Shown: positions 1 through 64,000 of the stretch, one piece after another | Position numbering within the stretch: position 1 is the first letter of the stretch | How the letters are laid out: every line of letters starts with the position of its first letter | Assembly (NCBI GenBank): GCA_004194705.1 | Contig: SADC01001297.1 | Coordinates: 434,001-498,000, forward strand | Direction of reading: 5' to 3' | Length of the DNA stretch: 64,000 bases | Origin: Ditylenchus dipsaci | Taxonomy: Eukaryota; Nematoda; Chromadorea; Rhabditida; Anguinidae | Notes under the pieces: model-generated | The model's input: the letters and a program-made list of their open reading frames with translations, nothing else | What the model was told of the DNA's origin: nothing | The model's database searches: none | Program-made: the position numbers and the translations under genes

Positions 1-763
1 CCGTAAAGTACTGACTCATGCGTTTGAAAGCAATCATTTTCATTCCTCGGTGAATCTAAAAGAATCTAAAGCGCTTTCAAATGTTATGTCACCTATTTTT
101 GGAAATGATATTGACGACACGTTTGTCGATGTTGGGCTGCTCCTCAAGCAGCTCCCTTTATTGGGAGACACCGAGAAAGAGGAGTTGATGACTAAGTAAA
201 AATCTGTGTGTCAGATGTGTACCAGTGGCAGTGAAGCCAAGTTCGTGACAAAGTCCGAATTGTTGAAGACCGGATTTGGAGACGTGTACCAGCGGATCTC
301 TACCGAGTTTGATACGAACTGAATTTCGGAGGAAATCGCCTAGAGCTTACCGTTTGGAGTCGAGTCCAGAAATACAGATATGGAGGTCGAAGGCCGAGTT
401 ACCGATTGTACCGATTATGGGGCCAAAGGCCAGAACCGACGAGAGATAGGAGAAGCCACTGTCTGCGGACAGTTAAACGAGGACCGATTTGGCCTCGGAG
501 TTAATGTTTCAGGCACTAGTCCAGGAGGAAGTCAGCCGGTAGATCTCAGCAAGCTTCTGCAGTCAAGGGCCAGCCCAGTTGTCTCAAGCCGTGGAGTAGG
601 TCAACAGCCTCTACTACAGTATGGACCAGTAGCACGCGGTCGACCAAAGCACCGATCAAGGGTGGATATGAACTGAACAGGAAACAAACCACCAAGTCAG
701 CCCGGCCCGACACCGTCTCCTCCGCAGTCAAGCCTGGACCAGTCAGCCGAAGTGGATCTGAAG

Positions 764-1658
764 GAACGAGGGTCAACTGCCGACGATTCCAACTGCCGAC
801 GCCCAACTGCCGATGATCCCAACTGCCGACGCCCAACTGCCGACCCCCAACTGCCGACGAATTACCAAATTCTGATCAAAATTCAACTTTTAATTGAGTT
901 TTCGGCGTTGCGAAATTTTGACTTTTTGTCTGTTTTACCATGTTTTTCAACATGGGCCGTGGCAAAAAAAGACTCTATATGCATTTTATGGTCAACAACC
1001 ATCCAAGCCAAAAGACTCTATATGCATTTTATGGTCAACAAGCATCCAAGCCCCCTGCGCCCCCTTCGGGGCGCAGGGGCTTGGTTGCTTGGGGTTGAGA
1101 TGCGCACACCCACATACCTTAGACACAAATCACTCGAAAGTGACTCTGGATGCATAAAAACACATGTATACCAGAGTTTATTTACGCGGTAGGGCCCAGT
1201 ATTCAGAACCATGTTCAACATCTCTCTTTTTGCACAAAATCAACCTTTTTTTGGTCTCCCCCACCCCCATACAGCCCTAAATCTCTTTGAAAATTGTCAA
1301 CAAGGGTACTTGTAGGTAGCCTAGAGACTCAATGTTAGCAACAAAAATAGGGTGTGCATCCAGTGTCATTTAACCTAGAACCTAGGCGATGCGTATGTAA
1401 AGGTTCTCCTTTTAAAAGTATCCACATGCCATTTTATTATCTTGGTACAAAATCTTATTCTCTACCAAAATATTTGTTGTTGGTTTATTTTATGACCTAA
1501 AAACTTTTCTTTCAATCAGAATTTGGTAATTCGTCGGCAGTTGGGGTCGGCAGTTGGAATCGTCGGCAGTTGGGATCATCGGCAGTTGGGCGTCGGCAGT
1601 TGGGATCGTCGGCAGTTGAGTGTCGGCAGTTGGAATCGTCGGCAGTTGTCCTTTTACC
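764..1658. mobile_element. MULE-like element with minisatellite TIRs (CAACTGCCGACG family)
   Basis: Both ends are arrays of a 14-16 bp unit around CAACTGCCGACGATTC: forward at about 772-862, inverted at about 1533-1648. Inside the arrays lies a second inverted match (gaattaccaaattctga near 860 against its complement near 1520). ATCTGAAG occurs at 756-763 and again at 1659-1666, an 8-bp target duplication (nine positions with one mismatch). The centre is hairpin-core copy 1. No transposase frame is present, so it is non-autonomous. Confidence 0.7.
948..1226. repeat. Hairpin-core dyad repeat, copy 1
   Basis: Imperfect dyad of about 290 bp. One arm holds tagacacaaatcactcgaaa and a hairpin made from ATGCATCCAGAGTC and its complement. 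The centre at 1046-1084 is a near-perfect GC stem, CCAAGCCCCCTGCGCCCC, closed by TTCG. It forms the middle of the 764-1658 element. Confidence 0.75.
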
Positions 1659-1883
1659 ATCTGAAGCCGAAAGAAGCCAAGAGCAAGCCGTCCAAGAATA
1701 ATTCAAAATCTCTTATTTGTTTGTCCGACTGTGTTCTGGTTTGCGTGTGTGAGAATAAATACCCTGTTTCGTGTTCCGCCCTTAGTCCCGTGCCAAGTCT
1801 AATTAAAAACTTTACTGAGTGAAAAATGGAACGGTTAAAAAATTGATGGTCCCCGCCCTGGCAACCGGACATTTAGCATAATT

Positions 1884-1988
1884 GTGCAATCTGTCCGCGG
1901 ACATTTAGCATAATTTTTCGGTATGATTCGGTTGTTTCGCCCGAACCATACCGAAAAATTATGCTAAATGTCCGCGGACAGATTGCAC
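1884..1988. repeat. Perfect-stem palindrome
   Basis: About 43 bp starting GTGCAATCTGTCCGCGGACA is repeated as its exact reverse complement after a loop of about 20 bp (attcggttgtttcgcccgaac). Part of the stem is also repeated just upstream (1868-1880). Probably a small foldback/MITE; no TSD identified. Confidence 0.7.
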
Positions 1989-2062
1989 AAATTGGCTCGA
2001 GGCTCGAAAAAGTCGAGCTTCGAGTTGAAAGCTCGATTTCGAGCCCTCGGCTCGACAACCCT
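1989..2062. repeat. Fragment of a CTCGA-rich hAT MITE end
   Basis: GGCTCGAGG/TCGAGC iterations end in GGCTCGACAACCCTA, the same terminus as the element at 61647-62022. Only one end is present. Confidence 0.5.
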
Positions 2063-3345
2063 AAGCCTGAATTAATAGTCCTCAACTATCCACAGCAGTA
2101 TTATCAATCCACCTTTAATAGTCATGGTCTGCTCACGTTTTTACTTCAATATTTATATCAATAGTCGCATATATTGGATGAGTCAGAATTACGCGTCCAC
2201 TTTTGAAAAATCCGGCTATGTAGCCACATGCCTGGTTTATTTATGTAACTAGCAATATGATCTTTTTTAGGTCTCATTTAAATTGTTTACAGCTGTTGCA
2301 CAGCCGGGATAGGGCCCAAAATTCGAAAATCGACCGAGCAAGGGGCTACATACATAATTTTTTGGATGGTCGCGTAATTTTGACGCAGCCTGTACGTGCC
2401 CAGGTGGTGGTACTCAAGTTGCAAACATTAGGAGTCAGTAGGTATGTCAACTATATGTTTAGCTGCGAGATGGTCAAGTAAACCAACTGAGATTGAGTAA
2501 GTTCGAAAAAGTGTAATATGATCATCAACCTTGAATTATTTATCCATCTCCAAATCCTAAATATCGTTGATCTAACTAAAAGTCGTTAAAATGGCACACC
2601 GACAACTGAGCAAAAAGTATCTGAGAAAAAATTAAACTTGACAATAAGTCATCTAACAATAAATTCAAATGAGAATTAATTGGTCTTGGCAAGATTTGTT
2701 TCGAAAATAATTATTTGGTATTTAAGTGTTTCTAGAAACAATACTTTCCGCACTAAACAAAGTGGTTAATAAAATAACTAATTCTGTCGACCCTCTATAT
2801 AATATGCCACCGATGTAGGCCATCATAATTAGCCGTTACGAGAACCATCTATGAATGGCCATCTCTAACTGGTCGTACACTACCATATAAACTCAATGTT
2901 CCTAGTACACATTATTTTTCCTTGTATAACAGTCATAAACTAGTTTTTTGAGACCATTGAGCCTCAGATTGGGCAGGTGAACCTCCTGGCACCTCCCTTA
3001 AATGGATCCACCTCTAGATTCCAAAATTTCGGATTCAGCTGAAATCAATTAAACTCAATGTATTTTGTCCGAAATTGTGTCCTGAACACGGTTCGAAAAT
3101 TCTAAAAAGTAACTTGACTTACAGAAGCCGCAGTTCTGGGGTAGTTTCGTATCCGGTAAGGTTCAGGTGTATGGAGACGGTAGTATCAACAAAGTAGTAT
3201 TCAGGTAGTTACACCAAGGCTGTGACTAAGTATCGGTGACTCAAGTAGTGGTACTTGGGTGGTAGCAGATTGTATTTTTTAGGTAGTGGTATCTTGATGG
3301 TAGTACTCAGCTGGCAGTACCCAAGTTGTATATTAGACCATTAAA

Positions 3346-3651
3346 ACCAAGTGGTCCTCCACTTGGATCAAAATTTTTTTTACGTTTTTTGGGTTTTAAA
3401 ATCTGTTTTCTGGACTAATTCGGGGATGCTGAAGATGGTTTGACAGTAGTGTAATCACGTTTTATCGAGAAATTTTGAGTTATTGTGAACTCTTGATTTA
3501 TCAAGAATTTACGATAACTCAAAAATTTCTTGATAAAACGTGATTTCACTACTGTCAAACCATCTTTAGAATGCTCGATTTAGTGCAGAAAACAAGTTTT
3601 GGAATCCAAAAACGTGAAAAAAATTTCGATCCAAGCGGACGACCACTTGGT
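3346..3651. repeat. CCAAGTGGTCG palindrome MITE
   Basis: Ends are ACCAAGTGGTCNTCCACTTGG and its complement, so each end is itself palindromic. Internal arms containing gaagatggtttgacagtag are inverted around the middle, giving a whole-element foldback of about 306 bp. Relatives lie at 3809-4122, 54384-54696, 54203-54222 (one end), 42360-42507 plus 44233-44330 (split) and 45360-45490 (half). Confidence 0.65.
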
Positions 3652-3808
3652 TTAGTTTGTGCATGGATTACCCAGCAGAACTGGGGTTGGATCATAAAAA
3701 GACATTGAATACAATTTAAAAGTTCTTTACAAGCAAAAGTTTTACTACCCCAGTACCACTACACTACCTGGCTTTCCCAACCTGGGTACGACTACTTCGG
3801 TACAACAA

Positions 3809-4122
3809 ACCAAGTGGTCGTCCACTCGGAGCAAATTTTTTCTTTTTACTTTTTCAGGTTCCAAAACCTGTTTTCTGGATTGATTCGGGCACGGTGAAGA
3901 TGTTTTGATAGTGATAAAATGCCGTTTTGTATGGTATTTTTTGAGTATTGGGAAATAATTGATTTCACCAAAACTCGATTTTTACCAAAACTCAAAAATA
4001 GCGAAAAAAGGCATTTTACCATTATCAAACCATCTTCAGCATGCTCTAATTATTCCAGAAAACAGGTTTTGGAACTTGAAAAAGTGAAAAAAATTTTTGC
4101 TCCGAATGAACGACCACTTGGT
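3809..4122. repeat. CCAAGTGGTCG palindrome MITE, second copy
   Basis: Same termini and inverted arms as 3346-3651 with more divergence (right end CGAATGAACGACCACTTGG). Both copies are nested in the hAT element 2593-4655. Confidence 0.6.
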
Positions 4123-4655
4123 TTGGTTGGTTCAGACTGAAAATTTAAATTCCTCCTTCTTTTAAATGCGTGAATTTGAAAAGTGTGGATCAATTCGTGT
4201 GTGGATCAATTCTGTGCCGCCCGATAACCACTTACCCAACCACCTACCAGAGTAGATTTTCGGGGTTTTGGGTTTGGGTCTGTAAAATCGGGATTTTGGT
4301 CTTAACAAACCAAATTTCTGACACGATTTTACATATGATAGCATAATTCGTTTTTTAAATATTATTAAATATTATTTTTCAAGCTATCCAGTTGTAATCC
4401 ACCTGACCAGGACTACAAGAGTTGAATAATACACTTGGTGAACGTATGAAAGTAACGTAATAGAATAAGAAAACATAAATGATACAACCCATTTTTCACA
4501 GGAAAGTTTTTTGTGAGATAGTTCTGTCAAAGAACAATTATTTTCGAAACAAATCTTGCCAAGACCAATTAATTCTCATTTGAATTTATTGTTAGATGAC
4601 TTATTGCCAAGTTTAATTTTTTCTCAGATACTTTTTGCTCAGTTGTCGGTGTGCC

Positions 4656-4775
4656 GTTAAAATTCGAGTATTCCACGCAAAAATTTCGGGTACTCGATAA
4701 CGTCAAGACTATTGAGACCATCAAAGATGCTGGAACCATTGTAGGTGATTCAGGAGGGTCATCTAGCTGTTTCAC
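4656..4775 (-). CDS. Possible terminal exon, unrecognised gene
   Basis: On the minus strand a polypyrimidine-AG acceptor (CGTATTTCAG, complement of 4776-4785) opens a frame starting VKQLDDPPESPTMVPASL. It is phase-compatible (0/0) with the exon at 5631-5759. If the hAT element 2593-4655 and one TSD copy are removed, the frame ends three codons after the TSD in TAG; with the element present it reads into the TIR and stops near 4569. The plus strand is also open here, so the coding strand is not certain. Confidence 0.25.
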
Positions 4776-4989
4776 CTGAAATACGATTTTGGCGCGCAAG
4801 TGTCGGCGCGAAAATGTCGGAAAACCTACTGGGCATTGTTAAAAAAAGGCATTGTTTTTAAGTTCTGGTCAATAAAAAATTGAGTTTTGGACCACCCGAA
4901 ATTACCTATTTTGACCATTTTTGAAGGGATTTAGGTCTGTATTTGGTTTGAAATGCACCAAAAAGGGGCCAATTTTGAACAAAAAGGAA

Positions 4990-5275
4990 GATGTTGAACA
5001 TAGTTTTGTTCACTGGGGCCTACCGCATAAAAAACTCTGGTATGCATACTGTTTTATGCATCCAGAGTCACTTTAGAGTGATTTGGGTCTAAGGTATGTG
5101 GGTGTGCGCATCTCTAACCAACCAAGCCCCTGCGCCCCCTTCGGGGCGCAGGGGCTTGGTTGGTTAGAGATGCGCGCACTCACTTACCTTAGACATAATT
5201 CCGAGCAAGACTCTTGAACAAAAATGCATTTAGAGACTATTTTTGCCCAGCTCCAGTGACCAAAACATGATAAAA
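4990..5275. repeat. Hairpin-core dyad repeat, copy 2
   Basis: Contains the conserved arm blocks (GGGGCCTACCGCATAAA on the left, GACCAAAACATG on the right). The core at 5122-5159 is extended into a longer perfect palindrome, 5102-5180, that includes the GCGCATCTCTAACCAACCAAG flanks. Outer arms of the 'GGGGGGTATA' foldback family are partly preserved at 5380-5440. Confidence 0.8.
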
Positions 5276-5630
5276 CAGGTAAAAAGTCAAAACTCAAAAG
5301 TGTCCAAAACTCGATTTTTTATTAACTAGAACTTAAAAATAATGTCTTTTTTGAACTTCTGATGCCATTTTAGGTCGATATAAGGTGTTTGGAAACACTT
5401 TTAAATAAAGTTGATTTGGGGGGGGGGGTATATCTAAGTAGGGTCAAAATATTTTATGTTACAAATTTTAGTTATTTTTATTCAGTTTTGAAAAAGCGGG
5501 CAGAAAAAAGCCAAACGTGGGCAGAAAAAAAGTCTTGTCCGTCTTTCTGATCTGTGGCTACCTGTTTTGAGTTAGCTGTTGGTTTGCTACATATTTTTGA
5601 ATTGACATGTCTTTTACGCGCAATACGTAC

Positions 5631-5759
5631 CATAATCCCCAGGGTAGCCTGTTTGTGCCAGGCCTGCATTTGGATGGCATCTTCTTTAGGCACTACAAAT
5701 GAACCATGTTTGCCAGTGTAGCCAGCTCTGCTCACTTTGTCAACAGCATCTTTAAAGTC
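5631..5759 (-). CDS. Internal exon of an unrecognised gene
   Basis: A 43-codon exon in phase 0/0. The acceptor is GTGTTTTTTCAG and the donor GTACGT after ...GGGATTATG. The protein starts DFKDAVDKVSRAGYTG and contains PKEDAIQMQAWHKQATLGIM. Its soluble, mixed-charge composition, clean splice signals and lack of stops make it a convincing coding exon. I do not recognise the family. Upstream exons were not found; a piggyBac-like element (5819-7046) occupies the adjacent upstream intron. Confidence 0.5.
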
Positions 5760-5818
5760 CTGAAAAAACACCAATTAAAGGACACTACAGTACGGCTTAA
5801 AAATGAGGGTTTCCTTAA

Positions 5819-7046
5819 CACTGGAACGGCGGATTCTAGCGAAAAGTGCGTCCTGTGCAGAATTTCAAGGGAAACACGATAGAGAAAGAAAAATTGAAAA
5901 AAAGTTTCCTCTAGGGGTATGGTGCCCCTGTGAACCGGCCAAGTCAACATTTTTGCTCATGCAACTTCAATGGGGCAAATTTCGACATTTTTCATTACTG
6001 GTTTGAGTGATCTACCGTATCTCCTAAATATTTCGGCGGATTTGAAATGGCTATAACTTTTTTAAAAGCAAAATTTCGACATTCTGTTTTTCATAATTAT
6101 TTTTTCTTGATGGGCATTTTTGTTTTCTCCATCTAACTGGAATTTTTTTTTTGAAAAAATTTCACTTTTTTGCCTTGGTCCCCCTGTGGTCGTAATTTTG
6201 GTTCATTGGACTAAGGCGATTTTTGTTCAGAAATGGTCTTCACCGCTCAAGAAAAAGCCTTCTGTGTCGTCGAATATGGCAAGCTAGGAAGTCCAGTGAT
6301 GGTTCAGCGTTCTTTGTGTGCAAAAAAAGATGAAAGTTGCCTCGAAAATCGCCTTAGTCCAATGAACCAAAATTACGACCACAGGGGGACCAAGGCAAAA
6401 AAGTGAAATTTTTTCAAAAAAAATTTCCAGTTAGATGGAGAAAACAAAAATGCCCATCAAGAAAAAATAATTATGAAAAACAGAATGTCGAAATTTTGCT
6501 TTTAAAAAGTTATAGCCATTTCAAATCCGCCGAAATCAAGGTTCCTCTAACGGAATATGAGTCAAAATCGATTTGGAAATTTTTTTTGAGAGTCTCGCTA
6601 AACATTCATAAAGTCTCTTTTCACCCTACTTCAAAGCTTTTTCTGGTGCAGTTTTTCTTGTTCTGTCGGATGGTATACATCGATAGCTGAAAAAATGACG
6701 TTATCACACTTTTTATTGCGCTTTCAAGTATTAACAACGTTTTCGGAAATTGACACGATTATTTCTATGATCCAAAATTTTCACATATAGCTGTCATAAA
6801 TACCTCAATGATACCTCATTAGAAAGTCCGTAATCTGCGCTTTCTTTCAAGATATAGATCGCTCAAACCAGTGGAAAAATTGACTAAATCTGCCCCATTG
6901 AACTTGCATGAGCAAAAATGTTGACTTGGCAGGTTCAGAGGGGATACCCCCTAGAGGAAACTTTTTTTCAATTTTTCTTTCCTTATCGTGTTTCCCTTGA
7001 AATTCTGCACAGGACGCACTTCTTGCTATAATCCGCCGTTCCAGTG
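5819..7046. mobile_element. piggyBac-like palindromic element, TTAA target
   Basis: TTAA precedes CACTGGAACGGCGGATT at 5815-5818 and follows its complement at 7047-7050, which is the TTAA signature of piggyBac. Long inverted arms continue inward: the tract GCCTTGGTCCCCCTGTGGTC near 6171 is mirrored near 6380, so almost the whole 1.2 kb can fold back. No transposase frame. Confidence 0.7.
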
Positions 7047-7428
7047 TTAAAACTGGGAGTATAATGCAAATTAGATCAGGGCAACAAAATGAACCTCATG
7101 ATGCCGTAAAACAGGAGTACCGTAAAATAAAAGCGAGACTGTATCCGTAATTTTGTACCTTTATTTTTGTGGGCCTGGCGATGAAAAATCTTTGGTATAT
7201 CTTTTTGATTCCACGTTGTGTGGCCTGTTACATTGTGTTTGTAAAAAAATTTGACCTAGCGGAAGAGCCCAATATTGATTTGAGAAAAGTGTTTAAAGAC
7301 CTTCTAAGTAACTTTCATACGCTAAAAATCATATTAAAGCTATTTTCTGACTTTCCTGAACAAAAAGTCGATTTTTTGGAAAAAAAAATTTGACCAAAAT
7401 TCAAGTTTTTGTCTTGGGGTACCAAGAC

Positions 7429-7678
7429 ACCGTATTCTCTCTATTAGTTCCACACTCTCTATTAAACCCACACCCCAACTTTGAGGACCTGTATCTTAGC
7501 TCAGAAAAAAATTTAACAAAGCTGTTTATTGCATTTTCTTAACTCCCACGAGCTCTACTGATTCCGCTCTTCAGATTTGTATTTTTCACCGAAAATCTCG
7601 AGATCGACGCCAAATTTTTCCGATTTTTGGATGATTGAAAAATAATCCCACATGTGGAACTAATAGAGAGAATACGGC
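7429..7678. mobile_element. ACCGTATTYCTCT MITE
   Basis: About 250 bp with ends ACCGTATTCTCTCTATTAG and CTAATAGAGAGAATACGG. It sits inside divergent foldback arms, about 7250-7420 against 7680-7820, that contain GCCTTGG-type palindromes. Other members lie at 32954-33200, 35270-35502, 49224-49473, 57730-58235 and 62823-62964. Confidence 0.6.
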
Positions 7679-8204
7679 AAATCAAGATTTTGGTTCGTTT
7701 TGGTCAAAAAAGTTTTTCTTCAAGTTTAGTTTTTCATGTGGTAAAGTGTCATAAAATAGCTTTTTATCGTTTTTAGCGAATAAAAATTACTTAGGAGACG
7801 TTTTAACACTATTCTCAAATTAATATAAAAGGCTTTGGCCCATCCCGAAGTTTAAGATTTTTCAATCGGCAGTCTTTTAACGAGTATTAATTTACAAGTA
7901 AACAAATTAGTATAGTTCTTTTACCCCGGATTTTCTTCGAATTTTCGGGTTAAATATGGGATAAAAATGGCTCAATTGCAAGGCATTCTTAACCACTTTA
8001 TGCATCATTAAAAAGTTTAGGCATCCAAAAAATACTTTAGGCATCCATAAAAATTCGACTTATTTAGAAGTAGTCAAAAACCATTTTAAAGTTATAACTA
8101 AAAAAGCAATTTCTATAAAACTTCGGGCTGTAATGGAAAGAGAAGAAAATAATAAAAAAGACAATTTTTCGAACCACTATCTACCTAGTTTTCGACTGTT
8201 TTAC

Positions 8205-8478
8205 CATGTTTTTTCAACTCGGGCCGTGGCAAAAATAGACTCTTAATGCATTTTACGATCAAGAGTACTTCTCGGAATCGTGTCTATGGTAAGTGAGTGT
8301 GCGCATCTCTAACTCTCAAGCCCTCAAGCCCCTTCGGGGCGCAGGGGCTTGGAGTTGAGATGCGCACACCACATACCTTAGACACAAATCACTCGAAAGT
8401 GACTCTGGATGCATAAAACATGGATGCATACCAGAGTTTCTTTATGCGATAGGAACTAGTTAACAAAACTATGTTCAA
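8205..8478. repeat. Hairpin-core dyad repeat, copy 3
   Basis: Arms match copy 1 (ACCATGTTTTTTCAACTCGG on the left, GTTCAAATC on the right). The core at 8315-8352 is degraded on its left half (CAAGCCCTCAAGCCCC) but keeps the TTCG loop. Confidence 0.75.
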
Positions 8479-8892
8479 ATCTATCTTTTTTGGTCTTTTA
8501 GAGATGCCCAAGTACCCTTTTTAGGCTGAGTTACCTTGGTCCCCAAGGCAAAAATGCGAAAAAAAATTAAAAAAGTGCTTAAAAGTGTCTTCCCACTAAT
8601 TTTTCGTGCCTTTTTCACGTTTAAAGTAGCTAAAATGCCATTAGGACACCATTTTGGGCATTTTCGGGCCAGGGCGGTATTGTATACTTTAGCCCATTTT
8701 TTTAGTAAAAGAGGGTCTATGGTAACTACTAAAGTAAAAGCAAGTAGCGCAAAATTTTCTTGTGTACTCTATACATGTTTTTATCGAATAAAGTTAAGGA
8801 TGCCTAAACTTTTTATGGATGCCTAAACTTTTTAAGGATGCCTAAAGTGGTTAAGGATGCCTAAACTGCAATTGTACCATAAAAATAAGCAG

Positions 8893-9127
8893 TTAAGTAG
8901 GGTCGACCTTATCTCTCCGTGCATCCTTGGCCTCCTTTTGCCGTTTTTCATAGTCTAGCAATTGCAGTTTGTGTTTTTGTTGAATTGTCTTCTCTTCCTG
9001 TTTCCATTGAAACCACCTGAACAAAACTCAAATATTGTGTTTAATTAAAATGAACTTACACTACTCTGAGATGTGCTGGCAGTTTGGCGGGTCGAGCTGT
9101 TGTTCCATAGCTCACTCTAGCAGACAT
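8893..9127 (-). CDS. Two-exon micro-gene, 63-residue basic helical protein
   Basis: Exon 1 (9127 to 9060) starts ATG with MSARVSYGTTARPAKLPAHL and ends in phase 2 at a GTAAGT donor. Exon 2 (9016 to 8893) follows a TTGTTCAG acceptor, continues WFQWKQEEKTIQQKHKLQLL and ends at TAA. The intron is only 43 bp. No indel repair is needed. The C-terminal 45 residues are Lys/Glu/Gln/Arg-rich and probably one long amphipathic helix. No family recognised. A good 3' splice acceptor (ATTTTTGTGCAG) lies about 10 bp before the ATG, so the mRNA has either a 5'UTR intron or a trans-splice site. Confidence 0.6.
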
Positions 9128-9235
9128 CAATGTCCTACTGCACAAAAATGTTTAGAAAGATTGACAAACACAATTGCCTTCTATCAAATATCTTTTTCGG
9201 TAGAGCATTTAGAGTGCAGAAAATAAAGACTATTT

Positions 9236-10070
9236 AGCAAGCAAAATAATTTCGCCTACAGAGAATAAAAAAGACGGAATTTTTATTGCTAAAATTAGAT
9301 GTGTAATTCAGTGCACCAAAAAAGGGAAAAAATATTGACCGTATAACTAATGTAACCACAGCCACCTTAAAAGACCATTGCCGTCTACGACAACGAGTTT
9401 CGTATATTTGAATTGGAGAGACAGCTTTTTTACTTTGAAAATATACTAAATTATTTTTTTGAATTATAAAGTGATTTGGAATAGTGTTAAAAAATAAATT
9501 GTTCACTACTTTTAAAGAGAGAGGAGGGGGAGGGAGGGTGGTCCAAATCATAATCTGAATATTTTTAACTCAGAGGTTCGAATTCCACTAGGCGCACACC
9601 TGTTTTTTCATTCCATTTTCAGTGAGTTAACTCACTTTTAGGGCCAAAAAGTATAGAGTAATCAATTGGAATTATTTCCAGCATTCTAGCATGAAAATCG
9701 ATTCAGAAAATTAGGCAGCTTGCGAAGGTTTGACCTGGCAGAAAAAGAGAATGTTTTCAGGGTAGGATGGCACGGAATTAGGTCTTTGAGTTAGGCCAGT
9801 CCTAATATTAGCTTTTTTGAAAACAAAATTTTCAAAAACAGTGCTTTTAGGTACTCTTAAAAAATTATTGGGAGGAAGGTATATTTCAGTAGCTTTTTAT
9901 TGGGGGATGTTAAAAATGAGTGGCGTCCATATCTCAATTTTTTCTTCAGATAAAACTATATTGTAATCTCTGTATGATCACCAGAGTTCTCAAAACTTAA
10001 AATTCACTCAATTTTAACATGTGTTAAAATTTCTATAAAATTCCAATTTTCTTTTGTCTTTTTATCTGCA
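9236..10070. other. Gene-less stretch
   Basis: No exon is supported here. The one notable motif is GAGGTTCGAATTCC at about 9571-9586, followed by TGTTTTTT, resembling a Pol III B box plus terminator; no A box was found at the right distance. Confidence 0.4.
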
Positions 10071-11024
10071 GTTTTGTCGAAATTTTGGCGAGCTTTCGAT
10101 TGCGGATTTTCAAATGCGGATTCCACATTTGCGGATTTTTATTTGTGGTTTACATATGTGCGGATCTTTTTTTGCGGTTTCAGCATTTGCGGATTTTTTA
10201 CTATTTTCAGATTTTCATTTGTAGATAGCGAATTTTCAAATTATTTCTTACACATTCAGAGATAAATGGCTAAATCAGCTGATATTTATACAGGGTGGTC
10301 TTAAAAATAACGTTACACTTGAAAACTTTTTTTATTCGATTTGAATACAACGATATTTAAAGGAGGGGAAAAACACAAACGCTTACGCACTGCGCCACGG
10401 AAGCCACTTTTTCAAACCTAAATGGCTTTTCCCCCTCCTTTAATTACAGGTGGATCGGTGTCTAACAGGCGTATCATTAAAATATATAAATCGTTTTGAA
10501 CACTTAAAAGAGAAACTCCAGCGTACCCTCCAGGCGTTTTGGGTACCCACCAGGTGGCTAAAATACCTTTTAGATAGTCCAGGCACCGCCATGCAGTTGA
10601 GGTACACTCGCGGCAATTCAAGCACCCTTCAGGTGGTCCCGGTGCTCTCCGTGTGGTTTAACTACCATCCAGGTGTTTCGAGAAAGCTCAGAATGGTTCA
10701 ACTATAGTCCAGGTGATTGAAGTCAGAGTGAGTACCGAAATTCCAGCCTCAAATCTACCATCTCCAATGAAGAAGGAAACAAAACCATTTAAAAAAAAAC
10801 AAGTTTAATTAGAAGTGTTTGTGCTTAAAAGAAAGCCATGATTTTATACTTTAAGGTTCCTTGTGAGGGTTAGAGTTCCATGGAAGAGAATTGGCAGAAA
10901 AATGGCAGAAAATTAGGCTCGAACACAAAAATCCACCATGAATACAAGCTAAAATCCACCATCTTTATTTGAAAGGGGAGGGTGCAAATAAAATTTTTTC
11001 AGAAGCAAGTTCAATCATACATGT

Positions 11025-11303
11025 CAGGGGTGCACCGGAAGTTCCGATTTCCGATTCCGATTTCCGATTTTCGATGTTTTTTGGCTTCCGATTCCCGATT
11101 TCCGATTTCCGAAAAAATGAATCAAATTTCGGAATTTTCGGAACGACATAGGCTCACCTGATTCGAATTAAAAAATGCATTTTTGTTCCGATTTCCGATT
11201 CCGATTTCCGATGTTTTTTGGGTTCCGAATTCCGATTCCGAAATTTTCGGAGTTCCGATTCCGATTTTCGTTCCGATATTTTTCGTCTTCCGGTGCAACT
11301 CTG
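11025..11303. mobile_element. hAT MITE with TTCCGA tandem interior
   Basis: ATACATGT flanks both sides (11017-11024, 11304-11311). Termini are CAGGGGTGCACCGGAAG and CTTCCGGTGCAACTCTG. Nearly all of the 279-bp interior is iterations of TTCCGATTTCCGA. Confidence 0.75.
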
Positions 11304-12574
11304 ATACATGTTTGTGCTTAAAAGAAAGGCAATAACGAATAAGTTATGTTATACTTGAGGTTTCTGCAAGACATCAGATATAACTTTTCGAAAATTGCCA
11401 GAAAATTGGGCTTCAACACAAACGTGTGACACACGTCTCGGTCCCAAATACTATAAAAAGATCCCAGGTATCAAATCCTTTGTTCATTAGGCGTAATTAG
11501 AGAGATTTTAAATGGGACAGGGTTTCGTTTGTTGCAGGGTTGGCATTAGGTGGCTTTTTAGGCCAACAGGTGGCTTTTTGCACAAATTATTTTTTCACTT
11601 TTATTGCTTGTTTTCTCGTGTATTCTATCAGCGCATCTGACATTTTTATATACAGATCTAAAGACATTTTTCTTATTTGTTCAGAAATACTGAAAGCGCA
11701 TATTATCGCGAAAAACCGAAGTGATACGAACCTTTATAAAATTTACAAAAAAATAAGGTGACCTCAGATGTGGCCTGAATAACCACTTCTTGCAACCCTG
11801 GTCTGCGGTATTGTACGTCAATATTAGGTCCAGCTTTAAAAATAAGTCATTTATGGCGAACAAAGGTAGAATTGAGTACGTTTATAAAAATCCTCCAATG
11901 TTCAGTACGCATATGAAAATCCGCAAATGCGGAATACGTATATAGCGCATCCGCAAATTTAAAACTAGAGTCCGCAAGTGAATAATCCGTAACTCTGAAA
12001 TCCGTATTTGAAAATCCGCGAATGTAAAGCCTGCAAATGTGGAATCCGTAAAAAAATCCGCAAATGTGCAATCCGCAAGTGTAGGATCCGCAAGTGCATA
12101 TCCCAGGGATGATATCTCAAAATTTTGAAAAAAAGTACATTTTCCAAAAAAAAAGATTTTGGGGCCAAAAAAAAGTACAATTCCCGAAACTCAATAAAAG
12201 CGCCTTCAAACTTTTTATTTCTACACCAATGAAACACATAACACTTTTCAAACAAATAAAACAATTCAATCATATTTCTGTTACTATAGACATATGAAAT
12301 CTAAATTAACTCATACAAAATTTTTGTATGACTTTTGGTATTTTGTATCTTTTCCGCACCATAAGGTCGTGTCAAAAGTTCGGGCCGTTTTTTTCACAAG
12401 CGATGTTTGTGGTATTGTGTTTTTACCTTAGATTTTTAATAAATTTTTTAAAAGTTTACCACTCATTTTGTAGCCAAGATTTTGAGCTGCAAAATGAGTG
12501 GTAAACTTTTGATAAATTGATGGAAATCCAAAAAAAACGTAGTGCCACAAATAGTGCTTGTAATTAAATTAATA

Positions 12575-12841
12575 TTAGGTTGTTCGGAAAGTTCGCGGAA
12601 TTCTGTAATGATCCCTATTGTGTTTTTAGCGTTTTGGTTTTCGAGTTTTCTTGCAATTCTGTTGCATTTAAACCGTTTCTTTTTGTTGTTTTTTATGTCG
12701 AATAAGATTTTCATCCATATGAAATCGATCAAATCAAAATGGTTTTAAAGCAACAACGTTGCAAAAAAAATCGAAAACCAAAACACTAAAAACACAACGG
12801 GGGACCGTTACGAAATTCCGCGAACTTTCCGAACAACCTAA
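12575..12841. mobile_element. mariner-like MITE, TA target
   Basis: TIRs TTAGGTTGTTCGGAAAGTTC and complement, flanked by TA on both sides. At 267 bp it is too short to code for a transposase. TTAGGTTG starts are common among mariner elements. Confidence 0.75.
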
Positions 12842-13848
12842 TATTTAGATTTGCAGCTTTTTCTATTTAGAAATTTAGTTGATCACACTTTTCGAACTAT
12901 TGATATCAAAGTAGAAAATCATAAGGCAGCTGGAGACAGCAATACGCAGGATTCAGCCTGCAGTTCTCAGAGAAATATCTCGCCAACTCCGAAAAGTGGG
13001 AAAAGAATCAGGCAGGACCTAAAAGCCTTTTAGGCTCAGCAAAATTCGAATTAAAAACTGTGCAGCAGGCGAAATTTTTTAAAAATTCGAATGTTTTCTT
13101 ACATTTTCGGCGCCTATTCGAAAAAAAAAAGTACAAAAAAGTACATTTCTCCAAAAAAAGTACAAATCTTTTTAAAAAGTACATATATCATCCCTGGCAT
13201 ATCCCCATTTGAGAGTACGCAAATGTGTAATCCAACTGTGTGAATCCGCAAATGTGGAATCTGCATTAAAAAATCCGCAATAGAATGCTCGCCGAAATTT
13301 TCTGTCTCTGTGAGAAGTAAAGTTGTGCAGAAAATCCAGCTCTACGACTTTAATTCTTACCCTGGAAGAATAAAATTGTCAGAACTTTTTCTTTAAGTGT
13401 ACATGTTTCTATATACCAATATGTAGCCAGGATTCAAGGCATTTATTTGGGCTATTATTTGAAGAAAAGTACGAATAATGGGCAACCAGACATTTTCCTT
13501 TTTTGTAGTATTTGTCGCGCAACTTTTCCCCAATAAGTGAAAATATGACGTGCCATATTTTTCTTTAAAGGAAATTGTCGCGCGATTGTCCGACTTTTTC
13601 TCAACATTCAGACTACAAGTCGGTCTTATTTTTTTCAGAACAGCCTTCATTGTGCTATTCAAGCCGATCCTGAAAAAGTCAGACCATTTTGTGCTCAAAA
13701 AAAAAAGGATTGAAATACAAATTGTCGCGCGATTGTTGTTGAAAAGCCTGAGCATCATTTTAATACCAAACTTGTAATTAAAATGAGAAAAAGGGGTAAA
13801 AAGTAGGGTGTACACCCAGGGGGATTTGAACCTAAGAAATTTAGGTAG

Positions 13849-14103
13849 AAAAATTTAGCATTAGTATTAGCAAATGCTAAAAGAATCACAGAATGGACTG
13901 AAGAAAACAGTTTCAGTCCCCTAATTCAACTTCTTTCCTCTTCAGCTTTTAAATTTGGCAGCAGACAAGATCACCTTAAAAATGTGCACTCAGTTACACA
14001 AGTATTTTTAAAAAATTCTGAATGGGGTGGTTCTAATGTAAAAAATAATCTATTTGCTACATTTAACACTCCCACTCCCGTGCGTGACTTTTGGGACTCC
14101 TGA
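13849..14103 (+). CDS. Unassigned open stretch, possible terminal exon
   Basis: Eighty-four codons free of stops end at TGA (14101). The composition is protein-like, for example KRITEWTEENSFSPLIQLLS and later NNLFATFNTPTPVRDFWDS. There is no ATG at the start. The frame is preceded by TAG, which with the upstream tttag/gtag could form an acceptor. No partner exon or family was found. Confidence 0.3.
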   Translation, partial: KNLALVLANAKRITEWTEENSFSPLIQLLSSSAFKFGSRQDHLKNVHSVTQVFLKNSEWGGSNVKNNLFATFNTPTPVRDFWDS

Positions 14104-14520
14104 CTCAAATTTTACGCTAAACACGATGGTGTTTTCGGCTTGAAAAATGTTCGACAAAAAATTCGGCTAGAGCTCTCTGAAAATTTGAAGTTTTTAATTT
14201 CGGCTAAACTATACTTTAGTGCGGTTGCTCAAAAACGCGTTTTAAGTATTTTTTCGACGTAATTCAATGTGAAACGTTCAAAAAACATGTTTTAAGGTGT
14301 GGGAAAAACCAAAAACCGAAAAAAAAAATTTCGTGTTTTTTGGTTTTTGCCTTGGGGACCAAGGCAAATTTTTAAATTTTGATAAGATAAGCTATTTATG
14401 ATAAGACAAAGACTTCTAACTGTCCTTTTTTATATATTTTTTATTATTTTTGTTTGCTACTCTTGTTTTTTTTCTTGCTGCTTTCTGTCATCTTAACCCT
14501 TGTGCTTATTTTACCTGAAT

Positions 14521-14551
<31 letters not shown>

Positions 14552-14552
14552 T
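14521..14552. repeat. (TTTA)n microsatellite
   Basis: Eight perfect or near-perfect TTTA units. Confidence 0.9.
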
Positions 14553-14711
14553 TACAATCCAGCCCCCAATGTGCCAACTACACCTGATTATGAAGAAGAT
14601 GAACAAGACATCATCGAAGAGGCGGAATTTGATTAAATACTGTTTTTTGAAAAATGTATGATCAACTATTGAATAAAAATGAATGAACCAAAATGAAATA
14701 TAAACATGCTT

Positions 14712-14943
14712 TGATTTGCAGGGCCTACTGCATAAAAAAGTATTATGCGTGTTATATATGCATAATTTGCTTATCGAGTGTTTGGTTTCTAGGGTGCGCT
14801 TGTGTGCGCATCTCAACTCCAAGCCCCAAGCCCCTACGCCCCCGGAGGGGGCGTAGGGGGCTTGAGAGTTAGAGATGCGCACACTAGCTCACCCTAGAAA
14901 TGAATCCGAGAATAAAAACATGTAATATGCACAATATTTTTGC
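14712..14943. repeat. Hairpin-core dyad repeat, copy 4 (divergent)
   Basis: Shares TACTGCATAAAAAAG, GTGTGCGCATCTCAACTCC and the GC core (14819-14862). The loop is CCCCCGGAGGGGG rather than TTCG/CGAA, and the arms have shortened. The oldest-looking copy. Confidence 0.65.
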
Positions 14944-15479
14944 CTTGTCCGGAAATCGAACACTGTGAAAAAGACCGAAAAATACCAATTTTAGACCAAA
15001 AAATGAAAATTTTCCAAAAATTTTTTTTTTCGGTTTTTGGTTTTTTATTATTTTATTACTGAAAATTCCCGAGAATTATCCGAAATTCCGGAGGATTGTA
15101 CAGCCCTAGTCATAACTTTTTATGTATTCAACATTTTTATGATCTGTTAAATATATCTCGTAGAGAAAAAGCTGAGCTATCTTTTGCGCAGTCTTTTGCC
15201 CATGCGTTTTCAAGATTTCGGTGTTGGCGAATCCCACAGATTATAATGTCAGTCGTCTTTGTAGTCTCGATTTATTACTCCCTTGACTCAATAAAGCTTA
15301 TGCTAAAAACAAAATTGTCTAATTGTCAATACATTTATTTGGTTGAGGTCGTCACCCTATTTTATAGCAGTCGGTCAAGACTAAATATCTGCAATTTTCT
15401 ATTAATGTATTTTAGAGCACAAAGAAATTCAGTCGTTTACCATATAACAATCAACCTTGCCCTTCTAATTTAAAATATG

Positions 15480-15960
15480 GTGACGGCCTTAACCATATAC
15501 CATAACCTCTTTTATAACCTCTTTTAATCCCCAGGGGATTATTATTCAACCCCTCGAAGGGTGGGGGATTATTAGAGGGTGTGGGATTAATAGAGATGGG
15601 GGTTTATATTTCAACCTCTTCGGCGCCAAAGGCGCCGCAAATTTTTTTATACCCGAAATTCCCGAGTATAACCCGCGGTTATCTATGGGGTGTGGGCTAT
15701 ATAAGGGGTGCGGGTTATACGCGGGAATTTAGGAAAAGCATTATTTAAAAAATTGTAACTCTAATTTAGAGATTGAAATTACGTCTGCATTTCTGTCCTC
15801 CAAAAATTATTCAACTTGCTTTTATGCACATCTGGTTGGTAGGTTAATGTAAATTACAAGCGAGATGAAATTTGATAAAACTTTTGTTCACGAATTCTTG
15901 CAGAGAGTACGCATGTTCCTTGTGAATCTGCTTTCTCAGCTATGAAGGCTAAAAAAATTA
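15480..15960. other. Gene-less, remains of ACCGTAT-type MITEs
   Basis: Contains TAACCTCTTTTAATCCCC, GTGTGGGATTAATAGAG and GGGTTATACGCGGGAATTT blocks typical of the MITE interiors, but no matched pair of termini. Confidence 0.4.
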
Positions 15961-17282
15961 TAGGAATAACTTGCACTTGGGTCATTTTTTTACATTTTTT
16001 TAATTGTTTTTATGTTGTTGTCTTAAAGGGAAAGTCGTTATTTTAACTTTTTTTACCAAAATTTGAATTTTTGCCTTCAGACATCAAGTTATATGACTGT
16101 TTAAGGGTAGTATCCACCTATACTACCAAAACCATCTAAATTGTATCCGTACCATGTGGATGGTACCCAAACCACATGGATGGTACCAAACCACCTGGAT
16201 GGTACCCAAACCACCTGGATGGTACCCAAACTACCTGGAGGGTACCTAAAACTCCTATGTGGTACTTGAAACACTGAGCAGTATTTAAACTACATGGACT
16301 GTACCTAAACCTAAACCGTTTGAATAGTATCATATAAAAGAATATTGAAACACAGAAAAATTTATCATGGTTTTTGTGGAAATTTCAAAACTTTAAGTTG
16401 GCACCTTTTGAATTTAAAAGGGAATAATGGCTGTATTGGGTGGAGAAGGGAATAAAAAGGGGCTACTAATCACACAGGGGCCACTAACAAGAAGATGTTG
16501 AACATAGTTTTAAATACTGGGGCCTACCGCATAAATAAACTCTGTGATGCATACATTTTTCATGAATCCAGAGTCACTTTCGAGTGATTTGTGTCTAAGG
16601 GGGTGCACTACGTTTCACCGTCACCTATTTTCACCGTCAGCACTTTAGGACCGCTTTTCAGATCTAAATTTTCTAAAATTTTAACAGTCTTGGTACCAAA
16701 TTGTAGCCCTGAATGTCAGCTACATTTTGGTACAGTCAAACCTGGATAACCGGACACCCTGGGTGCTTGCCCAAGGTGTCCGGTTATCGGGGGTGTCCGC
16801 TTATCGGAGGTGTGGGAACCAAGACTTTGACTGAATTTTAGTAAAGCCAACAAAGATCTGAAAAAAAGGTTTGAAAAAGTTTTATCATTTTTCTGTTTAA
16901 TCTGTGGTACTAGATTGTAGAACGCTACCTCTCGGTATCAGTATCCAGGTAGCGGTACCCGGATGGTGCTTTATAGAAAATATTCAACCAGACAGTGTAG
17001 ACAAGTACTCAGATAGCAGTAATTATGCATCGTGGTCTACTTTGACTGAATTTTAGTAAAGCCAACCAAATTGACTCCTTTTCGTGTGTCGGCAAAACAA
17101 GGGTGTCGTTAAATCGTGTGAGGAATTGGGTGTGAATAATCGTGTGAGGAGTTGTGTTTCTTAGGACTAAATGTGCGATTTCACCCAGCCGAACCTCGAT
17201 ACCTGAAGTGGGTACCACTTTGCATAGTAGGTATCCGCAAATAAAAAAATTGAAAAATTTTAAAAGGAAGAAACAAACCATG

Positions 17283-18882
17283 CTATCATAAGTAGTACAG
17301 GCCGCGTATTTGTAACATCAAAAGATGCCGCTTTTTTGCCCTATACCTATGGGGCACTTTCAAAGAGACGCCCTAAACCTATGAGGCACTTTCTGATGTG
17401 GTGTGGGCGGAGCCTAAACCACTACCCTCAAAACCACCCTCAAATGAAAACACTACCCTCATATTTCAATAAAGCCTGTTATATAGTTTCTTGTATCAAG
17501 AGCAATACATTAGCTTGAAACAGTTGTCCATTTCAACATCGGAATCTTTGCACTTCTTCTGAAGCAAGACTGAAGCAAATAATCTTCGAATTTGGCCATA
17601 AAAAGAAGGCATCCGGAGCAATCATTGATAGGTATGATATTGAGAAATGATCGTATCCGTATTTGTAAGCGAAGTAAAGAGAGGGTTCATGACTGCTGTT
17701 TCGAAACTCTATAACTGGTCTTGCCTGGTACGTAACCAACTTTCTATTACATGGAGAGGATCACTGCCAAACGTACATGGCGTCTCTGCAAAAAGATGGA
17801 ATCATTCGAAAAGAAGTCCGAACAGGTGAAAGACTGAACAGTCTTTTTCCAGGTAAACTCACTGCATGTCTCTATTTCAAACCGACAATACTTACAGTTA
17901 TAATATCTTTCCCAAAAATCAAACAGAAAGACTGAGAATTATCTGAAAGCTTATTCAAAGAATTCATATTGAACACCGTTTCTGAAACATTATTGTCAAA
18001 TACCATAGAGTATGAAGCAGGTGGAAGCCCTACATCAATATCTCCTCTCAGAAAATTATGCTGATACCTAGCCTCGAGCGTAAACGCGCAGTATTAGTAG
18101 GAGGCCTGGCATTTACAGGCCTCTTTGTTCTTTGCTCTGAGGCTAAGAATGTACAGTTCGGATCATATGTCAGACTGACATTAGTATCTTTCATTTGATA
18201 AGATACAAAAGATTAAGTAAAATTGCACTTGATAATTGTGGATGCATTTTTGTTTTGTAAATTTGTTTTTCATTGTACACTTATATAAAGATATCAACAT
18301 TTATTGTACCAAATCACATGTAAATTTACAATTCATTTATTTACATTAGCCAATTTCTTGGTTTCATCATAACACTGCATGTTATGAAAACAGCAGTTTT
18401 TTTTGGTTCAAAAGGAAAAAAGAGAAAAAAATAGACACAAAAGAACCGCCAAAAGTAAACAAAAGAAATAAAGAATGATTGTAAATGCAAAAGAAAGTGA
18501 CCACTCTGATAAAAATGGGCGGAGTGACAATTTTTTGAGGGTAGTGCTTTTGGTTTTAAGGGGAGTGCTTTTTTTTGGTTCAGAGAAGAAAAAAAGAGAG
18601 AAAAAAAGACACAAAAGAACCGCCAAAAGTAAACGAAAGAAATATAGAATGATTGTAAATGCAAAAGAAAGTGACCACTCTCATAAAAAATGGGCGTAGT
18701 CACATTTTTTTTGAGGAGAGTGCTTTTGGTTTTGAGGGGAGTGGTTTAGGCTCCGTCCACACCACATCAGAAAGTGCCTCATAGGTTCAGGGCGTCTCTT
18801 TGAAAGTGTCCAATAGGTATGGGGCACAAAGGCGGCATCGTTTGATGTTACAAATACGCGGCCTGTACTACTATCATATGCA
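17283..18882. mobile_element. 1.6-kb TIR element nested in the pogo element
   Basis: Inverted ends of about 150 bp start TAGTACAGGCCGCGTATTTG and include ATGGGGCACTTTCAAAGAGA. CTATCATA is found outside both ends (8-10 bp TSD with one mismatch). No complete transposase frame. Confidence 0.6.
18402..18745. repeat. Two-copy direct tandem repeat, about 178-bp unit
   Basis: The purine-rich block with GACACAAAAGAACCGCCAAA and GTGACCACTCT recurs immediately (18402-18579 and 18580-18745). It lies inside the 17283-18882 element. Confidence 0.75.
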
Positions 18883-19811
18883 AAATCGTTTGGGCAATTG
18901 GCCGTAATCATAGTCGGGGTCAACATTTAGGGTCGACATTTTTTTTTAATTCAAAAAATGTTCATATTTTTTAAAATATTTTGATATTTATGACACTAAG
19001 GCAGACCCTAATTTGTACAATATGCAGGGTGTCCGTTTATCGAGGGTAATTTTTATAAGACGGGACCGGGATTAGAGTGTCCGGTTATCAGGGGTGTCCG
19101 CTTATCGGGGTGTCCGCTTATCCAGGTTCGACTGTACTACAAACTCTGAAAAAATAAAAAAATTTAGAACTAAACTTTAGAAGGCGCTCAATCTCACACT
19201 TTTTCATCACGGTAGAACGCAGGGTGAGCGTCTTTTATAGTTTAGAACTAAAATTTTTCGTTTTTTTTTTTAAATTGTAGCACCAAAATGTAGCTGACAT
19301 TCAGGGCTACAATTTGGTACCAAAACTTTTAAAAATTTCGAAAAATTTAGACCTAAAAAGCGGTCCTAAAATGCTGACGGTGAATTTATTGAACGGTGAA
19401 AATAGTGACGGTGAAAATAGGTGACGGTGAAAATAGTGACGCTGAAAATAGGTGACGGTGAAAATAGTGAACGGTAAAAAAAGTGACGGTGAAACGTAGT
19501 GCACCCTGTCTAAGGTATGTGGGCGTGCGCATCTGAACTCGAAGCACCCTGCGCCCCGAAGGGGGCTTGGGGGCTTGAGAGTTAGAGATGCGCGCACTCA
19601 CTTACCTAAGACATGGTTCCGAGAAGTAGGCTTGATCATAAAATGCATATAGAGTCTATTTTTGCCACGGCCCGAGTTGAAAAACATGGTAAGAGTCAAA
19701 GAATACAAACATTTACTGTTTTTTTATTATTTTGGCAAAAATTGGCCCCTAATTCTGAATAATGTCCTCTTTTTACTTCAGATAATTTAAAAGGCGCCAA
19801 TTTAAATTTTG

Positions 19812-20514
19812 GACCCTACCGGAGTATACCCCCCCAAATGAAATTTTTTTTTAAAGTGTTTTTAAACACCCTATATCGACCCAAAATTGCCTCGGGAGTT
19901 CAAAAAAGACATTATTTTTGAGTTCTGGTTAATAAAAAATTGAGTTTTGGACATTTTGAAATTTCGACCATTTGCCTGTTTTGGCATGTTTTGGTCACTG
20001 GAGCTGGGCAAAAATAGTCTCTAAATGCATTTTTGTTCAAGAGTCTTCTCGGAATTATGTCTAAGGTAAGTGAGTGCGCGCATCTCTAACCAACCAAGCC
20101 CCTGCGCCCCCGAAGGGGGCGCAGGGGGCTTGGTTGCTTGGGGTTGAGATGCGCACACCCACATACCTTAGACGCAAATCACTCGAAAGTGACTCTGGAT
20201 GCATAAAAAATGTATGCATACCAGAGTTTATTTATGCGGTAGGCCCCAGTCAACAAAACTATGTTCAACATCTTCCTTTTCACACTAAATTGGCCCTTTT
20301 TGGTCCTTTCCCACCCTAATATGGCCCTAAATCCCTTCAAAAATGGTCAAAATAGGTATATTTGGGTGGTCCCAAAACTCAATTTTTTATTGACTAGAAC
20401 ACAAAAATAATGCCTTTTTCGAGCTTCTGAGGCAATTTTAGGTCGATATAGGGTGTTTGGAAACACTTTAAAAAAAATTTCATTTGGGGGGGGGGGGTAT
20501 ACTCCGGTAGCGCC
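19812..20514. mobile_element. hAT-type foldback with hairpin core, 8-bp TSD
   Basis: AAATTTTG is duplicated at 19804-19811 and 20515-20522. Termini are GACCCTACCGGAGTATACCC on the left and the complement of GGCGCTACCGGAGTATACCC on the right. The arms fold back over nearly the full 703 bp. Hairpin-core copy 6 (19975-20280; GC core about 20096-20133, loop CGAA) is at the exact centre. Confidence 0.85.
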
Positions 20515-21021
20515 AAATTTTGAAATTTTAAATTAAATTAAAAAAATTGTCGGGCTTTTTCAAGAAATCAAGAATGATAAATACTAATATGAGTTTATCT
20601 CCTATATATTTCAATTTTTCAATCTTGTTAAAAACATTAAAGGAGGAAATGTGAAATGAAATGAACTCTGTGAAATGAAAAGCAATTTAAAACATTTTCG
20701 AACTTGTGACCGTGATGCGGTGAATTTTCACTTGATTTTTCATTTTTTTCATGTCACAGGTTCGATATCATCTGCCTGCATGTTTAATTTTTTTTAGATT
20801 CTTGAAAAAATACTCTCCAGGTCGTTTGAGTACCCTTCAGAGGCCTTAAAGCACCATCCTGATAGTCAGAGCAGCATACAAGTGGTTTGGGTACCATCCA
20901 GGTGGTTAGAGCCTATCCGGATAATACAAGCAATATTTAGATGGTTTGGGTACCATCCAGATGGTACGGATACAATTAAGATGGTTTTGGTAGTATAAGG
21001 TGGATACTACCCTTAAACAGT

Positions 21022-21781
21022 GGCACTTGTGCACTTGGGGGGGGGGCCTCTTTTTTAGTCGACTGTGAACAGGGTTCGAACGCCTCTTAAGTGTTTCTTA
21101 TACGCTAAAAACGATAAAAAAGTACTTTCCAAACAATTTCCGCACTAAAAAGTTGGATTTTTGAAAAAAATTTGGTTACCAAAGGTCAACCGATTGCCTT
21201 GGTCCCCAAGCTAATTATACCATAAAGGGTACCTAGATATTTTTAAAAAGACCGAAAAGATGGGATTGAACATATTTTTGTTAGCTGGGGCCTACCGCAT
21301 AAAAAAACTCTGGTATGCATACTGTTTTATGCATCCAGAGTCACTTTAGAGTGATTTGGGTCTAAGGTATGTGGGTGTGCGCATCTCAACCCCAAGCAAC
21401 CAAGCCCCCTGCGCCCCTTCGGGGGCGCAGGGGCTTGGTTGGTTAGAGATGCGCGCACTCACTTACCTTAGACATAATTCCGAGCAAGACACTTGATCAT
21501 ACATGCATTAGAGACTCTTTTTGCCAAGCTCCAGTGACCAAAACATGGTAGGATACCTTAATATAAGATATTTCACCTTAATGCACAATATTTTAGCTTG
21601 GGGACCAAGGCAATCGGTTAACCTTTGGTAACCAAATTTTTTTCAAAAATCGAACTTTTTAGTGCGGAAATTGTTTAGAAAGTACTTTTTTATCGTTTTT
21701 AGCGTATAAGAATTACTTAAGAGGCGTTCGAACCCTGTTCACAGTCGACTAAAAAAGGGGCCCCCTAAGTGCACAAGTACC
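21022..21781. mobile_element. hAT-type foldback with a different TIR and the same hairpin core
   Basis: TAAACAGT is duplicated at 21014-21021 and 21782-21789. Termini are GGCACTTGTGCACTTGG and the complement of GGTACTTGTGCACTTAGG. Inner arms carry GATTGCCTTGGTCCCCAAGC and complement. The centre is hairpin-core copy 7 (21245-21545; core about 21395-21440, loop TTCG). 760 bp, non-coding. Confidence 0.85.
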
Positions 21782-22009
21782 TAAACAGTCATATAACTAG
21801 ATGTCTGAAGGCAAAAATTCAAATTTTGGTAAAAAAAGTTAAAATTAACGACTTTCCCTTCAAGACAATAACACGAAAAACACTAAAAAATATGTGAAAA
21901 AACCCCTAAGTGGAATTGAAATTGTTTGAGATGAAACTTCAATGTTCAATGCGATCAAGTTTACGTTTGTCAAAAGATTATCATTGAGATTTAACAAGTA
22001 AATTAACTA

Positions 22010-22095
22010 ATAACGGCAGCCCAGCCGCCTTAAAAAATTACGGGAGGGGGGGGGTGATTATTAGAGGGTGGGGGATTAATAGAGGTTATACGGTA
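22010..22095. mobile_element. Right part of an ACCGTAT-type MITE
   Basis: A G-run, GATTATTAGAGGGTGGGGG and ATTAATAGAGGTTATACGGT end directly against the broken frame at 22096-22303. Confidence 0.45.
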
Positions 22096-22303
22096 AGTGC
22101 CATTTTCAATAAGTTTGTTGAAAATGTGCACCTTCAAGGCATCGAACTTCAGGGGAGTGTCATCATATCGAACTCCCTGTAAAAGTGCTGTCCTTGTCAG
22201 TCACTCTTCACAAATCTCAGCATAAGTAGTAAAAACAAGCGGCCAAGTTGTCTCAATTTGGCCAGTGACGGCCAATATTTGCCTTCTTTCATGATGTTTT
22301 TAT
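22096..22303 (-). pseudogene. Broken protein-coding stretch, unknown family
   Basis: The minus-strand frame reads HHERRQILAVTGQIETTWPL, then meets one in-frame TGA, then continues LTRTALLQGVRYDDTPLKFD and ALKVHIFNKLIENGTYR before running into the MITE terminus at 22095. The protein-like composition on both sides of the single TGA suggests a truncated gene or transposase fragment. No family recognised. Confidence 0.35.
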
Positions 22304-22332
22304 GCTCTTCTTCTTATTCCTCTGTCCATGTC

Positions 22333-22704
22333 AGGGCTGCAGCCGGGTTCTGTTTTTCTGCTCCTAGTTTTTTGTGTTTCTCACTTCTGTTTTTCTGTTT
22401 CTGTTGTTTCTGTTGTTTCTGTTAGAAAAAAACAGGAAAAGTATGAGCAGGAGTCAAAGACATTGATGGGTACAAAGTTCCCCTAAAAGGGTTTTAGACC
22501 AATTTTTTGAGCTTGTTGTGTCGTTTTTAGGCTGGATAACCATGTTTCAAGTGGAGGGCGGACCTTTTTCGAACAATTTTTTCGACCTAAATTGACTTTA
22601 TGTTTTTCTGTATTTTTTTCTATTTTTCTGCTTCTGGCTATCGAGAAAAATACCGTTTTTCTGTTTTGCTGCTTTTTCTAAATAAAAATTGCCGCAGCCC
22701 TGGC
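22333..22704. mobile_element. hAT-like MITE with TTCTGTTTTTCTG interior
   Basis: Termini CAGGGCTGCAGCCGG and complement-like GCCGCAGCCCTG enclose a TTTCTGTT-iterated interior. The flanking octamers do not match well, so the class is a guess. Confidence 0.45.
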
Positions 22705-23432
22705 ATCTATGAAAACCACTTCACCCAAGGTCATCATGTCCATCACCCAGCCTCGTGAGTTTATTGTAATTTTTTGAATTTTTTGCTGATGCTCTACTCA
22801 TTTCAATTGCAACACCAACAATCGCCTCTCTTTATTCGCACGCACACTCACAAAATGCATTAAAAGAAGCAGTGTCAGTAGGAGGAGGACACGTGGAGCA
22901 CACCATATAGTCAAATCAATGATGAATACAGTTTTCCAGAGAGACTTAAAACAGCGTCAGCTGTAATAGCTGGTGTCAAACACCAGATAACCGGGAGCCA
23001 ATCAAAAATGAATAAAAGACATAGACATATTGAACAAAAACACAACCAAGTTCCAGAGCTAGCCAATAGAATCTTTTAAGCCATACTACATACAAATCAC
23101 CGTCTTTTTAATGTCTTTGGTAGGAAAATGTAAATTTTTACAAAATTTATGCTCTGTCAACAACCAGTATCCAAATCTTTTTTACAGCGGCTTAAATCAT
23201 AGTGCTCATTTCGCCAATGCAAATTAGAGACAACACGTCTATGAACACGTAACAATAGAGGAAAATTCGGGGTGCATAAAATGTGTGTTTGGAATGTAAA
23301 TTGAAGTGGATGCAAATGTGGTGGGTGGGCATGCATACTAGTCATGGTCAATAATGATACAAAACAACTAAGGGGTCAATTAGAGGGGGGGGGGTGAATA
23401 AATATATGTATGTGTGTGACGCTTTACTGGCC

Positions 23433-23510
23433 TTATGGAGACATAATGTTCTTTTTGCTGCCAGAGTTGGGAGACTCGATGAAGTTCGGGTTCTGCACCT
23501 CAATGTCGCC
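23433..23510 (-). CDS. NPDC1/CAB-1 homologue, terminal exon
   Basis: Acceptor CACATTTCAG, then GDIEVQNPNFIESPNSGSKK, then NIMSP and a TAA at 23433-23435. It matches the known ending of the family (APTG-EVxNPxF) in phase 0. Confidence 0.85.
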   Translation of the reverse strand, partial: GDIEVQNPNFIESPNSGSKKNIMSP

Positions 23511-26500
23511 CTGAAATGTGAATAGTTTTTAAATGAATTTGTTTAAGGTATTTCGGCTATAAGCAATCTAGCAGAGACAGGCTAATTGGCCCCCGCTTTG
23601 AGGGAGAATAATGGTTTTAAAACAATATTTTGGCGCCAAAAAAGAGTCTTTCTGCGCCAGAAAAAAAACGGCAAGAAAAAGTTTATCGTATTGTGAGGGG
23701 TGCGTTGTATAAAGTCTTGACCGATCATAACTGATTACATCGGGGCCTGCCGGTTGATACGAACTTATTCTGGTCACAGAATGACTTATTTTTTGTCACC
23801 AAAAGGCTTTTTCTTTACTAAAGCTTTTAGGTTTTATTCCAGTAGCGTCGAAAATTCTTTAGAAAAAGCTAATGACGAAAATAAGTTTCGTTCATTTTAT
23901 TCAACCAGATGATTAACTGCAAATTAATCAACCGATTAAAAAGTTTTAAGAAGACTTCCCCGAGACTGGTTTTATCGACGTGTGGTCACTTACAGTTGGA
24001 GCCAGTCCAGGACATTCGTAAACACTAAAGTTGTGTTCCAAGTCAGCCTCATCGTCCGATTTGTCTGAAGCGTCCACGTCACATTGGCCTGCACCAGCCT
24101 GCTCCCCAATGATCTTTTGTTTGGTTTGCTGGTAGTGGTGGAGTTGGGCTTTGTAAGCCAGGGACTCATCACCCTTCTCTCCACCAAAGGCATTGCCTCC
24201 ACGATCTCCCTTCTTCAACTTGTCCCTGCCTGGCCCTGCAGGAGAGTAACGGGTGAAATCGTCGAAGGGGTCTTCCCGGGCTGTCTTTACACTAAAAATA
24301 GCAATTAAAAACAACGAAAAAGGGGAGAATAGGTACTTACTGATTGTAGTAGTACATGCCACCAACTACGCCTACGACGCTAAATACGCAACACATGGTC
24401 ACGAACGCTGAAAATGGAGGCTGTCAAATATATAATTTTAAGCCATTTTTGAGGCATAGATGATAACACAATTTTTTCCGGCATTGACTTCACAGACAGT
24501 AGGGTCCACAACTCAATAAAAAAATATGGCTTTGAGCAATTTTATAAGCTCAAAGCACAGTGCTGTGTCGTTACGATATTAGCTGAAGATGTTTGTGTGT
24601 AAATATTATGGTCCCAAGTCCAATTCGATAATTAAAAAAGCCCCTCATAAGGAGAATTTTTGTTGCAAAACAGTGGAACCGTGGATTTCGCTCCTCCGTT
24701 TGAATTTTTTTCTAACGGTAACCGTATCCATGATTTTTTACTTCCAATATACTAATTACTATAGTAAGCTTTCTTTTTTTTTATTTCTTTGTGCGATTTA
24801 TGAATTGCCTGAGTGAGATTGCCCAGTTTTGCAATAATATTTTGTCCCCTCCCTCCACTTCCAATCCAGCTTATGATGATGATGAGTTGGTGGCTGTGTG
24901 GCAGAGCAAACAACAAGCCGTTCACACAGACATACACACATACAATCCATTATTATGGATGCATGATGATGCCTTAAACAAAAGAGGAAAAGCTATTGAC
25001 AGGAAACTAGCTATAGCCAAGGGAGCAATTAGGGGAAATAAAAACAGCTAACCCCCACATTTAGCGAAATAGCAATCAGTCAATCAGTCATATTTAGAAG
25101 GTTGCTAGAAAATGATTAGGATGGGGATGACTTACCAATGAAGATGATGTTGCCTCCGTTGGAGACCAGGTTGAAGGCGCGGTAGTGTTGACTATGGTGG
25201 GGCATCCGCTCATCACTGTCAGCCAGGCGCTTCTCCATGAACTCCATGTTCTTCAACTTCTTGGCATGCACTGGCTCAATGAACTCCACATACTCTGACT
25301 GACCTTTCTTTTGGGCACTCAGTGGCTTCTCATATCTACTGCTGCTTGGAGTCTCCACTGGTCCTGACTCAAAGCTTGGTTCCTGAAAATTGGCGATAAT
25401 AAACATCTTTAAAGATGTATGCTCATTACCGATGGGAATATTTTGAAAGGTGGGTACCAGTGAAATTCAAACGAGAATTAAAATAACGTATTTAGTAAAA
25501 TTCGAGAAAAAACAATGCTCCCAATCGGAATCTTTCAAAGTCCGCCAGTGCTTTACCACTGAGCCACCGATGTTATTAAACGGTGAGAGTAGTTTCGGTT
25601 ACTTATCACAAGAGCGTACTTAAAAAATTCGCATTTCAAAATAATTTTGATTTTAATTGACCTGGTACACGCCTTTCAAGATATTCCCATCGGCGGCGAG
25701 CATGCCTTTTTAAAATAAATTTTGTCTAATTTATGGAGTTTGTTTCATTAGATTTTATGAACTCAAATGAAAAACTAAAATTTGTGTTTTTTTTTCATTT
25801 AGACGCATTTGTCGGATTCCTCATCAAAATTTAAACCTTTAAAGCCGCAAAAAGGTGCAGGATAGCCCAGGGCATCTTAGAATGGGCTCAAACAGCAATT
25901 TTAAATTCTTGCAATTTTACAAAACGAAACTCTTCGTCACCGTAATTTAGATAGTTAGCAAAACCAGTTATCTGATAAAGCATAGTGGACTAAAAATACG
26001 GTGAGACTGAAAATGTTTGTGGTAACATTTACAGAAATGGGGAAAACTTATTCTTGTTGCCGAAAGACTGATTCTTGTTGCCGAAAGTTGTTCTCGCCAC
26101 GAAATCCACAATTTTTTTGTGTGAGGTCAGATAATTTTTGACAACAAAATTTGGTCTGTATATTTTGAAAGAGGAGATCCTCAGCTTATGTTCGGGGTAT
26201 CGGGTGTGATCAAAAATAAAAAATTTAGCTGGTCTCACACAAAATTACAATTAACACTTATTTTGAAAATTCTGAAACCCCGTGTACAATGATGAAAAGC
26301 TTAAATTTTTGATCACAAAAACCATATAAAATATTTTTGTCTGTGAGAGGAATAGCTTATACCAAGGTTGTTAAATATTTTTCAAATGAAATTTAAAAAA
26401 CACAAATTTGCTCAAAAAGGACGTTTTGATCATTTTCGAGGAAAACGAATAATTTTATACTGTGCTCAAAACAGAAAAAATCAAAGTTTTGAGCCCTTTG

Positions 26501-29500
26501 CCTCAATAGGGGGAGGGGCTAGCCTTGGTCCCCCTGAGTCTTTAGGCTTTAGGTTTAGACAAAGGTAGGCTAGCGTATGTAAGGACAGACTCAAACATAT
26601 CTTGGACTCATTTTAAAGCTTGTCCTAACATACGTTGTTTACCTTTGCCTCAGCCTTAGCCTAAAAAATCACAAAAAAAAACAACGACAGGGGGGGGGGT
26701 CAAGCCAAAAACCCCCCGTCGAGGAAAATGTCAAATTTTGACTGAAAATTTCAAAAATAACAAAAGTTTGGGGTTCCGAAAAAAAGACAAAAGTTTTTAA
26801 AAGGGATGATTTGGAACCCTAGTTTATAGCTATTACCTGTTCTTGAATGTTTTCCTGGGTCAACTCCTTGAACTTGTTACCCAATCTCTGCAACTCTTGG
26901 ATCTCTGCAGTTGCTCGGCTGTCCACTTCCTGTTGGCGTTGTCGAAATTGACTTTTGACTAAAATAATAACTTAAATTTGTTTGTATCCCTTATAATTTT
27001 TGATGGTGTTTATTCTCATTTTAAAATTTTCTCTAAGTGGAAGTTAATATTCATTTCATCCATTTGCATAAAAACAAATGGAGTCAGTAAAGAGCAGAAT
27101 GGAGGAAGAGGAGATAAGAGCTATTGAGTACTTCCCACACCCACTCACCCTCTTTCAATACCCAATGTTTTTAGTTCAACAATGACACTGATAAAGCAAA
27201 GAATGCAATAAATTCTCGCATTCTTTCCTGTTAAAACTATTTTGACAAAAATTGGAAAACAAAAACAAATACTATGCCTAGTGTACATACTTATAAGATT
27301 TATTTAAAGAAGGAAATTTTGTCATACATTTTGGCAGTCGCAGTGCCTGTCTTAATCATATGTTTTAAAAAAACCCACCTCAAGTTTGATGGTTTTGCCA
27401 TCAAACTTTGGATGGCCGCAGAAATTCAAAAACTCACATGCGTATTACGATTTTGACAAAAATGCATATTCTGCTTGGTTACAAAAATAAGTGAAAGTAT
27501 GGATGAGCCTAGAAAATGACAACAAAGTATTTTGGAAATTTACTAAAAATCTTGATACCCTATTTCCTTAAAATAGATAGCTCCTGCTATGATATACATG
27601 CCGCCTCTATTTTGACTAAAGTTTCAGAGTTAAAGAGGCAGGGTGCACTACGTTTCACCGTCACTGTTTTCACCGTTCACTATTTTCACCGTCACTATTT
27701 TCACCGTCACTATTTTCACCGTCACCTAAATTCACCGTCAGCATTTTAGGACCACTTTTTAGGTCTAAATTTTTCGAAATTTTTAATATTTTTGGTACCA
27801 AACTGTAGCCCTGAATGTCAGCTACATTTTGGTACTACAATTTCTAAAAAAAACGAAAAATTTTAGTTCTAAACTTTAAAAGACGCTCACCCTGCGTTCT
27901 ACCGTGATGAAAAAGTGTGAGATTGAACGCCTTCTAAAGTTTAGTTCTAATTTTTTTTATTTTTTCAGAATTTGTAGTACTAAAATGTAGCTGACATTCA
28001 GGGCTACAATTTGGTACCAAGACTGTTAAAATTTTAGAAAAATTTAGATCTAAAAAGCGGTCCTAAAGTGCTGACGGTGAATTTAGTGAACGGTGAAAAT
28101 AGTGACGGTGAAAATAGTGACGGTGAAAATAGTGAACGGTGAAAACAGTGACGGTGAAACGTAGTGCACCCAAGAGGCATGACCACGCTTTTACAGGTGC
28201 TGCTCGGTAAATCAAAAAAATTTCCTAGTCATTGAACTTCTATACAGATTTTTAAACTTCGTTTTTAACAAAACAGGACATAGAATTTAATTCTAGGCCT
28301 TGTTTTGTTAAAAAAAACCAAGTTTGAAAATCCATACAGAAGTTTAAAGGACCAACTTGTTGATGCAAATGAAAATTTGGCAAATTCAACTGCGCGCGGG
28401 ACACTTCTCTTTCGTCTCGCGCTGTACTCTTTGGAGTCGCTCGTCATTTTCAATTCAAAATTTCAACGTCTTAGGGGATTAAAAAGGGGGCGGTTAAAGG
28501 AGGGATTAAAAATAACGCCGCTGGGCGTTTATTAAAGGAAAATACGGTAAGTTGAAATTAAAATACGGTCAAAATATCGTGCTTTAAAAATTTTGTCGTG
28601 CTTTAAAAATGTTCTCCGCTAATCTAAATTTCTTGATGGGTATGTAACCTAAAAGCTAAACCAGATCTTGCTATATTATCGACACATTTCTCAAACAATA
28701 TTTACCCAAATATATTTCATAAACTTTTCAACTTTTTGTGTCTGTTTTGTTGCACTTCAAAAAATCCATTAAATGTTTTGCTAAGCTTAGAACCTTAAAA
28801 TTAAAAACGAGCATAGTCGTAAATATTTTTGTTTGTGAAGCCAAGTGCACTTAAAGTTAAGATTGTAAAAAACGGCTAACTAATTAACGCAGTCTTTCTC
28901 TCTTCATTCATGGAAACCAGAAGCTAGTTATATGTGAGCTTAGAAATAAAATATAAACCAGCGTTTATAATAATATATCACGCATGTACACGGGCGTACT
29001 TTTGGTGGCGCGGGTAAATTTTTTTGGCCGGCTGGGGCGAATATGGTCGGGAAACTTTTTTCTGCAGGCCAATTTTTTCTGTGTCCGGGTCAAGATGAGA
29101 CAAATATTTTTGGGGCTTTATTAGTGGGGACTAAAATAAAAACACCCAAATTTAAAAATGTTTCACTTAAAAAAGAGCTTACTTGAGCTTGGACCGTGCT
29201 CTTCCAATCTACCATTAGCGACTGTTTGCTGTCGGGGATGTAGTTGAGGGGATGGCTGCTCATAAGGCTGCTCATCATAAACGTCTGACGGACTGATTCT
29301 CATTTGTTGTTGTTGGTTCAGTTCTTCCACAATGTTTTGGAGGGCATCTGGTTGTTGGGCAGCATCACTGTTCAGCAGTTCATCACCACCATCATAGTAC
29401 TGCTGTTGGGGACTGTAGGCAACTTGAAGTCACCACCTTCTGCAAATGCATAATTGTATCATTTGTGTAAATATTTGCTCGAATCCTTGGTTGATGGTGG

Positions 29501-32030
29501 TGACCTTTACATATTTTTAGTTTGGTATTTTTGCCCCAACAGTATATTTTTGGCTATTTTTGATGCATTCAATGGATTGATCTTGCATTTGTTGTGTTCA
29601 CGTGCACTGTCACATAAACACCACACATGATGTATGTAAATCACACGAAAACATTGGCCAGGATGGGTCAGATTTTTAAAATAAAAAAACTTCAAATGCT
29701 GTGTTTTTTTAATCTACAAATCTTGTAAAACTTGAAAGTACGTGCACATAAATATCAAAAAGTGAGTGCTTGTGGCTTTAATTGAAAATCAGGAGGTGCA
29801 TTTTAACCAGAATAAGCACCCAAACAGTGATATAGCAACAGTAACTATGCATTCTACTTCAAGATTCATATTTAATGATTTTTGATTTTCATTTCCTTAA
29901 GAATATTGTTAAAAACTTTATTTAATTTCATTATACTACAGTCAAACCCCTTTAAAAGGGTATGCTCGTCGTCGATGGGAGTATTTTGAAAGGCGGGTAT
30001 CAGGTCAATTAAAATCAAAATTATTTTGCAATGCAACTTTGTTGAGTATTCTCTTGTGATAAGTAACCGAAACCACTCTCACCGTTTAATAGCACCGGTG
30101 GCTCAGTGTTAAAGCCGCCATTCCTTTAAACTTTAACGCTTAGGTCACCCGATTTGGTCCTTCAAACGACATTTATAGTAAAACAACAGCCGCTTAAACC
30201 GCCACCATGAAGTTGGTCCTGTGGGTTGGCGGCATAATAAGGTTTGACTGTATTTAAAATCTTTAAAATTATTTTTGAATAAAATGAAATTTTTTTGGCT
30301 TAGGTTGTCTGATGAGTCATTAGCTGTATGCGAGATTAACAAATTAGGATACATGCACAGTTCTCAACAGTAAAAACACTGTAGCTTTATGAAGAAGCTA
30401 AAACTAAAAATTGCTTACTTATTTTGACCAAAGTTTTCCAATAAATTTTTAAAAATAATCAAAGACAAACTTTGAAAGTTTAATTAGCTGAACAATTTGT
30501 TATTGTTGATTTAAAAAAATAAAAAAAAATGGCAAACAAGGAAGCAGACTTTATCCACTTTTTTGCCTCACAACTATCCCTAAATCCATATCCCTTGATT
30601 ACATTCAATAACATTGGACGAAAAAAATGAAAAACCCGAAATACAGTCTAAGCCTAAGCGATAAGATTCAAAATGAGGTGGTGTCGCTTACTATAAAAAT
30701 TCAACCAAGTGGTTTGAAAAAAATAAAAATTTAAATTTGATATAACACTTTTTCGATGTTGGTCAAGCAAATAATTAACAATAAAAAAATTAACAATAAA
30801 AAATAATTAACAATGGTTAAAAAATATAATTCAATCCTGTCAAAAAGGGGGTCGACCACTGCGTTAGGCCTTGTTCACAACGATGGACTGTAAATTAAAC
30901 AATCCTCACTCGGAAATGTTTATAACTTTTTTTAAATTTTCCACAAATTATTCTTTTGGTGCCATTTTGTCGGACACGCCCAAAATACTCTCGCGCCAAA
31001 ATACTCTCACGGCGGAAATACTCTCGGACGAGAACGGCCATAATACTCTCGGCCGAAATACTCTCGGCCATAATACTCTCGCCATAATACTCTCGGGCCA
31101 AAATACTCTCGCCGCCAAAATACTCTTGGAATACCGGAGCAATGAAAATTTAAATTTTGGAAATATTGTCGTTAGTAGCGAATACCCCCCCTCAAAAAAA
31201 ACCTGACCTTATGAAAATCGCTGTAACTACCCTTGCAAACGACAAGTTTAGGCTTAGCCCTTAGGCTTGGGGTAGGCCAGCGTACGGAAGTTGTGACTAA
31301 TAAATAGTTTACGCGCTTTTTTCTGGGTCTAGGACATGTATTTGGGTGTAGAATATCCTTAAGGAAACAAAATAACAGATATCCAGGTACCCCCAGTACC
31401 CTTCACCTTGCAAGAGTATTTTGGCCCGAGAGTATTATGGGCGAGAGTATTTTGACACGTACCGCCATTTTGTAGCTGAGATTAAGGGCTGCCAGTTGAG
31501 CTATTTATAAAGTTATTGTGAGTTTTAAATTTTTGAAAAATGTCAACAATCCTCACTTGGCCGGAGTGAGGATTGATGACTTCTTACAACATTTTTTAAT
31601 TTATATCAACTCGATTAATAGCTTATCTAGTAGACCTGAGTCTCAGCTACAAAATGGCACCAAAAAAAATTTTTTGGAAATTAAAAAAAAAGTTATGGCC
31701 ATTTCCGAGTGAGGGTTGTTGAATTTACAATCCACCATTGTGTGCGAGGCCTCAGGATTTAAAAATATCGCCATCGAGTGCTGAAGCTTTCAAAAGTTAG
31801 CCAATTTTCGAGAGTGCACATTAACGCCCGCACAAATTGTATTTACCTTAGATGTTGAGTTAAAAAACTTTAAAAGATACCATTTTTCAATCTTAAAATT
31901 TTATAGATAAATATCAAAATCAACCTGTGTGGAAGTTGGCTGTGCATTGATTTGTGACAATCGCCAACGTCGATACCAGCAAAATAGAAGAAAAAGACGT
32001 AAAAATACGAGGAGGAGAGGAGCGCCGCAT
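23433..32030 (-). CDS. NPDC1/CAB-1-type neuronal transmembrane protein
   Basis: Seven exons: 31925-32030, 29183-29439, 26837-26958, 25136-25382, 24341-24407, 23994-24291 and 23433-23510. All splice phases agree (1,1,0,1,2,0), giving 391 codons once one missing base in exon 2 is allowed. The order is: signal peptide (1 to about 31), acidic Gln-rich extracellular region, predicted helix (QELQRLGNKFKELTQENIQ), one membrane span (about 240-262), then a cytoplasmic tail with SLAYKAQLHHYQQTKQKII and the hallmark FSVYECPGLAPTGDIEVQNP. The last two blocks are the conserved signature of NPDC1 (vertebrates) and CAB-1 (C. elegans, an AEX-3 partner at synapses). The human protein has about 325 residues, so this one is somewhat longer. 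Introns hold MULE-like and pogo MITEs and a SINE-like repeat. Confidence 0.85.
23994..24291 (-). CDS. NPDC1/CAB-1 homologue, exon 6 (cytoplasmic tail)
   Basis: Acceptor GCTATTTTTAG, donor GTAAGT. Encodes VKTAREDPFDDFTRYSPAGP, the AYKAQLHHYQQTKQKIIGEQ helix and an acidic linker, ending HNFSVYECPGLAPT. These are the most family-specific residues in the gene. Confidence 0.85.
24341..24407 (-). CDS. NPDC1/CAB-1 homologue, exon 5 (membrane span)
   Basis: A 67-bp exon, phase 1 to 2, encoding AFVTMCCVFSVVGVVGGMYY followed by YN. Acceptor CATTTTCAG, donor GTAAGT. Completes the single hydrophobic span. Confidence 0.8.
25136..25382 (-). CDS. NPDC1/CAB-1 homologue, exon 4 (juxtamembrane)
   Basis: Acceptor CCAATTTTCAG and donor GTAAGT. 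Contains EYVEFIEPVHAKKLKNMEFM and ends SNGGNIIFI at the start of the membrane span, phase 1. Confidence 0.8.
25429..25700. repeat. Repeat with tRNA-like A-box, in NPDC1/CAB-1 intron 4
   Basis: Ends TACCGATGGGAATATTTTGA and the complement TTCAAGATATTCCCATCGG. On the minus strand CGGTGGCTCAGTGGTAAAGC (within 25545-25580) matches a tRNA D-arm/A box. The same text recurs inside the pogo MITE 29939-30250 on the other strand. Confidence 0.5.
26837..26958 (-). CDS. NPDC1/CAB-1 homologue, exon 3 (helical)
   Basis: Acceptor ATTATTTTAG and donor GTAATA. Codes for KSQFRQRQQEVDSRATAEIQ and the following ELQRLGNKFKELTQENIQEQ, a strongly helical charged segment before the membrane span. Confidence 0.75.
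27641..28171. mobile_element. Short MULE-like MITE, TTTTCACCGTCAC minisatellite TIRs
   Basis: Termini GGGTGCACTACGTTTCACCG and complement, with AAGAGGCA on both sides (27633-27640, 28172-28179). Arms hold the 15-bp iterations and inner AAATTGTAGCCCTGAATGTC-type inverted text shared with 16601-19506. Located in NPDC1/CAB-1 intron 2 (between exons 2 and 3). Confidence 0.85.
29183..29439 (-). CDS. NPDC1/CAB-1 homologue, exon 2 (frame lesion)
   Basis: The exon opens after TTTGCAG as EGGDF and continues one frame away as QVAYSPQQQYYDGGDELLNS. Adding one T to the TT in GACTTCAAG joins the two and makes the length fit the flanking phases (2+3n+1). The rest is Asp/Glu/Gln-rich (ALQNIVEELNQQQQ), ending SS with phase 1 at GTAAGC. 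Confidence 0.65.
29939..30250. mobile_element. pogo-type MITE, TA target
   Basis: CAGTCAAACCCCTTTAAAAG to the complement of CAGTCAAACCTTATTATGCC, flanked by TA. The interior holds the A-box-like repeat seen at 25429-25700. In NPDC1/CAB-1 intron 1. Confidence 0.75.
30868..31752. mobile_element. Element with ATACTCTCGGCC minisatellite
   Basis: Outer inverted ends include GATGGACTGTAAATTAAACA on the left and the diverged complement of GGTGGATTGTAAATTCAACA on the right. A 15-20 bp unit, AATACTCTCGGCCATAAT, is iterated at 30985-31132 and appears inverted at 31415-31460. No TSD found; boundaries approximate. Confidence 0.5.
31925..32030 (-). CDS. NPDC1/CAB-1 homologue, exon 1 (signal peptide)
   Basis: ATG at 32030 gives MRRSSPPRIFTSFSSILLVS followed by TLAIVTNQCTA: a basic start, hydrophobic core and likely cleavage after TNQC-TA. 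It ends in phase 1 at a GTTGAT donor, which is weak. The next exon supplies the other two bases of a Glu codon. Confidence 0.65.
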
Positions 32031-32953
32031 ATCTGTCAAGCTTGGCGCTTGTCAACTGACTTGCTAGTTTCCAATCTTTCAATGTTGGCACACTAAAAAC
32101 AAACAGCTATAGTTAGACACTGTAGGCCCCCAGGCTTCCATGCTCCACCACCACCCATAGCACCAGGCAGCTGAATGAGGCGTGTTTGGCAAGACATGCG
32201 CACGCCTTCAAAAACAACCCAAATAAATGTTAAAACCAACCTTAAAGAGGGAGAGGGGCTAGCTAGCTTGTCGCTTGCCTCTAATTTCCAATAATGCGGA
32301 AGAGTGTGGTGGGGGACAGTTGACGCCCATGTCTTATCTTACCTCAAAGAGCTAGTGAATGCTGCTGCTGCTTGACAGACTCATGCCTGCCTTTTTGGGT
32401 TTTGTTTTTGTTAGAGGCAGGCAGTTGGCTGGCTGCTGGTTGGCCATATGTGGTGTTGTTTTGAGTGTGTGCGACTGTCTTTTTCTCTCGCTGCTTCTTT
32501 GGCCAACTGATGGTTGGTCGATTGAGTGAGTGAATATATTAATGAAGAGTGGGTGAGAGCAGCCAGGCTGTGTGCATGTGGATGTGATAAAACACTTAAG
32601 CCTAAGCAAAACCACAGCGAAAGAGAGGAAAGAAGAACAATGACTTAGTCTGTGGATATTTTTCTTTGTTTTCTTGGTTTGACTAAGATGTGAGAGGAAT
32701 GAGCACATGGAAAAATATGATGACAGGTGTATTTTGGTGCCGAATGTTAGAAACAGGTGGTTATAGGTATTTTTTGAAGTAAGAGCTTCTTAGACAAAGT
32801 TGATCATCTGTCAAATGATTCGTGGAAGTTAAGCCTTGTGCCCGAATTCATAAAACGCTTTTCCGGGTCCGATTTTTTAGAAATCGGTCCGATTTTCGAA
32901 CCGGGAATCGAAGCCAGCCCGATTGCCGGTTCTGGAGTCCAACAATTTCTGAC
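32031..32953. other. Upstream region of the NPDC1/CAB-1 homologue
   Basis: Transcription from the minus strand would begin here. AG acceptors precede the ATG (GTTTTTAG near 32090), so a 5'UTR exon is possible. No promoter element was identified with confidence, and no exon was found. Confidence 0.3.
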
Positions 32954-33200
32954 TACCGTATATTCTCTATGAATCCCCATGGGGATTATTTTTTAACCCC
33001 TAAAAAATTGGAAAATTTTGAGGTCGATTTTGAGATTTTTGGGCAGTCGACCAAATCTGAAAAGTGGAATCAGGAGAACTCGTGCTAATAATGAAAACGC
33101 AGAAAACAAATTTGTGAAATGTTTGCTCTAGACTGAGATATGAGGTCCGTGGGGTGGAGGATTATTAGAGAGTGGTGGATTAATAGAGAATATACGGTAT
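32954..33200. mobile_element. ACCGTAT-type MITE
   Basis: TACCGTATATTCTCTATGAA to ATTAATAGAGAATATACGGT. Interior with TCCCCATGGGGATTATTTTT and GGTGGAGGATTATTAGAG. Confidence 0.65.
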
Positions 33201-34579
33201 TTCAAACGGCCATAAGTTCTTGCAAAAGTAGAGTTGTTACATGCAGTTTATTGATCGATTTTTGATATAATGTCGAAAATACAATTTTTGCTAGCTTTAA
33301 CCCTTGTGATGCAGGCTGAACCCTGCCTATCCACAGACCATGACTTAAACTAAAGATAGGACTTGATTATTCAAATCGTTCAAAAAAGTATTTACAAACA
33401 ACAAAAATATACTAATTATGAAAATTTTGACTGTGCTAACTTATATTGTTATTTTTATTGCTTTTTTATGGTGTTGGTTGCCTTTTAATTGAAAAAATGT
33501 TGGAAAACGAAAAGTTTATTTGTAAGAGATATTTTTTGTTTTTATTTCATGTCCATTTTTCATCTTCTCAACCTCTCATATTCAAAGCAGCTTTTTTGCT
33601 CCAAAGAAGGGTTGGTAGACAAGCACAGTGGATGCCATCGCACACAAAACCTTGAATGAAAGGGGGAAGGAGGGGTGAGTGACGTGAGTGCAACAAGAGC
33701 CTCTAGCCTAACCTCAAACAGTCCTACCAGTCCACTGCTTTGCTCTGCTTGAAGTGCATGGAGAACTAGGCATTCCTAGTTGCTTTGCCCCTTTTCTTGG
33801 ATGCCTTTGGGAGGGGTGGGGCACTAATGAGCTGAGGCAAGCAGCTACTAAGATATATGTCCAAGTTGTGCACAAGTGAGGAAACTTGTAAAAATACCTT
33901 GTTAAACAGGCGAGGGACCAACTTTTATTTGAACATCGCTTTTGATTAGAGTAATGAAGGACTTTCACACACACGCTTCCATGGAGATAGAGGGAGCAGG
34001 AAATAAATGTTAAAAGGATTATTTTTTTTAATATTTTTTGTTTTAATTCTGAGACTAGGAAGTTGATTATTGGAAAAATTGAAAAACAATATTGAAAAAA
34101 CCGTGAAGAAGACGGGAACTCGATGCAGGAGACTAAGCTCATTTCTTCTGTCAAAAAAGGTTTGCTAAACAGCTGTAATTTGAAAAAAAAACCTTTTAAG
34201 TCAAAATATAAATACATTTTCAGAGATAAATCTTTTGAATTATTTTGTCATTTTTAAAAAAAAATCTCGCGCAGAATTTTTGATTACACTATCAGAAAGC
34301 TCTTTTAATGCTGCATGAGATAGTCATAAGAAATTTTTAAAAAAAGGTGGACAGCAAGAAGTTATAAACAATTTTATGAAAACAGTCATAACAGCCACAG
34401 TTAACTTACGTTTACAGTTAACTGTGCAGCTGGCCAGGGCGGGTTGGATGAGTGGTCTTTAAAAACATTGTTAATTTGAAAAAGCTATAAAACTCAAAAA
34501 CGGTGCAGGTAAAATGTCTCAGAGGGGCTTAACCCCCCCCCCCCCTTCGCGTCAAAAATTTCTGGCTTCGTCTCTGCAG
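33201..34579. other. Gene-less stretch
   Basis: Long open frames here on the minus strand are low-complexity Leu/Phe/Lys text without splice-bounded conserved blocks. No gene or repeat boundary supported. Confidence 0.4.
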
Positions 34580-34815
34580 TAGGGTTGCGCGCGTTCGTTT
34601 AATTTGGCCTAAGCCGTTTACCGTTTAGGAACCGTTTATCAGATCCCTTTATCGTTTATGTTTAATGAAAATGACCCGTTTAAATGGACGTTTAATCCGT
34701 TTAATTTGTTTTTTACATACTTAAGTGTTCAACCATATAGCAACATCATTCTAAGACAATTTTATTGGCAAACAGAAACAATCAATAAACAGAAGAGTAA
34801 ATGAAACGTAACATA

Positions 34816-35072
34816 CAGTCGAACCACGTATTTACAAACCCTCGACTTAATGAAAAGTCCAACATAACGAACCTTTTTTCGATGCCTATTTGGTCAGCGA
34901 TTTGGGAGAATGACTAATAGTCTACCCCCGACTTAACGAGACCCCCAACTTAACGAAAAAATTTCACGGTCTTCAGTAGGTTTAGCCCACCCGCAATTTT
35001 CCCCCGCACCCCAAAAAGCGGGGGGAGGCCAATCCTACTCTTCAGAGGTTTCGTTAAGACGAAGTTTGACTG
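34816..35072. mobile_element. pogo-type MITE with CTTAACGA iterations
   Basis: CAGTCGAACCACGTATTTAC to the complement of CAGTCAAACTTCGTCTTAAC, TA on both sides. Nested in the hAT element 34580-35733. Confidence 0.75.
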
Positions 35073-35269
35073 TATTAGTCATCTCCGGATTTTTCGTCAT
35101 CTGATTTTTTTCTTGCTCAACTTCCTTTTCTTCAGGCAGTGTGGAAGGCGCAAATTTTAACTTTTCAGGTGCCATTATCTAAGAAAGGCGATATTAAAAA
35201 GGACGAAACCAACCAGCAAAACAATAATGGCTAAAATAAAAGAGCGGCCTTGCACAAAAACCGAAAGAA

Positions 35270-35502
35270 TACCGTATTTCCTCTAATTACTCACCCGGGT
35301 AAGTTATTCTTTGGTTCCTCCAAAATCGGGAAATTTCGAGGTCAATCTCGAGATTTCGAGGTTCTTAACCCAATTCTTAAAAGTAGAACCGGTAGAGCTC
35401 GCGGGAGTTGAGAAAGCGCAATAAACAGCTTTGCAAAAAAAATTCTGTGGGCTGAGATATAGCTGCCCAAAGTTGAGGGGTGAGTTATTAGAAGAATACG
35501 GT
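35270..35502. mobile_element. ACCGTAT-type MITE
   Basis: TACCGTATTTCCTCTAATTA to TTATTAGAAGAATACGGT; interior shares the CGAGGTCAATCTCGAGATTT block with the other members. Confidence 0.65.
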
Positions 35503-36054
35503 GAATCCGATAGTGCAAAAATGGGTTGTCTTGAAATGAAACATATATTTTATGAATATTAATCTTTAAGATTTGTTCATTTGACGGTCATTCTATCTAC
35601 ACAATTAAACGGATTAAACGCCGTTTATAAGACCCGTTTATCGTTTAATCCGTTTATCTCGGACCCGTTTATCGTTTCGTTTAATTTCTCTTGAAAAACC
35701 GTTTAATCGTTTAAACGAACGTGCGCAACCCTACTCTGCAGCTGCCAACTCTTTAAAAACTACCGATTTTCGGTAAGTTTTGGTTCGTGAATGTATTATT
35801 TTGGTGTTAATGAAGTTCTGTGTCGAATTAGGATTAGATATTGATCAAAGAATGAGTACTGTTTAATAAATGTTGACTATATTTTTATTTTTCCGGAAAA
35901 TTTCTACAGGAAATTTCCCGGAAATTTCCCAGTTTCTAATTTTCCGTAAAATTTCACAACTCTAGTCGGACCTCGAATTCGTGGTATGTTATAAATCGTG
36001 GTCAACCAATTGGAGCTTATTTAGCTGGGGGGGGGGGCGCCTTTTTCACTTATT

Positions 36055-36705
36055 TAAAAATCATGTTTAAATGACTCCTAAGTAACTTTTATGCGCTAAA
36101 AACGATAAGAAAGTTATTTTGTGACACTTTTCCACATAAAAAATCGATTTTTTGAAAAAAAAAATTTGGCCAAAATATGACTTTTTGCTTTGGGACCAAG
36201 GTAAATCACCTTGTATTAAGTATTCTACCCCGTTTTGGTCACTGGAGCTGGGCAAAAAGAGCCACTATATGCATTTTTGATCAGAAGTCCTGCTCGGAAT
36301 TATGTCTAAGGTAAGTGCATCTCTAACCAATCAAGCCTCCTGCGCACCCTTCGGGTCGCAGGGAGCTTGGTTGCATGGGGTTGAGATGCGCACACCCACA
36401 TACCTTAGACCAAATCACTCGAAAGTGACTCTGGATGCATAAAAATGTATGCATACCGGAGTTTCTTTATGCGGTAGGCACTAGTTAACAGAATTATGTT
36501 CAAATTCCATTTTTAGTGACTTAAGGGGTATTCAAGTACCCTTTCTGGTGGTTTACCTTGGTCCCCCAAGTCAAAAAGCAGATTTTGGTCAAAATTTTTT
36601 TTCAAAAAATCGATTCTTTATGTGGAAAGTGTCACAAAATGACTTTCTTATCGTTTTAAGCACATAAAAGTTACTTAAGAGTCATTTAAACATGATTTTT
36701 CAATC
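36055..36705. mobile_element. Foldback element with hairpin core, copy 8
   Basis: Arms (36055-36210 against 36555-36705) include GACTCCTAAGTAACTTTTAT and its complement plus TTGGGACCAAGG palindromes. The centre is hairpin-core copy 8 (36232-36505, GC core 36329-36371). Outer termini are eroded and no TSD could be assigned. Confidence 0.6.
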
Positions 36706-37152
36706 AGCGAAAAATTAAAACAAAAAAACGAAGGCAAATATTTTTCAAAAATTGCCATCTTAACGTGTCTGGTGCTGGCTGGATCAAAACTTTATAAAAA
36801 TTATCTCAGCTTCGTGAAAATAAAAAAAATTTAATAGCAATATTTCCGTATGTAAATTAAAGGACCAAATGAATTCTCAGAGCCTGAAGCATATCTTTAG
36901 AACTGAAGAGTTTTAATAAACAGGCCTTGAAATAAAACAAAAAGTACCAAGGTGCAATGTTATATTTTATTTACAAAGTAAATGCTATTTTCACAAATAT
37001 ACAACAATATTTCTTTTTAATAAATAGTGGTTAGCCACGGATTTTCGAGGTTTTTGCATGCGTCTGAACTGATTTGAGTTCCATAGTGGTCGAGTTCAAA
37101 GAAGTTGTCCTTGGTTCATCATCTGTGGGAAACTTGGCACCGTGTTTCGTAA

Positions 37153-37296
37153 TCATTTTTGATGGATCGCCTCCAAAGTTATGATGGTTATGCGGCCACA
37201 ACCACTTACATCCAGCTGATTTAATTGTTTGCAGTTGTCTAGCAGGAAGATAATGGAATTGTCCGTGATCAGAGGACAGTCTGGAATGCTCAACTT
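37153..37296 (-). CDS. F-box/LRR gene, terminal exon
   Basis: GGTTTTTAG acceptor; KLSIPDCPLITDNSIIFLLD and NCKQLNQLDVSGCG, ending TGA at 37153-37155. If one A were missing from the CAAAAATGA run, the frame would extend 45 codons to TAA near 37034, so the C terminus has two possible ends. Confidence 0.7.
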   Translation of the reverse strand, partial: KLSIPDCPLITDNSIIFLLDNCKQLNQLDVSGCGRITIITLEAIHQK

Positions 37297-40200
37297 CTAA
37301 AAACCGCAAATTATACCAAATTTGATAAAAAAAACGGTGTATACCTTAAGCTGAGAGTTGTTTTGAGCAATTGCCTTCAAAATAAAATCGCTTAGATGTC
37401 CACATTCACCCAGAGATAACTGCTCAAGCTGCTGAAGGTTGGCTAGCTGGAGCAAGCCATTTTCACTATACTGTTCCAGATTGGCCTCATACTCATAGAG
37501 GGATAGACTCTCAAGCTGACTCAGCTTTCCAATTGATTTCAGCAAGGGGTCGGTGAGCATTTCATTAAAGCTGATGTCCAAATGGATAAGCGCCTTCATG
37601 TGTTCGAAGCTGGGCAGTGTCACAGCCGCGTAACCCTCAATGACCAGTTTCTGGAGGCTAAAGAAATATAAATTTATTTTGAAATCTTGTTTTTTTTCTT
37701 GGATATTAACCCTGGGACCCATTTTCTGAAAATCTGTCACACATTTTCTAAGATATGTTTCTGGAGTTTTGTTTTAGTCATCCACAAAAACGTGTGTGTG
37801 GGCAAAGCCTGAAACTGGATTAGGCCTTCAAAAGTCTGAATTTTACGAACAAATTTTATATTAGCTTTTTGCTTCACATTTTTGTTGTAATTTTGATTTT
37901 TTTGCAAAGGCATGTAGCCCTGGATCTTAGCTTTATGAAAAGATATCAAACACAATTGAACCAAGTTAGGATTGTAGAAATAAAGAAGTTTTAAATTTTT
38001 GTTTCCCATTCTTAAAATCATTCAATAGAGTATGATAGCTCGTTAGAAAGTCAACATCTGCTAACAAAAATTATGAAAATGTTCAACGAAAGCCCAAAGA
38101 AAATGCAAATGAAATTTACTGGTGAAATTCAGTTGCATTGGGGTTTTTACGGTTCCTTGGTTCGTTTAGCCAACTTTTGAATATTTTTGGTGTTTTTCTT
38201 AAAATTTTCTCTTATAAGGTGGACAAAGCCTTAGGCTCAAGGCAGGCTAGCACATGTTAGGATTCGCTTACATATGTGGTTGAAAACAAAGTTAAAAAGA
38301 GGCGCGAATTGAAAAGTACCCGAAGACTGCCTAAACACCTACCAGTATTTTCAAAAATCCAGTTACACACTTGCGTCACACTAACTTAACTTACTCTTTT
38401 ATCATAAATTTTGATGGGTATTTTTGTGCCGTTTTGTAGCTCAAATGTTTATCTGTCGATTAAGTGGTCAAATACCTTATCGGGGTTATACTTGACGATT
38501 GTACACCAATCACACTAAAATTCACACTTGACGCCAAAAGTTGATTTTGAAGTCACTTGGCGTGATTTGTCAAAACTTATTTTTAAATAAACTGTTTGAC
38601 CACTTGATTGACAGAGATTTATCGCAGCTAAAAAAAAGTACAGAAATATCCGAAATATGAAAACAAAATTTATGAGAAAAAGGTAAATGAAGTTAGTGTG
38701 ACCCAAGTATGTAATTGTGATTTTTAAAAACACTGACGTCTACGCATTGAAATCAATGATTATTTGGTGAAATTCAGACTTTCGAGAACGCAATTCATTT
38801 TCGCCTGTTTAACAAGTGGCAAATCAAAATAAAGCTAAATTTAAAAATATTCAGTCACTTTCCTAAAAAGTTGTGGACTTTTGAAAAGATTCACAAACCT
38901 TTAAATGCATATTTTTTCAATAAAAACTACATGGGTGTCCCGTGATGTAGGAATGTCAAAAATAAAATATCTTACTCATTAAATTTAGAGAGAAATGAAA
39001 CCAAATTCCAAGTCCTCTGCACATTGTCAAGTTGCAAGGATTCGAGTTGAAGACAGTGATCAGCAATTTGAGCAAGCTGCCTATTGTTCATCCTTCGCAG
39101 TTGGACATTATTAGGCTTTTGAGTGAGCAGGGAATATGCTCAAAAGAACATTTGGACAGGTTACATCTACTCAGATGAACTTCTTCCAGCGATGAGCATT
39201 TTCGGAAGAAATAACTCAATGACTGCTTCTAAAAAAAAAGATTTTGTATATTGAATAATTGACGCTACTTGCATATACTCCCCCCCTAAATCAACTTTTT
39301 TTAAAAGTGTTTTAAAACACCTATATCGACTCAAAATCGCCTCAGGAGTTCAAAAAAGACATTATTTTTGAGTTCTGGTGAATAAAAAATTGAGTTTTAG
39401 ACACTTTAAATTTTTACTTTTTACCTGTTTTATAATGTTTTGGTCACTGGAGCTGCGCAAAAATAGTCTCTAAATGCATTTATGATCAGAAGTCTTGCTC
39501 GGAATTATGTCTTAGGTAAGTGAGTGCGCGCATCTCTAACCAACCAAGCCCCCTGCGCCCCCGAAGGGTGCGCAGGGGCTTGGTTGGTTAGAGATACCTT
39601 AGACATAATTCCGAGCCTTAGACGTAAATCACTCGAAATTGACTCTGGAGGCATAAAAAATGTGTGCATACCAGAGTTTATTTATGCTGTAGGCCTCAGT
39701 CAACAAAACTATGTTCAACATCTTCCTTTTTAAAATAAATTGGCCCATTTTAGTCTATTTCCACCCTAATACGGCCCTAAATCCATTCGAAAATAGTCAA
39801 AATGGGTAATTTTTGGTGGTCTTAAAACTCGATTTTTATTGACCAGGACTCAAAAATAATGTCTTTTTGAGCTTCTGAGGCCATTTTAGGTCGATATAGC
39901 GTGTTTGGGAACATTTTAAAAAGAAGTTGATTGGGGGGGGGTATATGCAAGTAGCGCCGAATAATTTATAATAAAGATGTCTGGCATATCATAGCTTCAA
40001 TTCTTGACTTAGAACTAGAAAAATATACGGGGAGCACGACCGAAATAAAGTTAAATGCCACAAAATATTCCGAATATAGCTTGTTACTATAACGCCGTCT
40101 AGGCTGAGAAATTTCACTTTGAAAATTTGTTACAAATCAAAAATTGTCAGGATAGCCATCAAAATTGATAGCTTAATTTCTTCGACTCCACAACTTCTTA

Positions 40201-41134
40201 GCGAATTTTGGATAGCGCTTAGTAACAAGCTCAGTTTGAGCTATTTTTAATATTAAAGGTTCCTTGGTAAACCAGAGCGCGGTCGTGCCTTCCCGCATTA
40301 GTCTTTTTAAAAATCACAGATTATTCATGTATATTTGACGAAAATTTCGCAATGAAATGAAAAATTATTTGAAAAGGCCAGAAGCTGTTAAAATGTGGAT
40401 GTTTTGAATTAAGTAACTCACATTTGCTGTATATCCCCAAATATCCATGCTCTTGAGGCTGCTGAATCGATAAGCGATTCGCTTGAGCTGTGCATTGCTG
40501 ATGCATTATCAAAACTGCGGAAGTGCTTTAGTTGGTTGTCTGGAATGTACCGGAGAAGTGACTGCCAGCAATGGTCGAAGGTGAATGAGTGGTGGAGTTT
40601 GGGCAAATCCACCTCCTTGATGTAAGGAGCGCATCTTTGGGCAATGGCCACTAGCTGAAATTACCGTGTTAAAAGATAATAATGGAAAAAACCGTGATAA
40701 AGAACTTTTTTGTCGGACTTCTCAATCACTTTTGACCACCAAAGCTAGTCGCAGGCAATAAATGGGACGTGTTGAAAGAAGTCATTTGAGACCAGCTTTG
40801 GGTAACAGCAATGTCCCTCATCTGCGACACACTCCTTCCACACTGATTCTTGTTTCATAGTCCAGCATTGTGAAAATGAGTGTCTGATAAATAAGGTAAG
40901 CATTTTTTTAAACAATCAAAAAGCTTTAATTACCATGATTTCAACTGGTAATCTGTGAATCGCACACACTGGATTTACATCTGGTGTTTTCTAAAAGAAG
41001 CATATTTTATTATTAATTGCTTATTAACAGCTATTCAATGTTGTCACCTGGGAGAGTCGACTCTTCTTGGCAACTGACTCAAATTTGGCAGGAGCAGCAG
41101 TTGGACGTTTTCGAAGATTATAGGCAGCGCTCAT
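37153..41134 (-). CDS. F-box / leucine-rich-repeat protein
   Basis: Exons: 41048-41134, 40934-40990, about 40737-40883, 40422-40650, 38976-39229, 37345-37657, 37153-37296. The basic N terminus (MSAAYNLRKRPTAAPAKFES) leads to an F-box, IHRLPVEIM/TLIFTMLDY...VEGVCRR(W)RDIA, the Skp1-binding module of SCF ubiquitin ligases. Leucine-rich repeats follow (QLAQIADHCLQLESLQLDN, LIHLDISFN, LEQLSLGECGHLSDFILKAI, LKKLSIPDCPLITDNSI, LNQLDVSGCG). The LRR consensus with Cys resembles FBXL/AMN1-type proteins. Exons 3 and 5 each need one extra base to stay in frame; the end of exon 4 probably needs another. Exon 4 may start at 40650 or 40654. The exact orthologue is not recognised. Confidence 0.75.
37345..37657 (-). 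CDS. F-box/LRR gene, exon 6
   Basis: Clean 313-bp exon (phase 2 to 0), acceptor TTTCTTTAG, donor GTATAC. Starts LQKLVIEGYAAVTLPSFEHM and contains three leucine-rich repeats. No repair needed. Confidence 0.8.
38976..39229 (-). CDS. F-box/LRR gene, exon 5 (frame lesion)
   Basis: A T-rich acceptor (TTTTTTTTTAG), then KQSLSYFFRKCSSLEEVHLS and SLKSLIMSNC, then in the -1 frame RMNNRQLAQIADHCLQLESL. One A added to GCGAAGG joins them and makes the LRR motif continuous. Ends in phase 2 at GTAAGA. The hAT foldback 39261-39958 lies 31 bp upstream of its acceptor. Confidence 0.7.
39261..39958. mobile_element. hAT-type foldback with hairpin core, 8-bp TSD
   Basis: GAATAATT is duplicated at 39253-39260 and 39959-39966. 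Termini GACGCTACTTGCATATAC and the complement of GGCGCTACTTGCATATAC. Arms fold over the full 698 bp and hairpin-core copy 9 (39435-39725; core 39543-39585) sits in the centre. Lies in an intron of the F-box/LRR gene. Confidence 0.85.
40422..40650 (-). CDS. F-box/LRR gene, exon 4
   Basis: Encodes AIAQRCAPYIKEVDLPKLHH and on to SRAWIFGDIQQ, ending at a GTGAGT donor in an AAAT tract. The phase to exon 5 fits only if one A is missing at the donor. The acceptor could be TTTCAG (exon from 40654) or CTAG (40650). Confidence 0.6.
40737..40883 (-). CDS. F-box/LRR gene, exon 3 (F-box body, frame lesion)
   Basis: TTTATCAG acceptor. TLIFTMLDYETRISVEGVCR is followed by RRW RDIAVTQSWSQMTSFN in the -1 frame; one G added to CAGATGAGGG restores the Trp of the F-box (VC-RW-IA). 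The 3' end is uncertain: a donor in phase 1 would be GTCAAA. Confidence 0.6.
40934..40990 (-). CDS. F-box/LRR gene, exon 2 (start of F-box)
   Basis: Nineteen codons, TTTTAG acceptor, GTAATT donor, phase 0/0: KTPDVNPVCAIHRLPVEIM. The LP-EI pair is the usual F-box opening. Confidence 0.75.
41048..41134 (-). CDS. F-box/LRR gene, exon 1
   Basis: ATG at 41134, 29 codons, phase 0 to a GTGACA donor. Basic Ala/Lys/Arg N terminus ending KKSRLSQ. Confidence 0.65.
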
Positions 41135-42507
41135 TGTAGATTGAATGCAAGACTTGATATCTAAACAAAAGTACAAAATTAAAGAGATTTAGAAAATTCA
41201 AAATTTTTTTTGAATTATTTTGAAGGCAACCAAGCCATTCGACTTGTACTGTACAAACTAGGATCGGCAGTGACGAGTTCTTTTCAGAAAAAACCAAGTT
41301 TAAAATTTTATAACTTCTTAATCCCTGATTTTTTAAAATTAGGGAAACTTTAAAACAGTTTAGCCATGAAAAACTTGTCACCGCTAACCTAAATTCGGAT
41401 TGACGGTGAAGAATAAGTAAATTTAAGCTAATGATGAAATTAATAATTTGTTATTAATTTTGCAGTATTGTTTATAACAAGTGCAATCAACTCTTGATGG
41501 CCCTCATCTCAGGTTTGTTCCTGCTGAGAAGTTCGACACTTTTAACTCAGTTTTGAAGTCTTTTTCAAGCTGTCTTTGACTAATCGAGTTATAAGTGTCA
41601 AAAGTATTCTGATTTTGTCGGTCGTTTAATGAAATAGCAACAGTTTTAGCAAAAATATCCGCGGCTCTCAATACTACGAAAACTAAATTTCAAAAAAAAT
41701 TCTTGTATCGTTATGTCGAGAGTCGACTATCTCATCTTAATTGTTTTGACATACTAAACTATTTTAAAATTAACTGCTGGTGTGTGCATGCTTATCAAAT
41801 CTATGAGATATGATTAGGATTAGATATATGATGCCTAATGATTAAAACCGTGAATGGCTTTTTTAAGACAATAGGATAGAGTTTTTCCAAGAAACCTACT
41901 AGATTTACAATACAATCGACGCTCAATATAAGCTACCCTCTAAAGTTCGTTCCCACCTAAGGTACGACACTTTTTTTAACCTCATTTCTGAAATGTTTTG
42001 CCAAGCGGGATTCGTCAGTCTAGTCGGAAATATCGCAAGGATGCCGATTTTGCCGATCGTTTTTGAGAAATTTATAGTTAAGTCTTAAAAAGCGCATATT
42101 TCGCAAAACATTTGAGAAGTGAGGCTAAAAAAGTGTCGGACCCTAGGTGAGAACAAACTTTAGAGGGGTATCTTATATAGAGCGTCGACTGTCGCAATCG
42201 TACAAAATGACTAAAAGTCATTTTTGTCACGCACACGACAGCTTCGTTAGCCCACTTGTGACTATGTATATTGTTCGCTCTATATATTGATTTTGTTGGG
42301 TCGTAGCCTTTTGTCCCCTTTTTCCCATTTACGGAAAAAGGGGACTTTGAAATTTTTTTTTTCATGGTTTTGGGGTTCCGAAACAATTTTTCTGGACTAA
42401 TTCGAGAATGCTGAAGATGGTTTGACAGTAGTAAAATCGTGATTTATCGAGAAATTTTTTTATTTCACAATAACTCAAAAATTTCTCGATAAAACGTGAT
42501 TTTAGTA
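41135..42507. other. Intergenic region 5' of the F-box/LRR gene
   Basis: No exon found. Around 41940-42190 is an inverted pair (AAAGTTCGTTCCCACCTAAG against its complement) that looks like a foldback remnant. At 42303-42350 is a TTTGTCCCCTTTTTCCC palindrome also seen at the right end of the MULE element (47390-47425). Confidence 0.4.
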
Positions 42508-42631
42508 CAGTCAAACCTCGATATAACGTACCCCCGATATAACGTACCCCTTGCAGGTAAAACTGATATTTACGTTACCCTCGATATAACGTACCCTTGT
42601 GAAATTGGTGTGTTATATTGGCTAGACTTTA

Positions 42632-43522
42632 CTTGGCCCCCCCCCCCCACGGCTGACCCACTTTCGAGGTGAATTTTTAAAAACCGATTGCATATTCGTG
42701 TTTCTCGACCCGGATTTTTACGGGAAATGATCATCAGATCCTGTGAAAGTGAAAAAAATTTTTTTGGGATTTGCCTTGGTCCCCAAGGTAAAATTTTAGA
42801 AAAATTTAAAAAAAAAAATATTTTTTAAATTGGCGCCTTTTGAATTTTAAAGGGATTAAGGGCTGTATTGGGAGGGGAAGGGAATAAAAGGGGGCCACTA
42901 ATCATACAGGGGCCACTAACAACAAGATGTTGAACATAGTTTTGAATACTGGGGCCTACCGCATAAATAAACTCTGGTATGCATGCTTTTTCATGCATCC
43001 AGAGTCACTTTCGAGTGATTTGTGTCTGAGGTATGTGGGTGTGCGCATCTCAACTCCAAGCCCCCTGCGCCCCGAAGGGGGCTTGAGGGCTTGAGAGTTA
43101 GAGATGCGCACACTCACTTACCATAGACACGATTCCGAGAAGTACTCTTGATCATAAAATGCATATAGAGTCTCTTTTTGCCACGGCCCAGTTGAAAAAC
43201 ATGGTGAGGCAGTCGAAGAATACATATATTTAATTTTCTATTGTTCTGCCATAAAAGTGGCCCCTTTTATTCCCTTCCCTCCCAGTACAGCCCTTAATCC
43301 CTTTAAAATTCAAAAGGCGCCAATTTAAAAAATATTTTTTTCAAATTTTTCTAAAGTTTTACCTTGGGGGACCAAGGCAAATCCCAAAAAATTTTTTCAC
43401 TTTCACAGGATCTGATGATCATTTCCCGTAAAAATCCGGGTCGAAAAACACGAATATGCAATCGGTTTTTAAAAATTCACCTCGAAAGTGGGTCAGCCGT
43501 GGGGGGGGGGCCAAGTAAAGTG
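42632..43522. mobile_element. Foldback with hairpin core, copy 10, a third arm type
   Basis: Arms start CTTGGCCCCCCCCCCCC / complement and carry CACGGCTGACCCACTTTCG and GCCTTGGTCCCCAAGG. The centre is copy 10 (42925-43205; core 43057-43095). Flanks are palindromic (TTTACTTGGCC), so the TSD is ambiguous. Confidence 0.7.
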
Positions 43523-43734
43523 TTACCGTTATATTTACCAATCCAATAAAGTTTTTGCTCTTTTTCTGCTTCTGCAACATTTTCTGTAGTCACCAAGTTT
43601 TTTCAGTTTTACAAAGGAACATAAACAGTGGGTAACGCTGCTATAGGTATGAGTAATAGACCATTCGATAGCCCAATCTCGCTGAATCACGCGGTTAATG
43701 ACTTTTCGTCTAATCTAGAGAAGAATTCTTCTTA

Positions 43735-43887
43735 CAGTCAAACCTGGATACAACACCACCCAAGGGAGCGACCATAGGGCGGTGTTGTATCGAGGAATCA
43801 TTTGACTACATTTTAGTCAAAGCTGATCAAATTGGTCCGTTTTTTAGTCGTGTTATATCGGGGCGGTGTTGTATCCAGTTTCCACTG
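43735..43887. mobile_element. 153-bp pogo MITE
   Basis: CAGTCAAACCTGGATACAAC to the complement of CAGTGGAAACTGGATACAAC, TA on both sides, with GGGCGGTGTTGTATCSAGG iterated inside. Confidence 0.8.
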
Positions 43888-44737
43888 TAGCACAGGAAAT
43901 TAAATATTATTATTGTGCATTATTTGGGAAAATATAGAGCAATTGAGTGTGCTTTTGGAAGTTTAGTTTTGGTTTAACCGACCCCCGTTAAAACGTACCC
44001 TATATCTAACCGATGGATATATTCCTGCAATCAAGTTCGGTATGTCCCCAGCACTCAAATTTGGTATACCCCCAGCACTCAACTGAAAGAACAGGAGGGA
44101 CCAAGAAAGGCAAACCCTTGATATAACGTACACCTGTCATCTATTTGTTTCTGCCCTAGATATAACGTACCCTCGATATAACGTACCCCCTTTACCCGGC
44201 CCCCAGGGGTACGTTATATCGAGGTTTTACTGTACTGTCAAACAGTCTTCAGCATGCTCGAAATAGTGCAGAGAACATGTTTTGGAACCCGAAAACTTTA
44301 AAAAAAAATTCCAAGTGGACGAGGGTCGTTTGGGTGGAGATATCCATGTGGATATCCGCCTAACCGGGGGTGGCCATACTAGATATTGAAGTTAGGATAA
44401 AAAAAAAGATAAAATCGCAATTTCGGACTTAACAAACCCAATTCCCCACACAACTTTAAGTTAGAAAACATGGTTTATTTTTAAGAAATTTTAATTTTTT
44501 AGGCCATCCAGATGGATACCCATCTGAACAGGAGACACCTACCCTATCTATTGGAGTTTGCATGGTTAAAGTTGGTTGGAAATGAACTGGCGCTGGCTCA
44601 CCCTGCGCTTAAGGGTTCGACTAAGAGTAAAAAAGTTAAAGAAAAATGAAACAGAAGCCCAATAGATAAATGAAAAAGGCGCGAATTCAAAGAGTGGAAA
44701 AAGGGGGACAAACGAATTACGGGCTAGGGGAGATTTG

Positions 44738-45117
44738 CCAAAACGAAATTTGCCAAAAACGAAATTTGCCAAAAACGAAATTTGCCAAAACGAAATTTGC
44801 CAAAACGAAATTTGCCAAAACGAAATTTGCCAAAACGAAATTTGCCAAAACGAAATTTGCCAAAACGAGATTTGCCAAAACGAGATTTGCCAAAAGACTA
44901 ACAGGGGGACCAAGGCAGTTTTTTTGCCAAAACGAAATTTGCCAAAACGAAATTTGCCAAAACGAAATTTGCCAAAACGAAATTTGCCAAAACGAAATTT
45001 GCCAAAACGAGATTTGCCAAAACGAGATTTGCCAAAACGAAATTTGCCAAAACGAGATTTGCCAAAACGAAATTTGCCAAAACGAAATTTGCCAAAACGA
45101 GATTTGCCAAAAGACTA
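44738..45117. repeat. 15-bp tandem array, left TIR
   Basis: About 24 units of CAAAACGAAATTTGC (some with GAG for GAA) in two blocks. Each block ends with AAAAGACTAACAGGGGG and ACCAAGGCAGTTTTTTT, showing a duplication of the whole sub-array. All frames on both strands stay open because 15 is a multiple of 3, producing spurious long ORFs. Confidence 0.95.
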
Positions 45118-45666
45118 ACAGGGGGGACCAAGGCAGTTTTTTTACGTTTTTTTTTCGAAATTTTTAGATTGTGTCCAAACCACCCCAGACCGACGAAAAC
45201 CACCCCAAACCACTCAAAACACCCAAAACCTCCTAAAAATGTTTGTTCTTTCTAACTACTGCTTTGGGTGGCGGTAAATTGATCCAAAAATTTTCTGGGT
45301 AGTGGTATCTTGATTGTAGTACTCAGTTGGCAGTACCCGAGTTGCATATTAGACCATTAAAACCAAGTAGTCGTTCACTTGAATCAAAAAATTTTTACGT
45401 TTTTCATGTTCCAAAACTTGTTTTCTGGACCAATTCGGACAAGCTGAAGATGGTTTGACAGTGGTAAAATAAAGTTTTGTTGTCCACTTAACTGAATCTT
45501 AACTGAAGTTGAAAATTTAAATTAACCGTGCAAGCAACTAGTCATTTTTTCAGATGACCATCTTTTTTTTTAAGACCTTACTCCTTAATTTCTTACAATG
45601 AACACTCCAAACAAATCTTCAAGAAAATTTATTTAACACATCGAGCAAACAACAAGCACAACACAC

Positions 45667-46866
45667 CTCAGAATGATTTGGACATCTTCAAAATAGACTT
45701 CATCAAAAGCGAGATCGTCAAGTTGAATTTGATCGATTGAATTTGCAACTCGAGCCAAGCTGTTCCTGATTTCCTCTGAATTGAATGCCCGCAAAGCTTC
45801 TTTGGTTCCCTCAATCTTCTTACGCTGAGTACCAGTACTTGTTCCAACAAGACCGACACCTTGTGAAAGCCGAATTGCCTGCTGGTAAGACACATGTCCT
45901 AAATTTAGTGTTACATTTTTGAAACTCGACAATAGAATAAACAATATTTTGGGATACCTAGCTCGACCTTGAAGTGATACAGAAGCCATAGTCTTTAAGA
46001 TTCTTCATAATTGCTTGGACAAAGTGGAACCAACAAGTCTTATGTTTCACCGTATGCATGACACCTAAAATCAGATCAAAAAGAATGAGAAAGAAACTTT
46101 TTAGATAGCGTGCGAACCTCTAAAAAATTCCAGAATCGAAGGACAAGAATGGCCTACCGTTGAGCAGTTTTAAGTCGTTTGGAACCTCTAAATGCATTGG
46201 CCCTGTTTTCCTTTGGGTACTGGAAAACCTCGCTAAATAAAAGGTGAACATAAAATTGCATTAGTTAAATTCCACATACATGTTTTTCCAACTGCAAAAC
46301 TCTGTCCATGTTCTGTTCCTTCATTACTGCAATGATCCCGGGGTGTGATAAAGCTAGAGCCTGAGTTCGTGCTTTCTTGGGCGTCATCCTCACTGGGTCT
46401 TCTCTCAGCAACTGCTTTCCCTTTTTCATAATTTGTCGCTTCTCAATAACCACCAGATTCGCATGATGGAGATGGCGGCCACGATGTTGAATGTATTCGC
46501 CTAGATTCCCTGAAGTGAAAATAATAAAAATGTAAGATATTGAGGAAACTACCGATCCAAACCGACATCTTGCATGCACGGTGACGACGGTCTGTGCAGT
46601 AATACACTGATGCATCTCTCTTATTGAATTCACCATAGTTTTGTAGAGTGTCAAGAGTGGTTGAGAAGCCAAACTAAAAGGAGTAGCCTGTAGAACGATA
46701 TAATTCAAACACTATACGCGTCTAAAAGCTTACCACCGATTGCAAGCGTTCTCTTCTTTCTTGAGCTTTCCATCATATCGATCCTTGGTGGATCTGGATA
46801 AACTTCTATTTGCCCTACATCTGGCGTACTTCCTTCGCTATCGCTGGAATTTTTTAATTCGCTCAT
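45667..46866 (-). CDS. FLYWCH zinc-finger / MULE transposase-like gene (defective)
   Basis: Exons: 46734-46866 (ATG, MSELKNSSDSEGSTPDVGQI), 46553-46687, 46280-46509, 46158-46232, about 45954-46064 and 45667-45898. Exons 2-3 carry VYYCTDRRHRACKMSVWIG...YIQHRGRHLHH, a C-C-H-H layout like FLYWCH fingers that bind DNA. Exon 5 has HKTCWFHFVQAIMKNLKDYG, matching the C-x-FHF-QA block after the catalytic core of MULE transposases. The stretch where the catalytic acidic residues should lie is much too short, so it is internally deleted or has missed exons. Exons 2 and 4 each need one extra base, and the exon 1/2 phase does not fit. Lies between the minisatellite TIRs. Confidence 0.6.
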
Positions 46867-46963
46867 GCTGTCTAAATATGTGTATCAGTAAAAAAGAAAC
46901 AACTGCTGAAGTCAATGACGCAAATTAACTAAAGATATTCCGACAGCCTATTTAAATTTGCCG

Positions 46964-47357
46964 AATATCGTTTTGGCAAATCTCGTTTTGGCGAATTTCG
47001 TTTTGGCAAATTTCGTTTTGGCAAATTTCGTTTTGGCAAATTTCGTTTTGGCAAATTTCGTTTTGGCAAATTTCGTTTTGGCAAATCTCGTTTTGGCAAA
47101 TTTCGTTTTGGCAAATCTCGTTTTGGCAAATTTCGTTTTGGCAAATTTCGTTTTGGCAAATTTCGTTTTGGCAAATTTCGTTTGGCAAATTTCGTTTTGG
47201 CAAATTTCGTTTTGGCAAATTTCGTTTTGGCAAATCTCGTTTTGGCAAATTTCGTTTTGGCAAATTTCGTTTTGGCAAATTTCGTTTTGGGAAATCTCGT
47301 TTTTGGCAAATTTCGTTTTGGCAAAACGTACATTTGGCAAATTTCGTTTTTGGCAAA
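46964..47357. repeat. 15-bp tandem array, right TIR
   Basis: About 26 units of GCAAATTTCGTTTTG, the exact complement of the left array, with one 14-bp unit near 47180. Confidence 0.95.
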
Positions 47358-47895
47358 TCTCACCTAGCCGAATTACGTAATTCGTTTGTCCCCTTTTTTC
47401 CATAAATGGAAAAAGGGGACAAAAGTACCTACCCCGTTTTTGCTATCTTTTTTATTTCATTGGCCGATACGCGATTTTTGAACATGATTTTTTTAAGACA
47501 CTTTTTTTACGAATGTAAATGTAATGTAAATTCACAATTTTTAGGATGTGTTAATATTGTTATTTTAGTTGGTATTTTGGTATTCCAGTTACCATACTTT
47601 TGTTTTATGCAAATCAAGTATAAATATTTTTGTGTAAAATCCCATTGATTTGTTAAAAATTTAATTACAAATCTATAGTATAACCTTTGAATAATTGAAA
47701 CTATCAAAGAAGGAAGGTTTCTATTCTGCTGCTGCAAAGCTGGCTTGTCTGAAACAATGGAAAGTAAAGTAAATGAAATTGAATCTTAGCCATTCGCTTT
47801 CTAATTTATGGCGTCTTCACTTGATCTCTCCTTATCTTGCCCCAAACGTTTTATATCCTAGTATTAAAAAGAAGGGATTCTCGATTCTCTCAAAT

Positions 47896-48031
47896 AGGTC
47901 ATCCTGCAGGTGAACTGTTAGAGGTAGCCGCAGTCTATCATCACCTTCCCACAATAGGCATACCACATCTTACGTGTTTATCAGAAACATATTCAGTCCC
48001 TTATTCCATCAATTATTTTCCTTTGTTGTAA
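47896..48031 (+). CDS. Possible orphan exon
   Basis: After a CTCTCAAATAG acceptor, the frame GHPAGELLEVAAVYHHLPTI, then GIPHLTCLSETYS and INYFPLL, ends in TAA. The text faintly recalls receptor ligand-binding domains, but no partner exon was found and the resemblance may be chance. Confidence 0.2.
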
Positions 48032-48749
48032 AAAAGAAAACAAGTTTTGGATAATTCTAGGACCCCTTTTTGAGCTTTAGGATGATATTTTATTTTCGAT
48101 TTTCATCTTCGCTTTTTTCAAGGCAAGTTCACAATGAGTGTCACCCAAGTGTCGATCTAAGCGTTTTGTTAACGCGGAAAGAGGCAAACATGTTTGTTAA
48201 ATGGGGGGGGAGGGGTCGTTAAATCGAGGTTTGACTGTAGCTGATTTTGAAGTATCTTAGCTACAAAATGGTAACAGACATTTTTCTTCGACAGAGGAAA
48301 AAATTATGGTACTTCCTGCGTTAAAAAAAACTCTTAGGTCGACAATTATTTAAATTGCTAAAATTAGTTTAGCGTCTCATTCTATCTATTCTCATATTTT
48401 TTCATTATACTTAAAGAGTTATTTGTTTGTTCAAATCTGAATTGAACTAAATTGATAAGCTTCGAAACACTCGATTTGCAAGATTCTGCAGTTAAATTCA
48501 ATTATTTTGCAGGCTGTGATCCATATCAAGCGGAAACTGTTGTTGTGGGTAATCACCCTCTTAAATCTTGGTTGAATCCAAGAGGCTACCACTGACCAGT
48601 CAATCAATTGAACAGGCAGTCTCCCTCTGCTCAAGCAAACCATCTATCCACATCCGGCTGCCTTCCCCATCACTCATTACACCCTCCTCCCATCCTCCCC
48701 TCCACGACCTTCACTTTCTATTCACTAAATTAGCTTGAAGAATTACAGG

Positions 48750-49196
48750 ATGAGGTGCTGTGTTCCTCTCTCCCGACTATTTTCAGTATTGCTAATTATC
48801 GCTTTGAGCCTGGTAAACCATTGTCAGACAGAGGAGATACCCTCCTATTTGGCCAAAATCCATGAATTAAGGGATACAGTCAACCAAAGAAGGCCCTACC
48901 TGCAAGAAGAGCAAAGGAACATAGTTAAACAGAAAAAACCAAAAAGATACAAGTGTATCCTGATAGATGATGATGAGGAGAATAAGAAGGACACCACCTT
49001 GACTAGTCGGTTGGACAAACTCAAAGCACCCAGCTTTATGAAGGAACTCAAAATTAAAGCCTCACGAAAGCACAGCCACGATGAAGAAAATGAGGAAGAG
49101 ATCGGCAGTCAATACTATACAACTACTCAGAAGCCAAACCCTCCTTTCTATGGTCTGCCCGCAGAAGATCTTGACAGTTTTGTGTACACACCTAAG
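48750..49196 (+). CDS. Secreted protein, exon 1
   Basis: 149 codons from ATG to ...FVYTPK, then a GTGGGC donor in phase 0. It contains the signal peptide and a dibasic stretch (KQKKPKRYKC). An ACCGTAT MITE begins only 28 bp past the donor. Confidence 0.7.
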
Positions 49197-52100
49197 GTGG
49201 GCTCAGCCAATTTGACAAGAGACTACCGTATTCACTCTAATAAACGGGCATGCCCGTTATTTTTTCAACCCCTTTTTCTACTTTTTTGAAGCCTCATAAA
49301 TTTGGAAAAAATTTGAACCGATTTTAAGATTTTCGGGTGCTCAACCAAACTGTGAAAAATGGAAGCAGGTGAGCTCATGGTAACTAAGAAAACATAAAAA
49401 ACAGATTTGCAAAAAAATTTCTGAGCTGAGATATAGGTACTTGAGGGTGCCCTTTTATTAGAGTGAATACGTTATCCATAAAATATTTTACTGTTTAACA
49501 TACCGTCAGTCATTCGAAAAAGTCCTAATAACTAAAATCTTTGATGATCGCAAAATTTACCAAAGTTTTTACTTTTACGAAATTAGTTTATTTATGAAGT
49601 GAAACCTATGTTTCTCACAACATCCTAATTTATTATCCTAATTTTAGATTATGAAAAAGCGGGTGGAACCAGACATGTGCACGGGCCGGCCCGGGGCCGG
49701 GCCGGGCGGGCCTAGGTTTTTACGGCCCGGGCCCGGCTCATAGATTTCCGCGGTGGTCGGGCCGGGCCGGCCCGCCTCGGACAGCCCAATATATAATTTT
49801 CAAAATCCCGCCTCTTCAAAATCCCCTCTTTTCAAAATCCCAATATTTTCAATATCCCGTAATTTTCAATCGTTTCCAACTTTTTTCTTACTCATCTCCA
49901 ATCCTTCTTCGGAAGCTACAGCAGACGAAGAACACTACGCAAGACCCCAATCACAACGACGAGGAGGATTCTAGAGAGCCTTCGGGAAGCCTTCAAGCCC
50001 AAGGACAACGTTGACCTCTTTCAGATGGTGAAGTACGACCAAGATGAGAATGCGGAGAAGGCTGAAGTTACAAAATTTTTGGCATGCAAGCAATGCAGGA
50101 TGCTTATGGCTCACACTCACGGCGGTCATATTTCGTAAGCTCGCATTTTTCATATTGAATAATTAATGTTAAATATATTTCGTAGGCATCGATCTACCCA
50201 TATCAAGCAGCCTGAGGCAACGAACCTAAAGAACTTGCTCTCTTTCTATGCTCCCAACCGGCCCACTTCGGCAGAAATCCAGAAAATGAATGAAATTTAT
50301 ATGACTTTTATTTTCTGTCCCCCACATAGATAAAGAGCCGGGCTTTGCGGGCCAGCCCGGCCCGGGCCGTGCCGGGCTTCAGTTTTGAAATTTTCCGCGG
50401 GCCGGGCCCTAAAATTTCCGGCCCGTGCACATGTCTGGGTGGAACCAAAAAAATAATTTAAATTCTTTTGATCTTTTTCATTATTTATTTTTTGTATGAC
50501 CGTGTTCAGGCAGCTTTTAATTGGTCTGGTAAAGGACGAGTTTTTGGCTGTTGCTAAATTTTATTTTAAGCCTAAAAAAGTGGATTTTAAAAAAATGCCG
50601 GTGGCGCTATGCTGACCGATGCAGAGTGGCATTTTGGCACTTCGGGGTCGCATTTCATATTGATTTGAGAAAAGTGTTTAGCCATCTCCCAAGTGACTTT
50701 CATACGCTAAAAATGATATTACAGCTATTTTCTCACACCTTCCTAAATGAAAAATCGATTTTTTGGAAAAAAATTTGACCAAAATTTAAGTTTTTGCCTT
50801 GGGCGACCAAGACGAATCAAGATTTTGGTCAATTTTCGGCCAAAAAAGTTTTTCTTTAAGTTTAGTTTTTCATGTAGGAAAGTGTCATAAAATAGCTTTT
50901 TTAGCGAAAAACAATTACTTAGGAGACGTTTCAACACTATTCTCAAATTAATATAAAGTGCTTAATATAAAATGCTAAAATATAAAATAAAAGAACCTTA
51001 CTTAGAAGCCTTATACTTATGTACTTTATGTTTTATTGGCTTTACCTATTTTATTGGCTTTTGAAAGTATTGTAGCAAATTTCTAAACTTAGAGCTTACA
51101 AAAACCTGATGGAAATGTTTTTATATCAAAATTTCTTTGAAAATGTGTATAGCTTGAGAAGGCAACCCCTTTCCCCAGGAACGGTTTGAAAAAGGTCTCC
51201 TGTTTGCGCAGCAACATTTTCTCTGCTAAAGTTCTAGGCTGCACAGGGGCTGTTCAAGCACATAGAAAAGAAGCACGGAATTATTAGATTAAAAGATATC
51301 ATAAATCCAGTGTTATCGACTTCAGAAACAGCATTCATTATTAGAAAAAGTTGCAACAGAAAAAAGCAAATTTACGGCAGAAAAAAGTGAATTCGCAGCA
51401 AGAAAAAGTATTTCTACGGCGAAAAACAGTATTTCTGTGGCAAAAAAAGCATTTTTACGGCAAGAAAAAAGTTTGCCCTTTTTGAGTGTCGCATTCATGT
51501 GAAAATTTCAATTCATTGTTAGTCTAATCAATGGACAGTATCTTAAATCTTTTAAAATTGTTTTCTATCAGTAGTTGTTGAAAAATGCATGTAGAGTTGA
51601 TAAATATGGCTTTGGTAAATAAAGGTCTTGTTTATTATTTGGGTTTGCAGGAATTTGGTCTAATTATCAAAATGACATCTTTTAAAAAAAATTGTTCGGT
51701 ATGCCAAATTTTGGACAAGTTTCTCACCTTTTCAAAAGGCATGCCCATGCGTTTGAACTTGGTGCTCGCCAATTCGAAAATATTTCCTAATCATCTCAAT
51801 TTTTTTTACTTTTCACTTGGTTTCTGACAAAACCATATCTAAAATTAAATTCTAAGATTTGTTCTGTTCTAACAAAACCAAGCTCAAAAATCCTTACACA
51901 AGTTCAATTTAAAAATGGCATGCACCAAATTCGAACGCGTGGAATGCCCCTTTAAATGATCGAAAAATACTAAAATATATATGTTTATTTGTTACTGTTC
52001 TTCAATCAGATGAAAGCTGATTATAAATTGTTATTCAGCCATATGAAGTAGAGGAGCCAACCGAGTCGCCAGCCGCGACCACCACTGCCAGCCTCGTCAA

Positions 52101-52713
52101 ATAAGTACTTCCCTGAACAAACCCCTGAGACAAGTTATGCTACCAAGAGCTCATGGCATCCCCTTGAGGAGGGTAATGTCTGCAAGTCAACCAGAAGCTG
52201 TCCAGGTGCAGCAGCAACAACAGCCAGATTCTCAAGCTGCTGCCCCCCCTCCTTCATCTATCCAGCAAGAAACTAATGTTGCCAGAGATGGCAGCAATAG
52301 AGCATTGGTTTTAGCGCCTGAAAACTGTAAAATGGTAAGTCTTTTCGATAATTCTCTAAGGAGCTTTTAGAAAGATTTTTAAGCTTTTACTCAGGTTATG
52401 CCCTCGCTTAAAATTTCGGTGATAATTGCAAGAATAGGCCGGAACAATGCTAAAAAGCAATTTAGAAATAAAAAAAATCCTAGACATGAAATACTTTACG
52501 TAAGCTGTGCATTATTGTCTAAACTGAAGTTATTTACAGATAGAGCATTATGCTGGATTATATGGTGTCAAAGATGTGAAATCATGGGTTCACCACAACT
52601 GCTCCTTTGCCAAGATGTACTTGCCAACAGCTAGTTGTGCTGAAATCGACATACTTGTTGGCTCCTGTAACATAGCTGGTAGTCCACAAACTGAGCCATA
52701 TTCTACACACTAA
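48750..52713 (+). CDS. Secreted acidic protein with a four-cysteine C-terminal module
   Basis: Exons 48750-49196, 52039-52334 and 52540-52713, phases 0/0, about 305 residues. The ATG at 48750 gives a signal peptide (MRCCVPLSRLFSVLLIIALS). The middle is charged, with RKHSHDEENEEEIGS, then Thr/Pro-rich (EVEEPTESPAATTTASLVK), then Gln-rich. The end has Cys spaced C-x22-C-x11-C-x9-C around NCSFAKMYLPTASCAEIDIL. Exon 2 is 296 bp (3n-1): one A added to GTCAAATAAG joins its two halves. Otherwise a stop at 52102 would give a 170-residue form without the Cys module. A polyadenylation signal lies at 52759. I do not recognise the family. Confidence 0.7.
49224..49473. mobile_element. ACCGTAT-type MITE
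   Basis: TACCGTATTCACTCTAATAA to the TTATTAGAGTGAATACG end. Interior includes GGGCATGCCCGTTATTTTTT. In intron 1 of the secreted-protein gene. Confidence 0.65.
49670..50437. mobile_element. hAT-derived element with BED zinc-finger remnant, 8-bp TSD
   Basis: GGTGGAAC is duplicated at 49662-49669 and 50438-50445. Termini CAGACATGTGCACGGGCCGG and complement, followed by GGGCCGGGCC iterations. Inside, two exons code for a BED-type finger, FLACKQCRMLMAHTHGGHIS joined across a GTAAGC...CGTAG intron to HRSTHIKQPEATNLKNLLSF. The rest of a hAT transposase is missing. A GC-rich island in AT-rich intron 1. Confidence 0.85.
52039..52334 (+). CDS. Secreted protein, exon 2 (frame lesion)
   Basis: TTGTTATTCAG acceptor and GTAAGT donor. 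First frame PYEVEEPTESPAATTTASLV; -1 frame after the A run STSLNKPLRQVMLPRAHGIP and on to a Gln-rich region. The length is one base short of phase 0/0. Confidence 0.65.
52540..52713 (+). CDS. Secreted protein, terminal exon
   Basis: GTTATTTACAG acceptor, phase 0, 57 codons then TAA. Contains three of the four conserved-looking Cys and YGVKDVKSWVHHNCSFAKMY. Confidence 0.75.
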   Translation: MEHYAGLYGVKDVKSWVHHNCSFAKMYLPTASCAEIDILVGSCNIAGSPQTEPYSTH

Positions 52714-52758
52714 TTTTATAATTTATCGTTGTCTTTTGGGGTAGTTGTTGATAATGTG

Positions 52759-52764
52759 AATAAA
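52759..52764 (+). promoter_or_regulatory. Polyadenylation signal AATAAA
   Basis: AATAAA lies 46 bp past the stop codon of the secreted-protein gene, with a second at about 52776. Confidence 0.7.
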
Positions 52765-54383
52765 TGTTTAATTTAAATAAAGTTATTAAACTAATTAAAT
52801 AAAATTGTATATGTTTACATCCTTTTTTTGTTTCTAGTGTGATTCACAAACAAAGACATCGTCAAGTAACATAAAACTTTAAAAAATTGAGTGAATTTCT
52901 AAACAGTTAATAGGGACAAAATCGCACCGTTGTAACAGCTATATTAAATACTTTTTAAAGACCAACGGACAACGAGAATTTCACACGTTTGAATGCGCGC
53001 ATGATGCTTTTTTATTTTTTGTTTTTCGTATGAGGCTACTTTTATTAAAATAGGGAAAGATACCCTAGTTACTTGTAGTGCAGTGAGTAAGCAATTGACG
53101 TTTGCGTAGAGTGTAAGCGGGGTTTTGCTGGCCCGATACTCTCTGTGCGGTGTAGGGAGAAATAAATCTACTTCGGTCTTAGCCTCTTTATTCCAGCTCT
53201 CAAATTTAGGTAATTAACCCCAGTTCAAACAATAAACACAAAATAAAATATTAGCACGAATGGAAATCTATCTTCCATGGGGGTTACATAGGGTAAACGC
53301 TTAACATTCACCTAACAGTGGAATGGGCCAAAATGTACAAACACGACTATAGGGGGCAATGGAGATGGTATCTAAGGCAGCGGTAGCTGGCGGTAAAACC
53401 GTCTCCTGAGCTTTAGGATGTGATGGCGATGGTCTCCATGGGCGGCTTATTGAGGGCTCTTGGGTGGTGCTTCTCCTCCTCTAATTGGTTGAACTTCGTT
53501 GGGTGGGTGGTCGATCCACTGGGCTTCACTGATCAACTGTGGTCAGATTCCATGATGGTGAGTGTCTCTGCCCAAGATAGTCCAATGGCCCTGGGAAAGT
53601 CTGCAAAGAAGCACTGGAAACTTCTATCAGATTAGCTGGTGTTATTGTGGTGAAATATTATGTGCAGTTCTTTGCTGTCTGGGGCCTATTCCAACAGATG
53701 AGAGTTGAGAGTAGATAGTTGATAGTTGAGAGTGATAGTGTTCCAACAATTGAGAGTTGAGAGTAATAGTTGAGAGTTGAGAGCAGACAGTTGATAGTTG
53801 ATAGTGATAGTGTTCCAATAGTTGAGAGTACTTCACTCTCAGCTATCAACTATCAAGTATCAACTTTTGCAACATTATCACATTTTGTTACTATTATGAT
53901 CTCTCCGCCCACTTCAGTTGACACATTCAAAAAATTTAATTTTTTTACGTTTTTCATGTTCCGAAACCTGTTTTCTGGACTAATTCGGGCATGCTGAAGA
54001 TGGTTGATAGTGGTAAAACGCCGTTTTGTCAGGTATTTTTTGAGTTTTGGTAAAATCGAGTTTTGGCAAGATCAATTATATCCCGATCCTTAAAAAATAC
54101 CATACAAAACCTTATTTTACTATTATCAAACCATCTTCAGCATGCCTGAATCAGTCCAGAAAACAGGTTTTGGAACATGAAAAACGTAAAAATTTTTTTG
54201 ATCCAAGTGGACGACCACTTGGTTTGGTTGGTTCATGGATTATGTAGTAGAACTAAAAATGGATCATAGAAAAACATTTTAAATTTTAAAAATTCTGTAC
54301 AAGATGAAAGTATTACCACCCGGGTACTAACCACTACACTACATGAGTTATTCAACCTAGTACGAATACCTGGGTACAAGAAA

Positions 54384-54696
54384 ACCAAGTGGTCGACCAC
54401 TTGGAGCAAAATTTTTTTTCATTTTTTCGGGTTCCAAAACCGATTTTCTGAACTGATTCGAGCATGCTGAAGATGGTTTGACGGTGGTAAAACGCCGTTT
54501 TGTCGGGTATATTTTGAGTTGTTGTTAACGATTGATGTATTAAATCAATCGTTAGCGATAACTCAAAAATTTGTCGATGAATCGTGATTTTACCACTGTC
54601 AAACCATCTTCAGCATGCCCGAATCAGTTCAGAAAATGGGTTTTGGAACCCGAAAAATGAAAATTTTTTTTGCTCCAAGTGGTCGACCACTTGGTT
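54384..54696. repeat. CCAAGTGGTCG palindrome MITE
   Basis: ACCAAGTGGTCGACCACTTG at both ends (perfectly palindromic), inverted interior arms with GAAGATGGTTTGACRGTGGT. Best-preserved copy of the family. Confidence 0.75.
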
Positions 54697-54946
54697 TTGG
54701 TGGTTCAGCTGGCCAGGAATATTGGGATTTCGGTGCGTGAAATCGGTTTTGGTCTCATTTAACCCAATTCCCTACACGATTCCACATATGATAACATGGT
54801 TTGTTTTTGAAATTTTTCACTTTACAGGCGATCCAGCTGATCCACCTGACCAGAAGGTACGCATTTCGGGTTTTGCGGTCTGGGTAGGTGAAATTGGGAT
54901 TCTGGTCTTATCAAACCTTATTCACGTCACGATTTCACATTTGATA

Positions 54947-55135
54947 CAGTCGAACCTCTCATTAACATACTCCCCCATTAACATACGCTCTCCCATTAAC
55001 ATACGGCCGGCTAAGACCTATTTGGTCTGATCATAGTGATTTTATTATTAACATACTCTCCCATTAACATACACCTCTCATTAACACACGATTAGTGCCG
55101 GTCCCAAGGGTGTATGTTAATGGGCGGTTTGACTG
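54947..55135. mobile_element. pogo MITE with ATTAACATAC iterations
   Basis: CAGTCGAACCTCTCATTAAC to the complement of CAGTCAAACCGCCCATTAAC, TA on both sides, with CCATTAACATAC repeated. Confidence 0.8.
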
Positions 55136-56646
55136 TAGCATGCTTTGTTTTTTAAAATATCGAAAAATATTTTTTCAGGTTCTCCAGGTGGATATCCACC
55201 TGACCAAGTGGTACCCACCCAGTTTTAAGGTTTTGGTATGGAAAGTCGAGATTTTGGTCTTAACAAACCCAATTCCCTACACCATTTTGCATATGATGGC
55301 ATAGTTTTTTTTTCATTTTTATGAAAATTTTAAATTTCACTATCAACTATCAAAAAAACGGTGGGTGACCATTTTACCCACCGTTTTTTTCTGATAATTA
55401 TCAACTCTCAACTCTCAATTGTTGGAACACTATCAAGTATCAACTATCAACTCTCAACTATCAAGTATCAAAAAGTTCACTCTCAACTGTTGAAACACGA
55501 TCACAATCAACTATCAAGTATCAACTCTCTACTCTCAACTATCAACTCTCAACTGTTGGAATAGGCCCCTGTATGGATGTGTGTGGGTTTTGTGGTTGTT
55601 TGACGAGTGAGCCCTGCCCCTTAAATTTGGATATGTTACATCTGCCGCTCCTAAATAAAACCGTCCTCGGTTTACTTAGGTTTAGCAAACAACCACCAGT
55701 TACAAGTTGTTACATATAGGTCAAATTACGACTATTTCTATAGGATCTACACGTGTAGCGTAGTAAGTTAGCTTTAGCTTCCCACTTTTTACGTTTCAAC
55801 AATTGGCGCAGTCGAAAGTTCGATCCCGCATGGTCCCGGACATTTATTTTTCAAAAAAAAAAATCCTCCCTTTAATACATTCGGACCCTCCTGGGCGCGG
55901 TACGACCACCGGGCTGCCCACGGGTAAAATATCGATTACCGACGGTCAATGAATTTTTTTTGAAATTTTTGATCAAAATCGTCATTTTCAGGCCAAAAGT
56001 TTCTGGAAAGTCGACCCAAACGCCGAAATTTCATCCTAAATCCGAATCCGTTGAGATCAGATCGAAATAATTTTTATGAGCTGATATATAGCTATTTTGA
56101 GTAGATCGATCAGGAATTTGGCACCATTCACCTATTTTAATGGGTATCTCAGTCTATAAAAAATATTTGGTACTTCTTTAGTTTACATCACACCTCAAAT
56201 TTTTCGATTAAACCGAGGGCTGAAAATAAGGAACTAAACAGAGAAGATACCTAAGGCCAAAGCGAAGGATGAGAGCATCAACAGAAAAGAGATCAAAAAG
56301 TTCACTCAAACTAATCCTTAGATGGTCTAAACAGCATCAAAAAACTGGGATACTGAATTTTTTTCCAATATATGTCAAAGCTGGAATTCAACAAATTTGG
56401 TGATTTTATTTCTGATCTGTTATTAAACTTTCTACTGTAAAACGAATTCTTTTGAATTTGCTAGCAACAGAATGCCAAATTCTTTGAACTAACGCCAGGA
56501 AATTTCCCGCAGGACAACCACCACAAGGATTATCAAATAAATAATCGCTTTCAACATTTGTTCTGCCAAGCTGATCTGCTCATGTCGATTCCAAAACTTT
56601 TTTTCTGGAACTCAAACAATAATTAAGTTTTAGACTAGTTAGCCAA

Positions 56647-57400
56647 ATGAAGCGGACCTATTCCATGCGCAAAGATAAACTGCAACCATTTAACAGCTCA
56701 GGTGCCACCTCCAGTGATTCTAGGAATAAGTCCAGTGAGTCCTGGAATAAAGGTGGCAGGACGTCTATTGCTTCTGGCTCTTCTCTGAAACAAGACAGAG
56801 AAGACCTGGAGCTGTTTGGTTTTGGAGAGGGCAGAAGAAGACCTGGCTCAAACCTAAGTTCCACCAGTTTTGGCGGTGGTGGCAGCCGCAAAAACATTCA
56901 CTGGTCAGTCATTTCTATCAAGTATTTTTATGGAAAGTGGAAAAAACTCATTTTTGGTAAATTAGAGACATTTACTGGAAATCTGGCGCTATCGATATAA
57001 ATCTGACTGGATAATATACTATAATCTATAAGCTTCTAGCGGCTCAAATATGCATCATTCATTATCCGGAAGTCTCTCTTATCCCGGCTTAAATTTACAA
57101 AACTCGAACTGGAGTAATCAACAATCGAGCACTATGAAAAATCAAGAAGTCAGGCATTTTATTCTTTTTCGAAAGTAATTGCTAGTCACCCATAAATTAG
57201 GCAGAGCGGCACATGTTTGCCTGGCGAGATGGGCTTATATACAGTTAAGAGTGAAGCCTAGGCGAAACCTTAAGCGAATGCTAGGCCGGGGTATATTAGG
57301 ACGGACTCAAACGTGTGTGTCCACATGTGTGTCTTTCATTTACTCCATTTTTTGCAGGAACACATTTATTGAACCATATTCTCCGATTTCTGATAAATGA
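56647..57400 (+). CDS. Serine-rich exon(s), possibly the 5' end of the COP1 gene
   Basis: ATG at 56647 gives MKRTYSMRKDKLQPFNSSGA and a Ser/Gly-rich stretch ending SFGGGGSRKNIH, phase 2 at a GTCAGT donor (56903). A possible next exon (57356-57400, after CATTTTTTGCAG) adds NTFIEPYSPISDK and a stop, making a protein of about 100 residues. Alternatively the exon could splice in the same phase to the RING exon at 59089. The Ser/Gly-rich SRK composition resembles the N terminus of animal COP1 just before the RING. The two choices cannot be separated from sequence alone. Confidence 0.45.
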
Positions 57401-57491
57401 CTCCAGTTTTCCAAAAAAAGATCTCAGGTTTACAACAAAACTACCAGATTTCCTATACGATTGGCTCAAAACAAAAGAAGTGCCTAATTTA

Positions 57492-58355
57492 TAGGGTGGT
57501 CCAAGAAACATCGGCCCTTTTAAACGGTCATAACATGTATCGCGGGTCGAATTTTGAATATCTGTAAACGCAGTTCGACTCAATTTGATCTAACAATTCT
57601 TTTGGTGTATAATGTGAAAAACACAAATTTCTCTTGGTGCCCTCTGTTTCAGGCCATGGGCTGTAGATGGTTTCTGGATGGTAGGTCTCAAACTACAGGG
57701 GGAACAAGCGAAAAACGTGTTTTTCACATTACCGTATTTCCTCTATTAAAGGGCATGCCCGTGCGTTAAGGCGCGAACCAGCAGTTTTTTTCGAATTTTT
57801 TCGAATCGTCCCATTTTTCACTCGTCCTGCGTCAAATCTGATATAGATGACCTCATACTGCTTTTGAAAACTAGACAGAAAACTTAAAAAATCTGGACGA
57901 GTCGAATGTAAAAATTTATTGAGAAAGAAAAGAACTGCTGGTTCGCGCCTTTTCTCCCCATCGGCACGATCATGCCCCTTTAACTTAACTTACCATCCTC
58001 TAATAACTCCCACACCCTCTAATAAGTCCCCACCCTACAGACCTTATATCTCAGCCTAGAGCAAACATTTAGCAAACCTGTTTTTTGCGTTTTCTTAGTT
58101 ACCACGAGTTTACCTGATTACATTTTTCAGATTTTTGGTTGAGCACCTGAAAATCTCAAAATCGACATGAAATTTTTCCAATTTTTTAGAGGTTGAAAAA
58201 TAACTCCCATGGGGGTTAATAGAGGAAATACGGTACCTACTAAAAAAAATTAAGATCAAAGTGAGTCGAACTGAGTTTAAAGAAATGTGGAATCCATCCT
58301 AGAAAAAAGTTTTGACGGTTTAAAAGTGTCGATATTTATTTTTTGGACCACCCTG
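57492..58355. mobile_element. mariner-like element, TA target
   Basis: TAGGGTGGTCCAAGAAACAT and the complement of CAGGGTGGTCCAAAAAATAA, with TA on both sides. A related end (CAGGGTGGTCTTAAAAATAA) is at 10291. An ACCGTAT MITE (57730-58235, TACCGTATTTCCTCTATTAA to its complement) fills most of the interior. Confidence 0.7.
57730..58235. mobile_element. ACCGTAT-type MITE, long form
   Basis: TACCGTATTTCCTCTATTAA to TTAATAGAGGAAATACGGTA, with a second inverted block (GGCGCGAACCAGCAG and complement) inside. About 506 bp. Confidence 0.75.
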
Positions 58356-58711
58356 TACAATAAAAGCGGCAATATCTCAATTCATCAATTTTTGCGTTAT
58401 ATTTAAAAGCAAAAGACGTAGTTAATAGCAATAAAATATTTTGTTGCTGTTCAGGCTTGTTTACGCAAATCAGTTTTATTTCAAAGCTGGTTTCTTTTTT
58501 GTACTTTTTCTATCCCATTTTTCGTTTTGTTATTATAAGTAGGAGGGAAAACACTCTTTCGCAATACTCAAATCTATTTCATCACCACATCTTCCAACCA
58601 TTAATTGTGAGTGTGTGTGACTAACATACAAACTGAAGCTAAACATATATTTCACTATCTGATTTCTATTCTTATTGAAATTTTTCGCAGCTTCATTTCA
58701 TATCTAGTAAA

Positions 58712-58886
58712 ATGATCAGTAGTTTGTTTGGAATTATTCGAAAAAATTCCTGAATGAGATTGAAAGCAACGAGCAAAATTCTAAACCAAAAGTTAAATCG
58801 AATGAAGACTATGTGGTAATTTCTCTAAACGATCTTCAAGAATATGTGGTCAAGTGTTCCTCAACTTCAAAAGAGCGTCAATTATG
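58712..58886 (+). CDS. COP1: COP1-type gene, candidate first exon (frame lesion)
   Basis: ATG at 58712 (AAAATG context) gives MISSLFGIIRK, then after the six-A run the frame shifts to KFLNEIESNEQNSKPKVKSN and EDYVVISLNDLQEYV, ending ERQL plus TG at a GTAATT donor. One missing A would unite them. The AG just upstream (TTTTTCGCAG) could be a 5'UTR or trans-splice acceptor. Confidence 0.5.
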
Positions 58887-61800
58887 GTAATTATGGTAAC
58901 TAATTATAAAAGTTGTTGACTGTGATTAAATCCGAAAACGAGTAGAGTCCATTTTTTTCTATTGTGGAATTTGTTTTCGGAAAAAAAGAAAACGCCAGGG
59001 AATTTTTAAAGGACAAGGGTGAAGCAAACCTCATGGCAGATTTAAAACCTCTAGGATATTTACTTGTTGTAATGACACTATTTTTCAGCAAAATTTGCCT
59101 GCAGGTGTTCTACGAGCCTTGTTCCCTTGGTTGTGGTCACAGCTTCTGGTTGCTTTTCGTTCTTGATTTCTCATTTACACCTCAAAATGCGTGGTTTTAG
59201 TAGAGAATGCATCACCCAACACCTAATGCAGAGTACCAAATGCCCACATGTGAGACGGTGACCAGCACAGACCCAAAAAAGACCAAGATAATACCTAACT
59301 ATGCTGCTGCAGCTTTGCTTGAAGATTTGGCCAGAGAAGAGCAGTCCTCCTCCAAATATGCACAGGTTGGATTCAAATTCATAAAAGGGGTGTAAATTTA
59401 ATTACTCACCTATAATTGTTTACAGAGTGAAATGGACGAGGAAGGTGAAGCAATTTTGCGCCTGATCCAAAACTCAGACAATATCAAACTCTCCTCCATT
59501 CGCCGCATATCTGAAGCACTTAAACGCAAGACTGTGGAAGCGGAATTGAACGATGAGCAGTTGAGGAATGTGCTACTCTTCGAATTTCTAGACAAAATGA
59601 TTGAGAAACGCGAACTTCACCTGTCACAAGTGCAAGCACAGTTAGAGAAGTTGAAGGCTGACAAACAGAGAGTAGCTGTGAGTCTACCTTATACCTAATA
59701 TTTTTGAAACTACTTTTTTCTAAATTTTTGAATTTAAATATAGTCATAGTAAACTTGATTTGCAAATATTTAATGAGTTTTTCATTTTTTTTTTTCTAAA
59801 TTTCATTAAAAGACCTCCAATAAAAGGTTTGAATGGCTATTTTTGTATCGGGGATACGCTACTGCATTTACTCTAAAAAAGCCCATGGACGCTTATTTTT
59901 CAAGCCTTAAAAATAGGAAAATTTTGAGTTAAATTCTGAGATTTTTGAGTGCTCAAGCAAAATTTTTAAAAGTGGAATTAGTAGACCTTGTTGTAATTAA
60001 AAAATAGGGTCGCGCGCGGTCGGTTAACCGAAAACTGGGTCTGCCAAACCGGCAAAACCCGAAAACCGGGTCACCAAACGCCGGTTTTTTTCGGTTCAAT
60101 TACTGAGAAATAAAATAGCTGATATATTTTCGAATTAATTTTATTTTAACACGAATAATAAAGAACATTTCGGTCATCTTATAAACGAGCATTATTTCTT
60201 GCTGATTCGCGGCAAAACGCATCAAAATGGGACGGGTCCTTTCCCCTTCAGGAAAAGTAAATTTTTCGCTAGCTTGGGGGGGGGCATTCTATAGTATAGC
60301 CTAGATTTGTTTCAGGATATGTCTGTGGCAAAGATCCGAAGATTGATGCGTGTCTTGGCAATCAATGAAGAAGAGAAGCGTCAGAGTCTCAAGTGCAATG
60401 CTTCCTAACTGCTCTAAAGGATTCTTCGACGTCGCATATGATCAATTATCTGAAGACCAAGGAACATGAAGCGGAATTAAAGCAATACGAATCGGCCTCT
60501 GAGGTTTCCAACGATGTAAGTCTTATAGTTTTCATTTTTCCTCTTCCTTTTTCCTTTTCCTCTCGCTTTCCTCTACTTGCTACTGATGTTCAAGCTCGCA
60601 CAACAAAGGGGTATCCTGACTTGAAAGTAATTTTTACAACTTTTGGAACGTGTTTAATATTTGTTTTCTTAGGCCTATGGTCGAGATTATTAGTCTCGTG
60701 CAGTCACCCTAACAATGGCGAATGACATCAAGCAACAGATCGTGTAGCGAATCGGGTCGGGATACTTTTCAATTACTAGTGATGAATAGCAGAAGCCAAG
60801 CAAGTTTTCACGTTGCTGGGTTTGTCTATTGGATAAGGTTTATTTGGTTTATTGCGTACGTAAAGCTTCTAATTTGTTCCGTTTAGTGTGACGACGCATA
60901 ACGTGAACGAAAGCTTCGGTCAGCTGTACAACGTATTGGCAACTATTCCGATAAAGCGAGAGCAAAGAAAAAATTGCTCGAATGGTCAAAGAGTGTCTGC
61001 GTAAGAATGGGCTCGAGATGGATCGACTAGTGGCTATGGTTTGCGACGATGCCAGCAACATGCAAAAATCTTGTCGATTGCTCTATATTGACAGGTATAG
61101 GTTAAGTTTTGCAAGAATATTAATTACTAGAAAGGAACTAGAAAATGAAAAAACTACACCAACTGAATAATTTTGGGACAACAGATAAAAAGCGAGGATT
61201 CTCTTTCAGAGATTCTTAGGGAGTAGTCTGTTTTAGCATCCACAAACAGCCTCCTCATTGTGAATGCGCCTTTGTGCGTTCAAAATTGTTTCCTATATGT
61301 GTTTATAAAATTTGTTTACTTTTTTCGTTCTGCTGTGGAAAAATTTATACAACAAATTAAGTAATAATGTGAATTTTCACTAGATAAAATGACCTTAAAA
61401 GTCAACAAGCACTGGATAAAACGGCCTTGGTGAAAAATCGGCAAACCGGCGGTTAACCGACCGGGTTTGATTAAACCGGAACCGGAAACCGGATTCGCCA
61501 GAAGCTCTGTTTGAAAAACCAAAAAAAAGAAAAAAAACATTCATGCATCCAGAGTCACTTTCGAGTGATTTGCGTCTGAGGTGTGTGGGTGTGCGCTTCT
61601 CAACTCCAAGTCCCCAAGCCCCAAAGGGGGCGCAGGGACTTATGAGTAAGGTTGTCGAGCCTTCGAAATTTTCGAGCCTTCGGCTCGGAAGCTCGAAGCA
61701 GCTTGAAAATTTCGAGCCTTCGGCTCGGCTCGAAGTTCGAAGCTCGAAACTTTCGAGCCTTCGGCTTGGCTCAAAGTTCGAAAGTTTCGAGCCTTCGGCT

Positions 61801-63671
61801 CGGCTCGGAGCTCGAAGTTCGAAAAAAATCGAACTTTCGAGCCGAAAGCTCGAAAAAAAAGTATACGGCAGCCTTCGGCTCGAAGCTCGAAAGTTTCGAG
61901 CCTTCGGCTCGGCTCGAAGTTCGAAGCTCGAAGCTTTCGAGCCTTCGACTCGGCTCGAAGTTCGAAAAAAATCGAACTTTCGAGCCGAAAGTTCGATTCG
62001 AGCCTTCGGCTCGACAACCCTACTTATGAGGGACTTATGCGCAGGGGCTTATGAGTTAGAGATGCGCGTACTCACTTACCTTAGACATGATTCCGAGAAG
62101 TACTCTTGATCAAAAAATGCATATAGAGTCTCTTTTTGCCACGGCCCATTTGAAGAACATGGTAAGACAGTCGAAAAATACAAACATTTACTTTTCTTAC
62201 GTCCTACCATCAAAGTGGCCCCTTTTTTCCCTTCCCTCACAATACAGCCCTCATTCCCTTTTAAATTCAAAAGGCGCCAATTTAAATTTTTCAAATTTTT
62301 TTACTAAAAAACCCCCCTGTGGTTCGAAAAAAAACTTTTTTTCTCAGAATCAAAAAACGCGCGGCTTTCTCGTGAAATCGAAGTCGAGAAACACGAATAT
62401 GAGGTTATCTCTTTCATCCGAGCACTCCCCGTGGGGGAGGGATTCGTCACTGCAATCGAAACGAAGTCATAATTGTCATACAAAAATTTAGTATTGGGTC
62501 ATTAAAAATGCCAAAATAGCTGAAACCTTTTCTTTTAAATTTTGACGGTAGTGTAATAATATACCCTGCCAAAAAAACTACTGAAATATACCCTCCCCAA
62601 TAATTTTTGGAGGGTACCTAAAACAACCATTTTTGAAAAAAAATTGTTCAAAAGCTCTTGTTAGAAATAGCTTGTCCCTGAGGCTGAACCTAAGCCTACG
62701 GACCTAAGCCTGAGCCAACATTATTGGGTGGGATATAATACACTAGCGTTATTTGGGAGGGGTACATTACACTAGCGTCAAAATTTGAAATCCCATGTCT
62801 TCTCGAAAATTTTGAAACCGAATACCGTATTTCCTCTAATAAGGCGGCCCCCTCATTTTTTTGACTGAAAGATCAGAGTTAAGGTCATTTTTGATTAAGA
62901 ATTTTCAGATTTTCGGGGGCTCGAAAATAAGGCGGCCGGTCGCCTTATTAGAGGAAATACGGTAGCTAAAAAAATGTAAAGCAACGATCTCGTTAGCATT
63001 TTTATTTTAAAAACTTGATTAGGATGAAAAAACTATATTTCGAAGGAAAAAATATGAAAAGTATTGCAAAAAATGAGTCTACATTTTGCAGACCATTCTG
63101 ACTGGTCAGCTAAATCAAGGATCTTCTCAAAGAGTAGTGCCTGACTCAGCCTGTCTTCAATCCACAGATAGCACCTCAATGGCCACTATGGGGTTGGAAG
63201 ATGAGGGTCATTCTTCTTCATCTTTTAGCCTGGTTGACTTCCACCAAATGGTCAAAATGGATATGGATGTGGAGAGTATGTCGACGTCTAGTAGCCAGCA
63301 ACACACACAAACATTCACTATGCCTGAGCAAATGTCCAAGTATCGCAGGCGCCTTCACAAGCATATTGGTAGTCTAGAGAGCTCCTACTTTAATTCCAAA
63401 CCAGTCCAATTACTCGGTGTGTTTTATAGTTTTGTAGATAAGCGAACTAGTTTCAGTTAGCATTATTCAGACACGGACAGCGCAGCCACCTCAACTAGCG
63501 TGACCCCAGCCAGCATCCAGAGCCTACAATCCTTACAGCTAGGAAGCTGCACTGACAATTTGGAGGAGTTCTCGCAAGTGCTGAGGGAATGTCACAGTAT
63601 GGAGACATGAAACGACTGGCCACTTTAAATTATAATGTAGAAACCGCTTCTGCATTGTCTATTGTTTCCAG
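58712..63671 (+). CDS. COP1: COP1 (RFWD2)-type RING E3 ubiquitin ligase, N-terminal part
   Basis: Exons 58712-58886, 59089-59148, 59201-59365, 59426-59677, 60316-60515, 63092-63416 and 63471-63671; the gene runs beyond the window. Residues 59-96 form a C3HC4 RING (CKICLQVFYEPCSLGCGHSF, then CRECI...KCPTC) whose Cys/His spacing equals that of animal COP1. A coiled coil follows (about 150-215; EKRELHLSQVQAQLEKLKAD). The exon 6-7 blocks YRRRLHKHIGSLESSYFNSK and LEEFSQVL...KRLATLNYN match the segment leading into the COP1 WD40 propeller. COP1 acts with DET1-CUL4 to ubiquitinate transcription factors. Exons 3, 5 and 7 each need one extra base, as does exon 1 if its ATG is right. Every repaired exon then agrees in splice phase. 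Confidence 0.85.
59089..59148 (+). CDS. COP1: COP1-type gene, RING exon 2
   Basis: A 60-bp exon: acceptor CTATTTTTCAG, donor GTTGCT (weak at +3). The split codons TG/C and TG/T give the first and fifth zinc ligands. Encodes KICLQVFYEPCSLGCGHSF. Confidence 0.75.
59201..59365 (+). CDS. COP1: COP1-type gene, RING exon 3 (frame lesion)
   Basis: Acceptor GTGGTTTTAG. It reads RECITQHLMQSTKCP, then stops unless one C is added to TGCCCACATG, after which TCETVTSTDPKKTKIIPNYA and AAALLEDLAREEQ follow. The added base restores the last CPxC zinc-ligand pair. Donor GTTGGA. Confidence 0.75.
59426..59677 (+). CDS. COP1: COP1-type gene, coiled-coil exon 4
   Basis: 84 codons, phase 0/0, acceptor TTGTTTACAG, donor GTGAGT. 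SEMDEEGEAILRLIQNSDNI and LKRKTVEAELNDEQLRNVLL align with the COP1 dimerising coiled coil. No repair needed. Confidence 0.85.
60004..60110. repeat. hAT end remnant (CGGTTAACCG type)
   Basis: TAGGGTCGCGCGCGGTCGGT, then iterations of AACCGGNAAAACC. The opposite-strand equivalent appears at 61430-61500. It lies upstream of COP1 exon 5, so the two ends probably belong to separate insertions. Confidence 0.45.
60316..60515 (+). CDS. COP1: COP1-type gene, exon 5 (frame lesion)
   Basis: TTTGTTTCAG acceptor, GTAAGT donor. DMSVAKIRRLMRVLAINEEE, then KRQSLK; one A added to CTCAAGTGC continues VQCFLTALKDSSTSHMINYL and EAELKQYESASEVSND. 200 bp is one short of phase 0/0. Confidence 0.65.
60860..61510 (+). 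pseudogene. hAT transposase fragment
   Basis: Reads NESFGQLYNVLATIPIKREQ in one frame and MVKECLRKNGLEMDRLVAMV, CDDASNMQKSCRL in another (60982-61083). The D-x-ASNM block is typical of the RNase-H core of hAT transposases. The right end at 61430-61500 (GGCGGTTAACCGACCGGG) is a hAT-like terminus. It lies in COP1 intron 5. Confidence 0.5.
61538..62165. repeat. Hairpin-core dyad repeat, copy 11, split by a hAT MITE
   Basis: Starts CATGCATCCAGAGTCACTTT and ends TTGAAGAACATG. Core region at 61606-61640 and 62023-62055. Interrupted exactly by 61647-62022. Confidence 0.75.
61647..62022. mobile_element. hAT MITE built of TCGAGC/CTTCGGCTCG text, 8-bp TSD
   Basis: CTTATGAG is duplicated at 61639-61646 and 62023-62030. 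Termini TAAGGTTGTCGAGCCTTCG and complement; the whole interior iterates TCGAGCCTTCGGCTCGG. Same terminus as the fragment at 1989-2062. Confidence 0.85.
62823..62964. mobile_element. ACCGTAT-type MITE, short form
   Basis: TACCGTATTTCCTCTAATAA to TTATTAGAGGAAATACGGTA with GGCGGCC inside each arm; 142 bp, in COP1 intron 5. Confidence 0.75.
63092..63416 (+). CDS. COP1: COP1-type gene, exon 6
   Basis: Acceptor CATTTTGCAG, donor GTGTGT, phase 0 to 1. Ser-rich linker (EDEGHSSSSFSLVDFHQMVK) then MSKYRRRLHKHIGSLESSYF, the conserved block before the WD40 region. No repair needed. Confidence 0.8.
63471..63671 (+). CDS. COP1: COP1-type gene, exon 7 (frame lesion)
   Basis: TTATTCAG acceptor; DTDSAATSTSVTPASIQSLQ and NLEEFSQVLR, then one G added to GAGGGAATG gives GMSQYGDMKRLATLNYNVET. 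With that base the spacing from Phe to the RLATL block is the same as in human COP1. Donor GTGAGA in phase 2. Confidence 0.75.
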
Positions 63672-63699
63672 GTGAGAAATTTGCAGTTGTGTAAAAATG

Positions 63700-64000
63700 A
63701 TAGCTGAGATAGCCTACCGCATAAATAAACTCTGGTATGCATGCTTTTTATGCATCCAGAGTCACTTTCGAGTGATTTGTGTCTCAAGTACGTGTGTGTG
63801 CACATTTAAACACCGAACAACCAAGCCGTCTAATCAACCAACCAACCCCCCCCCTTCGGGGGCACAGGGGGCTTGGAGTTGAGATGCGCACACCCACATA
63901 CCTTAGACAAAAAGCACTCGAAAGTGACTCTGGATGCATGAAAAAGCATGCATACCAGAGTTTATTTATGCAGTTGGCCCTAGTATTTAAAACTATGTTC
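63700..64000. repeat. Hairpin-core dyad repeat, copy 12 (cut by window end)
   Basis: Starts CCTACCGCATAAATAAACTC and runs to TATTTAAAACTATGTTC at the right edge. The core (about 63820-63872) has been altered to CCAACCCCCCCCCTTCGGGG. Confidence 0.8.

Follow-up and report, generated by a model that had tools for sequence, protein, structure and literature searches.

Several families of palindromic transposable elements in Ditylenchus dipsaci carry the same core of about 290 bp, and we think it likely that this core has been shared through recombination between families of Merlin-type MITEs, in which it would be a passenger moved by the outer termini. In the 64-kb stretch of DNA analysed here (the window), self-comparison revealed 14 core pieces. 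The pieces starting at 16486 and 19507, and likewise those at 61540 and 62038, are each read as one interrupted copy, which gives the twelve copies that a sequence-only reading of this DNA had counted. The elements and core pieces (numbered in brackets) are as follows.

764 to 1658, + strand: Fa element with CAACTGCCGACG minisatellite arms; target duplication ATCTGAAG at 756-763 and 1659-1666
930 to 1231, + strand: core of the Fa element (1), with a 43-bp tandem duplication at 967-1052
4838 to 5445, - strand: F1-type element, truncated at 4838; end GACCCTACTTAGATATACCCC at 5445
4981 to 5278, - strand: core of the truncated F1-type element (2)
7281 to 7833, unstranded: F4-like arms that lack the core and enclose an unrelated 250-bp MITE in their middle (7429-7678)
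7969 to 8878, + strand: mosaic element with F5 arms GGCTCAATTGCA / GGTACAATTGCA and an F6-type right interior; target duplication ATAAAAAT
8196 to 8490, + strand: core of the mosaic element (3), mixed A/B type
14721 to 14912, - strand: degenerate core copy (4), no matching arms found
16392 to 19800, - strand: F3-like element, limits approximate; core split into 16486-16600 (5) and 19507-19693 (6) by an insertion at 16601-19506
16601 to 19506, unstranded: 2.9-kb inverted-repeat element inside that core, ends GGGTGCACTACGTTTCACCGTCAC; 9-bp target duplication TGTCTAAGG
19812 to 20514, + strand: F1 element GACCCTACC / GGCGCTACC; target duplication AAATTTTG
19976 to 20286, + strand: core of this F1 element (7), with B-type sites that lie within flanks common to type-A families
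21022 to 21781, - strand: F2 element GGCACTTGTGCAC / GGTACTTGTGCAC; target duplication TAAACAGT
21255 to 21550, - strand: F2 core (8), B type
36012 to 36740, + strand: F4 element, left end GGAGCTTATTTAGC; limit on the right approximate because that end has decayed
36232 to 36510, + strand: F4 core (9), B type
39261 to 39958, + strand: F1 element; target duplication GAATAATT
39425 to 39731, + strand: core of the F1 element at 39261 to 39958 (10)
42620 to 43527, - strand: F3 element GGCTAGACTTTACTTGG / GGTAACACTTTACTTGG; target duplication GTTATATT
42921 to 43210, - strand: F3 core (11), A type
61540 to 62170, - strand: core broken near its middle by a palindromic TCGAAGC array into 61540-61637 (12) and 62038-62170 (13); F3-like flank to 62303
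63712 to 64000, unstranded: rearranged core at the window edge (14), two overlapping core matches in opposite orientations

Element boundaries and probable Merlin affiliation

The outer arms named in the sequence-only reading delimit real elements with 8-bp direct duplications, and the Fa element has full-length relatives at 88-90%. Altogether, the arms fall into seven or more families of transposons that are non-autonomous, have GG-type termini and duplicate 8 bp of their target. In 29 elements that were found by their end patterns, the 8-bp direct duplication is exact in 21 and agrees in at least 7 of the 8 bp in 24, compared with 1/29 when one side was shifted by 1 and 0/29 for shifts of 2, 3, 5 and 7. 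Three Fa copies, read by eye, have 8-bp duplications as well. In the F2-F7 elements with intact ends, both termini have GG; in F1 and Fa only one terminus does, and the opposite one has GA (CA in one case).

These GG ends pointed to Merlin, and on that prediction a search with PF12762 (DDE_Tnp_IS1595) was made, which gave at least 124 genome matches at E<=0.001, with 150 of 259 candidates scored; both ORFs scanned match PF12762 above its cut-off. As the genome holds these transposase-domain matches, the elements are probably non-autonomous palindromic MITEs of the Merlin (IS1595) type. An example of the TIRs at transposase loci is GGCGCTAG / GGTTCTAG, whose ends are unequal, as likewise seen in F1 (GGCGCTAC / GACCCTAC), and a shared TGCCTTGGTC motif occurs in some of the eight transposase loci read. 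None of the eight loci read is a transposase-bearing copy with exactly the F1-F7 or Fa arms, and an F1-like fragment that adjoins L053 lies outside the TIRs of L053. Foldback-like long inverted arms made of tandem repeats are restricted to Fa and F5; arms with tandem repeats are common, transposase-bearing copies included. hAT was also considered for the 8-bp duplications; the superfamily search was confined to PF12762.

The arms had been called unrelated, and this stands for most arm types, which give no BLAST match to each other, but not for two of them, because arm parts of the elements at 21022 (F2) and 36012 (F4) align at 68-77%. It is thus not the case that all arms are diverged copies of one arm. 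Some families have 50-110 bp in common beyond the core; Fa and F1 share 47 bp to its left and 112 bp to its right, and F3 and F5 about 70 bp to its right. In the TIRs as read off, ACTT...ACTTGG motifs appear to be common to F2, F3 and F4, and CCGGAGTA to F1, F6 and F7. F3 was also considered as a nested composite, with an inner GGCGCC element in outer arms, and this was rejected because the sequence immediately outside GGCGCC recurs in other F3-like copies.

Position and abundance of the core

Inverted arms flank all eight full-length cores of the window, the remaining four copies being broken or degenerate, and 7 of 12 cores in a sample of 20 x 10 kb (200 kb), compared with 9 of 200 random 290-bp stretches. 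Cores therefore do not occur mostly outside palindromes, and the statement that the core always sits at the symmetry centre is correct for the full-length copies of the window and too strong for the sample. Five sample copies were scored without flanking arms. One of these, L021, does have arms, one of which carries an insertion; the cores L017:9074, L018:410 and L019 retain remnants of an arm or inner flank, and for the L022 core no such remnant was found, as far as could be told. The core-in-palindrome pattern is genome-wide. The sample contains 27 core pieces, which make up 2.3% of its sequence, and if it is typical, the genome total would be of the order of 30,000 core pieces.

The core itself is an imperfect palindrome with differing left and right halves, an asymmetry that is repeated across the families aligned. 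A snap-back origin inside the core was rejected on these grounds: as the halves differ, the families did not arise via fold-back within the core. Its edges are rather constant: when compared with F1, the shared sequence had the same two end points, give or take about 15 bp, in 9 of 11 cases.

A palindromic core at the centre of many arm types could suggest a mobile parasite of palindrome tips, the second of two alternatives given in the sequence-only reading; a hairpin-seeking MITE would be an example. That tips can be occupied in this way is seen at 7429-7678, where an unrelated MITE lies within F4-like arms. This MITE, however, is abundant elsewhere in the genome without such arms, its 39 other best copies having nearly the same ends, whereas a free core with fixed ends was not seen. 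The genuine insertion at 16601-19506 left a 9-bp duplication in the core it entered, but the core-arm junctions do not show any: the 25-bp stretches to the left and right of the core share a longest word of 4.92 bp on average over 13 families or subfamilies and of 4.88 bp in mismatched pairs, and words of at least 6 bp occur in 3/13 and 44/156, respectively, one right window (F7) having been misplaced in this test. The search for empty-site foldbacks yielded two coreless F1 elements, whose junctions differ (F1 positions 147/540 and 169/566), so that they look like deletions and not like an empty site; a joined-arm F2 match was absent among 40 scored of 1884 candidates. With this evidence, an inserting core is hardly credible. 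The core orientation relative to the GGC terminus, which agrees in F1-F4 and differs in F5, says little as a test of independent insertion because F2 and F4 are related.

Probable exchange of cores between families

The interior is more conserved between families than the TIRs. The F2 and F4 cores are 87-94% identical, which exceeds the identity of their aligned arm parts, and the F1 and F2 cores are 93% alike although the F1 and F2 arms do not align. Selection on the core, because of a transposase-binding, promoter or RNA function, could keep it alike while the arms drift, and the F2/F4 values would fit this, as would the transposition role that was suggested for the conserved interior of coral CMITEs in the passages covered of PMC2872659. 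However, between some families the core identity is only 78-82%, and selection alone cannot place 93%-alike cores between the non-aligning arms of F1 and F2, which makes this explanation very unlikely. An RNA gene was rejected as an identity of the core: the 64-kb window gave 0 Rfam matches, and both sides were altered in only 2/50 predicted core pairs, with an unfavourable covariation term.

The suggestion that a core module is swapped between elements is supported by mosaic cores, by the window copy at 7969-8878 and by one-armed F2 hybrids. The cores are mosaics of two sequence types, defined by 18 sites that separate type A (10 cores: Fa, F3, F5) from type B (15 cores: F2, F4), and all four left/right combinations at these sites are observed, namely AA (F3), BB (F2), BA (L009) and AB (L047). 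A permutation test of site compatibility with 20 cores gave p = 0.0005, 0.0005 and 0.0095 for three window sizes; the test was written for this case, and the diagnostic sites were picked from the same data. In the element at 7969-8878, the arms of one family enclose the right interior of another; its 39 other best matches comprise 24 to the left arm and core only, 15 to the core and right interior only, and 0 to both, and its duplication is intact despite the mixed composition. Hybrids or type changes were also found in three of five one-armed F2 elements examined: F1-type flank continues past the core for about 70 bp in L074 and about 26 bp in L078, and in L075 the right core half is A-type (F3 93%, F5 91%, F2 82-84%). 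The other two, L076 and L077, are not hybrids and have simply lost sequence from the core edge or close to it. Close copies furthermore differ by an inversion of the tip, as the central loop reads CGAAG in five and CTTCG in six of 11 F1 cores.

The truncated F2 elements L059, L062, L063 and L066 have their breakpoint at F2 position 376-385, which is the core centre, a coincidence noticed afterwards in a small number of elements. A general concentration of breakage at the core centre was rejected, as 17/49 breakpoints in the window and the 200-kb sample fall within core positions 90-190 (p = 0.78).

Common descent could account for part of these observations without exchange, if the families stem from one core-bearing Merlin MITE that retained the core as its outer arms were repeatedly replaced, through the growth of minisatellites, palindrome-mediated extension or the capture of ends from other Merlin elements. 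The stepwise outward fading of homology (Fa/F1 and F3/F5) and the TIR motifs shared within F2/F3/F4 and within F1/F6/F7 fit this, as does the frequency of tandem-repeat arms, also in transposase-bearing copies. The tree test says little either way: with F1 joined or not joined to type A, three trees had equal likelihood, and F1, the largest family, could represent the ancestral arrangement instead of a replaced core. But the four left/right combinations of the mosaic cores and the one-armed hybrids need inter-family exchange too, and the element at 7969-8878 has the arms of one family outside the interior of another. We consider common descent alone rather unlikely.

We favour recombination between families, and propose that homologous recombination between elements of different families passes the core from one to another, which is why they share it. 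The mobile part would be the outer termini, with a Merlin transposase made elsewhere in the genome presumably cutting the GG-type ends and an 8-bp duplication being left on insertion, and the core would be a central passenger without movement of its own. Crossover, gene conversion or a template switch during gap repair could carry cores between families, with gap repair as the presumed route and with exchange tracts placed within the core and at its edges. The palindromic core probably forms hairpins or cruciforms, which may serve as sites of breaks and template switches. Exchange in or beside the core means that a core type can reach arms that did not originally carry it. A broader version, in which the hairpin-forming core is an exchange hub for a whole superfamily of MITEs and breaks or template switches at the hairpin enable families to trade interiors as well as arms, is tentative and in our view somewhat doubtful; if true, new MITE families would form when ends, which determine the transposase, are combined with the shared core, and not only when autonomous elements undergo internal deletion. 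Recombination within the core yields one-armed or mixed elements, and something further is needed to account for arms that are symmetrical yet wholly different on both sides.

Comparison with known systems

The closest parallel are the CMITEs of Acropora corals (Wang et al. 2010, PMC2872659). According to the passages covered, CMITE families with different TIRs likewise have one interior that is more conserved than the TIRs, and one copy carried the interior of another family, the origin of the interior being left unknown. CMITEs are described there as piggyBac-related elements of about 100 bp with TTAA duplications and a 75-bp interior, whereas the elements described here are palindromes of about 680-1050 bp with Merlin-type ends, 8-bp duplications, a 290-bp palindromic core and recombinant cores. 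TTAA duplications and piggyBac-type CC[C/T]T ends were not encountered in them, their 8-bp duplications varying in sequence and their ends being of the GG type.

The covered passages of a Merlin survey (PMC8101967) report features also found here, namely termini starting with GG (here at one end only in F1 and Fa), target duplications of 8 bp (8-9 bp), imperfect TIRs, internal tandem repeats, several divergent families per genome and the DDE_Tnp_IS1595 domain; its main text does not mention MITEs, and the passages covered do not mention a core shared between families. The Drosophila element Galileo (PMC4168063) resembles our elements in its very long TIRs, which grow by tandem repeats and recruited internal sequence, and its authors propose exchange between copies; it differs in belonging to the P superfamily, with 7-8-bp duplications, and a core common to different TIR types does not appear in the passages covered. 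A shared core in Merlin MITEs did not appear among the titles and abstract starts listed by searches of open-access literature, which is weak evidence of absence.

The description of CMITEs did not settle by which route an interior becomes common to MITE families whose ends are unlike. The pattern is seen here in another superfamily, and the large copy number, the intact duplications and the visible recombinants make this question testable by sequence alone, and core exchange would show how new families of palindromic elements get pieced together. According to the part of a published survey (PMC11118728) covered, Ditylenchus dipsaci contains 55.7% repeats, with the DNA, LTR, LINE and SINE classes summing to about 13%, and core-bearing MITE families may help to classify repeats in this species.

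Element families and their superfamily

Seven families of core-bearing elements were delimited by their ends.

Ends of the core-bearing families (left / right, with the core in plus orientation)
F1: GACCCTACC / GGCGCTACC
F2: GGTACTTGTGCAC / GGCACTTGTGCAC
F3: GGTAACACTTTACTTGG / GGCTAGACTTTACTTGG
F4: GGAACTTATTTACTTGG / GGCACTTATTTACTTGG
F5: GGCTCAATTGCA / GGTACAATTGCA
F6 with F7: GGCCGGAGTA / GGCTAAAGTA
Fa (minisatellite-armed, 764-1658): GAACGAGGGTCAACTGCC / GGTAAAAGGACAACTGCC

An exact 8-bp direct duplication borders 21 of the 29 elements located by the F1-F7 end patterns, a search that overlooks elements with decayed ends, and at least 7 of 8 bases agree in 24 of 29. Shifted controls gave 1/29 at one base and 0/29 at 2, 3, 5 or 7 bases. 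For Fa, duplications were read by eye: ATCTGAAG in the window, CGCTTAAA at L068 and CGCGGACC at L069, two loci elsewhere in the assembly. All family sizes are lower bounds, with the best 40 candidates scored per genome search.

Merlin elements are described as having GG-initial and imperfect TIRs, 8-bp duplications, internal tandem repeats and an IS1595 DDE domain (PMC8101967). The GG ends and 8-bp duplications made us suspect this superfamily, and a search with PF12762 then gave at least 124 genomic matches (150 of 259 candidates scored). TIRs surround the transposase in several of the eight loci read. Those of L049, GGCGCTAGTAAAGAATCC / GGTTCTAGTAACGAATCC, form an unequal pair, the same habit as in the F1 ends; in F1 and Fa just one of the two ends follows the GG rule. 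Two further Merlin transposase genes (L054, L055) have TIRs made of a 24-bp tandem repeat, AATATGAGTATAGTCACCCCACTC. The exact arms of the core-bearing families were absent around the transposase in all eight copies, and no complete ORF of at least 200 aa was among those listed for the window. Judged by their ends and duplications, the arm families are probably non-autonomous Merlin elements. The assembly is eukaryotic (227 Mb), and a partial transposase from it is 95% identical to a Ditylenchus dipsaci protein over 46% of its length; that nematode is probably the host.

In the transposase-bearing Merlin copies L049, L050, L051 and L053, the TIR is followed by a TGCCTTGGTC(CCC) motif. The motif or its variants appear again farther inside the arms of F2, F3, F4 and F7, and it is possibly a transposase-binding site.

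Limits and shape of the core

Comparison of four elements named in the sequence-only reading with the window gave 14 core pieces, taken to be twelve copies, as that reading had counted. Set against other element types, F1 shares a stretch whose limits fall, in 9 of the 11 comparisons, no more than about 15 bp from its positions 174 and 463; the exceptions are Fa (F1 127-575) and F3 (F1 174-531). F3 and F5 also have some 70 bp in common on the right-hand side of the core, and F2 is related to F4 throughout (74.5% across a stretch including the core, 68-77% in aligned arm parts).

A GC-rich stem lies at the middle of the core, an imperfect palindrome with outer parts unlike each other, and this left/right difference is retained in the aligned families. 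An origin of the core by fold-back, afresh in each family, is thereby excluded. One copy is split near its centre by a TCGAAGC palindromic satellite array (61663-61996).

The core was said to sit always at the symmetry centre of its element. Inverted arms straddle all eight full-length cores of the window and 7 of 12 cores in twenty 10-kb stretches, taken from three contigs at set steps and not randomly, against 9 of 200 random equal-length stretches there. Among the five misses, L021 has its arms, one holding an insertion; L017:9074, L018:410 and L019 retain arm or inner-flank remnants, and L022 has no placeable arm or flank remnant.

Does the core insert by itself?

A parasite inserting into palindrome tips had been proposed as one origin of this arrangement, and four results speak against it. 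The target duplication sought at the core-arm junction was not borne out: the longest word common to the 25 bp on either side of the core has a mean length of 4.92 bp across 13 families or subfamilies, against 4.88 bp for sides from mismatched families. Empty-site foldbacks lacking the core fared no better. Joined-arm queries found two coreless F1 elements among the places scored, L057 (8-bp outer duplication by eye) and L058 (7 of 8), which look like separate deletions because their inner junctions differ; for F2, joined arms matched nothing among the best 40 candidates scored out of 1884. Genuine insertions can be recognised here, as one core (16486-16600/19507-19693) is interrupted by a 2.9-kb element (16601-19506; ends GGGTGCACTACGTTTCACCGTCAC plus TGACGGTGAAAATAG repeats) with the 9-bp duplication TGTCTAAGG. 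Lastly, a 250-bp MITE at 7429-7678 (TIR CCGTATTCTCTCTATTAGTTCCACA) sits in F4-like arms that have no core, and its 39 other best copies (92-95%, near-identical ends) lack such arms. This is one isolated case of an element lodged in a palindrome tip, perhaps by chance.

Probable exchange of the core between families

The other proposal, that the core is swapped between elements, is supported by mosaic cores, by permutation tests and by one-armed hybrids. Eighteen sites separate type A (10 cores: Fa, F3, F5) from type B (15 cores: F2, F4). The L009 core changes from B on its left to A on its right, that of L038 (F4) carries A states at its final three sites, and that of L047 (F6) has an A-type left side and a B-type right end. 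Mixed states also occur in F7, L021, F5_L042, two Fa copies and the remaining F6 copies. They occur again in the element at 7969-8878, where five left sites are readable (three A, two B) and the right end is B; of this element's 39 other best matches, 24 cover left arm and core only, 15 core and right interior only, and none both. Its outer duplication is intact.

A permutation test of site compatibility devised for this case gave, for windows of 30, 60 and 100, p = 0.0005, 0.0005 and 0.0095 with 20 chosen cores and p = 0.004, 0.001 and 0.002 with all 47. Taken by themselves, neither F2 (p = 0.57, 18 sites) nor F1 (p = 0.77, 11 sites) shows the signal, in tests of low power. The F1 core has type-B states at nearly all readable sites, and the F1 inner flanks are common to Fa (both sides) and F3 (right). 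Either core replacement or an ancestral arrangement could account for this; a tree test of F1 placement gave equal trees. The larger core tree places F1 with F2, L009 and one F4 copy (support 84), and type A with L047 as a clade (support 97).

The F2 search listed ten copies without much of one side, of which five were examined, chosen for a match stopping near the core edge; all five keep an F2 arm opposite the missing side. In L074, an F1-type flank of about 70 bp begins beyond the core where the F2 match stops, in L078 such a flank extends about 26 bp past the core, and L075 has an A-type right core half (F3 93%, F5 91%, F2 82-84%). Three of the five are thus recombinants, with the joint lying within or at the core. 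L076 and L077 are F2-type as far as the break and represent plain losses. No complete second arm was found in L074, L075 or L078 within the stretch retrieved, so these three are no proof that hybrids transpose.

L077 and L078 lie about 1 kb apart on the same contig, as broken F2 half-elements bordered by near-identical copies of one non-core sequence (CATTCATATAACGATACAATTTGCGACC...). The arrangement suggests that sequence was duplicated or inverted locally between elements.

A shared interior between MITE families is already known as a kind of element. Coral CMITEs are described with a conserved 75-bp interior common to families with different TIRs, and one copy carries another family's interior (PMC2872659). 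Families with unlike TIRs share an interior in both systems; the present one is set apart by superfamily, size, palindromic core and recombinant evidence.

Possible hairpin behaviour and mechanism

The F1 core loop reads CGAAG in 5 of 11 copies and CTTCG in 6, and both readings occur in F2, F4 and F6 too. Inversion of the tip is preferred because it is simpler than repeated triple substitution, and it suggests hairpin or cruciform processing. Breakpoints are not enriched at the core centre (17/49, window and 200-kb sample). All four truncated F2 elements counted (L059, L062, L063, L066) break at F2 position 376-385, the core centre, a count that leaves out L064 and L065, which end with their contigs. 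The predicted RNA fold of the core has no covariation support. In the mechanism we propose, a Merlin transposase would move the outer ends and recombination, as the mosaics and hybrids support, would exchange interiors between families, probably by way of gap repair or template switching at the palindrome.

Other repeat-armed elements in the window

27641-28171: repeat-armed foldback resembling the 2.9-kb element at 16601-19506
30975-31454: minisatellite-armed foldback, CACGCCAAAATACTCT and its complement
44730-47358: large foldback, a 1.9-kb middle between inverted arrays of the 15-bp unit ATTTGCCAAAACGAA (about 25 copies on each side)
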